This document shows positions 1-38,079 of a DNA stretch of 38,079 nt, in pieces; within the stretch, counting starts at the first letter, position 1, and every line of letters starts with the position of its first letter. Under the pieces are notes generated by a model that searched no databases, was not told where the DNA came from, and saw nothing but the letters and a program-made list of their open reading frames with translations. This DNA comes from Paludibacteraceae bacterium. Lineage in GTDB: Bacteria; Bacteroidota; Bacteroidia; Bacteroidales; Paludibacteraceae. Location: contig JAFSMP010000043.1 in NCBI GenBank assembly GCA_017447875.1, positions 1-38,079 of the forward strand. The letters are read 5' to 3'. The position numbers were made by a program, and so were the translations under genes.

Positions 1-28
1 TCAATTTTCAATTTTCAATTTTCAATTA
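1..28. repeat. heptamer array (TCAATTT)4
   Basis: Four tandem 7-bp units of TCAATTT; the last ends in A. The rimP stop codon (TTA on this strand, 26-28) lies inside the last unit, so the array forms the 3' end and downstream flank of rimP. The array may extend beyond the window. Confidence 0.85.
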
Positions 29-514
29 GAACCGAAGGTCGTACTTGACGTACTTCGGTTCATCGTAACGCCAGGTCTTGGTCACGATCTGCGTCTCCTT
101 GCGTTTCTTGCCTTCGACTGCCACCTTCTCCTCGATATCCACGCTAAACGTTTCCTCATCCACAGAAACAAGTTGACCTTTGTATTTTGTCCATTGTCCA
201 TTGTCCATTGTCCCGTGTCCCTTAGCCAGCACTTCGACGTCATGCCCCAGGTTCTTCTCGTACTGCATCTTGGTCTTGAACGGATCGGTCAGACTCACGC
301 TTCCTACTTCCAACGAGTAGTCCGGCTCTACGGCATCGAGTTTCTCCACGAGAAACCTATTCAGCTCCGCACAGAAATCCACATCCACTCCGGCCAGACG
401 GTCCACCTCCACCAGTATATCATTCCCTGCCGACACGTTCAGCGTGATCAGCTCGTACTCCGTACCTTTCAGGTACTCTTCAATCCAGTTTTTTAATTCG
501 TCCTTTAAAATCAT
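26..514 (-). CDS. rimP: Ribosome maturation factor RimP
   Basis: A 162-residue protein of the RimP family, which binds the 30S subunit during assembly. The N-terminal domain (about 1-80) holds the family pattern LEVGSVSLTDPFK at 69-81, followed by MQYEKNLGHDVEVL. The C-terminal SH3-like domain (about 90-162) ends YVKYDLRF, as in Bacteroidota RimP. I chose ATG at 514 because the longer frame reads back through the promoter at 569-600. Residues about 98-109 (GHGTMDNGQWTK) are encoded by a heptamer array on the opposite strand and look like an insertion into a short loop between beta strands. The stop codon lies in another array. Family assignment is secure; the effect of the loop insertion is unknown. 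It is the last gene of its leftward unit in this window. In many bacteria rimP precedes nusA and infB, which would lie beyond the window's left edge; that is not visible here. Confidence 0.9.
   Translation of the reverse strand: MILKDELKNWIEEYLKGTEYELITLNVSAGNDILVEVDRLAGVDVDFCAELNRFLVEKLDAVEPDYSLEVGSVSLTDPFKTKMQYEKNLGHDVEVLAKGHGTMDNGQWTKYKGQLVSVDEETFSVDIEEKVAVEGKKRKETQIVTKTWRYDEPKYVKYDLRF
188..222. repeat. heptamer array (TGTCCAT)5 inside rimP
   Basis: Five 7-bp units: three exact TGTCCAT, then TGTCCCG and TGTCCCT-like. It lies in frame within the rimP coding region but in antisense orientation. The same heptamer forms the second half of the composite elements at 8.1, 12.6, 14.0 and 18.8 kb. 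Confidence 0.85.
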
Positions 515-568
515 AAATCTTAAATCGAAGAGGAGACCTTTTCGGGTCCCCTCATTCAAAATCCGCTG

Positions 569-600
569 CAAAGGTACTGCTTTTTTTTGACATATGCAAA
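569..600 (-). promoter_or_regulatory. Bacteroidota-type promoter of rimP
   Basis: On the minus strand, TTTG (600-597), 20 nt, then TACCTTTG (576-569). The 32-bp core is nearly identical to the queF promoter at 6448-6479, including the CATATGTC and A-run spacer. Transcription should begin near 562, about 48 nt before the rimP start. Confidence 0.85.
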
Positions 601-633
601 TATTTTGCAAAAAAAATGCATTTCCTTGCGTAT

Positions 634-1074
634 TTAATGATCCTGATGCTCGTTCTTGATATGCTTGAAGAACAGGTTCACGGTGATGATCGCTGCTGTA
701 CCGATGATCGCTTCGGCGAACATACCGTATCCGCACAGACAGCCTATTGCTGCCGAACACCAGACGGTTGCCGCAGTCGTCAGACCCTTCACCGTGTCTC
801 CGTCCTTAAAGATGATTCCTGCACCCAGGAAACCGATACCGGATACTACCTGCGCGATGATACGACTGTTGTCTCCGCCGAAGATGGTCGGTGACATCAA
901 CACATACAGCGCGCCGCCGATGGCTATCAGCGACACGGTCCGTACGCCTACCATCTTGCCGTGCCACTCACGCTCCATACCGATCAGGTAGCCCAATACG
1001 GTCGCTAATCCGATCTTTGTCAACAACGTCCACCAGTCGGTTTGCACAAACGAATCAATAATACTTTGCATCAT
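634..1074 (-). CDS. MgtC/SapB family inner-membrane protein
   Basis: A 146-residue polytopic membrane protein with the family signatures LGYLIGMEREWHGKMVGVRT (about 27-46) and GIGFLGAGIIFKDGDTVKGL (about 79-98), the latter followed by TTAATVWCSAAIG. About four to five membrane segments are predicted by eye. It lacks the C-terminal ACT-like domain of longer MgtC proteins. MgtC proteins are tied to growth at low Mg2+ and to control of the F-ATPase; small versions like this occur widely without known virulence roles, so the cellular role here is inferred only at family level. The start is a double ATG (1074 or 1071). It has its own promoter 29 nt upstream and is read in the same direction as rimP. 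Confidence 0.85.
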   Translation of the reverse strand: MMQSIIDSFVQTDWWTLLTKIGLATVLGYLIGMEREWHGKMVGVRTVSLIAIGGALYVLMSPTIFGGDNSRIIAQVVSGIGFLGAGIIFKDGDTVKGLTTAATVWCSAAIGCLCGYGMFAEAIIGTAAIITVNLFFKHIKNEHQDH

Positions 1075-1102
1075 TTATCCCTTTCAAGACCCTTTCCGCC
1101 TG

Positions 1103-1134
1103 CAAAGGTACTACAAAAAATGCATACATGCAAA
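1103..1134 (-). promoter_or_regulatory. Promoter of the mgtC-like gene
   Basis: Minus strand TTTG (1134-1131), 20 nt containing GCATGTATGCA, then TACCTTTG (1110-1103). Predicted start near 1096, about 20 nt before the ATG. Confidence 0.8.
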
Positions 1135-1168
1135 TATTTAAGCAAGTTTTTGCAATATTTGTGCGATT

Positions 1169-1807
1169 TTATGCTTCTGCGGGTTCGTTTGGCGTGGTTT
1201 TGAGGTGTTTATACCAAAGGACCATATAAACGATTTCGCTGATGGTCACGACAAACGAGCACAAGCCGAGGTTCAGAGCCATCATTTTGGAGTCCGGGTT
1301 GGCATTCACCCAAACGGTAGAAATAGCCACACCTATTTGTCCTACGCAGAAAGCGAGTGCCCAGTTGTACATTTTTGTGTTGGTGTAATACTTTGCGATC
1401 AGGAGGAGTGCCGCGCATGCGGTGATCGTTTCTATGAGTGCGAATGAGACAGTTGCCCATAGTGCCATTTTCTCAATAGAGGCTGCGAGCAGGTATATTG
1501 CCACGCATTGGTTGAGAACCTGCACGAATCCGGAAACGGCCAGAGCACCACCTCCCCATTGAGCAAGTTTGTCTGCCGATGAGTACAGAACCCATCCGAG
1601 ACCAATCAGACATAAGGGAAGTAGGGTATTGGTACATGCGCTGACGAATTGGAGCGTACGTTGCATACTCTCGATGCCGTCTCCTCCCATTTGTTTCATG
1701 GCAGCCCATACTGCGCCGGCCATAGATACTAACATTACTACGCCGAATAGTACAAACCATCCGACAATCCATTTACGAATTTGTTTCTCTTTCATTGTTA
1801 TATACAT
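1169..1807 (-). CDS. Six-TM membrane protein of unknown family
   Basis: 212 residues with six hydrophobic segments at about 13-37, 52-75, 86-109, 114-138, 146-166 and 175-199. I see no catalytic motif and do not recognise the family. ATG at 1807 or, four codons later, at 1795 are both possible; neither has a clear ribosome site. It is the last gene of the leftward set beginning at 3514, starting 37 nt after the PH-domain gene stops. The C-terminus is short, polar and acidic (TTPNEPAEA). Its place behind a tethered HTH protein and two PH-like membrane proteins suggests a shared envelope job, but nothing in the sequence says which. Confidence 0.7.
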   Translation of the reverse strand: MYITMKEKQIRKWIVGWFVLFGVVMLVSMAGAVWAAMKQMGGDGIESMQRTLQFVSACTNTLLPLCLIGLGWVLYSSADKLAQWGGGALAVSGFVQVLNQCVAIYLLAASIEKMALWATVSFALIETITACAALLLIAKYYTNTKMYNWALAFCVGQIGVAISTVWVNANPDSKMMALNLGLCSFVVTISEIVYMVLWYKHLKTTPNEPAEA

Positions 1808-1844
1808 TTAGTTTAACTTATTTGCGAGTGCGAAGGGACTGCTT

Positions 1845-2333
1845 TTATTCCAAAGGCTCGGCAGAGGTGATAACGATGGGGCGTTTGGAGCGGCGGTAGA
1901 TGACGTAAGAGCGGGAAGGATCGGTGTAATAGGCCGTGAAATTGCCTATCTCGGAATGGCGAAAGAGTCCGACATTTCCCATGCAACCGCCTATACCGCA
2001 TAGGCGGATGGTCGTTCCCTTCGTCGGATACGGCTGGATGTCCGTGATCTCCGAACGAGGGATCGTGACTTTTCCCATATAACGATAGAGGATGATCTCT
2101 TTGTCATCGACCGACACGCCGCGCGGCGCAAAAGCGACACAGGAAACACAGGAACCTCCGATAAGAACGATCATCGGTATCAGCACCCCATACAACCATT
2201 CTTTGGGGATACGGTGATAAAAGAGCACTAAAATCACAATTACAGTGACTAAAATGCCGATTAAAAGCACAAAACTGATAGCCGTTGAATTGGCGAGATT
2301 ATCCGACCACGGGCAGGGAACATAGTTTTTCAT
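1845..2333 (-). CDS. Membrane protein with bacterial PH-like domain
   Basis: 162 residues. Two membrane segments (about 18-38 and 47-68) precede a domain at about 70-160 with the features of bacterial PH domains: a strand that senses a small molecule or lipid (DKEIILYRYMGKVTIPRSEI), then a glycine-rich stretch RLCGIGGCMGNVGLF and GNFTAYYTDPSRSYVIYR. That stretch resembles the bPH family whose members carry G-x-G-G-x-x-G before FTAY; the assignment is from memory of the family and moderate. Function is unknown; PH-like domains in such proteins are probably structural or scaffold-forming. It lies between the larger PH-like membrane protein (23 nt upstream) and the six-TM protein. Confidence 0.7.
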   Translation of the reverse strand: MKNYVPCPWSDNLANSTAISFVLLIGILVTVIVILVLFYHRIPKEWLYGVLIPMIVLIGGSCVSCVAFAPRGVSVDDKEIILYRYMGKVTIPRSEITDIQPYPTKGTTIRLCGIGGCMGNVGLFRHSEIGNFTAYYTDPSRSYVIYRRSKRPIVITSAEPLE

Positions 2334-2356
2334 AACCGGATAGATTTATAGGTACA

Positions 2357-3046
2357 TTACTTATGGTTTTTATGTTGTAAAATGGCTTTGCCGAGAGCGA
2401 TACTGTTGGCATGTCCGAACAGATTTCGCTCGACACCATTGATCTTCAGCCGCAAGGAGGGATAGAGAAAAAAGTCACTGCCTATCATTTCCACCGAATC
2501 GATGCTATCAATGGGAATACGCAATTCTTCCTCGCGGTTGAAGGGTTTGTTCTCCTGAATGATGAGCGTGTCACCGTCAATGATATATTTGTTGCGAGTG
2601 AGCAACACTATCATCCATGCTACAAATCCGACAAGAATGGCGATAAGGAGTGCCAGGATAGTAACAAAACCGGGGACTTCCATAAGACGGAACGCATTGT
2701 CCGCTACCTTTTGCAACGCCAGATCCACCGATCCGGTAGCAAAAAAAGCATGCGACACGGCTTCAATAAAAAAGACATAGTAAGTTAACACTACCATATA
2801 GGCATAATCTTGCCACGCGACACCATTACTGAAATCCTGATAGTCCGGTACAGGTGCCTTGCGTTCTTCGTCGGTCAGTACAACAGGAACCGTGCGCCGC
2901 CACGTTTTGTACCATATGAGCGCAAACAGCACTAATAATCCTACCATGATGAGTAAGTAAAACGGTTTGTCTTGCGCGAAACCATATAAAACACCCAAAA
3001 GCGTTGCGAGCACAAAAGCCGCGAGATAAGTCCAAAAACGTTTCAT
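2357..3046 (-). CDS. Four-TM membrane protein with C-terminal PH-like domain
   Basis: 229 residues. Hydrophobic segments at about 5-23, 28-46, 80-100 and 126-150 are followed by a soluble C-terminal domain (152-229): IDGDTLIIQENKPFNREEELRIPIDSIDSVEMIGSD. This has the strand pattern and the I-P-x-D-S-I-x-S-V motif seen in YdbS/bPH-type domains. Function is unknown. It starts 6 nt after the HTH gene stops, so the two are almost certainly co-transcribed and possibly translationally coupled. The next gene carries a second PH-like domain, so the operon may encode a membrane complex of PH-domain subunits; that is inference. Confidence 0.7.
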   Translation of the reverse strand: MKRFWTYLAAFVLATLLGVLYGFAQDKPFYLLIMVGLLVLFALIWYKTWRRTVPVVLTDEERKAPVPDYQDFSNGVAWQDYAYMVVLTYYVFFIEAVSHAFFATGSVDLALQKVADNAFRLMEVPGFVTILALLIAILVGFVAWMIVLLTRNKYIIDGDTLIIQENKPFNREEELRIPIDSIDSVEMIGSDFFLYPSLRLKINGVERNLFGHANSIALGKAILQHKNHK

Positions 3047-3052
3047 GCTAAT

Positions 3053-3514
3053 TTATTTAGAAGTGAATAATTGTTTGACAAATTCGTCCAACTCTGCAGC
3101 GGAAGTATTCATGCGTTGGGCAATAACCTGACGGCGTTTGTAATAGGTTCGTTTCGACATGTCGGTCAAACTCAGAATCTCGTGGTTCTCCACGCCCAGA
3201 CCTATAAGTAAAAGCACCTGCGCGTCCGCGTCCGTAAGGGATGGATATTGCCGACGAATCTTGTTTATCTTGGCGCTGAAGAGCTGCTGTAACTCATTCA
3301 AAGCGTGCGGTTTGTCGGTTTGTTGTTTAATCTGGTCCACCAGCGATTTGTACTGTTTCTCCTGCTCGCGCTGCATCGTATAAACACGGATACGCATGTC
3401 TTTAAGCGCACGGTGCAGATAGATAAAGCGATCCACGGCAAAACCGATCGCAAACACGACCACCACCATCACAATAATGATACAATACAAAATAACAAGA
3501 TCTTCCTTTACCAT
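3053..3514 (-). CDS. Membrane-tethered coiled-coil HTH regulator
   Basis: 153 residues. One membrane segment (7-31), a charged coiled coil (about 32-85, heptads through LHRALKDMRIRVYTMQREQEK) and a C-terminal helix-turn-helix-like domain (about 90-150: YPSLTDADAQVLLLIGLG, then MSKRTYYKRRQVIAQRM). The last part resembles the LuxR-like HTH at the end of Bacteroidota TPR/membrane regulators, with LT..D/E near its start and a Y-Y-K-R-R recognition helix. The protein would sit in the inner membrane with the DNA-binding end in the cytoplasm. ATG at 3514 is preferred because the longer frame (206 residues, from 3673) reads through the promoter at 3541-3572. First gene of a four-gene leftward operon, which it may control. 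Domain call is by pattern only. Confidence 0.7.
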   Translation of the reverse strand: MVKEDLVILYCIIIVMVVVVFAIGFAVDRFIYLHRALKDMRIRVYTMQREQEKQYKSLVDQIKQQTDKPHALNELQQLFSAKINKIRRQYPSLTDADAQVLLLIGLGVENHEILSLTDMSKRTYYKRRQVIAQRMNTSAAELDEFVKQLFTSK

Positions 3515-3540
3515 AATACGTCGATTTTTGAAATCCGATG

Positions 3541-3572
3541 CAAAGGTACTGCTTTTTTCTGAATTGTGCAAT
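3541..3572 (-). promoter_or_regulatory. Promoter of the HTH/PH-domain operon
   Basis: Minus strand ATTG (3572-3569, one mismatch to TTTG), 20 nt ending AAAAAAGCAG, then TACCTTTG (3548-3541). Start near 3534, about 20 nt before ATG 3514. Confidence 0.75.
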
Positions 3573-3577
3573 AGCTC

Positions 3578-3594
3578 GTGATACGGCATATCAC
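3578..3594. promoter_or_regulatory. Inverted repeat upstream of the HTH-operon promoter
   Basis: GTGATA-CGGCA-TATCAC, perfect 6-bp arms with a 5-nt centre, ending just upstream of the -33 box. Spacing and symmetry would suit a dimeric regulator, perhaps the HTH protein of this operon; this is inference. Confidence 0.4.
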
Positions 3595-3718
3595 AAAAAA
3601 AAGAAAATCTTCCGTTTAATATATTGACATTTAGATGATTAGTTCGACACCTTCGTTCGCTCTCATCGCACATTTTACATGAGAGGGCGGGATGAATGGA
3701 TAACCTTCATTTCGGATG

Positions 3719-3750
3719 CAAAGGTAGTGAAAATTTTTGATATATGCAAA
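3719..3750 (-). promoter_or_regulatory. Second, orphan promoter upstream of the HTH operon
   Basis: Minus strand TTTG (3750-3747), 20 nt with ATATATC, then TACCTTTG (3726-3719). All consensus positions match, yet the nearest well-supported start codon is about 200 nt away. It may be a distal promoter of the HTH operon or drive a short RNA ending at the T run near 3604-3597. Confidence 0.6.
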
Positions 3751-3779
3751 TTTTCGGGCATGGAAAAGTAATAAATATG

Positions 3780-3804
3780 AAAAAAAGCGCTCAAGAATGA
3801 GCGC
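3780..3804 (-). terminator. Rho-independent terminator of the OMP/lipoprotein operon
   Basis: Read on the minus strand: GCGCTCA, loop TTCT, TGAGCGC, then seven T. A perfect 7-bp stem 67 nt after the stop codon of the last lipoprotein gene. A further hairpin (ACGGCG/CGCCGT, 3826-3846) lies between stop codon and terminator. Confidence 0.85.
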
Positions 3805-3870
3805 ATGGTGCACCTAATGGAGAGGACGGCGCATACATGACGCCGTGTTGCTACGCTGGGTAGTAAAAAT

Positions 3871-4686
3871 TTACTTTTGGATGGCCTTCAAGGAGAAGAT
3901 GTAGCGGTCGGAGGCAGTGCCGGGTTCATCGTGGATCGAGAGGATCTTGATGGCACCGAGGACGTTGTCTTTTTTTCCGAAGAGGAGCACATCGTCTGCT
4001 TTGAGGTTTTTGATGGTCGTGCTGCCGGTCAGGTTCTTCCATGTATCGGCAAGGCTTTGAGCAGTTGCTTCTGCGAAGTTAAATCCTTCGGCACGCGAGA
4101 ACTTGATACCTGCTTCGGAATGCCAAGCGAATGAAAGGGCGTCCGGATCTTCGGACTCATTGAGCATGTCGTACCAAGCAACGGCGGTAGAGTCGGTGCC
4201 GAGGTATTCCGTTTGCATGTTCGAGAGCGAGAAAGCGGACTTATTGCCGGAAGCAGCGCTATAAAGCGTGATAGCATCTACAGGACGAATAGGTGACGCA
4301 CCCGGAGTCACATGGATAGTGATGGGGTACGAATTAACCCGTCCTGCGGCATCATAGGAATATCCTTTGAAAGAGACCGTGGTGGTGTCTTTGTAATAAG
4401 GAAGGGTGTAATAGTAACTGAGTTGCGGTTTTTTGTTAGGCAGGGCGAGTGTTGTATCCAGAATCGTCCTATCCTGAAACTCAATGTCCGAGGCGATGAT
4501 AGCCATACGTTGGATGGTAGATGACTGCGACTCAGCCTCGATGATAAAATGCAGATTGGTGCCGGAAGGGATATATTCCTTTTGCCAGTTGACATTATCG
4601 ATCTGCATGATTGTTACCAACTCCGACTGCTTCTCGCACGAGGCGAGGAGCAGTACAGAAGTCAGTATCATAAAGCATTTTCTCAT
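3871..4686 (-). CDS. Putative lipoprotein of unknown function
   Basis: 271 residues with a type II signal peptide (MRKCFMILTSVLLLASC; lipid-modified Cys17). The mature part is beta-rich and polar. A segment with the pattern of an Ig/fibronectin-like fold (about 25-130: IMQIDNVNWQKEYIPSGTNL, then DTTTVSFKGYSYDAAGRV) is followed by a second domain (about 135-271). I do not recognise a named family. Last of three co-directional genes after the outer-membrane protein (5343-6110) and another lipoprotein; it starts 6 nt after the second gene stops and is followed by a strong terminator. A periplasmic or surface partner of the barrel protein is a fair guess only. Confidence 0.75.
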   Translation of the reverse strand: MRKCFMILTSVLLLASCEKQSELVTIMQIDNVNWQKEYIPSGTNLHFIIEAESQSSTIQRMAIIASDIEFQDRTILDTTLALPNKKPQLSYYYTLPYYKDTTTVSFKGYSYDAAGRVNSYPITIHVTPGASPIRPVDAITLYSAASGNKSAFSLSNMQTEYLGTDSTAVAWYDMLNESEDPDALSFAWHSEAGIKFSRAEGFNFAEATAQSLADTWKNLTGSTTIKNLKADDVLLFGKKDNVLGAIKILSIHDEPGTASDRYIFSLKAIQK

Positions 4687-4692
4687 GTGCGT

Positions 4693-5319
4693 TTATCTGC
4701 GCGGTTTATTTTTCTGCGCATTGATACGCGCGTCGAGTTGTGCTTTCTCCAGCTCTTCCTTGGTGCTCTGCAACTCTGCACGGAGTGCATTCACCTGTTG
4801 TTGGAGCGCAGCGTTTTGGCTAGCAGCGGCCTGAATGGCCTGTTCGTGCTGTTTCTCAGTCTCCGCAGCCGACACTTTGTTAACTGCATACACTTTCACA
4901 ACCATGGAACGTTTGTGGATACGTCCAGCATTCATATGCTCCACTACGTCATTGAAAGAAGCCGGCATAATATAATCCGCGTTGGGATAAGTGTCAGTCA
5001 CTTTGTAAAGTGCTTTCTTGAGCAAACCGAGTTGGCGACTAACATTACCTCTGAAACCGATATGGGTCTCGTGGTAGAAACGCGGGTCATAAGGTTCGCC
5101 GTTCACCATGCGTATCTTACGGAAGATACCGAGATACGTCGTATATTCCACATCGACAGTAACGTCACCCAAGTACTGATAGTCCGCCATCGTCATATAG
5201 AGGCGCACTTGATCAGGCTTGAACTCGGAGTAGTTACGCTCCACGTTATGTTGGCTGACGCACGATGTGCCTAAGACTGCCATGAAAAGCAGAATAGGTA
5301 TAAATATGCGTTGTTTCAT
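4693..5319 (-). CDS. Putative lipoprotein with C-terminal coiled coil
   Basis: 208 residues; lipobox VLGTSC puts the lipidated Cys at 20. A compact domain (about 35-147) contains DYQYLGDVTVDVEYTTYLGI and a possible nucleotide- or ligand-free beta/alpha fold ending MVVKVYAVNK. A long coiled coil follows (about 152-202: EKQHEQAIQAAASQNAALQQ, then LRAELQSTKEELEKAQLDA) with a basic end (KNKPRR). No family recognised. The coiled coil suggests oligomerisation or reaching across the periplasm to peptidoglycan or the inner membrane. Second gene of the OMP operon, 23 nt after the barrel gene. Confidence 0.75.
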   Translation of the reverse strand: MKQRIFIPILLFMAVLGTSCVSQHNVERNYSEFKPDQVRLYMTMADYQYLGDVTVDVEYTTYLGIFRKIRMVNGEPYDPRFYHETHIGFRGNVSRQLGLLKKALYKVTDTYPNADYIMPASFNDVVEHMNAGRIHKRSMVVKVYAVNKVSAAETEKQHEQAIQAAASQNAALQQQVNALRAELQSTKEELEKAQLDARINAQKNKPRR

Positions 5320-5342
5320 AATTGAGTCAAATTTGGCGTTAA

Positions 5343-6110
5343 TTAGTTATGGAAATAATAGGTGAAGGTAATAGCGGCATCGGCACCCCAACGGCCTTCC
5401 ATGTACGAGGACTTCGTAACATCCACGTTACCAAGGGTCGGGTGATGCAGCGTAACCGTCTTCTCGCCGTCGTTGTTCACGATAGTGCGATCACCTGCGC
5501 TGAAGCTGGCAGTACCCGAATAACCGGTCTCGATACCGATTGCAAACGGCAGGTCAGCTACGAAAATCTGAAGACCGAAGAAGATACCGGCACCAATGAC
5601 GAATTGGTTGTTCTTGTTCGCAATGCTGTATCCATCCGTTGCATACTTGTCTTGAATCAGATTGAAACCGATCGGCATCTGTGCTCCCAGGTATACATCA
5701 AGGATGTTCTTGGTGTTAAAGTGGTACGCACATCCCGGCAAGAAACGGGTGTAGTTCACATCCGATGTGGTTTTTTGCCAATCTCCACCATCGGGAGTCA
5801 ACTTGTCGGTCGTACCCTTGCAAGCGAATTGGAAGCCGAGACGACCCTCCCAGTTGTCCGTGAAGTAATACTTGAGGTTAATAGCCGGAAGCGCCCAGAA
5901 AGAGTTCTCCGTGAACTTGGTGTCTTTGTTCAGTTTGATGAAGTCCATAACCTGCGTTACCGAAGCACCGAGGTAGAGACCGAAATCGCCAGCCTGCGGA
6001 CGGTTTCCTGTACGAGGGATAACAGACGAGTTTACCTCACCTGTCGAAATCTGAGCAAAAGCTGTACTAACAGCCATCAATGCTACCAATAAAAGAGATG
6101 ATTTTCTCAT
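5343..6110 (-). CDS. Outer-membrane beta-barrel protein
   Basis: 255 residues with a signal peptide (MRKSSLLLVALMAVSTAFA, cleaved near 19-20). Alternating beta strands rich in aromatic residues follow (GDFGLYLGASVTQVMDFIKL, NLKYYFTDNWEGRLGFQFAC, FVIGAGIFFGLQIFVADLPF), ending in an AAITFTYYF-type terminal strand, the usual barrel assembly signal. Size suits an eight- or ten-stranded barrel of the OmpA-barrel/porin-like kind; the exact family is uncertain. First gene of a three-gene leftward operon with two lipoproteins. The promoter at 6174-6205 gives a leader of about 57 nt, and the terminator at 3780-3804 closes the unit. Confidence 0.8.
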   Translation of the reverse strand: MRKSSLLLVALMAVSTAFAQISTGEVNSSVIPRTGNRPQAGDFGLYLGASVTQVMDFIKLNKDTKFTENSFWALPAINLKYYFTDNWEGRLGFQFACKGTTDKLTPDGGDWQKTTSDVNYTRFLPGCAYHFNTKNILDVYLGAQMPIGFNLIQDKYATDGYSIANKNNQFVIGAGIFFGLQIFVADLPFAIGIETGYSGTASFSAGDRTIVNNDGEKTVTLHHPTLGNVDVTKSSYMEGRWGADAAITFTYYFHN

Positions 6111-6173
6111 AGAATTGAAATTTTAGTGAATAAATAAAGTTTTGTTTGTTGTTGGTTTGTAGTTTTGCGGCTG

Positions 6174-6205
6174 CAAAATTAGTGATAATTTTTGATATAT
6201 GCAAA
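6174..6205 (-). promoter_or_regulatory. Promoter of the OMP/lipoprotein operon
   Basis: Minus strand TTTG (6205-6202), 20 nt with CATATATC, then TAATTTTG (6181-6174). Start near 6167. Confidence 0.8.
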
Positions 6206-6323
6206 TTATTCTTCCGTTTTTTCGTAATTTTCTTATATTTTTCTGCATTTTCTGTTGTTTTGAATATTCATTCCCTCGGAAATGACAAAAAAGTACGATT
6301 CTCGTTCCAAACAAGTCCCCGCA

Positions 6324-6367
6324 CCATAGGATAACCATAACATAACCATAGGATAACCATAGGATAA
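6324..6367. repeat. Tandem repeat, 4 x 11 bp (CCATAGGATAA)
   Basis: Exactly four units; units 1, 3 and 4 are identical CCATAGGATAA and unit 2 is CCATAACATAA. Lies about 80 nt upstream of the queF -33 box. Eleven bp is close to one DNA turn, so the units face the same side of the helix. Confidence 0.85.
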
Positions 6368-6400
6368 TGCAATTTACCCGTACTTTTTTATCTCTCATAC

Positions 6401-6426
6401 TATATTATATATTTATATATAATATA
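6401..6426. repeat. AT-only inverted repeat upstream of queF promoter
   Basis: TATATTATATAT, TT, ATATATAATATA: perfect 12-bp arms with a 2-nt centre. Ends 21 nt before the -33 box. Could be a melted or cruciform-prone site or a protein-binding site. Confidence 0.6.
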
Positions 6427-6447
6427 CTTTTTGTCTTGCATTTTTTA

Positions 6448-6479
6448 TTTGCATATGTCAAAAAAAAGCAGTACCTTTG
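6448..6479 (+). promoter_or_regulatory. Promoter of the queFCDE cluster
   Basis: TTTG (6448-6451), 20 nt (CATATGTC plus A run plus GCAG), TACCTTTG (6472-6479). Matches the rimP promoter almost base for base. Start near 6486. I saw no preQ1 riboswitch in the leader of about 56 nt. Confidence 0.85.
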
Positions 6480-6541
6480 CAGCCGATTTTGGAGAGTGCT
6501 ATTGTTTTTCCACTCTCGGCGAATAATAAAAACTGAAAACA

Positions 6542-7018
6542 ATGCGTACAGAAAATGAATTGCAGGGGGTGACCCTCCTGGGAAATCAGCACGTGCAGTA
6601 CTACGACAACTATAATCCCGGCGTGCTGGAGACCTTCCCGAACAAACATCCTGAGAACGAGTATCTCGTTACCTTCAATTGCCCGGAGTTTACCACACTC
6701 TGTCCCAAGACCGGACAACCCGATTTCGGGCACATCTACATCAGTTATATCCCCCGGGAGCGCATGGTGGAGAGCAAATCGCTCAAACTCTACCTCTTCT
6801 CCTTCCGCAATCACGGTGACTTCCATGAGGACTGCGTCAACATCATCATGAAGGATCTGGTGGCACTCATGGATCCCAAATACCTGGAGGTAACCGGTTG
6901 GTTCATGCCTCGCGGTGGCATCAGCATCTATCCGTTTGCTAACTACGCCGACAAGGAGCATGAGGAGTTGAAGAAACAACGCCTGCGTGAACAATTCACA
7001 TTAAACATTCAACATTAA
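6542..7018 (+). CDS. queF: NADPH-dependent 7-cyano-7-deazaguanine reductase
   Basis: 158 residues, the short (type I, YkvM-like) QueF that reduces preQ0 to preQ1 for queuosine in tRNA. Visible signatures: catalytic Cys54 in [18 protein letters not shown], Asp61, the [20 protein letters not shown] motif (76-95) that binds substrate and NADPH, and the closing RGGISIYPF. Length is usual for the family. The last residues (TLNIQH) are encoded by a heptamer array that continues into the start codon of queC. First gene of queF-queC-queD-queE, about 56 nt downstream of its transcription start. Confident. Confidence 0.95.
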
Positions 7019-7025
7019 ACATTCA
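6998..7025. repeat. Heptamer array across the queF-queC junction
   Basis: Four 7-bp units: ACATTAA, ACATTCA, ACATTAA, ACATTCA. It holds the last six queF codons, the queF stop (TAA 7016-7018) and the A of the queC ATG (7025). Confidence 0.9.
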
Positions 7026-7678
7026 TGAAAGATAGTATCATCGTTCTCTCCGGTGGACTCGACTCCACCACGATGCTGTACGAGTACCAGTACCGTATCG
7101 GTATGGCGCTTTCTTTCCACTATGGTTCGAACCATAACGACCGCGAGTTGGAGTTCGCCAAGTTGCATTGCGAGCGGCTCGGTATTCCCCATATGGTCAT
7201 TCGTCTGCCTTTCATCAAGCAGTTTTTCAAGTCCTCGTTGCTGGCCGGAGCAGACGCTATTCCCGAGGGCAACTACGACGACGAGAACATGAAATCGACC
7301 GTGGTGCCGTTTAGGAACGGTATCATGCTCTCTATCGCTGCCGGCATCGCAGAGAACAACAAGTTCCAGTACGTCATGCTGGCGAACCATTCGGGTGATC
7401 ATGCCATCTACCCTGACTGCCGACCGGAGTTCGTGGAAGCGATGAATAACGCCATTTGTTACGGCACCTGGAACGGCGTGCAGTTGCTCACACCTTATAC
7501 CCATCTTACCAAAGCGGAGATAGCCGCCAAAGGCAAGGACATGAACCTCGATTATTCGGAGACCTGGAGTTGCTACAAAGGCGGCGAGCATCATTGCGGT
7601 GTCTGCGGAACCTGCCGTGAACGCAAGGAAGCCCTTGCCCAAGCCGGCATTGAAGATCATACGGTGTATGAAAATTAA
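7025..7678 (+). CDS. queC: 7-cyano-7-deazaguanine synthase (preQ0 synthase)
   Basis: 217 residues, family length. QueC turns 7-carboxy-7-deazaguanine into preQ0 using ATP and ammonia. The PP-loop SGGLDST is at 9-15, and the C-terminal zinc site comprises Cys183, Cys191, Cys194 and Cys197 (WSCYKGGEHHCGVCGTC). The segment VVPFRNGIMLSIAAGIAE (94-111) is typical. The start codon is part of the heptamer array that ends queF; the stop codon lies in the next array (7675-7709). The 6-nt gap to queF makes co-translation likely. Confident. Confidence 0.96.
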   Translation: MKDSIIVLSGGLDSTTMLYEYQYRIGMALSFHYGSNHNDRELEFAKLHCERLGIPHMVIRLPFIKQFFKSSLLAGADAIPEGNYDDENMKSTVVPFRNGIMLSIAAGIAENNKFQYVMLANHSGDHAIYPDCRPEFVEAMNNAICYGTWNGVQLLTPYTHLTKAEIAAKGKDMNLDYSETWSCYKGGEHHCGVCGTCRERKEALAQAGIEDHTVYEN

Positions 7679-7709
7679 TTTTGAATTTTAAATTTTTAAT
7701 TTTGAATTA
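7675..7709. repeat. Heptamer array across the queC-queD junction
   Basis: Five 7-bp units: TTAATTT, TGAATTT, TAAATTT, TTAATTT, TGAATTA. The queC stop (TAA 7676-7678) is in the first unit and the A of the queD ATG (7709) is the last base of the fifth: the same arrangement as at queF-queC with a different unit sequence. Confidence 0.9.
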
Positions 7710-8041
7710 TGTTTTTTGTCCAAAAAACAATAGAGATCTCGGCAGCGCATAATCTCACGCTGAGTTATGAGAGCAAGTGCGAGAACCTGCACGGACATAA
7801 CTGGATCATCGTGGTCTATTGCCGCGCCAAAGAACTGAACCGTGACGGTATGGTGACCGACTTTACGCATATCAAGAAAGTGGTCAAGGACAGTTTTGAC
7901 CATAAGTATATCAACGACGTTCTGGATGTCAATCCTTCGGCGGAGAATATCGCCAAATGGATCTGCGACCACGTAGAGAACTGCTACAAGGTAAGCGTGC
8001 AAGAATCCGAAGGCAATATCGCCATTTATGAAAGGGACTAA
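7709..8041 (+). CDS. queD: 6-carboxy-5,6,7,8-tetrahydropterin synthase
   Basis: 110 residues, a short QueD that converts dihydroneopterin triphosphate to 6-carboxytetrahydropterin. Zinc ligands His14 (ISAAHNL), His28 and His30 (CENLHGHNW); catalytic Cys24; the Asp-His pair in SFDHKYIND (62-70); and Glu near VQESEGN (97-103), which anchors the substrate pterin. The stop codon (8039-8041) falls in the first partial unit of the composite repeat that follows. GTP cyclohydrolase I (folE), needed to supply the substrate, is not in this window. Confident. Confidence 0.94.
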   Translation: MFFVQKTIEISAAHNLTLSYESKCENLHGHNWIIVVYCRAKELNRDGMVTDFTHIKKVVKDSFDHKYINDVLDVNPSAENIAKWICDHVENCYKVSVQESEGNIAIYERD

Positions 8042-8123
8042 AGACAAAAGACCGCTTCGCTAAAAGACAAAAGACTAAAATGACTCGACTGATAGTATTA
8101 AGTCTATTATCCATTGTCCTTTA
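8042..8123. repeat. Composite repeat element, copy 1 (between queD and queE)
   Basis: A partial then a complete 23-bp unit beginning AGACCGCTTCGCTAAAAG (8049-8071), then AGAC (8072-8075), a 27-nt spacer, and three heptamers TCTATTA, TCCATTG, TCCTTTA (8103-8123). Same order of parts as at 12624, 14026 and 18801. Confidence 0.85.
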
Positions 8124-8124
8124 G
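8080..8124 (+). CDS. Possible 14-codon leader ORF upstream of queE
   Basis: ATG 8080 to TAG 8122-8124 encodes MTRLIVLSLLSIVL. It lies entirely inside composite repeat copy 1 and its hydrophobic run matches the signal-peptide core encoded by copies 2 and 3. It may be a relic of such a signal, a translation-coupling leader or chance. No evidence of expression. Confidence 0.3.
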   Translation: MTRLIVLSLLSIVL

Positions 8125-8151
8125 AGAGTGAAACGAACGGTCCTTAATCCA

Positions 8152-8799
8152 ATGTATAAAGTTAACGAAATATTCTTTACGCTTCAGGGCGAGGGTGCTC
8201 ATTCGGGTATCCCTGCTGTGTTTGTGCGTTTCAGCGGCTGTAACCTGCGCTGTCCGTGGTGCGACACCGAGTTTACAGAGTACACCGAGATGGGCGCCGA
8301 GCAGATCGTAAGTCAGATGTTAGAGATGTATGACCTGCCTAACGAACGCCGTAAGATGTGTGTCCTTACCGGCGGTGAACCGTCCCTGCAAGTAGATACA
8401 CCCCTTATCGATGCCCTCCATGCGGCCGGTTTCTATATCTGCATCGAGACGAACGGCACACGTTCCCTACCCGACGGTATCGACTGGATCACCTGTTCGC
8501 CGAAAGAATCCTCACTCAAACAATCTCAAACGACCTCAAACAACATCAAACTCCAAAAGGTTAACGAAGTGAAAGTCGTCTTTACCGGCACGTACGATCC
8601 CGAAGTTTGGCGCACCCAACTGGAAGCGGAACACTGGTTATTGCAGCCTTTGCGTTTTACGGGCGAATGGTTGATAGAAAATGTCGATTCCTGGGAAGAT
8701 GACCGTAACGACAACCTCAATGACACCGTCCGTTACATCCTCTCCCACCCCTTCTGGCGCCTCAGCGTCCAAATCCACAAAATAGCCGGCCTGAGATAG
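8152..8799 (+). CDS. queE: 7-carboxy-7-deazaguanine synthase (radical SAM)
   Basis: 215 residues. QueE makes 7-carboxy-7-deazaguanine from 6-carboxytetrahydropterin. The N-terminal motif VNEIFFTLQGEGAHSG (4-19) is followed by the radical-SAM cluster C-x3-C-x2-C at Cys30, Cys34 and Cys37 (SGCNLRCPWCDT), then TGGEPS (73-78) for SAM binding and IETNGT (98-103). ATG 8152 is chosen over an upstream GTG at 8128 because family members begin close to the NEIF motif. Residues 122-135 (LKQSQTTSNNIKLQ) are encoded by a 4 x 10-bp array in the loop between CSPK and VNEVKVV and look inserted. Last gene of the queF operon; its stop is 1 nt from the stop of the convergent FGE-domain gene. Confidence 0.94.
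   Translation: MYKVNEIFFTLQGEGAHSGIPAVFVRFSGCNLRCPWCDTEFTEYTEMGAEQIVSQMLEMYDLPNERRKMCVLTGGEPSLQVDTPLIDALHAAGFYICIETNGTRSLPDGIDWITCSPKESSLKQSQTTSNNIKLQKVNEVKVVFTGTYDPEVWRTQLEAEHWLLQPLRFTGEWLIENVDSWEDDRNDNLNDTVRYILSHPFWRLSVQIHKIAGLR
8515..8554. repeat. Decamer array inside queE
   Basis: Four 10-bp units: CTCAAACAAT, CTCAAACGAC, CTCAAACAAC, ATCAAACTCC. In frame with queE, encoding a Ser/Asn/Gln-rich loop. Confidence 0.85.
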
Positions 8800-8800
8800 T

Positions 8801-10114
8801 TTATCTTATCGGGATCACTAAGCGAAGCGGACGAGATTCATCGTCTGCTTTTTTAAAATGAAGTAACACAGGATCATCTGGTTCCGGCAAACGAATACCG
8901 ATCATCTCTGTCCAAGGAGACAGTTTTCTGGCTACTCTCCGTTTGCGCTGAATAGAACGTATCGATTCTTTCTTGCGCTTATGGTTCCCTTCGGGTTTGA
9001 AGGGCTCGATTATATGTTGTTGTTCCGCTAACACAATCTGCTCGGCAGATGCGACGAATAGTGCCTTTTCGGTTATCCGGCTGCAATATTCCGCAAAACG
9101 GGTTCTGTCGGACTTACTCATCCCAAGTGCCACGCTCTTGAGATTATCCGGTGAATCTTTACGCATAATCTTTTTCCAAAGACCACATTCCACCTCCTCA
9201 GAGATATAATACGGTTGCTCAGCCGGTACATAAACAAAGCGCAACTTCCTACCCTTGATTCGAACAGAACGGGTTAGCGGCGGTTCTTCCGGTTCCACTT
9301 GCTGCATCGGCTCATTCGGCAATGTAAGCGCCATGCGAAAACCGATATACTCGGTGGCTGTCTCCGGCAGATGCCAACGACGTACGGATAGATGGCTGTT
9401 CGCCACACACTCATCGTAACTGCCGCCGCGTGCGATACGGTAACTGCCCGTATCGGCGCCGCACGGATCAGGTTGTGTACTGAGCATATATGGACCATAA
9501 ATATCCTGGCACCATTCCGACACATTACCGGTCATGTCGTATAGCCCTAATTCGTTCGGGCGCTTATGTCCTACAGGGTGTTTCCAGTCTCCGGAACAGG
9601 AGTATGTCCAACCGACACTATCTGCCTCATTTCCTCCTGCAAAACGATAGGCCTTGCTTTTCGCTCCACCTCGTGCCGCATATTCCCATTCCGCTTCGGT
9701 AGGCAACCGAAAAGGCAATCCCGTGATACTATCTAACCGCCGCACAAACTCCTGACAATCTAACCACGACACATACGAGACAGGTACTGTCGGATAGCCT
9801 TTCGGGGTGATGACCTCCCGCTCAGGCATTACTGCGCGCCATAGTTGCACGGTTACTTCCGTAGTCGCTATATAATAAGGAGAAAGAAAAACGAGGTGCG
9901 CCGGTTTATCGGTATAAGTATCCTTGTCCGTCTGATCCGGTGTAGCACCCATCATAAACGAGCCGCCTTCCACCCGTTGCATGGTAAAGCCGACATCGTT
10001 TACTTCTATTTCCAGACGTTGTAGCGAATCGGGTACGACTGGTTTATGCTTTCGTGCCATGACCGGCAGCACAAAAACGATGGAGACAAGCAATATGATC
10101 CCTTTTCGACACAC
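8801..10114 (-). CDS. Secreted FGE/SUMF1-domain protein with a degenerate second domain
   Basis: 437 residues with an N-terminal signal (LLVSIVFVLPVMA). Domain 1 (about 45-263) is a formylglycine-generating-enzyme/SUMF1 fold with canonical motifs: VEGGSFMMGAT, PYYIATTEVTVQLW, PVSYVSWLDCQEF, RLPTEAEWEYAARGG, GLYDMTGNVSEWCQD, RIARGGSY and IGFRMAL. Domain 2 (about 281-437) repeats the order in decayed form: RFVYVPAEQ, PYYISEEVECGLW, FAEYCSRITEKALFVASAEQ and IGIRLPEPD, without the GNVSEW and RGGS core. The start is GTG 10114; no better in-frame start precedes the signal peptide. Such proteins in Bacteroidota act in sulfatase maturation or as structural lipoproteins such as GldK/GldJ; no sulfatase is nearby, so the role stays open. 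Promoter not evident. Confidence 0.85.
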   Translation of the reverse strand: MCRKGIILLVSIVFVLPVMARKHKPVVPDSLQRLEIEVNDVGFTMQRVEGGSFMMGATPDQTDKDTYTDKPAHLVFLSPYYIATTEVTVQLWRAVMPEREVITPKGYPTVPVSYVSWLDCQEFVRRLDSITGLPFRLPTEAEWEYAARGGAKSKAYRFAGGNEADSVGWTYSCSGDWKHPVGHKRPNELGLYDMTGNVSEWCQDIYGPYMLSTQPDPCGADTGSYRIARGGSYDECVANSHLSVRRWHLPETATEYIGFRMALTLPNEPMQQVEPEEPPLTRSVRIKGRKLRFVYVPAEQPYYISEEVECGLWKKIMRKDSPDNLKSVALGMSKSDRTRFAEYCSRITEKALFVASAEQIVLAEQQHIIEPFKPEGNHKRKKESIRSIQRKRRVARKLSPWTEMIGIRLPEPDDPVLLHFKKADDESRPLRLVIPIR

Positions 10115-10144
10115 GCCCTATTCATAGCAAATACTATGCCAAAC

Positions 10145-10174
10145 AAAAATGCCCGAGCGACCCCGAGCATTTTT
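10145..10174 (-). terminator. Terminator after fic
   Basis: On the minus strand AAAAATGCTCG, an 8-nt loop, CGGGCATTTTT: an 11-bp stem with one wobble pair, its 3' arm ending in five T. It lies 20 nt after the fic stop and 31 nt before the start of the FGE gene, separating the two. The A-tract/T-tract stem could also work on the other strand. Confidence 0.7.
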
Positions 10175-10193
10175 GCATACATCCACAAACTTA

Positions 10194-10967
10194 TTACTTT
10201 ATATTCAACGCCATCGGCAACATGCAAAGGAAAGGTACCGAACGTGCGTAGTCAACCGTGGAGTAGTTATCGCGAAAATACAAGTTCTCGTAATACGATT
10301 TCTTGCGTTTGAAATACAATTTCTCCGATGGAATAGCCCACGCAACCTGACCAAGTTTTTGTGCCAAGAACCATTTCTCCAACAATCGCGAGCAACGACC
10401 ATTACCATCTGCAAACGGGTGAATACTTACGCAAACAAGATGAATCATCGCAGCATAATAGAATACCTCATCGTACGACAAATCCTGCCGCACAAGCACG
10501 TCAATATCGTGCATAAGTTTGCCCATCTCCTCGGCCACGATACCCGGATCTGCACCCGTATAAACTTTCACTCCGCCGCCAAAGACACCAACCGGCATGT
10601 CACGGTACGCGCCCTTGTACTTATCGGCGATACCGGAACAATCGGACATAATCTTATGCGCCGCAAGGAAAGAATCCGTGCTGATAGTGCTCCTAGCCGC
10701 ATACTCGTACGCCGCAATCATATCATCGATCTCCTGCACATCACGGCTGATAATCTTCGCCTCTTTGAGTTTCAAGTAATCATCTTCGGTCATCGATGAT
10801 CCCTCAATAAGGCTGGAGTTGCATGACGAACTCAACAAGTAGAACTTGAAGTTCTGAGGCGTGAGCGACTTGGAAGCAAGTCGTTTGACACGCTTCTCAA
10901 TCGTTATCGGCTGCTGCGCTTGGTAGTCAGCGAAGAACTCACTATGTATGATCTGCAACGATACCAT
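10194..10967 (-). CDS. Fic-domain protein (probable AMP-transferase, class II)
   Basis: 257 residues. The Fic core carries the complete active-site motif HPFADGNGRCSR (183-194, catalytic His183), which transfers AMP from ATP to a hydroxyl on a target protein. The flap is around GGGVKVYTG (130-138). An inhibitory helix motif, SSLIEG (51-56, pattern S-x-x-x-E-G), sits N-terminal to the core, which makes this class II with Glu55 expected to block ATP. An N-terminal Fic-N-like region precedes it; a C-terminal winged helix, if any, is short (LYFRDNYSTVDYARSVPFLC). It starts 23 nt after nadC stops and probably shares the nadC promoter. Target unknown; no antitoxin gene is adjacent. Confidence 0.92.
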   Translation of the reverse strand: MVSLQIIHSEFFADYQAQQPITIEKRVKRLASKSLTPQNFKFYLLSSSCNSSLIEGSSMTEDDYLKLKEAKIISRDVQEIDDMIAAYEYAARSTISTDSFLAAHKIMSDCSGIADKYKGAYRDMPVGVFGGGVKVYTGADPGIVAEEMGKLMHDIDVLVRQDLSYDEVFYYAAMIHLVCVSIHPFADGNGRCSRLLEKWFLAQKLGQVAWAIPSEKLYFKRKKSYYENLYFRDNYSTVDYARSVPFLCMLPMALNIK

Positions 10968-10990
10968 AAATTTGGTTGCGAACTCTCTTT

Positions 10991-11890
10991 TTACTTAACT
11001 GCCTTGAAACTCATGTCGAGACTCTTGTAACTATGGGTCAGCGCACCGACGGACACAAAGTCCACGCCTTGCTCCGCGTAACTGCGGATGGTGTCAATCG
11101 TGATACCGCCGCTGGACTCGATCTCCATATGTCTTCCGGCCGTCTTCTCCCATGCGCGGATGAGGTCAACCGCCTCTTTGGTCTTGGCCGGGCTGAAGTT
11201 ATCCAGCATGATGCGATCGGGGATATTGGTTGCGAGCGCCTCGTTGATCTCATCGAAATTGCGCACCTCGATCTCGATCTTCATGTTGAGAAACCGCTGC
11301 GCTTTTTCGGAGTGCTCGGAAGCACCTTTCTCCTTACAATAATCGCGAGCACGCGTGAGCGCGTTGGTGATACCTCCGGCAAAGTCCACGTGGTTGTCCT
11401 TGAGCAGGATCATATCGAACAGACCGATACGGTGGTTCATGCCACCACCTAAAGCCACCGCCTCTTTCTCCAGATAACGCAGTCCCGGAGTCGTCTTACG
11501 CGTATCCAATACATGACAACCCGTATCTTCGATGAGCGATTGGTACTTATGTGCCGTAGTCGCAACACCCGACATGCGTTGCATGATATTGAGCATCGTA
11601 CGCTCTATCTGCAACAGACTCAGTTCTTTACCATACACCTTGAAGGCGATATCACCCGGCTTCACATGGTCACCGTCGTGCAGGAACTGTTCGAAGCGGC
11701 ACTCCGGATCAAAATAATTGATGATCTCTTTCGCCACCTCAACACCCGCCAACACACCGGTGTCCTTGATGATCAACTGCTGGCAACCCATCTGCGTGGG
11801 CGGAATACAACTGAGCGAGGTATGATCACCGTCACGGATGTCCTCTTCAAACCAGATAGCAATAAGCTTACGAAGTTCTTCTTTTTTCAT
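10991..11890 (-). CDS. nadC: Nicotinate-nucleotide pyrophosphorylase (carboxylating)
   Basis: 299 residues, slightly longer than the usual 280-290. NadC converts quinolinate and PRPP to nicotinate mononucleotide, CO2 and PPi in de novo NAD synthesis. Visible motifs: EEDIRDGDHTS (15-25), ERTMLNIMQRMSGVAT (about 95-110), the PRPP/quinolinate-binding DTRKTTPGLRYLEKEAVALG, GGGMNHRIGLFDMILLKDNH, IEVEVRN-like EIEVRNFDE, IMLDNFSP and the closing ESSGGI with VDFVSVGALTHS. No nadA or nadB lies in the window. First gene of a two-gene leftward unit with fic, transcribed from the palindromic divergent promoter about 13 nt upstream of the ATG. Confidence 0.96.
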   Translation of the reverse strand: MKKEELRKLIAIWFEEDIRDGDHTSLSCIPPTQMGCQQLIIKDTGVLAGVEVAKEIINYFDPECRFEQFLHDGDHVKPGDIAFKVYGKELSLLQIERTMLNIMQRMSGVATTAHKYQSLIEDTGCHVLDTRKTTPGLRYLEKEAVALGGGMNHRIGLFDMILLKDNHVDFAGGITNALTRARDYCKEKGASEHSEKAQRFLNMKIEIEVRNFDEINEALATNIPDRIMLDNFSPAKTKEAVDLIRAWEKTAGRHMEIESSGGITIDTIRSYAEQGVDFVSVGALTHSYKSLDMSFKAVK

Positions 11891-11909
11891 AATCCTTCAA
11901 AATTTTGTG

Positions 11910-11941
11910 CAAAAGTACAAAAAAATTTGCATATATGCAAA
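11910..11941 (-). promoter_or_regulatory. nadC promoter (left half of palindromic divergent promoter)
   Basis: Minus strand TTTG (11941-11938), 20 nt, TACTTTTG (11917-11910). The -33 box is one end of the palindrome TTTGCATATATGCAAA (11926-11941), whose other end is the -33 box of the rightward promoter. Confidence 0.85.
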
Positions 11942-11957
11942 AAAAAGTGTAATTTTG
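11926..11957 (+). promoter_or_regulatory. Rightward promoter of the envelope-protein/rlmH unit
   Basis: TTTG (11926-11929), 20 nt, TAATTTTG (11950-11957). The 16-bp palindrome spans both -33 boxes. Expected start is near 11963, at or beside the GTG start codon (11962), implying a leaderless or nearly leaderless mRNA. Confidence 0.8.
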
Positions 11958-11961
11958 TGCC

Positions 11962-12618
11962 GTGAAACGTTTATTTTGTATAGTTTTTGTGCTTTGTAGC
12001 TTGGCTACAGGGCTGTATGCAGAGAGCAAATGGTCCTACCTCAACAGGCGTCATGAGACGCGTATCGGTTGGGGCGACCAGTTGTTCGAGAGCTTGATCT
12101 GGCATAATCCCACCTATCGTGTGCGGACGATGCCGGAGAGTTACCGACGGGTCTATCATGAGAATTACCACCATGACCAGCATATATGGTTCGAGTACCA
12201 GTATCGCCACAAGGGTTGGTTCTCCTTCGGCGGTATGGCGGATATCAGTTTCGTGGACTGGGATGACGTGACGCGTAACGGAAAGGGTGATGTCGTAGAA
12301 CGCGACAAAGGGCATTATTTCTACAACCTCGTGATCATGCCCACGATTCGCTTCACCTATTTCCACCATGAGTACGTCAACCTCTACTCCGGTTTAGGAG
12401 GCGGTATGTGCATCAACGGCGGTACGGAAGAAGACGGGTTAGGACGTAAGACCGTGGTGGGTGCAGCAATCAACTTCACCGTCTTCGGTATCAGCGCCAA
12501 CTATAACCAATGGTTCTGGACCGTTGATTTCGGTGGCATGTACGCACTCAGAGACCTCAATACCATTTTTATGCTCTCGTCAAGAATGATCAATGTCGGA
12601 GCCGGAATACGATTCTAA
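11962..12618 (+). CDS. Secreted envelope protein, probable small beta-barrel
   Basis: 218 residues with a signal peptide (MKRLFCIVFVLCSLATGLYA). The rest is rich in Tyr/Trp/Phe and alternating strands (HIWFEYQYRHKGWFSFGGMA, FYNLVIMPTIRFTYFHHEYV, LYSGLGGGMCINGG), ending MINVGAGIRF with a terminal aromatic. This suits an outer-membrane beta barrel of the OMP_b-brl type. The first 70 residues include a His/Arg-rich stretch (SYRRVYHENYHHDQH). The start is GTG 11962: no later Met precedes the signal peptide, and the -7 box ends only 4 nt upstream. First gene of a unit with two lipoproteins and rlmH. Function unknown. Confidence 0.75.
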   Translation: MKRLFCIVFVLCSLATGLYAESKWSYLNRRHETRIGWGDQLFESLIWHNPTYRVRTMPESYRRVYHENYHHDQHIWFEYQYRHKGWFSFGGMADISFVDWDDVTRNGKGDVVERDKGHYFYNLVIMPTIRFTYFHHEYVNLYSGLGGGMCINGGTEEDGLGRKTVVGAAINFTVFGISANYNQWFWTVDFGGMYALRDLNTIFMLSSRMINVGAGIRF

Positions 12619-12623
12619 ATAAT

Positions 12624-12735
12624 AGACCACTTCGTTAAAAGACATAAGACCGCTATGCTAAAAGACAAAAGACTATATACTATCGGACGAATCATTTTTA
12701 TCCTTCTTCCTTTGTCCTTATTCCTTTGTCCCTCC
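12624..12735. repeat. Composite repeat element, copy 2 (encodes a signal peptide)
   Basis: Two 23-bp units (12624-12646 and 12647-12669) starting AGACC, then AGAC, a spacer, and a TCC/TTTGTCC-rich second half (about 12700-12735). The start codon and signal peptide of the following lipoprotein gene lie inside it. Confidence 0.85.
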
Positions 12736-14025
12736 TGCCAGTTCAAGGAGCAGGACTTTGCAGACTTCATCGATCTGGAAGCCGGTAAGGGCATGAAATT
12801 CTGTCCGTACGGTATGCATGAGACCGACCTCTCGGAAGGTCTGCCCTATAACTGTTACCTGCCGGACGGTACGTCTGTCAACGATTATAACGAGTTGCTC
12901 GAAGAGATCGAAGCGGAAGAAGGTTCGGCGGATGGTCCGCGTAAGACCAGCAGTACCACCGGTGCGAATGTGCTGCAGGAACTGTTGCGGTACGGCAACC
13001 AGAAGAAAGTGATTGAGATACCGGGCACTTATCCCAGTATCGACGGTAACTGGGATGAGATCACTTTGTCCGGTAAGGTCATGCTGCCTGCCGGCAAGCG
13101 CCCCAAGCGAATGATCCTCGTCAGTCACTATACCGTTTGTTCCAATGCAGAAGCACCCAGTAACGCGTTCTCGCTCGAAGGTCTGCTGGTGCAACAAGGA
13201 TACGGTCTGATCATTCCGGATTACCTCGGATACGGTGTCACGGCCGATAAGGTGCACCCGTACCTGGTCATGGACCTCACGGCACGTAACGTGGTGGATA
13301 TGTACCTGGCTGTTCGTCCTTGGCTCAAAGCGGTGGGCTACGAACCTGAATACGACGATATCTACCTCATGGGTTACAGTCAGGGCGGAGCTACGACGAT
13401 GGCCGTCGAATACCTCATTGAGAACGAGTATTCTTATGACGGAGACCCGGAGAAGATCAACATCCATCGTGTGTTTGCCGGTGGTGGACCGTATGATGTG
13501 CAAGCTACCTACGAACGATTCGTCACAACGGACTTAGCCGGTTATCCGGTGGCTGTACCGCTCGTCATGCAAGGCATGATTAAGGGTAATAACCTCAATA
13601 TCAAGATGACCGACCTGATGCAGACCTGGCTCTACGCCCATATGGACGACTGGATCAACAGCAAGAAATTCACGGCCGCGCAGATCAACGCATTCATCGG
13701 TACGACCGTCACGCATAAACTGCTGACAGCAGAAGCCATGGACCAGAAATCCGCTAACGTCGCAGAACTGTACAAGGCCATGACCGCCAACTCAATCACG
13801 TCGCATAACTGGGTGCCGGAAGCTTCGGTATATATCATGCACTCGATGGACGACGAAGTGGTGCCGTACACCAATGCCACCAACGCCAAGTCCAAATGGC
13901 AAGGCGCCAATATCACCTATAACTTCGGGCATTACGGCACGCATATCAAGACCTGCCTGCGCTTTATCATCACCGTCAAGAAACTCCTCAAGCAGGAAGA
14001 AGAAGAAAGGAAGTTGTATGAATAG
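12655..14025 (+). CDS. Alpha/beta-hydrolase lipoprotein
   Basis: 456 residues. The signal peptide (MLKDKRLYTIGRIIFILL, continuing to LCPSC, Cys28) is encoded by composite repeat copy 2. The mature protein is an alpha/beta hydrolase like secretory lipases: oxyanion region around VSHYTVCSN, IIPDYLGYG (186-194), nucleophile elbow GYSQGG with Ser242 (240-245), acid Asp399 or Asp400 in HSMDDEVVPY, and His426 or His430 in FGHYGTH. Substrate is unknown; an esterase or acyl-peptide hydrolase on the cell envelope is likely. An insertion about 300-385 (DLMQTWLYAHMDDWINSKKF) forms the lid. It overlaps the next gene by 8 nt (ATGAATAG) and is probably co-translated with it. Confidence 0.88.
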   Translation: MLKDKRLYTIGRIIFILLPLSLFLCPSCQFKEQDFADFIDLEAGKGMKFCPYGMHETDLSEGLPYNCYLPDGTSVNDYNELLEEIEAEEGSADGPRKTSSTTGANVLQELLRYGNQKKVIEIPGTYPSIDGNWDEITLSGKVMLPAGKRPKRMILVSHYTVCSNAEAPSNAFSLEGLLVQQGYGLIIPDYLGYGVTADKVHPYLVMDLTARNVVDMYLAVRPWLKAVGYEPEYDDIYLMGYSQGGATTMAVEYLIENEYSYDGDPEKINIHRVFAGGGPYDVQATYERFVTTDLAGYPVAVPLVMQGMIKGNNLNIKMTDLMQTWLYAHMDDWINSKKFTAAQINAFIGTTVTHKLLTAEAMDQKSANVAELYKAMTANSITSHNWVPEASVYIMHSMDDEVVPYTNATNAKSKWQGANITYNFGHYGTHIKTCLRFIITVKKLLKQEEEERKLYE

Positions 14026-15007
14026 AGACCGTTTCACTAAAAGACAAAAGACCGCTTCGCTAAAAGACAAAAGACTATATACATTCGGACTAATCATTTT
14101 TGTCCTTTGTCTATTGTCCATTGTCCTTTGTCCGTCCTGCAAAACCGAAGCCCCGTGGACAACGAAGGATGTGAACATCACAATGGAGGTTAAGACCGTC
14201 TCGGCGGGATTTATCGAGTGTGAGTTCTCCACCAACAAAGAGGCATACTACCTTATCGCCATCGAGCCGGCACGTACCGACTACGACCCTATGGCGCACC
14301 AGAAAGAGTTTATGATGCTGGCGCTCGACTCCGCGAACGTAGAGTACATCCAATGGCGTAACTGGCTGCTTAAGAGCGGTGAGACCAATATCGCACCTTT
14401 CGCCAGTCATGCGCTGCAGTATGGCAAAGTCAATCATTTCTTCACGAACCTGGAACCGAGTACCGATTACTGGGTATTCGCCTTCGTGGTCAATCCTGAC
14501 AAACTGCAACCTGCCGGCAAACTGTACCTGGCACGACTGAAAACGAAAGCAGAGAGCACCGTGAACGTATTCTTCGAGTACCGCGTACGCGGCTATTGGG
14601 ATTATATCTATCCTGTGGATTCAACGGGCCATATCTATGACCATTTCCCCTATATGTGCGCCACGCGGGACAGCTTGGAGATATTGGAAGATGTGCCGGA
14701 ATCGGAACGCAGTACCGTCCAACTGGATACTGTTGCCTTGTGGTATTTCTCGGACTATTTCGAGGCATTTATGAAACCGGGCGTAGATGTCTCGCCGCTG
14801 CTCAACTACGGTGTCAAAGCCGTGGAGAACGACGGCTGGAACTCCTATCTGCAATTTGAGGTTGGACATACGTACTACACCGCCATCGTCGGTTGGGACG
14901 GTGAGATGGGTAATAACGTCATTTACAAATTCACCTGGACCGGCGAGGACTTCGAGGCATACTTCAAGAATGAAGATTCATTTATTTATGATTGGTACGA
15001 CGAGTGA
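14018..15007 (+). CDS. Lipoprotein with fibronectin-like domains, repeat-derived signal peptide
   Basis: 329 residues. The start ATG 14018 overlaps the previous stop. The first 41 residues are encoded by composite repeat copy 3 and match the preceding gene's signal peptide (KDKRLYT, IIF, LCPSC; lipidated Cys41), with an extra basic extension MNRDRFTKRQKTASL. The mature part has a fibronectin III/Ig-like N-terminal domain (about 50-165: VKTVSAGFIECEFSTNKEAY, then LEPSTDYWVFAFVVNP) and a second domain of similar length (about 170-329, FFEYRVRGYWDYIYPVDSTG) that may be another copy. It overlaps rlmH by 38 nt. No enzyme motif; role unknown, perhaps binding on the surface together with the hydrolase. 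Confidence 0.78.
   Translation: MNRDRFTKRQKTASLKDKRLYTFGLIIFVLCLLSIVLCPSCKTEAPWTTKDVNITMEVKTVSAGFIECEFSTNKEAYYLIAIEPARTDYDPMAHQKEFMMLALDSANVEYIQWRNWLLKSGETNIAPFASHALQYGKVNHFFTNLEPSTDYWVFAFVVNPDKLQPAGKLYLARLKTKAESTVNVFFEYRVRGYWDYIYPVDSTGHIYDHFPYMCATRDSLEILEDVPESERSTVQLDTVALWYFSDYFEAFMKPGVDVSPLLNYGVKAVENDGWNSYLQFEVGHTYYTAIVGWDGEMGNNVIYKFTWTGEDFEAYFKNEDSFIYDWYDE
14026..14135. repeat. Composite repeat element, copy 3 (encodes a signal peptide)
   Basis: Two 23-bp units (14026-14048, 14049-14071), AGAC (14072-14075), a spacer of about 25 nt, then five heptamers TGTCCTT, TGTCTAT, TGTCCAT, TGTCCTT, TGTCCGT (14101-14135). Read in the same frame as copies 2 and 4. Confidence 0.9.
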
Positions 15008-15440
15008 TCCTCGGCTCCAATCCCTCATCGATGAATACCAACAACGGCTCAAACACTATGTGCCGTTTGAACTCGTCGTCATTCCTGATGTTAAGAATGC
15101 CAAGTCCCTCAGCCAGGAACAACTCAAGACCGCCGAAGGCGAAGCCTTACTATCACGTCTCACGCCCTCCATGGATGTGATCCTCATGGACGAACACGGT
15201 AAAGAATTCCGTTCCATCGAGTATGCCGATTTCCTGCAAAAGAAGATGTCTTCCGGCAAAGACCTGGCACTCGTCATCGGCGGAGCCTACGGTTTCAGCC
15301 CTGCCGTCTATGCCCGAGCCAACGGCAAACTGTCCCTCTCGCAAATGACCTTCTCCCACCAGATGATACGAATAATGGCCATCGAGCAGATCTACCGCGC
15401 AATGACCATTCTTCGTAACGAGCCGTATCACCATGAGTGA
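14970..15440 (+). CDS. rlmH: 23S rRNA (pseudouridine-1915-N3)-methyltransferase RlmH
   Basis: 156 residues, the normal length of this SPOUT methyltransferase, which methylates pseudouridine 1915 of 23S rRNA in assembled 70S ribosomes. ATG 14970 gives the usual beginning MKIHLFMIGTTSDPRLQSLI; EYQQRLKHYVPFE (23-35) and the SAM knot LVIGGAYGFSPAV (about 101-113) followed by LSLSQMTFSHQMIRIMAIEQIYRA are characteristic. It overlaps the preceding lipoprotein gene by 38 nt in another frame, so translation is probably coupled. The stop codon is directly adjacent to the stop of the convergent M23 peptidase gene (0-nt gap). Confident. Confidence 0.96.
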   Translation: MKIHLFMIGTTSDPRLQSLIDEYQQRLKHYVPFELVVIPDVKNAKSLSQEQLKTAEGEALLSRLTPSMDVILMDEHGKEFRSIEYADFLQKKMSSGKDLALVIGGAYGFSPAVYARANGKLSLSQMTFSHQMIRIMAIEQIYRAMTILRNEPYHHE

Positions 15441-16460
15441 TTAGCGGACCCGTAGTTTCATACCTATCTGAAGGATCTTATTCTCCTTGATGTTATTGAG
15501 TCGGCATAGAGCCTTGACGCTTGTGCCGTATTTCTTGGCGATGCCACTCAAGGTGTCTCCTTGTTTGACCTTATGGTACTTCATTGCCGCCGCCTCGGCA
15601 CGTTTCTGCTTCATGGCCTTGATACCGATCACGTACTCGTCCGCATTACGCAGTTTGCCGGTCTCAAAATTGATGACTGTAGCCGGATCGATGGCTTCGC
15701 CCAAATACCGTATCTCGAGGTGTAAGTGACTACCTGTCGAACGACCGGTGTTACCACCTAAGCCCAGTACATATCCTGCCTTCACCGGCTCGTACTCATC
15801 CACCAACGGACGACTCAAATGACCATAGACGGTCTCCAGACCATTGTCATGACGAACCACCACGAAGTAACCGTATCCACGCGGATCCCAGCCGACGATA
15901 CGCACCTGACCGGGCCAAGCTGCACGGATTGAGTCACCTACCTGCACCTTGATATCCGTACCCTTGTGCATTCGGTTACGACGCCAACCGAAAGGACTGG
16001 TCACATAGCCCGGAGCCGGTAACACAAACCCTGCCATCGGGATACGCACGTCGTCTTTAAGGCTGTCGAACATCGTGCCGTACGGATTGACCTTCTCATC
16101 CGTCCACAGGAACCGGTAGATACTATCCGCCGGGTGATGGTTGATCAGCGTCGTGTCGAGCATGAACTGCGGTGCAATCTTATACACCACATCACCGTCC
16201 TTCGTGCGTACGATGATCTTGTTCGGCAGCAAGTCCAACTCACAACCGAGCACCAGCGTGTCATGCGAGAACAAACCTGCCAGACACTCCGGCAACTGGC
16301 TTGCACGCACGTCGATATCGTCCAACTCCTCCAACTCGTCGCCTTCGCTGTCCACAGCCGCACTATCCAACGGCGTATTGATCACAGCAGGCGCGTCCTG
16401 CGCACTTAATGGAAGCGCAAACAGGAGAAGCAAAAGCCACAAAGATACAGAACTCCGCAT
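15441..16460 (-). CDS. M23 family metallopeptidase with LysM domain
   Basis: 339 residues with a signal peptide ([14 protein letters not shown], cleaved near 20) and an acidic linker ([14 protein letters not shown]). The LytM/M23 domain (about 145-262) keeps the zinc residues His165 and Asp169 (MHKGTDI), His214 (YGHL) and the catalytic pair His245/His247 (SHLHLE). A LysM peptidoglycan-binding domain (294-338: [20 protein letters not shown], then [10 protein letters not shown]) follows. Domain order M23 then LysM is the reverse of the common arrangement. It is probably a periplasmic murein endopeptidase acting in wall growth or division. Its start lies 55 nt inside the end of the EF-hand gene, so translation is likely coupled. 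Confident on domains. Confidence 0.93.
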
Positions 16461-18055
16461 ATGATTCCTAATCCAACTAAAATGCTACAAATAGCGATCA
16501 GCCATTTCTTCCAACTGTCCATCTGACCTTTTACCTTCGGTAATTTCACTACCGGGAACATCACTTGTTCCGTCAGCGTGCGACCGAAGAGTACCGAGAC
16601 GAGGGCATCCGAGTTGATGGCCCAGCCGTTGGCGTTCAGCACCGGAGCCAGGTTACGACGACGCAACTTGAGCCAAGCCATGATCATGCTCGGACCCGAG
16701 ATGACAAGCAGGATACAAACGAACACAATAATGTATTGCCACCATTTGAAACCGCTCATGCCTTCTGCCACACTCACCAATGCCGCACCGATCATGCCTA
16801 ATGCCATACCGATGGCAGCGAAGATACCGGCAAATTTCGCGATATCGAAAGCGGGTTTCTGCTCTTCCTTCTTCTCGCCATTCGCTATTAACCCTTCGCC
16901 TTTCGCCGTCAGATCACCAAACGCTTTCGCGTCTTTCTCTGCCGCCGACTTATTGATCTTATCCTCCACCCAATTGGCAAACTTACGATACGGCGTCCAG
17001 AACGACTGACGAATACTAATCGGGTTGTCGATGATCTTCGTCACCGTGGCATCGTAATCGAGACCGTCGTTGTCATAGAACACGGCATTCTTGCCGATAC
17101 TCAGGTTATTCACCTCACCCTGCGTCACCGCTGCCACGATCGCCATCGACTTACCCGTCTTCTGGTTCACACAGTTGCAGTAAATCAGGTACATACCCGA
17201 CAACGGTGCCTGTGCGTCATGTTTCGCCGGATCGTGTACACGCATACACAAGTGACACGCGCGCTGATCAATAATAAGTGTACCTGCCTCGAACGATGCG
17301 ATCGTACTGCTGTCGCGGTCATAGAAGTCCTCCAAGGTCACGAAGTTACGCAACAAACGGTAGAAATCCCGGTGAATCAACAGCAACTTACGCAGCGGCA
17401 TAAACTCTGCCCTCGCTTCAGCGAGTTCACTTTCAACTTTCAACTTTAAACTTTCAACTTCAGATTCCCAACGGGCAATCTGAGCGCCCATTTCGAGGAA
17501 TTTCTTCTCCGTCATGCCCGGCTTCGGAGCATCTTCGGCAATCACAGCCAAACCTAACTTCTGCAGTTTCTCCTGCTCGAAATAAGCGGCATACTCTGCC
17601 TGTTTTTCTTTATACGCCGCGATCACATCTGCCTCTAACGGAGCAGCAGGCACAGGCTTCTCTTCAACTGTCACAGCATCGATAGCAGCTTGTACGTCCG
17701 CAAGACTCACCTTACCGTCCTTTGCCAGTTTCTCGGCAACGGCTTTGAGCGATTCGTCTGCAATATTGTCGAGTGCGATACTATCGCTCTGCTCGAACAG
17801 CGACTTGGCGTCTTTCAGCGTCGCGCACAGGTAATCTGCGGTTGCAATCACCTCTTTCACACGCAACTTACCGTCACCGTCCAAGTCCATCAGACTCAAC
17901 GAATCGCTGCTGATCTCCAGACCGGTCGTCGGACAGGACAACACCGTCCACATCTTCTTGTCCAGTTCTCCCAAATGACGGATATCCTCCGCCGATTGAA
18001 TACGAACGCGCGTCACACCGCCCACATTCGCAAAACTCCAATTGTACTTAGCCAT
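16406..18055 (-). CDS. EF-hand-containing inner-membrane protein of unknown function
   Basis: 549 residues. A canonical calcium-loop sequence [12 protein letters not shown] (57-68) and a weaker second one near [10 protein letters not shown] (111-120). An Ala/Glu-rich coiled coil follows (about 140-215), then a domain at about 220-345 with cysteine/histidine groups ([13 protein letters not shown] 267-279, CNC 293-295) that could bind metal. Three membrane segments follow (about 405-430, 438-462, 517-545). I do not recognise a named family. Two loops are encoded by heptamer arrays: 198-209 ([12 protein letters not shown]) and about 382-393 ([12 protein letters not shown]). First gene of an operon with the M23 peptidase; leader contains a further array (18062-18089). 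Function unknown; a link to wall metabolism is suggested by the overlap only. Confidence 0.8.
16878..16912. repeat. Heptamer array inside the EF-hand gene (1)
   Basis: Five units: CCATTCG, CTATTAA, CCCTTCG, CCTTTCG, CCGTCAG. Closely related to the array in argS at 25231-25272; both encode a peptide containing GEGLIA. Confidence 0.8.
17429..17462. repeat. Heptamer array inside the EF-hand gene (2)
   Basis: ACTTTCA, ACTTTCA, ACTTTAA, ACTTTCA and a partial fifth unit. Encodes [12 protein letters not shown] on the minus strand, within the coiled coil, and keeps the heptad-like pattern. Confidence 0.85.
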
Positions 18056-18061
18056 AAATAT

Positions 18062-18089
18062 CCAATTTACAATTTACAATTTACAAATT
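18062..18089. repeat. Heptamer array in the EF-hand gene leader
   Basis: CCAATTT, ACAATTT, ACAATTT, ACAAATT. Lies between the transcription start (near 18097) and the start codon (18055), ending 6 nt from the ATG. The mRNA copy is A/T-only apart from a few G. Confidence 0.85.
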
Positions 18090-18103
18090 TCAAAAATCGG
18101 GGA

Positions 18104-18135
18104 CAAAGGTACAAAAAAATTTGCATATATGCAAA
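18104..18135 (-). promoter_or_regulatory. EF-hand/M23 operon promoter (left half of palindromic divergent promoter)
   Basis: Minus strand TTTG (18135-18132), 20 nt, TACCTTTG (18111-18104). Shares palindrome TTTGCATATATGCAAA (18120-18135) with the opposite promoter, identical to that at 11926-11941. Confidence 0.85.
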
Positions 18136-18151
18136 AAAAATTGTACTTTTG
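18120..18151 (+). promoter_or_regulatory. Rightward promoter of the EamA transporter gene
   Basis: TTTG (18120-18123), 20 nt, TACTTTTG (18144-18151). Start near 18158, leaving a leader of about 11 nt before ATG 18169. Confidence 0.85.
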
Positions 18152-18168
18152 TGCTCATTTTTGAATGT

Positions 18169-19137
18169 ATGTGGATTGTTTTAGCGTTTATATCGGCTGT
18201 TTGCCTTGGCTTTTATGACATCTCGAAGAAGATTGCATTGGCCGACAACAAGGTCATCGACGTGCTCACGCTCAGCGTTTGTTTCTCGTCCTTGGCCCTC
18301 TCTGTCCCGCTTATCCTCTCGCGAGTCTGCCCGGAAATAATGATCGGTACGCATTTCTATGTGCCTACCATGGATCTTGAAGCCCACCTCTTTACCATCC
18401 TCAAGTCCGCCATTGTCCTCAGTTCATGGATCTTTGCGTATATATCGCTCAAGCACCTGCCTATCTCTGTGGTTAGCCCCATGCAAGCGACTCGCCCCAT
18501 GTGGACACTCGTCGGCGCACTTCTTATCTTCGGTGAACGGCTCAACACCTGGCAGTGGATCGGCGTGATACTTGCCATTGGAACGGTCTTTCTCTTCTCA
18601 CTCGGCGCCACTAAAACGACTAACCACCCTGCCCTCTTCAAGGAGCATAAATTCTATTACCTCTGCCTCGCGCTTGCTATCCTCATCGGCTCCTGTTCCG
18701 GCTTGTACGACAAGTACCTAATGCGCCGTTACGACCATAACGCCGTGCAGGTCTATTACACGTTCTATCAAGCGATTATGATGCTCATTGTTTGGGGAAT
18801 AGACCGCTTCGCTAAAAGACAAAAGACCGCTTCGCTAAAAGACAAAAGACTTAATACACTAGCAGACACAAACCAGTCTATTGTCCATTGTCCATCGTCC
18901 ATCGTCCCGATCATCTTGATTTCGATTTTTTTGATCATCTCGGACAACGTCTACATGCTCGCTCTCCGCGACCCAGACTCCATGATAGCAGTCGTCAGTA
19001 CGATCCGTCGTGGCGGTGCCGTCATCGGCTTTGCCTACGGTCTTCTTTTTCTCCGCGAGAACGATCCTTGGCGCAAGATCCTCTGCATGCTCGGCATCCT
19101 TGCCGGCCTCATCTGCCTTGCGTTCGGCTCAATTTGA
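18169..19137 (+). CDS. EamA/DMT-family transporter with a repeat-derived loop
   Basis: 322 residues, two EamA-like halves with about ten membrane segments: IVLAFISAVCLGFYDISKKI at the start, PMQATRPMWTLVGALLIFGE (first EamA signature), LCLALAILIGSCSGLYDKYL (start of the second half) and STIRRGGAVIGFAYGLLFLR (second signature). DMT proteins export or import metabolites; substrate unknown. ATG 18169 gives an 11-nt leader; the frame upstream is promoter. The loop after the segment AIMMLIVWGI is encoded by composite repeat copy 4: DRFAKRQKTASLKDKRL followed by a polar stretch to CPSS. It is strongly basic, consistent with a cytoplasmic loop. About 35 residues longer there than the other loops. 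Confidence 0.88.
   Translation: MWIVLAFISAVCLGFYDISKKIALADNKVIDVLTLSVCFSSLALSVPLILSRVCPEIMIGTHFYVPTMDLEAHLFTILKSAIVLSSWIFAYISLKHLPISVVSPMQATRPMWTLVGALLIFGERLNTWQWIGVILAIGTVFLFSLGATKTTNHPALFKEHKFYYLCLALAILIGSCSGLYDKYLMRRYDHNAVQVYYTFYQAIMMLIVWGIDRFAKRQKTASLKDKRLNTLADTNQSIVHCPSSIVPIILISIFLIISDNVYMLALRDPDSMIAVVSTIRRGGAVIGFAYGLLFLRENDPWRKILCMLGILAGLICLAFGSI
18801..18904. repeat. Composite repeat element, copy 4 (inside the transporter gene)
   Basis: Two identical 23-bp units (18801-18823, 18824-18846) beginning AGACCGCTTCGCTAAAAG, AGAC (18847-18850), a 26-nt spacer, then four heptamers TCTATTG, TCCATTG, TCCATCG, TCCATCG (18877-18904). Read through in frame. Confidence 0.92.
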
Positions 19138-19165
19138 CGATTTTCCGCATTTTTCTTCGAAAAAA

Positions 19166-19197
19166 TTTGCACAATCCAAAAAAAAGCAGTACCTTTG
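19166..19197 (+). promoter_or_regulatory. rpsA promoter
   Basis: TTTG (19166-19169), 20 nt ending AAAAAAGCAG, TACCTTTG (19190-19197). Start near 19204; leader of about 110 nt. Confidence 0.85.
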
Positions 19198-19255
19198 CAC
19201 GCTTTTTCCGCGGTGACGCGAAAAGAGGCTAACATGTTTAACCCTTTAACGGGAT

Positions 19256-19295
19256 CCTAGAGCGACCTAGCTAGACCTAGTGCGACCTAGTTCCC
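19256..19295. repeat. Decamer array in the rpsA leader
   Basis: Four 10-bp units starting CCTAG: CCTAGAGCGA, CCTAGCTAGA, CCTAGTGCGA, CCTAGTTCCC. Ends 17 nt before the rpsA ATG. The CTAG motifs (four) are palindromic and rare elsewhere in the window. Confidence 0.85.
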
Positions 19296-19312
19296 ACCCA
19301 AAATTCTACCAC

Positions 19313-21187
19313 ATGGCAGAAAATCTTTCTCTCCAGAACTTCGACTGGGATGCCTATGAAGCACAACAGCAAGGCACAAAAAACGAAGAAGAAATCCAAA
19401 AGTATAATGACACCCTGAGCGCCATCAAGGACAACGAAGTCGTTGAGGGTACCGTCATCAGTATCAACAAACGCGAAGTCGTTGTTAACGTAGGCTACAA
19501 GTCGGACGGTATCGTTCCGGCATCTGAGTTCCGTTACAACCCCGAGCTCAAAGTAGGCGACAAAGTAGAAGTTTACATCAAGAGCCAGGAGGACAAGAAG
19601 GGTCAACTCGTGCTCTCGCACAACGAGGCACGCACCGCTCGCGCTTGGGACCGCGTTAACGAGGCTTACAACGCAGGTGAGATCGTTACCGGTTACATCA
19701 AATGGCGTTCGAAAGGCGGCATGATCGTGGACGTACTCGGTATGGAAGCCTTCCTCCCGGGTAGCCAGATCGACGTGAAGCCGGTTCGCGACTATGACAT
19801 CCTCGTCGGCAAGACGATGGAGTTCAAGATCGTCAAACTCAATCCGGAGTTCCGCAACGTCGTTGTTTCCCACAAAGCACTCATCGAGGCTGAACTCGAG
19901 GCTCAAAAGGCTGAGATCGTCGGCAAACTCGAGAAGGGTCAGGTACTCGAAGGTACGGTTAAGAACATCACCAACTACGGTGTCTTCATCGACCTCGGCG
20001 GCGTGGATGGTCTTATCCACATCACCGACCTCAGCTGGGGACGCGTTAACGACCCGCACGAGCTCCTGCAACTCGACCAGAAGATCAACGTTGTTATCCT
20101 CGACTTCGATGAGGAGAAGAAACGTATCGCTCTCGGTCTCAAGCAGTTGACTCCGCACCCGTGGGATGCGCTTGATCCGAACCTCAAAGTAGGCGACAAG
20201 GTTCACGGTAAAGTAGTCGTTATGGCTGATTACGGCGCATTCGTTGAGATCGCAGAAGGCGTAGAAGGTCTCGTTCACGTATCTGAGATGTCTTGGAGCC
20301 AGCACCTCCGTTCCGCTAACGACTTCCTCAAAGTCGGCGACGAGGTAGATGCTGTCATCCTCACGCTCGACCGCGCTGAGCGCAAGATGTCTCTCGGTAT
20401 CAAGCAGCTCAAGGCGGATCCGTGGGCTAACGTAGAGACCAAATACGCTGTTGGTACCCGTCACTGGGCTAAGGTTCGTAACTTCACCAACTTCGGTGTC
20501 TTTGTAGAGATCGAGGAAGGCGTTGACGGACTCATCCACATCAGCGACCTGAGCTGGACCAAGAAGATCAAACACCCGAATGAGTTCACCCAGATCGGCG
20601 CACAGATCGAAGTTGTCGTTCTCGACATCGACGTAGCTAACCGCCGTCTGAGCCTTGGTCACAAGCAACTCGAGGAGAATCCTTGGGAGGAGCTCGAGGC
20701 TAAGTTCGGCGTAGATACCATCGTTGATGGTAAGGTTGTTGAACTGACCGACAAGGGCGCTGTCGTTTCGCTCGAGGAAGGCGTAGAGGGCTTCTGCACT
20801 ACCCGCCACCTCCAGAAAGAAGACAAGTCGCCGGTTGCTGTTGGTGACACCCTGCCGTTCAAGGTGATTGAGTTCAACCGTGACGCTAAGCGTATCCTCG
20901 TTTCGCACCTCCGCACATGGGAGGAGCGCAAAGAGACAGCTCCGAAGGCAGCTAAGAAAGCCGCTAAGGCTGAAGAACCCGCTCTCGACCTGCCGAAGGT
21001 AGAGAAGACCACCCTCGGTGATCTCTCCGCTCTCGCAGAACTGAAGGCTTCCCTCGAAGCAGAGGCTAAACCTGCCAATGCCGCTAAGGCTGCTAAGGCA
21101 GAAGCCCCCGCAAAGGAGCCCGCAGAAGAGAAGCCGGCCAAGAAAGCCCCGGCAAAAAAAGCCGCTAAAAAAGAAGACGCTGAGTAA
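19313..21187 (+). CDS. rpsA: 30S ribosomal protein S1
   Basis: 624 residues with six S1 RNA-binding repeats. Recognisable starts are EVVEGTVISINKREVVVNVG, GEIVTGYIKWRSKGGMIVDV, GQVLEGTVKNITNYGVFIDL, GDKVHGKVVVMADYGAFVEI, GTRHWAKVRNFTNFGVFVEI and DTIVDGKVVELTDKGAVVSL. An Ala/Lys/Glu-rich tail (about 540-624, ending KKAPAKKAAKKEDAE) is typical of Bacteroidota S1. S1 binds mRNA on the small subunit and in this phylum probably matters for A-rich leaders that lack Shine-Dalgarno pairing. Codon use is strikingly uniform (GTT/GTA/GCT/CTC), as expected for high expression. ATG 19313 matches the conserved MAENLSLQNFDWDA beginning. Own promoter and terminator. Confident. Confidence 0.97.
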   Translation: MAENLSLQNFDWDAYEAQQQGTKNEEEIQKYNDTLSAIKDNEVVEGTVISINKREVVVNVGYKSDGIVPASEFRYNPELKVGDKVEVYIKSQEDKKGQLVLSHNEARTARAWDRVNEAYNAGEIVTGYIKWRSKGGMIVDVLGMEAFLPGSQIDVKPVRDYDILVGKTMEFKIVKLNPEFRNVVVSHKALIEAELEAQKAEIVGKLEKGQVLEGTVKNITNYGVFIDLGGVDGLIHITDLSWGRVNDPHELLQLDQKINVVILDFDEEKKRIALGLKQLTPHPWDALDPNLKVGDKVHGKVVVMADYGAFVEIAEGVEGLVHVSEMSWSQHLRSANDFLKVGDEVDAVILTLDRAERKMSLGIKQLKADPWANVETKYAVGTRHWAKVRNFTNFGVFVEIEEGVDGLIHISDLSWTKKIKHPNEFTQIGAQIEVVVLDIDVANRRLSLGHKQLEENPWEELEAKFGVDTIVDGKVVELTDKGAVVSLEEGVEGFCTTRHLQKEDKSPVAVGDTLPFKVIEFNRDAKRILVSHLRTWEERKETAPKAAKKAAKAEEPALDLPKVEKTTLGDLSALAELKASLEAEAKPANAAKAAKAEAPAKEPAEEKPAKKAPAKKAAKKEDAE

Positions 21188-21203
21188 TTTCGGCTAATCT
21201 TTC

Positions 21204-21243
21204 AAAAAAAGTCCTGCATACTTGCGTATGTGGGATTTTTTTT
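21204..21243 (+). terminator. rpsA terminator, overlapping the next promoter
   Basis: Long stem: AAAAAAAGTCCTGCATAC (21204-21221), loop TTGC (21222-21225) and GTATGTGGGATTTTTTTT (21226-21243), with a few wobble pairs, ending in eight T. The -33 region of the downstream promoter lies in its loop. Confidence 0.8.
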
Positions 21244-21252
21244 GTACCTTTG
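21221..21252 (+). promoter_or_regulatory. Promoter of the DUF1294/symporter/pseudouridine synthase unit
   Basis: CTTG (21221-21224), 20 nt, TACCTTTG (21245-21252). The spacer is the 3' arm and T run of the rpsA terminator. Start near 21259, leader about 26 nt. Confidence 0.75.
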
Positions 21253-21284
21253 CACGCAAAAATTGAAAATAATCGTGCAAAACA

Positions 21285-21557
21285 ATGAAAGTAGTGTTGA
21301 TCTATTTGGCAATCATCAATGTGGTGACGTTCTTTCTGTTCGGCATCGACAAATGGAAAGCCAAGCGGGATAAATGGAGAGTGCCGGAAGCAACGCTGCT
21401 TTGGTGGGCGGTGTTCGGCGGGAGTATCGGTGCGCTGTTAGGAATGAGCGTATGGCACCATAAGACGCAGCACAGGAAGTTCACGTGGGGTGTGCCGGCG
21501 ATACTGATTGCACAGATTGCGATAGTGGGAGTAATTATATATTATACGATATTATGA
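21285..21557 (+). CDS. DUF1294 family small membrane protein
   Basis: 90 residues with membrane segments at about 3-20, 38-55 and 70-89. Signature residues of DUF1294 are all present: FLFGIDKWKAKRDKWRVPEA (17-36), then a GGSIGALLGM stretch (about 46-55) and HHKTQHRKF (58-66). The biochemical function of the family is unknown. The stop codon overlaps the start of the symporter gene (ATGA at 21554-21557), so the two are translationally coupled. First gene of a three-gene unit whose promoter overlaps the rpsA terminator. Confidence 0.88.
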   Translation: MKVVLIYLAIINVVTFFLFGIDKWKAKRDKWRVPEATLLWWAVFGGSIGALLGMSVWHHKTQHRKFTWGVPAILIAQIAIVGVIIYYTIL

Positions 21558-22417
21558 ACGCAATATTTATTGTTTTACCGATACTGACGATTCTAATGTT
21601 CGACTTGGGATTGACACTCAAGCCTCAGGATTTCAAACTGATTGTGCAACGCCCCAAACCGGTGATTGTGGGATTGATCGGGCAGATTGTACTACTGCCA
21701 TTGATTGCGTGGGGAATCATACAGTTATCAGCTATCAGTGGTCAGATGTCTGCTCTTTTTATTATCGGGATAATGCTTGTAGCATGCAGTCCGGGCGGAA
21801 GTTCGAGTAATGTGTTCTCGATGTTGGCGAAGGGCGATGTGGCGTTATCGGTCACGCTCACGGCATGCAGTAGTCTGATCACGCTCTTTACTTTACCGCT
21901 CATCATGGTTTGGGTGACCGCGAGTGTGGGCGAAGCCACGGACATCCATCTACCGATCGGCAATCTGCTCATACAGAACTTAGTGTTGATGGTGGTGCCG
22001 ATAGCGATTGGTTTTGTGATGAATATATACAAAGAGCAAACGGCGGCGAAGATCCATAACGTGCTCAAACGCATCACCATGCCGGCGCTGGTGCTGCTGG
22101 TGACGGTTTTCTTCTTGCAACACAAGCAGACGATCGTGGAAGAGTTCGCTTCGTTGGGTCTGACGATGTCAATTTTGATACTGGCCACAACAGGCTGCGG
22201 AGCGATTCTCGCATGGTTACTCAAACTAAGTCAGAAAGAACGCCGAACCTTGGTCATCGAAATCGGCATGCAGAACGCGGCACAAGCGATCACTATCGCA
22301 TGTAGTCCACTCATTTTCAATAACGAGATCATTGCTATTCCGGCTATCATCTATGCGCTGATGATGAACCTGATTCTGCTGGCGTACGTAGGATTTACCA
22401 AAATGAAAGACCGCTAA
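21554..22417 (+). CDS. Bile acid:sodium symporter-like (BASS/SBF family) transporter
   Basis: 287 residues, about nine to ten membrane segments. Typical features: LTILMFDLGLTLKPQDF near the N-terminus, the crossover region ACSPGGSSSNVFSMLAKGDVALSVTLTACSSL (about 77-108) and IEIGMQNAAQAITIA with the second crossover around 236-250. Bacterial members import organic anions or other metabolites with Na+, not necessarily bile acids; substrate unknown. ATG 21554 overlaps the preceding stop. Residues around 57-66 (QLSAISGQM) are encoded by a 4-unit heptamer array in the loop between segments 2 and 3. The RluA-type gene begins 3 nt after the stop. Confidence 0.88.
   Translation: MNAIFIVLPILTILMFDLGLTLKPQDFKLIVQRPKPVIVGLIGQIVLLPLIAWGIIQLSAISGQMSALFIIGIMLVACSPGGSSSNVFSMLAKGDVALSVTLTACSSLITLFTLPLIMVWVTASVGEATDIHLPIGNLLIQNLVLMVVPIAIGFVMNIYKEQTAAKIHNVLKRITMPALVLLVTVFFLQHKQTIVEEFASLGLTMSILILATTGCGAILAWLLKLSQKERRTLVIEIGMQNAAQAITIACSPLIFNNEIIAIPAIIYALMMNLILLAYVGFTKMKDR
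21722..21749. repeat. Heptamer array inside the symporter gene
   Basis: CAGTTAT, CAGCTAT, CAGTGGT, CAGATGT, in frame, encoding a short polar loop between membrane segments 2 and 3. Confidence 0.7.
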
Positions 22418-22420
22418 GCG

Positions 22421-23761
22421 ATGATCTCACCGTTTACATTACCACCAAGTCCGGAGGCGCAAAAAGCCGCTAAGGAAGTGATCGAGAAGGTACATGCGTA
22501 TATGGACATGCACCCGAAAAGCGAATTGCATCGATGTGGCAAAATGTTCGGTGTGCTGGTCTACGAAGACGGATATCTGGCTGCGTTCTCTGCCAAACTG
22601 GACGGGACGTATTATCATGAAGGGTTTGTGCCGCCCGTTTATGAGATGACGGAAGAACCAATCGGGACTTCTAAAGCCGAATCGCAAAGGCTGCAAAGGT
22701 TGTTGTTCGCGAACTATAACTTCATTAATGGCAAAGGCGAGAGCAAGAATCTACTGGAGATCTTTAGAAACGAAAAAGTTGTTAGTCCTGAGGATTGGTT
22801 TAGCGGCAAGACATCTTCTTCCTTACCGCCTTCTGGAGCAGGGGAATGCTGTGCGCCGAAGTTGTTGCAACATGCGTTGACGCATGGACTGAAACCGGTA
22901 AGTCTGGCGGAGTTCTGGGTGGGTGCACCTTCCAAGACAGAAATCAGACAGGAAGGAGCGTTTTATGCCCCGTGTTCGGGAAAGTGCGTTCCAATACTCA
23001 AGCACATGCTTGAGGGATTACAGGTTACAGGTTATGAGTTACAGGTTACGGGTTACGGGAAGCCGGAAATAATCTATGAGGACGAATGGTTGATGGTGGT
23101 GAATAAGCCTGCGGGACTGCTCTCTGTTCCGGGCAAAAACGAGGAACCTTCGGTTGAAAGTCTGCTTCACGCTAAACCTGTACACCGCCTTGATCAGGAT
23201 ACTTCCGGCCTCCTTGTACTCGCCAAGAAACCGGAAATATATAAAGAACTACAAGCCTATTTCCAAAGGCGTGACATTCTCAAGCGGTATGAAGCCATAT
23301 GTAAGGGATTAGGGATTGGAGAATTAGGGATTAGGGGAGAGATTTCCCTACCCCTTTTGCCGAATCCGTATGACCGGCCGCGACAGATGGTGGACAGAGA
23401 GCACGGGAAAGTGGCAATCACCCGGTACGTGATACGAGAGAGAAGGGACGACGGAAGCGTATTGGTGGATTTCTATCCGCTCACAGGTCGCACGCACCAA
23501 TTACGTGTACATGCTGCCCATCCGGATGGATTGAATGCGCCTATCGTGGGTGACCGCTTATACGGATCAGCCGGCGAACGACTGATGCTCCATGCCGCGG
23601 AAATCACTTTTGTACATCCCGTAACAAAAGAAGAGATGCATTTCTGCATCCCTTCGAATTTCGGAAAACATCCTTTACATGCGCTCCGGCATCTCAATAC
23701 CGAGGAGCGACATCGCGGAAGCCAACACTTTCGCTACGTTCTTCGCAAGCAAGAGACGTAG
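22421..23761 (+). CDS. RluA-family pseudouridine synthase with N-terminal extension
   Basis: 446 residues. The catalytic domain (about 215-425) has the RluA motif HRLDQDTSGLLVLAK with catalytic Asp258, then YEAICKG, TRYVI, LTGRTHQLRVHAAH (motif III) and GDRLYG. Such enzymes isomerise uridines in 23S rRNA or tRNA. The N-terminal 200 residues (AFSAKLDGTYYHEGFVPPVY, GAFYAPCSGKCVPILKHMLEG) form a domain seen in some Bacteroidota RluA proteins; role unknown. Two heptamer arrays lie in frame: residues 200-213 (LQVTGYELQVTGYG) and about 294-306 (KGLGIGELGIRG). The last 29 residues are encoded opposite the end of argS (87-bp tail-to-tail overlap), so the C-terminus is unusual in length. Last gene of its unit. 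Confidence 0.9.
   Translation: MISPFTLPPSPEAQKAAKEVIEKVHAYMDMHPKSELHRCGKMFGVLVYEDGYLAAFSAKLDGTYYHEGFVPPVYEMTEEPIGTSKAESQRLQRLLFANYNFINGKGESKNLLEIFRNEKVVSPEDWFSGKTSSSLPPSGAGECCAPKLLQHALTHGLKPVSLAEFWVGAPSKTEIRQEGAFYAPCSGKCVPILKHMLEGLQVTGYELQVTGYGKPEIIYEDEWLMVVNKPAGLLSVPGKNEEPSVESLLHAKPVHRLDQDTSGLLVLAKKPEIYKELQAYFQRRDILKRYEAICKGLGIGELGIRGEISLPLLPNPYDRPRQMVDREHGKVAITRYVIRERRDDGSVLVDFYPLTGRTHQLRVHAAHPDGLNAPIVGDRLYGSAGERLMLHAAEITFVHPVTKEEMHFCIPSNFGKHPLHALRHLNTEERHRGSQHFRYVLRKQET
23018..23059. repeat. Heptamer array in the pseudouridine synthase gene (1)
   Basis: Six units: TTACAGG, TTACAGG, TTATGAG, TTACAGG, TTACGGG, TTACGGG. 42 bp is 14 codons and encodes a repeated LQVTGY peptide at the boundary between N-terminal extension and catalytic domain. 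Confidence 0.9.
23302..23337. repeat. Heptamer array in the pseudouridine synthase gene (2)
   Basis: Units TAAGGGA, TTAGGGA, TTGGAGA, an 8-nt ATTAGGGA and TTAGGGG. Encodes GLGIGELGIRG between the YEAICKG strand and the next part of the catalytic domain. Confidence 0.75.
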
Positions 23762-25456
23762 GGCTCGTTTGGCTACGTCGGGTTCATTCAGGATACTGAG
23801 GTCGTGATAGAACGAGTTGAAGTCGCATGCGAGATCATACGCGTAGTTACAGATGACCGCAGGTGAGAAGTTATCACCGGCATTGCGAACTACTGCAGGA
23901 TACTCGCAAAGACGCTGAATCAAAGCAAGTTCTTTCTCTTCGAGGTCTCGAGATCTCGCGGACTCAACATCTCGAGGATCTGCTTTCCGCAACACCGACT
24001 GAATACGCGCGTAGGTGTACTGAATAAAGGGACCTGTGTTACCGTTGAAGTCGATGGACTCGGCAGGGTTGAAGAGCATGTTCTTGCGCGGATCAACCTT
24101 CAAGATGAAGTACTTGAGAGCACCCAGTCCTACTTTGCGGGCAATCTCGTTCGCCTCAGCCTCAGTGATACCTTGCAAGGTGTTTACCTTGTCCTTGGAG
24201 ATCTCCTTGGCGTCCTCGATCATCTTATCCATGAGGTCGTCGGCATCAACGACCGTGCCTTCGCGCGATTTCATCTTGCCGTTCGGCAGTTCAACCATAC
24301 CGTAACTGAAGTGCACCAGTTCCTTGCCGAACGGGAAACCGAGACGGTCAAGCAGGATAGAAAGCACCTTGAAGTGGTATTCCTGTTCGTTACCGACCAC
24401 ATAAACCATCTTATCAATCGGATAATCCTGGAAACGCAGTTTGGCAGTTCCGATGTCCTGGGTCATATAGACCGAAGTGCCGTCCGAACGGAGCAGCAGT
24501 TTCTCATCCAGTCCGTCTTTGGTGAGGTCTGCCCAAACAGAACCATCTTCACGACGATAGAACTGTCCACTCGCCAGACCTTTCTCCACTTCGGATTTAC
24601 CTTCCAGATACGTATTCGACTCGTAGTAGATCTTATCGAACGACACGCCCATGCGTTGGTAGGTCTCGTCAAAACCGGCATATACCCATTCGTTCATCTT
24701 CGCCCACAGGGCACGGATCTCAGGATCGTTCGCTTCCCATTTACGCAGCATCTCTTGTGCCTCCAACATCAGCGGAGCTTCCTTCTTTGCAGTCTCTTCG
24801 TCCTTGCCGGCAGCCATCAGTTCAGCGATCTGCGCTTTGTACTCCTGGTCGAAACGCACGTAGTAGTCACCGATGAGGTGATCTCCCTTCTTACCGCTTG
24901 TCTCAGGTGTCTCACCGTTGCCGAACTGCAACCACGCAAGCATGGACTTGCAGATATGGATGCCGCGGTCGTTAACGATATTGGTCTTAACCACCTTCCA
25001 TCCGTTCGCCTCCTGGATCTTCGCGATCGAATAGCCCAGCAGGTTATTACGCACGTGACCAAGATGCAAAGGCTTATTCGTATTGGGAGAACTATATTCC
25101 ACCATCATGAGTTTATCCCGACTCGGCTGCTGACCGTAGTTAGCGTCCGTATCAATGGCTTCGAGTTGCTTTACCCAGAAGGCATCGTCGATGACGAGAT
25201 TAAGGAAACCTTGTACCGCGTTGTATTTAGCGATCAACCCTTCTCCATTCGCCATTAACCATTCACCCATTTCAGCCGCTACTTGTGCCGGGGCCTTGCG
25301 GGCTAACTTAACAAACGGGAAAACGACTACCGTCAAGTTACCTTCAAACTCCGGACGGGTCTTTTGCAACTGGATCTGGGCATCACTTGCCTCCACACCA
25401 TAAAGCGCCTTGACGGCGTCTTTGACTAATACCGATATCTTTTCTTCTAAACTCAT
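23675..25456 (-). CDS. argS: Arginyl-tRNA synthetase
   Basis: 593 residues, class I synthetase charging tRNA-Arg. An N-terminal Arg_tRNA_synt_N (additional) domain (1-90) is followed by the catalytic core with HIGH-equivalent HLGH (131-134, in SSPNTNKPLHLGHVRNN) and the KMSKS-equivalent MKSREGTVVDADDL, then the anticodon-binding DALR domain ending LLGIEMPERM. Two arrays fall in frame: residues 62-76 (MGEWLMANGEGLIA) by a six-unit heptamer array, and about 493-506 (ADPRDVESARSRDLEE) by an octamer array in the linker before the DALR domain. Both look like loop insertions. Third gene of the leftward MBL-DPM1-argS unit, 35 nt after the glycosyltransferase; its 3' end overlaps the convergent pseudouridine synthase gene. 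Confidence 0.96.
   Translation of the reverse strand: MSLEEKISVLVKDAVKALYGVEASDAQIQLQKTRPEFEGNLTVVVFPFVKLARKAPAQVAAEMGEWLMANGEGLIAKYNAVQGFLNLVIDDAFWVKQLEAIDTDANYGQQPSRDKLMMVEYSSPNTNKPLHLGHVRNNLLGYSIAKIQEANGWKVVKTNIVNDRGIHICKSMLAWLQFGNGETPETSGKKGDHLIGDYYVRFDQEYKAQIAELMAAGKDEETAKKEAPLMLEAQEMLRKWEANDPEIRALWAKMNEWVYAGFDETYQRMGVSFDKIYYESNTYLEGKSEVEKGLASGQFYRREDGSVWADLTKDGLDEKLLLRSDGTSVYMTQDIGTAKLRFQDYPIDKMVYVVGNEQEYHFKVLSILLDRLGFPFGKELVHFSYGMVELPNGKMKSREGTVVDADDLMDKMIEDAKEISKDKVNTLQGITEAEANEIARKVGLGALKYFILKVDPRKNMLFNPAESIDFNGNTGPFIQYTYARIQSVLRKADPRDVESARSRDLEEKELALIQRLCEYPAVVRNAGDNFSPAVICNYAYDLACDFNSFYHDLSILNEPDVAKRALRLLLAKNVAKVLASAMSLLGIEMPERM
23939..23978. repeat. Octamer array inside argS
   Basis: Five 8-bp units: TTCGAGGT, CTCGAGAT, CTCGCGGA, CTCAACAT, CTCGAGGA. 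Encodes a charged Asp/Arg/Glu-rich linker. Confidence 0.8.
25231..25272. repeat. Heptamer array inside argS
   Basis: Six units: CGATCAA, CCCTTCT, CCATTCG, CCATTAA, CCATTCA, CCCATTT. 42 bp, 14 codons. Related to the array at 16878-16912. Confidence 0.85.
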
Positions 25457-25491
25457 AACGTCTTATCTCGTTTCACTCGAACGATTATTTT

Positions 25492-26226
25492 TCAAATTTT
25501 AGGGTATTTTCTAAACCACGAAGAGATCTTCAATCGAATCACGCCTAATAATGCCTCGGAGAAGATACCGCCGCTCATCTTACTGGTACCCAGCACACGA
25601 TTGACGAACACGATAGGCACTTCGATGATCTTTGCCCCACACTTGGAGGCGGTGAACTTCATCTCGATCTGGAAAGCATAGCCTTTGAAACGGATCTTGT
25701 CCAGTTCAATCGTCTCGAGCAGATGACGACGATAGCAGACGAATCCGGCAGTGGTGTCATGGATCTGCACGCCCAACACGGTGCGCACATATTTAGATGC
25801 GAAATACGACATCAGCACGCGTCCCATCGGCCAGTTGACCACGTTCACACCGGTGACATAACGACTGCCGATAGCGAGGTCAGCTCCTTCATTGGCACAA
25901 GCCTCATAGAGTTTGAGCAAGTCTTGCGGGTTATGGCTAAAGTCGGCATCCATCTCGAAGATATAATCGGCTTTATGCTCGATGGCCCACTTGAAACCGC
26001 ATATATACGCTGTTCCGAGTCCTTGTTTGCCGGCCCGTTCGATCAGGTCAATACGACCGTTATATTTGCCGGCCATGAGGGACTTGACGATGGCTGCGGT
26101 GCCGTCAGGAGAACCGTCATCGATGATGAGCACATTGAACTCGATAGGCAGATCCATGACTGCCGTGATGATGGCTTCGATGTTCTCTTTCTCGTTATAC
26201 GTCGGGATTATGACAAGACGTTTCAT
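25492..26226 (-). CDS. Polyprenol-phosphate mannosyltransferase-like GT2 (DPM1-like)
   Basis: 244 residues, a soluble family-2 glycosyltransferase of the dolichol-phosphate mannose synthase type. Visible motifs: IPTYNEKENI (8-17), LIIDDGSPDGTA (33-44), GKQGLGTAYICGFKWA, the nucleotide/metal-binding EMDADFSHNP (DxD-like), GSRYVTGVNVVNWPMGR and TAGFVCYRR. It moves mannose (or a related hexose) from the nucleotide sugar to undecaprenyl phosphate at the inner membrane for envelope glycans; exact sugar inferred by family. It lacks the C-terminal membrane domain of longer DPM1 forms. Starts 4 nt inside the MBL gene's end (ATGA overlap), so the two are coupled; argS follows after 35 nt. Confidence 0.9.
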   Translation of the reverse strand: MKRLVIIPTYNEKENIEAIITAVMDLPIEFNVLIIDDGSPDGTAAIVKSLMAGKYNGRIDLIERAGKQGLGTAYICGFKWAIEHKADYIFEMDADFSHNPQDLLKLYEACANEGADLAIGSRYVTGVNVVNWPMGRVLMSYFASKYVRTVLGVQIHDTTAGFVCYRRHLLETIELDKIRFKGYAFQIEMKFTASKCGAKIIEVPIVFVNRVLGTSKMSGGIFSEALLGVIRLKISSWFRKYPKI

Positions 26227-27050
26227 TGTATCATTTGATCATTTAGTTCGTAGATGGGGCTGGGCGTAGTGCGATCGAGAGCCTTGAGGAAGATATCCTG
26301 CCCGGGTTCAATACCTATCTCTTGAAGGTACGAAGCGACGGTGTTGTACGCCACTTCAGGATCGTTATTCTCCAGCGAGAGGTGACAGAGCCACACGTTC
26401 CGCAAGTCCGGATGCCAGTTCCGCTCGATTAGTTCGCCGCATGTGTCATTGGACTGGTGACCGCGGGGCGAAAGGATACGTTCCTTGAGGTAAGTGGGAT
26501 ACGGACCGTTAAGCAACATATGCTCGTCATGATTCGCCTCGATGACCAAGTGATTCGCCGTACGGATATACGCTTCCATCTCTTCGTTCACCGATCCGCA
26601 GTCGGTCATCAGCACAAAACGCTGACCGAGGTAATCGATGCAATAACCCAGACAGTCCGTGGAGTCATGCTCAATACCAAAGGTATTAATCTTCATGCCG
26701 AACAGTTCCCACTCTTCTCCTTTGGGGAAATACCGCCTGCTGGTGCGCAGTTTCTCACGCACACCATAGTTGCGGTCAATACCTTCATGGATCTCCGCTG
26801 TGGTGTAAATAGGCAACTTGACACGCTCGCCGAGTGTACCTACCGCACGGATATGATCAGCATGGTCGTGGGTAATGAGCACACCCATGATATTATGGAA
26901 ATCGAGACCCATATCGCGCAGATATTTCTGTATCGAACGCGCGGAGATACCGGCATCAATGAGTATTCCCCGTTGACGCGTACCAAGGTAATAGCAGTTT
27001 CCGCTACTACCGCTGGCAAAGCACCTGAATATAAGCCCGTTTTCCTCCAT
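26223..27050 (-). CDS. MBL-fold metallo-hydrolase, WalJ/YycJ-like
   Basis: 275 residues. Beginning FRCFASGSSGNCYYLGT (9-24) followed by ILIDAGIS is the hallmark of YycJ-type proteins. Metal motif THDHADH (60-66), then GIEHDSTDCLGY, LMTDCGSV, EANHDEHML and WLCHLSLENND for the remaining ligands. YycJ proteins are exonuclease-like beta-lactamase-fold enzymes linked to DNA repair or wall homeostasis in other bacteria; no walKR partner genes are seen here. ATG 27050 is chosen because the longer frame passes through the promoter at 27068-27099; the leader is about 11 nt. First gene of the leftward unit with the mannosyltransferase and argS. Confidence 0.92.
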   Translation of the reverse strand: MEENGLIFRCFASGSSGNCYYLGTRQRGILIDAGISARSIQKYLRDMGLDFHNIMGVLITHDHADHIRAVGTLGERVKLPIYTTAEIHEGIDRNYGVREKLRTSRRYFPKGEEWELFGMKINTFGIEHDSTDCLGYCIDYLGQRFVLMTDCGSVNEEMEAYIRTANHLVIEANHDEHMLLNGPYPTYLKERILSPRGHQSNDTCGELIERNWHPDLRNVWLCHLSLENNDPEVAYNTVASYLQEIGIEPGQDIFLKALDRTTPSPIYELNDQMIQ

Positions 27051-27067
27051 AGTATCAAAAAATCGTG

Positions 27068-27099
27068 CAAAATTACGAAAAAATTTTGATATATGCAAA
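27068..27099 (-). promoter_or_regulatory. Promoter of the MBL/mannosyltransferase/argS unit
   Basis: Minus strand TTTG (27099-27096), 20 nt, TAATTTTG (27075-27068). Its -33 end overlaps that of the rightward promoter through a degenerate palindrome (TTTTGATATATGCAAAA). Confidence 0.85.
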
Positions 27100-27115
27100 A
27101 AAAAGTGTATCTTTG
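27085..27115 (+). promoter_or_regulatory. Promoter of the Xaa-Pro aminopeptidase gene
   Basis: TTTG (27085-27088), 19 nt, TATCTTTG (27108-27115). Start near 27122; leader about 14 nt. Confidence 0.85.
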
Positions 27116-27135
27116 CAGCAAATTTTTTAAAAATT

Positions 27136-28917
27136 ATGACAGTAAAAGAACGTTTAGCCGCGTTACGCGACGCGATGAAGAAGGAAGGTTTGGCAGCGTA
27201 TGTAGTGCCCGGAAACGATCCGCACGCAAGTGAATATATGGCGAGCCATTGGTGCGAGATGCAGTGGTTAAGTGGTTTTAACGGTGAGAGCGGCACGATG
27301 GTAGTGACGACCGACAAAGCGCTACTCTGGACCGACAGCCGCTATTACCTGCAGGCAGGTATTGAGTTAAAGGACTCGACGATTGAACTGATGCGTGAAT
27401 CCGACATCGACTGCCCTACGATCGTGGACTGGCTTGCCGATAACGTGCAAGATCTCGTAGGAGTGAATCCGGAGATGTTCTCTGCCAACGACTTCGCCGA
27501 CTGGAGCGAGAAGATTGAACTGAAGAGTGTCGATCTGATCAAACCGCTTTGGACGGAAGGTCGTCCGGCTATTCCGCAAGACAAGCTCTACCCCTACTCT
27601 GCCGATTTTGCCGGGGAGACAGTGGAGTACAAGCTCGCAAGAATGCGCGAACAACTTACCAAGAAACATGCCGATGCGATGATTATCAGCGCATTGGATG
27701 AGATCGCATGGTTGCTGAACATCCGCGGAAACGATGTCGAGTACAATCCCGTCGTCATATCATACGTAGTGCTTGAAGCGGACAAATGTACGCTGTTTGT
27801 AGACGCGAATAAGATTGATTCACCGGCACAGAACTACTTGGACTTTAATAACATCGACGTGAAACCCTACGAGGCGGTGTTTGATTATATCAAGAGCCTC
27901 AGCGGAACCGTTTTGTATGACGGAGCGCGGGTGAATGAAGCGCTGTATGAAGCAATCCCGGAAGGATGTAAGAAAATCAACACGAAGTCACCTATCCTCA
28001 TTGACAAGGCGAAGAAGAATGCCGTTGAACTGGAAGGAGAACGCATCGCTATGCGGCAGGACGCCGTAGCGCTCACGCGGTTCTTCAAATGGCTCGAAGA
28101 AGAGGCATTTAAGGACGGACAGACACAGACGGAGTGGTCGCTCATGGAGAAACTGCACGAGTTCCGGCTCATGGGCGAGAACTTCGTAGAAGAGAGTTTT
28201 GGTACGATAGCGGGATATAAAGGCAACGGTGCTATCGTCCATTATGCAGCAACCCAAGACAACTGCGCGGAAGTCAAACCCGAAGGCATGCTCCTCCTCG
28301 ACTCCGGCGGTCAGTACCTGGACGGCACGACGGATATCACCCGTACCGTTTGGCTTGGCGGACGTATCCCGCAGCAGGCCAAGATCGACTACACCTACGT
28401 GCTCAAAGGTCATATCGCCCTGCAACGTGCCCGTTTCCCGAGAGGCACACGCGGCAACCAACTGGATGCACTCGCTAAACAATACATGTGGGAAGCAGGC
28501 ATCACCTACGGTCACGGCACAGGTCACGGTGTAGGCCATTTCCTCGGTTGCCACGAAGGACCGCAGAACGTGCGTACGGACAACAACCCTACAGCGCTGG
28601 AAATAGGACATATCATCTCCGATGAACCGGGTATCTACCGCACCGACATGTGGGGTATTCGCACGGAGAACCTGATCACCGTTATTCCGGCGAAGCAAAC
28701 GAAAGCCACCACCACAGAAGACGAGTGGTTGACCTTCGAGACGCTGACCCTCTGTTTCTACGACACATCCCTCATCGAGATGTCACTCATGACCGAAGAC
28801 GAGATCGACTGGCTCAATGCCTACCACGTACGGGTATATAAAGAAATCTCTCCGCTGCTGAGCAACGAAGAGAAATCTTATCTGGCGTATAAATGCGCCG
28901 CTATTGAGATCGATTAA
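27136..28917 (+). CDS. Xaa-Pro aminopeptidase (M24B)
   Basis: 593 residues, the long three-domain form (two creatinase-like N-terminal domains, about 1-300, and the pita-bread catalytic domain, about 310-540, with a C-terminal extension). It removes N-terminal residues that precede proline. The dimetal ligands are visible: Asp in LLLDSGGQYLDGTTDITR (both Asp), His in GHGTGHGVGHFLGCHEGP, Glu in ISDEPGIYRTDMWGIRTENL (both Glu). No signal peptide, so cytoplasmic. Own promoter with a 14-nt leader. Its TAA shares the TTAA tetranucleotide (28914-28917) with the stop codon of the convergent repeat-protein gene. Confident on family. Confidence 0.95.
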   Translation: MTVKERLAALRDAMKKEGLAAYVVPGNDPHASEYMASHWCEMQWLSGFNGESGTMVVTTDKALLWTDSRYYLQAGIELKDSTIELMRESDIDCPTIVDWLADNVQDLVGVNPEMFSANDFADWSEKIELKSVDLIKPLWTEGRPAIPQDKLYPYSADFAGETVEYKLARMREQLTKKHADAMIISALDEIAWLLNIRGNDVEYNPVVISYVVLEADKCTLFVDANKIDSPAQNYLDFNNIDVKPYEAVFDYIKSLSGTVLYDGARVNEALYEAIPEGCKKINTKSPILIDKAKKNAVELEGERIAMRQDAVALTRFFKWLEEEAFKDGQTQTEWSLMEKLHEFRLMGENFVEESFGTIAGYKGNGAIVHYAATQDNCAEVKPEGMLLLDSGGQYLDGTTDITRTVWLGGRIPQQAKIDYTYVLKGHIALQRARFPRGTRGNQLDALAKQYMWEAGITYGHGTGHGVGHFLGCHEGPQNVRTDNNPTALEIGHIISDEPGIYRTDMWGIRTENLITVIPAKQTKATTTEDEWLTFETLTLCFYDTSLIEMSLMTEDEIDWLNAYHVRVYKEISPLLSNEEKSYLAYKCAAIEID

Positions 28918-31097
28918 CGTTCCTCGACCTTGATACCTTGCAGGTTATAGACCTGACCGTTCTTACGGATATACATCTGTCCGTTGCGGAAGAACTTATA
29001 GGTCTTATTCTCCACACCGTCGGTATTATCCAATGCCGTCGGTGTTTGTTGTACAGCCTTGACGGTGAGATGGAGTGTATACGTGGAGTCACAACCGTGG
29101 ATAGTGGTATAGATCACCACGAGGGTGGTGTCACCCACAGGCAGCCAACTCAGGTCGATGCCTTGCCATTCTTCGGTCGCACCTTCTTCGATCGTTTTGT
29201 TGAAACTCATGTCATACTTATTCGATGCCAGCACCCATAGCTCAACAATCGAATCACCACCGAATTGGTTCAGAGTGGAGAGCGTTACCGTTATGGCTTT
29301 CTTGCTCGGTTTGGAGTAGGGCATATTGTCGTAGTACACGATGTCTCCTCTTGAGCAGATATAGATCGTATCTACCCCATAGGTCGGTGCCGGAGTTACC
29401 GTCAACTGAAGTGCATAGACCGAGTCACAACCATCTTGGCTCTTGATCGAATCGTACAAGATGTATGATCCGGGCATCAGATGGCTGTATTCTTTCTCGC
29501 GCCACGTGAGGTTCTTATCCATGCGGATAGTGGTGTCCTCGGCAATGCGATAAGTCGGCCAAACAACAACGGTGAAGGTGACAACGGAGTCACCACCGAA
29601 ACGATTCTTCTGCGCTACCGTCACGTTCTCCACCGTTTCTGCGGTATACCATTTGCCCTCATACTCGACGGAGTCTCCTTGACAGAACGATGCCTGGTAT
29701 GCTCCATAGGTCATCGGAGGCAGGATCGTGAGATACAACGTATATACGGAGTCGCAACCCGTGACAGCCGAATAACGAACAATCAGCGTGGTGTCACCCA
29801 CAGGCATCTCACTCAGGTCGATCTCCTGCCAAGTAGCGACGTCACCCTTGTGGATCGTGTCGTTCTGCTCGATCAGATACACGGGATTGACAGTGAGCGC
29901 GAGACAGATGATTGAGTCGCCACCGTACACATTAGGAATGGTATCGTAGTAGCGATCGGCCTTGGTCAAAACTTCGAAATGCTCATCGCTATAACTCTCT
30001 CCTTCGCAGATCGCTGCGCTGTATTCCGAACGGGTAAGAGCCGGGAAGACCGTTATCGTGCGCACCACGGGTTCAGCAGCTGCATAGATGCTACTACCAC
30101 TCTGCGACACGGTGACCGTCACCGTTCCTTCGTTCAAGATCGTCAATCCACCATCGGCATAAGCGATAATATTCTCGGGCGCAAAGGAATACGTAGGCTC
30201 CAGTCCTGACAAGACCTCAGCCACCGGGATCGTATCGGAAGAGAGCACCTGTGTCTCGGGGTCCCAGGTGATCGTCTGTTGCAGTTTGCGTCCGACGCCG
30301 ATGACGGATACCGTTACGGTGGACACACCATCCGTGAGGGTGATAACCGCTCCGTAGTTCTTACCCACTTTCGGCGTGAAATACACCTTCACGGCATAGT
30401 TGTCGATCTTACCGAGCGTACCACCGGAAGCAGCCGCTGCCGTTCCGTTCGCGGACGCACAGGCATTCGCACCCACGGTGAATTTCATCTCACCGGTATT
30501 GTCGGGTGAACCGATATGGAAGATCTCCGGATCCGAACTGCGCACCGTGATATCTCCGGCCGTGAGGAACGAACGCAACGCGATCGTGTAGGCCTCCGAG
30601 GTGGTCAGTACGTCCTGTTCTCCGAAGTCATACAAAGAGGACGTGGTACCATAGTCACCCGAGGCCAGCAATATATGCTTCGCCATCGGGATATCGATAT
30701 GATAGAGAATCACCTTATGGGTCGGCAGTCCTTCACGGTTAAACTTGATCCAGTTGATATCCTTGCTTACGGAAAATTTCTCCGTGGTGTTGCTGTTATT
30801 GCTTGTATTCTCCTGCAAGGAACCCACTTGGTTGGTATTGTTTCCGTTATTGGCGGACTCTAATACTTGTGTGTCGATTTTTTTTGCGATTCCTAACCAG
30901 TCGATCCATTGGTATTTCCACTGCACGTTCAGCGTTCCGGCAGTAGGAGCGAACACACCACCCGTTTCGTAGTCGCCCTGCGTGTTCATAGTGTGCTCAC
31001 TCTCATCGTAGAGCGAGTACCACGTTCCGTTCTTATACGTCTGCGCGTACGCAACGGAGCACAGGAGACCGAAAAGGAAAATGAATAGTTTTCTCAT
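28914..31097 (-). CDS. Large secreted protein with alternating GGDS/GCDS beta modules
   Basis: 727 residues, signal peptide about 1-18. The N-terminal 230 residues are unrecognised but beta-rich (IDWLGIAKKIDTQVLESANN is odd for being Asn-rich). Ig-like domains follow (about 230-350, ending VVRTITVFP). Six modules of about 50-60 residues come next (about 355-690), each ending in the pattern G-G/C-D-S-x-x-x-L-x-L-x-V and alternating strictly GGDS then GCDS. The C-terminal tail (about 700-727, KFFRNGQMYIRKNGQVYNLQGIKV) is shared with the next two genes and may be a sorting signal. Last gene of the TonB-receptor operon, 12 nt after the preceding stop; probably exported and surface-exposed. Family of the modules not known to me by name. 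Confidence 0.8.
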   Translation of the reverse strand: MRKLFIFLFGLLCSVAYAQTYKNGTWYSLYDESEHTMNTQGDYETGGVFAPTAGTLNVQWKYQWIDWLGIAKKIDTQVLESANNGNNTNQVGSLQENTSNNSNTTEKFSVSKDINWIKFNREGLPTHKVILYHIDIPMAKHILLASGDYGTTSSLYDFGEQDVLTTSEAYTIALRSFLTAGDITVRSSDPEIFHIGSPDNTGEMKFTVGANACASANGTAAAASGGTLGKIDNYAVKVYFTPKVGKNYGAVITLTDGVSTVTVSVIGVGRKLQQTITWDPETQVLSSDTIPVAEVLSGLEPTYSFAPENIIAYADGGLTILNEGTVTVTVSQSGSSIYAAAEPVVRTITVFPALTRSEYSAAICEGESYSDEHFEVLTKADRYYDTIPNVYGGDSIICLALTVNPVYLIEQNDTIHKGDVATWQEIDLSEMPVGDTTLIVRYSAVTGCDSVYTLYLTILPPMTYGAYQASFCQGDSVEYEGKWYTAETVENVTVAQKNRFGGDSVVTFTVVVWPTYRIAEDTTIRMDKNLTWREKEYSHLMPGSYILYDSIKSQDGCDSVYALQLTVTPAPTYGVDTIYICSRGDIVYYDNMPYSKPSKKAITVTLSTLNQFGGDSIVELWVLASNKYDMSFNKTIEEGATEEWQGIDLSWLPVGDTTLVVIYTTIHGCDSTYTLHLTVKAVQQTPTALDNTDGVENKTYKFFRNGQMYIRKNGQVYNLQGIKVEER

Positions 31098-31109
31098 TGT
31101 TTTTCTTAA

Positions 31110-32663
31110 TTATTTCACGCGTACGCCGGTAGCGTTGAACCATGCATCACCGCGACGGATGAACAGTTGACCGTTCAGCAGAACTTTCTGTGCTTTATTC
31201 TCAGACTTCTGAATGAACTCCAGTCCTTGCTCGATCGGTCCAAGGTCTTCTGTCTGGCTGTCCGTAAACTCTACGCGATAGAGTTGGTAAGCGCCTGACT
31301 GTGCAAAATCATCTGCGATGACATACACATGGATGCACTTATGAATCGCATCGAAACCAATAAAAGTCTGTGCAGTCTTTCCTTGTGCGTACGCGTTGTA
31401 CTTAGCGCAACTGTCGCAGTACTTGCTTTCTACCGATGCAATATTATCGGCAAAATCAAGAGCCGTTTCACCTACATGGAAAGCATCCAGATTCTTATTG
31501 TAGATCAACTCTACATCGTCAATATAAACAGAGTCGAGTACATTCTTCTTGTTCTTTCCACTACCCTCGGTATAAGACGAACCGCCACCGGGTACTTGGT
31601 TGGTAGTGAAGGTCGTGAGGATATATGCCGGTTCGCCGTCATTAGCGGTGTACTCAAACGGCACAGAGATACGTTGCCAACCCATGTTAGCCGTAGCGGC
31701 ATAGTTGATGGTAGCAGTAGCAATCTTCACAGCCGAGTAGTCCACAACCTCCGGATCCTGGTAACGGGCATTGGTAGTGATGATCGTATTCATACGCGCC
31801 TTATTAACCTCGTTGGCCGGATTCTTGTCTGCCGGTTGGTATTTCGCCCAGAAAACGAGAGAGTCCGGACGACCGTTGAACGGAGTATTGAAACCTTCAT
31901 TAGCAGGATCAGAGAAGTTGTAATTTTTTTCGGCTTCATCTGCGATCGACGAACCGGCGTTAATCTGTCCGTTGGTGCAGTTACCATTAGCCTTAACGCC
32001 CATCAACATATTAGACGACAGCAAGGCACTCTGCGAACCATTAGAACCTGGACGAACCTGATTGGACGCAATGAATTGGAACGTATTACCCTTCACTATA
32101 TCTGCCAATATACCGGTAGCACTACCGAACGAGTGCCAACCTTGCGGCTCGTCGTTGGTCCATGCTCCTTCAAAAACACCGTTAGGCAGCGCGTAGTTGT
32201 TGGCACGAGCAGCTTCACCCTCGAACACCACGATGATAGGAAACGGCAAGGTCTTGGGTTCCGCAATCTCCAGCGTCACCTGTGCTTTCTGACCCGTTAC
32301 GGCAGAGTTGTAGGTCTCACCGTCTTCTACGTAGTTATTGAGCATCTTGATCGACGCACGTAATTTGATAGAATCCAGATAGAGCGTGGTTTCTTCCAAC
32401 GCAAGAGTACCGTTCTCGCTCATCGTGATGTTCGGTAACACGATATTGCCCAGTTTGCCGTTACCAAAGGTAAAGTCCGGCAACACGAAAGTGAGAGTGT
32501 TCTCTGTAGCACCTGGAAGCAGATACACAGAGCGGCTGGGATACTCGTCCCAATCGATCCATAAATCACCATCATACTGACCGCAGACATCCTTGGTCGT
32601 TACGGCCATCATTTGTGCCGAGATCATCAGCCCAGCTACCAAAACAGTAAAAATCTTTTTCAT
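31110..32663 (-). CDS. Secreted protein: calycin-like domain, PCMD domain and shared C-tail
   Basis: 517 residues, signal peptide about 1-20 (MKKIFTVLVAGLMISAQMMA). Domain 1 (about 25-150) has the calycin-like beta-barrel pattern (YDGDLWIDWDE, TLTFVLPDFTFGNGKLGNIV). Domain 2 (about 155-395) is a PCMD-type domain: LPNGVFEGAW and PQGWHSFGSA, then NGQINAGSS, PFNGRPDSLVFWAKYQPADK, SVYIDDVELIYN. A third region (about 395-480) has a CDSC cysteine pair and precedes the C-tail (QKVLLNGQLFIRRGDAWFNATGVRV). Start: ATG 32663, since the earlier Met (ITKKM) is not part of a signal peptide. PCMD proteins are thought to handle carbohydrate at the cell surface; exact ligand unknown. Third gene of the operon, 24 nt after its paralogue. 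Confidence 0.82.
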   Translation of the reverse strand: MKKIFTVLVAGLMISAQMMAVTTKDVCGQYDGDLWIDWDEYPSRSVYLLPGATENTLTFVLPDFTFGNGKLGNIVLPNITMSENGTLALEETTLYLDSIKLRASIKMLNNYVEDGETYNSAVTGQKAQVTLEIAEPKTLPFPIIVVFEGEAARANNYALPNGVFEGAWTNDEPQGWHSFGSATGILADIVKGNTFQFIASNQVRPGSNGSQSALLSSNMLMGVKANGNCTNGQINAGSSIADEAEKNYNFSDPANEGFNTPFNGRPDSLVFWAKYQPADKNPANEVNKARMNTIITTNARYQDPEVVDYSAVKIATATINYAATANMGWQRISVPFEYTANDGEPAYILTTFTTNQVPGGGSSYTEGSGKNKKNVLDSVYIDDVELIYNKNLDAFHVGETALDFADNIASVESKYCDSCAKYNAYAQGKTAQTFIGFDAIHKCIHVYVIADDFAQSGAYQLYRVEFTDSQTEDLGPIEQGLEFIQKSENKAQKVLLNGQLFIRRGDAWFNATGVRVK

Positions 32664-32687
32664 CTTTTTTGTAATTAAAATTATCAA

Positions 32688-34970
32688 TTATTGTATTTTA
32701 TTTCCTAATACGTCATAGATATTTTCGTCCTTGCGGATGATATACATTCGTCCGCGATAGAGCACTTTGCGTGCAGCATCTTTCTCCATACGGATGTTCG
32801 TCACTCCGGTACTTATCGGTTCGGGTTCGACGGTAAGGTAGAGCACGCGGATCGAGTCGCAGAAGTCATCTGACCAATATTCCGCCTTAAGCGTGGTAGA
32901 TCCGATAGGGAACTGGCTAAGATCGTAATACTCCCAACTGCGTTCTTCACCCACCACGATAGTCAGCTGCTCTTCGATAAAGTACGATGGGAAGACAGTG
33001 ATCGTCAAACGCACGATGGAGTCGCCTCCATAGATATTACGTTCTGAGATACGCACCTCTCCGTCGAAGGATTCCCTGTATTCCACACCGTCGAACAGGA
33101 TAAATTCTCCTTCGCAACACTCGTCCGAATAACTGCCGTACGTGATAGGCAGATCCGATACATGCAGACGAAGCATATATACCGAGTCACATCCGTATTG
33201 AGAACGCAATGAGTCATAGATCAGATAAGGTTCCTGACGTTTGGGCAGGTCTTGAATGGTCTTACCGCGCCATACGAGGTTCGCTTCGTTCATATACTTC
33301 TCTTCACTAATGAAATAGATCGGATGAACGGTCAGCGTAAGTACGTAAACCGAGTCTTTTCCGTATTCCGACTTCAAAGAATCATATACCACGAAAGTGC
33401 CCGTTTGCGCAGTAGGCAAGGTCTTACCATGCCATTCGCTATCTTCGTTCACACATGCACTGAGCGATTCTTCGAACAAATATCCGATCGCCTCAACACG
33501 CAGCGTAAGCGTATAGACGGAGTCACAACCGGCCTTGGTCTTCAACTCATCAGCAAACTGATGTACACCCGGAGTGAGGTTTTCATACGTTTTCTCACGC
33601 CACGTGTATTCCTCATTCATCTTCATCGAAGCCTCAGCATGGAACGCATAGGTCTTATTCACCGTCAGCGTCAGCGTGATCAGTGAGTCGCCTCCTTGTG
33701 TATTCGGGATCGTTGTCTTATACTCTCCAGATTTGGTCAGGTTGGTAAACAACTCATCCGAATAAGGTTCGTTATCGCAGGTAGAAGCGCTATAAGCATA
33801 CTCGGTATCCTTGATCGGCTCTGCCATCTGCACCGTATATAAAGTATACGCGTGCGCCTGCGAGTAGTTATCCGGCACCACATAGATGCACATCCGGTAG
33901 TTCGCCTCGTCATAACCGACAAAAGTCTTGGCAGCCTTTCCGTTCGTTGTCGCCTTCACCACATAGTCACGGCTGAACATCTTATCCGTTGTCGCCTGAC
34001 CATTCGTGAACGAGATCGCCTCGCCGTCTATCGTCAATTGGGTCAGACGGTAGTTATAAATCATCTCCGCATCATCGATATACACATTATCCGGACTTTT
34101 CTTGGTCGCGTTTCCTCCACCAGGAGTTTTATTGGTAGTAAACGTGATCAGCATATATGCTATTTGCGAAGGATCTTTGCTCGTATATACAAAGGGCACA
34201 GAGATACGTTGCCAGCCTTTATCGGAGGTTGCGTAGTAATTGGCAGTAGCGTCCGCTATCCTGGCTGACGAGTAGTTTCCGCTTTCCGGATCCTGATAGC
34301 GCGCATTAGTGGTCAGTGTAGCATGTGCACGCGCTTGATTGCTCGCGTCTGTCACATTGCCACCTCCCGGAATATACTTCGCCCAGAATACCAACGAGTC
34401 CGGCTGACCCACAAACGGGGTATTGTTGCCCGAAGGATCAGAGAATGCATAGTTACCCTCGGAATCGTCTGCAGTCATCGAACCGGCATTGATACGACCA
34501 TTCGTGACGTTACCGTTCGCCTTAACTCCAAACGTCACCTTCGATTGAATCTGCGCACTGTACGATCCTGCCGAACCAGGACGTTTGTCGGTCGATTGTT
34601 GGAACTGCTCCGTGTTACTAGTCACGAACGAAGCGTAGTCACCCGTTGCCGAAGCGAATGAGTGCCAACCGGTCGGTTCGTTATTGGACCAACTGCCCTC
34701 AAAACCACCGTTCGCAATGGCGTAGTTGCCACTGACCGCTTGCGCTGAGAGGACGACCGAAGATGCCGGTATATTGACCAGCACCTGTTCCCCTACCACA
34801 CAGGTCAACGTGTTAGCTTCTGCACCGGGCAGGACATAAATCCGCTCTGCGCTGTATTTAGTACCACCTATCGTCACCGATCCGTTATACACGCCCGGAT
34901 CGGCACTCATCTGCGTTGCCTGCGCACTCATCGCGCAGAACAAACAAAATAGGGTAAATATCTTCTTCAT
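32688..34970 (-). CDS. Secreted protein: PCMD domain, beta modules and shared C-tail
   Basis: 760 residues, signal peptide about 1-18. A shortened calycin-like N-terminus (about 20-75: RIYVLPGAEANTLTCVVGEQ) and a PCMD domain (about 80-305: NGGFEGSW, PTGWHSFASATG, NGRINAGSM, PFVGQPDSLVFWAKYIP, DNVYIDDAEMIYN) closely parallel the next gene. After a region like that of the neighbour (GKAAKTFVGYDEANYRMCIY) come six modules of about 55-60 residues ending in DSxxxLxLxV (GGDS, GCDS, GKDS, GCDS, GGDS, FCDS), the type seen in 28914-31097. The tail is KVLYRGRMYIIRKDENIYDV then LGNKIQ. The protein thus combines the domains of its two downstream neighbours. Starts 3 nt after the TonB receptor gene stops; surface-exposed partner of the receptor is the likely role. 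Confidence 0.82.
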   Translation of the reverse strand: MKKIFTLFCLFCAMSAQATQMSADPGVYNGSVTIGGTKYSAERIYVLPGAEANTLTCVVGEQVLVNIPASSVVLSAQAVSGNYAIANGGFEGSWSNNEPTGWHSFASATGDYASFVTSNTEQFQQSTDKRPGSAGSYSAQIQSKVTFGVKANGNVTNGRINAGSMTADDSEGNYAFSDPSGNNTPFVGQPDSLVFWAKYIPGGGNVTDASNQARAHATLTTNARYQDPESGNYSSARIADATANYYATSDKGWQRISVPFVYTSKDPSQIAYMLITFTTNKTPGGGNATKKSPDNVYIDDAEMIYNYRLTQLTIDGEAISFTNGQATTDKMFSRDYVVKATTNGKAAKTFVGYDEANYRMCIYVVPDNYSQAHAYTLYTVQMAEPIKDTEYAYSASTCDNEPYSDELFTNLTKSGEYKTTIPNTQGGDSLITLTLTVNKTYAFHAEASMKMNEEYTWREKTYENLTPGVHQFADELKTKAGCDSVYTLTLRVEAIGYLFEESLSACVNEDSEWHGKTLPTAQTGTFVVYDSLKSEYGKDSVYVLTLTVHPIYFISEEKYMNEANLVWRGKTIQDLPKRQEPYLIYDSLRSQYGCDSVYMLRLHVSDLPITYGSYSDECCEGEFILFDGVEYRESFDGEVRISERNIYGGDSIVRLTITVFPSYFIEEQLTIVVGEERSWEYYDLSQFPIGSTTLKAEYWSDDFCDSIRVLYLTVEPEPISTGVTNIRMEKDAARKVLYRGRMYIIRKDENIYDVLGNKIQ

Positions 34971-34973
34971 AAA

Positions 34974-37748
34974 CTAGAATTTCAGATTCATTCTGCACAC
35001 AAACGTACGCGGAGCAGCCAGCGCCATCGGACGGAAACTGTATTCCTTATTGAGCAGGTTATTCACCAGGAACTGCACCTCTACATGCTCTTTGAAACGA
35101 ACCGCACAACGCAGATCCATCGTGAAGATACCTTTGTTATGATCCATCCAGTAGTCATGCAGCGACACGCCGTCTTCATAACCGAAGATGAACTTACGGG
35201 CATAATCCATCAGGTCCTCTTCCTCTTTCGCGCGTTCGTCCACCATCAGATAATCCACCGCCAGGATCTTACTGCGGTACGACAAGTTGGTACCGATAGA
35301 GAACCATTTGTAGTTAAAGTCCCAAGTAGCCTTCACCGAATGTTTGTTGCGGTATTTGAGATACTTGGAGTCGTTGGATTTATTCTTCATCTGCAGCGGA
35401 TCGTCATACGTATCCTCTACCTCCTTACGTTTCTTATAATCCATATCCTCCGGCTCCGTATAGGTATAGCCGATAGAGTACATCAGGTTCATATCCTTAT
35501 TGATATCCACCTTACCGGCCGTGCTGATTTCCGCGCCGTAGATACGTGCATGACCGACATTCACGAACTGTGCACCGATACCGATACCGGCATTACTCAG
35601 CGACTTAGTTGTCTTGATGTCATCAATCATCGTTTTGGCCTCGTCAATCACGTCGTCGATAGAGTTGATCATCGAGAAATCGGAGTTACGGAACAAACCG
35701 AACTGGTACTCAATCATATCGTGGTACTCCGTATAGAAACCGGCTACGTCCAGCGTACCGGTGATCGGACCGAACTTATAGAGCTGCTTGTATCCCAACT
35801 CGGCATTATAACCGCGTTCCGGCTTGATATCATGATTCGGATACACACCTACACCACCGATATCCTTGCGGGCGAATTTCTCCGTGATAGACGGGTTACG
35901 ATAGCCCTGACCGAAACTGGCACGAAGGAAACCGGCTTTGTAGATCTCCCAGTTGAGTCCGGCACGCACCACAGGACGCACAGGACACAGCCAGTTACCG
36001 ATCTGAATATTCGCCTCCTTGAAACTATCGTCCATGCGGTAATACTCCAGACGCACACCGGCACTCAGCGAAAGACGGTTCACGATACGATGGTCGTATT
36101 GCAGATAAGCCGCCAGGTTATCCGTCTGGTGCGTACCGGTGATATTGGCCGTATTGGTGATATGATTCCAGTTGATACCCGTCGTCAGACGCACACCGGA
36201 GTTCCAGGATTTGGCAAACTGATAATCCACATAACCGTTATAGGTCAACTCCGGTCGTGTAGGCGAGTTATCGGCCAGCAGATTCAACGCATAAGCCGCT
36301 GCATCTTGCAACTCCGCAACCGTACCGGTGTAACCCAAACCGTTCTGAACCAGATTGATAGCTTCTTTGATAGCGCCTAACCAATCTTCGTTCATCACAG
36401 GGATCGCTACATCTTTGAAGGTCACCAGCAAAGCGTCCTCCAGTTTTGCACCGCCATCCAGATAACCTTGTATCTGATCGTAGTAGCCTTTCACCTTATC
36501 CATATCAAAACTCGTCACGCCCCATTTCACCAGATCCTCCGTACTGATACCTTCAGACGGACGGGTCAGGTTATCGGCTGTCATATAGAAACGCGTACGG
36601 ATCTTATGCGAGATACCTTTGTCCGCATTGTCGTAGTTGAAGAACGGATCGATATTGAAGTTATGCTCCTTGCGACCCATATTCGTCAGCGGCGAAGGAT
36701 GAATAGGATCCTTCGGACTGCGCCAGATGAAGAAATCGCCGTACTGGTTACCCACATAATTGAGGTTAAGACCCATCGTCATGTATTCGCCGGCCGGCAT
36801 GGGTTTATGATAAGTCATGTTTCCACCCAAACGCACACGGTCGTTAAAACTCTGCTGACGGTATCCTTCATCCTTGAATCCGCTGATTGCACCGGACACG
36901 TCAAAGTCACCTACACGACGTGCATGGGAAGCCTCAGCACCGTAATACATAGGAAGACGCGCGCCCGTGTACTTGTAGTTCTTGTAGCTATCGTAGATAC
37001 CTACATAACCGCTCACTTTCGTCTCCGGCGTCAGACCCGGACGTTGCGTACGTACGTTGATCACACCGTTCAGCGCGGCCGATCCGTACAGCACCGACGA
37101 GGCACCCTTAATAACCTCCACCTGCGCCACGTTCTCCAGCGGCACGTTATTCCAGTTGATCTCACCCGTCTTAGGATTCAGAATCGTCATCTCATCCATC
37201 AGCACCTGGCAACGCGAACCGACACTGTACGTCCATCCGCCACCACCACGGATACTCGGCTGTTTATCAATGATCTCCACACCGGGCAGCGTCTGTAACG
37301 TGGCCGACAAATCCGTCGGAGCCTGACTGCGTAACATCTGAGGTTTGATCACCTCCATCGACACCGTCACATCCGTCTGACGCTGTTCAAAACGACCGGC
37401 TGTCACCACCACATCGTCCAACAACTCGTTATGCGGAAGCAGATTCACATTCAACTTGGTCAACACCGGAGTCACAATGAAAGTCTCCGTATCATAACCT
37501 ACATACGAAAAACACAACTGAACCGGGTTTTTTGTGTCCAATTCAATTGAATACGTACCGTCCATGTCTGTTACTGTACCGACATTCGGGTTATTAAAAT
37601 CATATACCGTAACTCCGATCAGCGGTTCCCGGGTCTGAAAATCACATACGAAACCGGAAACTTGAGTTAAAGTCGATTTTTGTGCCATCACAGGGCACAT
37701 CAACACCATAAATAAACCGAAGATTGTTTGTCTTACTCTTAAATTCAT
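34974..37748 (-). CDS. TonB-dependent outer-membrane receptor (SusC/BtuB-like)
   Basis: 924 residues. Signal peptide about 1-22; carboxypeptidase-D regulatory-like domain (about 30-112: VSGFVCDFQTREPLIGVTVY, GTVTDMDGTYSI); plug (about 113-235: DDVVVTAGRFEQRQTDVTVS, LSATLQTLPGVEI, EVIKGASSVLYGSAALNGVI); and a 22-strand-type barrel ending RTFVCRMNLKF. Two segments within the barrel look helical and inserted: about 402-498 and 692-718. It moves a ligand across the outer membrane with TonB/ExbBD energy. No SusD homologue is adjacent; three secreted PCMD or beta-module proteins follow instead. First gene of a four-gene leftward operon with very small gaps (3, 24 and 12 nt). Promoter at 37783-37814, leader about 28 nt. 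Ligand unknown. Confidence 0.93.
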   Translation of the reverse strand: MNLRVRQTIFGLFMVLMCPVMAQKSTLTQVSGFVCDFQTREPLIGVTVYDFNNPNVGTVTDMDGTYSIELDTKNPVQLCFSYVGYDTETFIVTPVLTKLNVNLLPHNELLDDVVVTAGRFEQRQTDVTVSMEVIKPQMLRSQAPTDLSATLQTLPGVEIIDKQPSIRGGGGWTYSVGSRCQVLMDEMTILNPKTGEINWNNVPLENVAQVEVIKGASSVLYGSAALNGVINVRTQRPGLTPETKVSGYVGIYDSYKNYKYTGARLPMYYGAEASHARRVGDFDVSGAISGFKDEGYRQQSFNDRVRLGGNMTYHKPMPAGEYMTMGLNLNYVGNQYGDFFIWRSPKDPIHPSPLTNMGRKEHNFNIDPFFNYDNADKGISHKIRTRFYMTADNLTRPSEGISTEDLVKWGVTSFDMDKVKGYYDQIQGYLDGGAKLEDALLVTFKDVAIPVMNEDWLGAIKEAINLVQNGLGYTGTVAELQDAAAYALNLLADNSPTRPELTYNGYVDYQFAKSWNSGVRLTTGINWNHITNTANITGTHQTDNLAAYLQYDHRIVNRLSLSAGVRLEYYRMDDSFKEANIQIGNWLCPVRPVVRAGLNWEIYKAGFLRASFGQGYRNPSITEKFARKDIGGVGVYPNHDIKPERGYNAELGYKQLYKFGPITGTLDVAGFYTEYHDMIEYQFGLFRNSDFSMINSIDDVIDEAKTMIDDIKTTKSLSNAGIGIGAQFVNVGHARIYGAEISTAGKVDINKDMNLMYSIGYTYTEPEDMDYKKRKEVEDTYDDPLQMKNKSNDSKYLKYRNKHSVKATWDFNYKWFSIGTNLSYRSKILAVDYLMVDERAKEEEDLMDYARKFIFGYEDGVSLHDYWMDHNKGIFTMDLRCAVRFKEHVEVQFLVNNLLNKEYSFRPMALAAPRTFVCRMNLKF

Positions 37749-37782
37749 CTCTCTTTTTTATACCTTTTTTCAAAATCGGGTG

Positions 37783-37814
37783 CAAAATTACTGCTTTTTT
37801 ACGACATGCCCAAT
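37783..37814 (-). promoter_or_regulatory. Promoter of the TonB-receptor operon
   Basis: Minus strand ATTG (37814-37811, one mismatch), 20 nt ending AAAAAAGCAG, TAATTTTG (37790-37783). Start near 37776. Confidence 0.75.
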
Positions 37815-37985
37815 ACCTATTATTAAGAAAAAGTGCTCTTTTTTTCAATTTTTTATTAAATTCTTAATAATTGTACACTATTTTAGCTGATTTTTTATCG
37901 AATATTGGCATAAAAAATAAAAAAAGTACCCACTTTACCGAGGGCACTGAAAAACCCTCCTGAATAAGTTTAAATTAAGAAAATG

Positions 37986-38017
37986 GCACATATGTGTAAA
38001 AAAACTTGCATATGTGC
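37986..38017. promoter_or_regulatory. Inverted repeat at the rightward promoter
   Basis: GCACATATG (37986-37994) and CATATGTGC (38009-38017) are exact reverse complements separated by 14 nt; the second overlaps the -33 region. The first arm is also within the 10-bp palindrome CACATATGTG. Possible operator. Confidence 0.45.
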
Positions 38018-38036
38018 TATTTTTTTTGTACCTTTG
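38005..38036 (+). promoter_or_regulatory. Promoter of the gene running off the right edge
   Basis: CTTG (38005-38008, one mismatch), 20 nt, TACCTTTG (38029-38036). Start near 38043, about 15 nt before ATG 38058. Confidence 0.75.
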
Positions 38037-38057
38037 TAGCATAATTGAGAAATAGTT

Positions 38058-38079
38058 ATGCTGAGCCAACAACCAACAC
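38058..38079 (+). CDS. Start of a truncated gene at the window edge
   Basis: ATG 38058 opens a frame MLSQQPT that continues past the window. It is supported by a well-placed promoter and short leader of the kind seen at 18.1 and 27.1 kb. Seven codons are too few to say what it encodes. Confidence 0.5.

Follow-up and report, generated by a model that had tools for sequence, protein, structure and literature searches.

The window, the 38,079-nucleotide stretch analyzed here, carries short tandem arrays whose strong members exceed chance and whose units fall into families that are shared within the genome more than expected. We read the arrays, with a probability of about one half, as part of a genome-wide self-dispersing minisatellite population that changes by slippage in cis and would also spread by copying in trans.

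Fifteen array sites had been named in the window by the earlier note. Tandem Repeats Finder (TRF; score ≥30) reported 13 of them, at positions 1, 187, 6323, 6994, 7677, 8515, 16875, 17429, 18063, 19256, 23018, 23304 and 23940, and missed 21722 and 25231. A strict scan based on autocorrelation, with a score cut of 12, kept nine of the 15 (1, 187, 6323, 6998, 7677, 8515, 17429, 18063 and 23018) and added two that had not been listed, 14099 and 18876. The features are as follows.

1..27, unstranded: period-7 array (TCAATTT)3.9 at the rimP end, whose stop codon it provides (TRF 54, strict scan 20)
187..221, minus: period-7 array in rimP, GGACAAT in gene sense (TRF, strict scan, RimP_N domain)
6323..6367, unstranded: intergenic period-11 array (ACCATAGGATA)4.1 (TRF 76, strict scan 22)
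6994..7025, plus: period-7/14 array, from the queF 3' end up to the queC start codon (TRF, strict scan, QueC domain)
7677..7708, plus: period-7 array filling the queC-queD gap and overlapping the queC stop codon (strict scan)
8515..8551, plus: period-10 array (TCAAAC + 4) in queE (TRF, strict scan)
12624..12731, plus: composite of 23-bp repeats (AGACC..CTAAAAGACAAA) followed by a TTTGTCC array, encoding, as judged by eye, a signal peptide-like N terminus (TRF)
14026..14133, plus: second copy of the composite, likewise signal peptide-like by eye (FVLCLLSIVLCPSC; TRF)
16875..16907, minus: weak period-7 array (TCGCCAT/TTAACCC) inside a CDS (TRF 31 only)
17429..17460, minus: period-7 array (ACTTTCA) in the same CDS as the 16875 array (TRF, strict scan)
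18063..18094, unstranded: period-7 array (CAATTTA) between divergent genes (TRF, strict scan)
18801..18907, plus: third copy of the composite, in an EamA transporter gene (TRF, EamA domain)
19256..19291, plus: period-10 CCTAG array upstream of a gene with six S1 domains (rpsA-like) (TRF 44, below the strict cut; S1 domains)
23018..23059, plus: period-7 array (TTACAGG) in a pseudouridine synthase gene (TRF, strict scan, PseudoU_synth_2)
23304..23336, plus: period-7 array (AGGGATT) in the same pseudouridine synthase gene (TRF 43, below the strict cut)
23940..23981, minus: weak period-8 array (TCGAGATC) in argS (TRF 33)
25225..25270, minus: weak ATGGCGA-type words in argS, at the GEWLMANGEGLIAK loop, an array site in several relatives (no TRF report; Arg-tRNA synthetase domains)

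Nine strict period-7 arrays were found in the window, against a mean of 0.02 (maximum 1) in 50 dinucleotide shuffles and a mean of 0.00 (maximum 0) in 200 codon-order shuffles; pooled periods 8–11 gave two strict arrays against 0.04 by shuffle (maximum 1). Random sequence, named earlier as a possible source of as many arrays, thus yields close to none of period 7. The result applies to the strong arrays, since the sites at 16875, 19256, 21722, 23304, 23940 and 25231 all fall below the strict cut; those at 16875 and 25231 have words of the TTCGCCATT/TTAACC type in common. No strict array of periods 7–11 lies beyond 25.3 kb, in line with the claimed absence there, but this has little meaning as a signal, because only about 1.7 period-7 arrays would be expected there at 51 per 392 kb.

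That density comes from a 392-kb sample of the window's genome (G000), which contained 51 strict period-7 arrays against 0.2 in shuffles and was drawn mostly from contigs with known ATTGTCC matches, mostly outside those matches. At the strict cut the same sample had no arrays of periods 4–6. Period 6 shows an excess of short matches (13–24 bp) over dinucleotide shuffles, which probably reflects codon structure that such shuffles do not preserve. Among the sampled members of the genus, array density ranged from 0 to 42 per 100 kb, some samples being small (17 arrays in 40 kb of G034; none in less than 31 kb each of G008 and G013). Stretches of G022 and one outgroup genome (N throughout) and G055 (816 bases) were left out. 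Eight genomes of other families had one array in 277 kb.

The arrays are alike in unit length and copy number, as the earlier note had observed, with a common size near 31 bp. For each of the periods 7 to 11 the median array length is 30–36 bp, a similarity that may point to a size-measuring insertion step, left unexplained by the self-dispersing model. Copy number peaks at four to five with no surplus of two- or three-copy forms; set against shuffles, such forms do occur in excess. The excess over shuffles is larger at 29–38 bp than at 14–25 bp, at 50 vs 35 in G000 and 137 vs 100 in the argS loci. Most period-7 arrays (280/308) have neither GGG nor CCC, and half of these (140/280) contain four whole copies. 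A grammar of a hexamer core with a fixed spacer was rejected, as variable columns are no more contiguous than chance (mean span 3.41 vs 3.74 at period 8, 3.27 vs 3.35 at period 7); an apparent phase-locking of array edges was a product of the definition of start used. The common size, the enrichment of period 7 over both kinds of shuffle and the genus-wide occurrence together support the shared generating process proposed earlier.

The units are not particular to each locus, as first believed, and fall into families (TTGTCC-type, ATTGTCC). TTGTCC-type units stand at four window positions (187, 12697, 14099 and 18883), and the period-10 core of the queE array at 8515 recurs in L021, L027, L031 and L034. 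The ATTGTCC pair occurs at 13 separate sites in G000 and in 26 of 121 genus genomes, with 83 matches in G117 and 37 in G034. Controls with reversed words gave 0 or 1 for ATTGTCC, CTTTCGA and AATCTTC; reversed CTTTCAA is invalid as a control because read backwards it is the same circular word. Flanks of about 70–80 bp per side, inspected by eye, had nothing in common beyond repeats in half or more of the G000 copies; the same applied to the 14 G117 and six G034 loci inspected. Four of the inspected loci read as ORFs, their domains being of the MurF, shikimate dehydrogenase, TatD and GDP-mannose dehydratase types. Units were shared by 99/1275 array pairs within G000 and 19/153 within G014, compared with 24/918 between the two genomes. 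For 80 argS loci, sharing was found in 40/278 within-species pairs vs 694/15298 between species; permuting species labels in GC bins gave 16.5 ± 3.7 within-species cases, and none of 2000 permutations reached 40.

A closer view of word sharing is given by the AroE loop, which was read in the best-scoring 50 (extended from 30) of 112 genomes with a match. CTTTCGA matches number 22, 36, 40 and 48 in the genomes of the four AAGTCGA alleles and 1, 1 and 9 in those of the three AAGTTGA-type alleles (p 0.025; p 0.0037 for AAGTCGA vs all 46 others); these statistics involve few alleles and take no account of phylogeny. The mirror test fails, with CTTTCAA counts of 3, 7 and 11 for AAGTTGA-type and 1, 3, 4 and 20 for AAGTCGA alleles, and seven other genomes with 29–68 CTTTCGA matches each lack a CTTTCGA-type word at AroE. 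Slippage within the array could also be the route from AAGTCGA to AAGTTGA. GGACAAT alleles found without word selection (G002 and G026) accompany 14 and 11 further ATTGTCC matches (p 0.014), yet G117, G000, G004 and G136 have 15–83 ATTGTCC matches and no GGACAAT at AroE. AATCTTC counts are uninformative: the genome with the sole GATTGAA-type allele (G030) has nine matches, one of them AroE itself, and two without such an allele have nine (G110) and eight (G000).

Orthologous sites with flanks at least 90% identical were analyzed in 88 directed comparisons. In these, as in a set of 145, pairs enter in both directions and a site can be represented by several species. In 10 the sequences were identical and in 18 substitutions were the sole difference; 28 showed a length change with shared units, six an array of different units, 12 a sequence shorter by 15 bp or more in which no array was detected, and 14 other sequence. 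The earlier suggestion that relatives might hold the same arrays with ordinary substitution is therefore borne out for 28 of the 88, the rest having changed otherwise; these 28 represent plain inheritance and count against the self-dispersing model. Copy number differs by whole units between L075 and L077, L078 and L081, and others; length changes that are not whole units are at least as common. L063 has a clean 36-bp insertion relative to L054.

In ArgS, RimP, AroE, GDP-mannose dehydratase (GMD) and pseudouridine synthase, the same loop has a different in-frame filling by species. For RimP, AroE and GMD, 105, 112 and 87 genomes respectively had a match, and the 30 top-scoring of each supplied the loci compared; the RimP loop, GHGTMDNGQWTKYKG here, is a short EGKKLRG-type loop in 21 of the 30. 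G-run palindrome and array alternate in the ArgS loop of L078 and L081 with equal peptide length, and the GMD loop is occupied by both kinds of element. The pseudouridine synthase loop at 23018 holds two other arrays in L065. The queC-queD gap holds other sequence in most other species, often arrays. Tight gene junctions are the location of many arrays, and several junction arrays include a local stop-codon word, such as GACTAG at queD-queE.

The proposed self-dispersing population would operate at two levels. Replication slippage would add, remove and homogenize copies inside an array. Other sites would be reached by copying in trans, with an array already present, or a single-stranded fragment derived from it, as the template for short-homology template switching or ectopic conversion by ordinary replication and repair enzymes; the resulting insertions would persist if their length and sequence did no harm. 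Since each new array would be copied from an older one, a genome would inherit both its period and its vocabulary. A detected reverse transcriptase is unnecessary for this reading. No insertion was caught in one lineage together with its donor. Homology at target sites gave a weak signal only: the mean longest match was 4.67 vs 4.40 in shuffles, six of 300 shuffles reaching 4.67, in 66 non-independent comparisons. As a tentative extension, a seven-base vocabulary propagated in trans may rewrite the orthologous loops of essential enzymes to the words currently common in the genome. This would be a form of concerted evolution of dispersed 30-bp arrays throughout the genome, in which an array would start out at four to five copies instead of growing to that number.

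Slippage in cis alone, by which arrays would grow from local chance repeats, shared words would be coincidences of composition and seven bases would be favoured by the polymerase contact length (Mrazek), appears unlikely as a full account. The whole-unit differences between close relatives, the local stop-codon words and the excess of two- and three-copy forms speak for it, and passages of PMC4679880 and PMC4692102 report heptamer excess in other bacteria; the larger excess at 29–38 bp, the identical words amid unrelated flanks and the within-species sharing unmatched by permutation speak against it.

We consider decidedly unlikely a dedicated enzyme (transposase, reverse transcriptase or telomerase-like) that inserts cassettes of about 30–36 bp, either heptamer arrays or G-run palindromes, although the constant median length, the alternation of elements at the ArgS and GMD loops, the clean 36-bp insertion and the differing array density of congeners would suit it. 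The families searched were RVT_1 and Y1_Tnp. RVT_1 was found in 5/22 genomes and gave no hit in G000 (77% complete) and array-rich G014, G017, G033, G034 and G117; reverse transcriptase was rejected as the engine on the five array-rich genomes. Y1_Tnp exceeded its cut-off in 8/22 genomes, including G117 and, by partial matches, G000 and G034, which suits the enzyme reading and keeps a Y1 transposase a candidate in some genomes; it gave no hit in array-rich G014, G017 and G033. No target duplication was recognized by eye, and a single genome holds many different words.

A selected function, with arrays as binding sites or spacers (translation, termination or a heptamer-binding protein), is very improbable. 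It would fit the tight junctions and the preference for about four copies; against it, 30/85 arrays lie well inside ORFs called by a crude gene caller (94.7% of bases called coding; 23018, 7677 and 14099 in the window misplaced), orthologous sites carry differing words, and 200 kb of G028 contained no period-7 array. Selection for unstructured DNA, raised in the earlier note, would by itself produce no period. Chance, low complexity or metagenome assembly artefact is practically negligible in view of both shuffle controls and of the same loops filled in frame in many separate assemblies, even if the relatives are uncultured or MAG assemblies and the weak window sites lie outside the beyond-chance case.

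Passages of PMC4679880 and PMC4692102 note bacterial heptamer excess without a tested cause, and one ties the four-unit preference to G-quadruplexes; the preference occurs here without G-tracts. The genus includes more than 100 sequenced species, both array-rich and array-poor, and gain, loss and rewriting can be traced at orthologous sites, which opens the bacterial preference for seven bases and about four copies to direct testing. The arrays are a route to new loop sequence in conserved proteins, and loop length and sequence in MAG proteins of this array-bearing group of gut Bacteroidales are a poor phylogenetic signal.

Cyanobacterial STRRs are a kind of repeat marked by heptamer excess. 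The arrays share with the LSSR/STRR kind dispersed 7-bp tandem units beyond chance and whole-unit copy variation between relatives; unlike in that account, cis slippage alone leaves word sharing and size distribution unexplained here. The earlier note knew of no formal account, and one exists for heptamer excess: Mrazek 2007, as quoted in passages of PMC4679880 and PMC4692102, described heptanucleotide long simple sequence repeats, proposed slippage, and held that seven bases are favoured by the contact length of DNA polymerase. Calothrix heptanucleotides are mentioned in the latter source. Searches of open-licence PMC papers returned none linking Paludibacteraceae with tandem repeats and none on 7-bp, heptamer or minisatellite repeats in Bacteroidetes. 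Telomerase-like or retroelement-templated repeats would call for a reverse transcriptase, for which the six genomes above gave no RVT_1 hit. REP/RAYT elements are palindromic, unlike these direct repeats, beside which G-run palindromes occur; the Y1 transposase that goes with such elements shows the mixed Y1_Tnp pattern given above. Rickettsia palindromic elements, as portrayed in part of PMC10969869, are likewise in-frame repeats in protein genes, but are palindromes of about 150 bp with a conserved peptide, whereas the arrays are direct repeats of about 31 bp whose peptide varies by species. The direct TAACTGA repeats found in Beggiatoaceae and Cyanobacteria, and in some Bacteroidetes such as Paludibacter (passages of PMC4679880), are also heptamers at many loci; their copy number in the type genome is two to six, and movement has been suggested as possible. 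They keep to a single word, placed mostly immediately upstream of start codons, whereas the vocabulary here changes and extends to conserved-enzyme loops, and the 392-kb G000 sample had no TAACTGA doublets on either strand. The GGGNATC heptamers of Xanthomonas and Nostoc, as described in passages of PMC4692102, are one G-rich type, scarcer in coding regions, with four units tied to G-quadruplexes; the arrays resemble them in dispersal, four-unit preference and variation of length and sequence between close relatives, and differ in having many families, often within genes and mostly free of GGG and CCC.

The genome that holds the window (G000; other G numbers denote compared genomes, L numbers individual loci) is 2.25 Mb in size and 76.7% complete, the window being one of its contigs, and the assemblies of its closest named relatives bear titles of Paludibacteraceae or of uncultured Bacteroidales, many of them coming from rumen samples. 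A strict autocorrelation scan of the window detected 9 period-7 arrays, where dinucleotide shuffles averaged 0.02 and codon-order shuffles 0.00, and 2 arrays at periods 8–11, where 0.04 were expected from shuffles. The main sites at which an earlier note had reported imperfect tandem arrays are therefore real; for the weakest of them, the evidence consists of TRF scores. The same scan over 392,279 bases of G000, window included, yielded 51, 14, 6, 8 and 6 arrays at periods 7, 8, 9, 10 and 11 and none at periods 4–6, while ten shuffles of this sample averaged 0.2 arrays at period 7 and 0.1 at each of periods 4 and 5, with no array at the remaining periods, 6 and 8–11. The surroundings of argS in 80 relatives (1.23 Mb) contained 0, 0, 6, 177, 53, 19, 7 and 43 arrays at periods 4 to 11. 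Sampled period-7 density per 100 kb was 42 in G034 (40 kb read), 16 in G033, 13 in G000, 11 in G014 and 1 in G024, with no period-7 array in 200 kb of G028; the arrays of G002, G011 and G024 mostly have periods 8–11. Eight genomes from other families of the order gave one period-7 array in 277 kb.

The arrays have a characteristic size. Period-7 lengths peak at 30–33 bp (98 of 228 arrays), and the median total lengths at periods 7 to 11 are 31, 31, 30, 36 and 35 bp, values that are influenced by the scan threshold. Among 280 arrays lacking both GGG and CCC, 65 have three whole copies, 140 four and 29 five. When lengths of 14 to 45 bp are binned, the excess of G000 over shuffles is, in order of increasing length, about 9, 11, 5, 10, 8, 21, 15, 15 and 6, and the argS loci give a profile of similar shape. 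Stepwise growth would be expected to leave shorter forms outnumbering four- to five-copy arrays; short-copy forms are present, yet they are not the more numerous. A single array in G014 (L157, from position 18) has about 45 copies of ATGAGTG-type heptamers, where four is usual.

Units are shared within genomes. A 14-mer made up of two ATTGTCC units has 20 matches in G000, spread over 13 sites, and is found in 26 of 121 genus genomes (1 to 83 matches each; reversed control, 0 or 1), and CTTTCGA arrays are found in 63 of the 121 (1 to 68 matches each). Exact words are shared by 99/1275 and 19/153 array pairs within genomes and by 24/918 between genomes. Across the 80 argS loci, 40 of 278 within-species pairs share words, 16.5 ± 3.7 being expected when species labels are permuted within GC bins (0 of 2000 permutations reach 40). 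By eye, the ATTGTCC arrays of G000, G117 and G034 are often solitary in unrelated flanks, and about half of those in G000 belong to a larger composite. This composite, roughly 100 bp long, consists of AGACCGCTTCGCTAAAAGACAAAAGAC (or a variant of it), a spacer and a GTCTATTGTCC array; it is dispersed in G000 and, by eye, provides two window genes with a lipoprotein signal peptide-like N terminus. A second recurrent stretch near gene starts, on both strands, is putatively promoter-like by its look.

Dispersed elements
Window 12624–12731, 14026–14133, 18801–18907; also L005, L010, L011, L019: composite repeat
Window about 575–620, 3540–3570, 6440–6485, 11905–11960, 18105–18160, 19165–19200: TTTGCATATATGCAAAAAA-type stretch with GTAC(C)TTTGC or its complement

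Arrays also lie inside conserved protein loops, where the fillings shown keep the reading frame open throughout. The names ArgS, RimP, QueC, EamA transporter, S1, pseudouridine synthase, shikimate dehydrogenase (AroE), GDP-mannose dehydratase (GMD), Mur ligase and TatD are based on Pfam, and queF, queD and queE are named by resemblance. The RimP loop is short (EGKKLRG type) in 21 of 30 loci and longer in the other nine, including the window's array of GGACAAT (ATTGTCC on the opposite strand). The GMD loop is of the short KGIDxKTGK type in 10 of 30 loci; by eye, the remaining fillings are heptamer arrays drawn from some five families of words (8/30), G-run palindromes (3/30) and others (9/30). 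Similarly variable fillings occupy two loops of ArgS (80 relatives read) and one of AroE (read in 50), and at the pseudouridine synthase loop (window 23018), comparable in four loci only, L065 has two different arrays. A dedicated inserter may place arrays and palindromes, in keeping with the equal peptide lengths that an array and a palindrome give in an ArgS loop (L078 vs L081).

G-run palindromes of about 30 bp, in loops that hold heptamer arrays in other species
argS loops: L057, L065, L069, L078, L079, L087, L093
GMD loop: L343, L356, L358

The word at a loop tends to be abundant in its own genome, as judged from small tests uncorrected for phylogeny, and abundance does not put the word there. 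Genomes hosting the four AAGTCGA alleles of the AroE loop have 22, 36, 40 and 48 CTTTCGA matches, and those hosting the three AAGTTGA-type alleles have 1, 1 and 9; the 43 other genomes read at AroE have 0 to 68, seven of them 29 or more. The mirror test with CTTTCAA gave no difference (3, 7 and 11 for AAGTTGA-type vs 1, 3, 4 and 20 for AAGTCGA). For the two GGACAAT alleles found without selecting for the word, in G002 and G026, the genome holds another 14 and 11 matches to ATTGTCC (p 0.014), and four genomes with 15–83 such matches have no GGACAAT at that loop.

Comparison of close relatives reveals changes at array sites. Lengths differ by whole units (7, 14 or 21 bp) between L075 and L077, a clean 36 bp array insertion directly precedes an ATG in L063 vs L054, and in L046/L062 and L078/L081 one array is exchanged for another of different words between conserved flanks. 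Where flanks were 90% identical or more, there were 88 directed comparisons: in 28 the array kept its length (10 of these identical), in 28 it changed length with common units, in 6 it was matched by an array of different units and in 26 by no detected array. The three junctions of queF-queC-queD-queE vary among nearly all species (read in up to 28/30 loci); many of them, though not every one, consist of arrays, in several the sequence is built up around the stop codon, and some, as in L132 and L134, contain almost no sequence. Several arrays are centred on CTAG, a tetranucleotide usually rare in bacterial DNA, with variable spacers; others have a common TCAAAC/GTTTGA core, also met at period 8 (L031 613, L034 8510).

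Arrays with recurrent cores
queD-queE junction of L122, L123, L125, L126, L135, L138, L139; window 19256; L025 7557; L037 17264: CTAG-centred, period 8, 9 or 10
Window 8515; L021 3322; L027 14411; L031 650, 2870; L034 8547, 12609: TCAAAC/GTTTGA core, period 10

Slippage in cis accounts for whole-unit changes and homogenisation; it does not readily explain common words in unrelated flanks, the size distribution or the agreement of words at a site with those frequent in the genome. There seems to be no need for a reverse transcriptase, since RVT_1 was undetected in the array-rich G014, G017, G033, G034 and G117. We infer that host replication and repair may copy existing arrays to new sites, slippage then acting on the copies, and put the probability of this reading at about one half. 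Host-repair copying is favoured because cis slippage does not readily explain the sharing, RVT_1 was undetected in those five genomes and Y1_Tnp was undetected in part (G014, G017 and G033). Confidence is reduced because short forms are not so rare, because the mirror test at AroE gave no difference, and because Y1_Tnp does have matches, in part weak, in G000, G034 and G117.

As far as the literature searched shows, three features are new: how widely arrays occur within loops of conserved proteins, the shifting set of words, and the preference for four copies without G-tracts. Published work already covers the heptamer excess in bacteria, a hypothesis of slippage and families of dispersed heptamers (PMC4679880, PMC4692102), and Rickettsia palindromic elements are known in-frame repeats in protein genes (PMC10969869).
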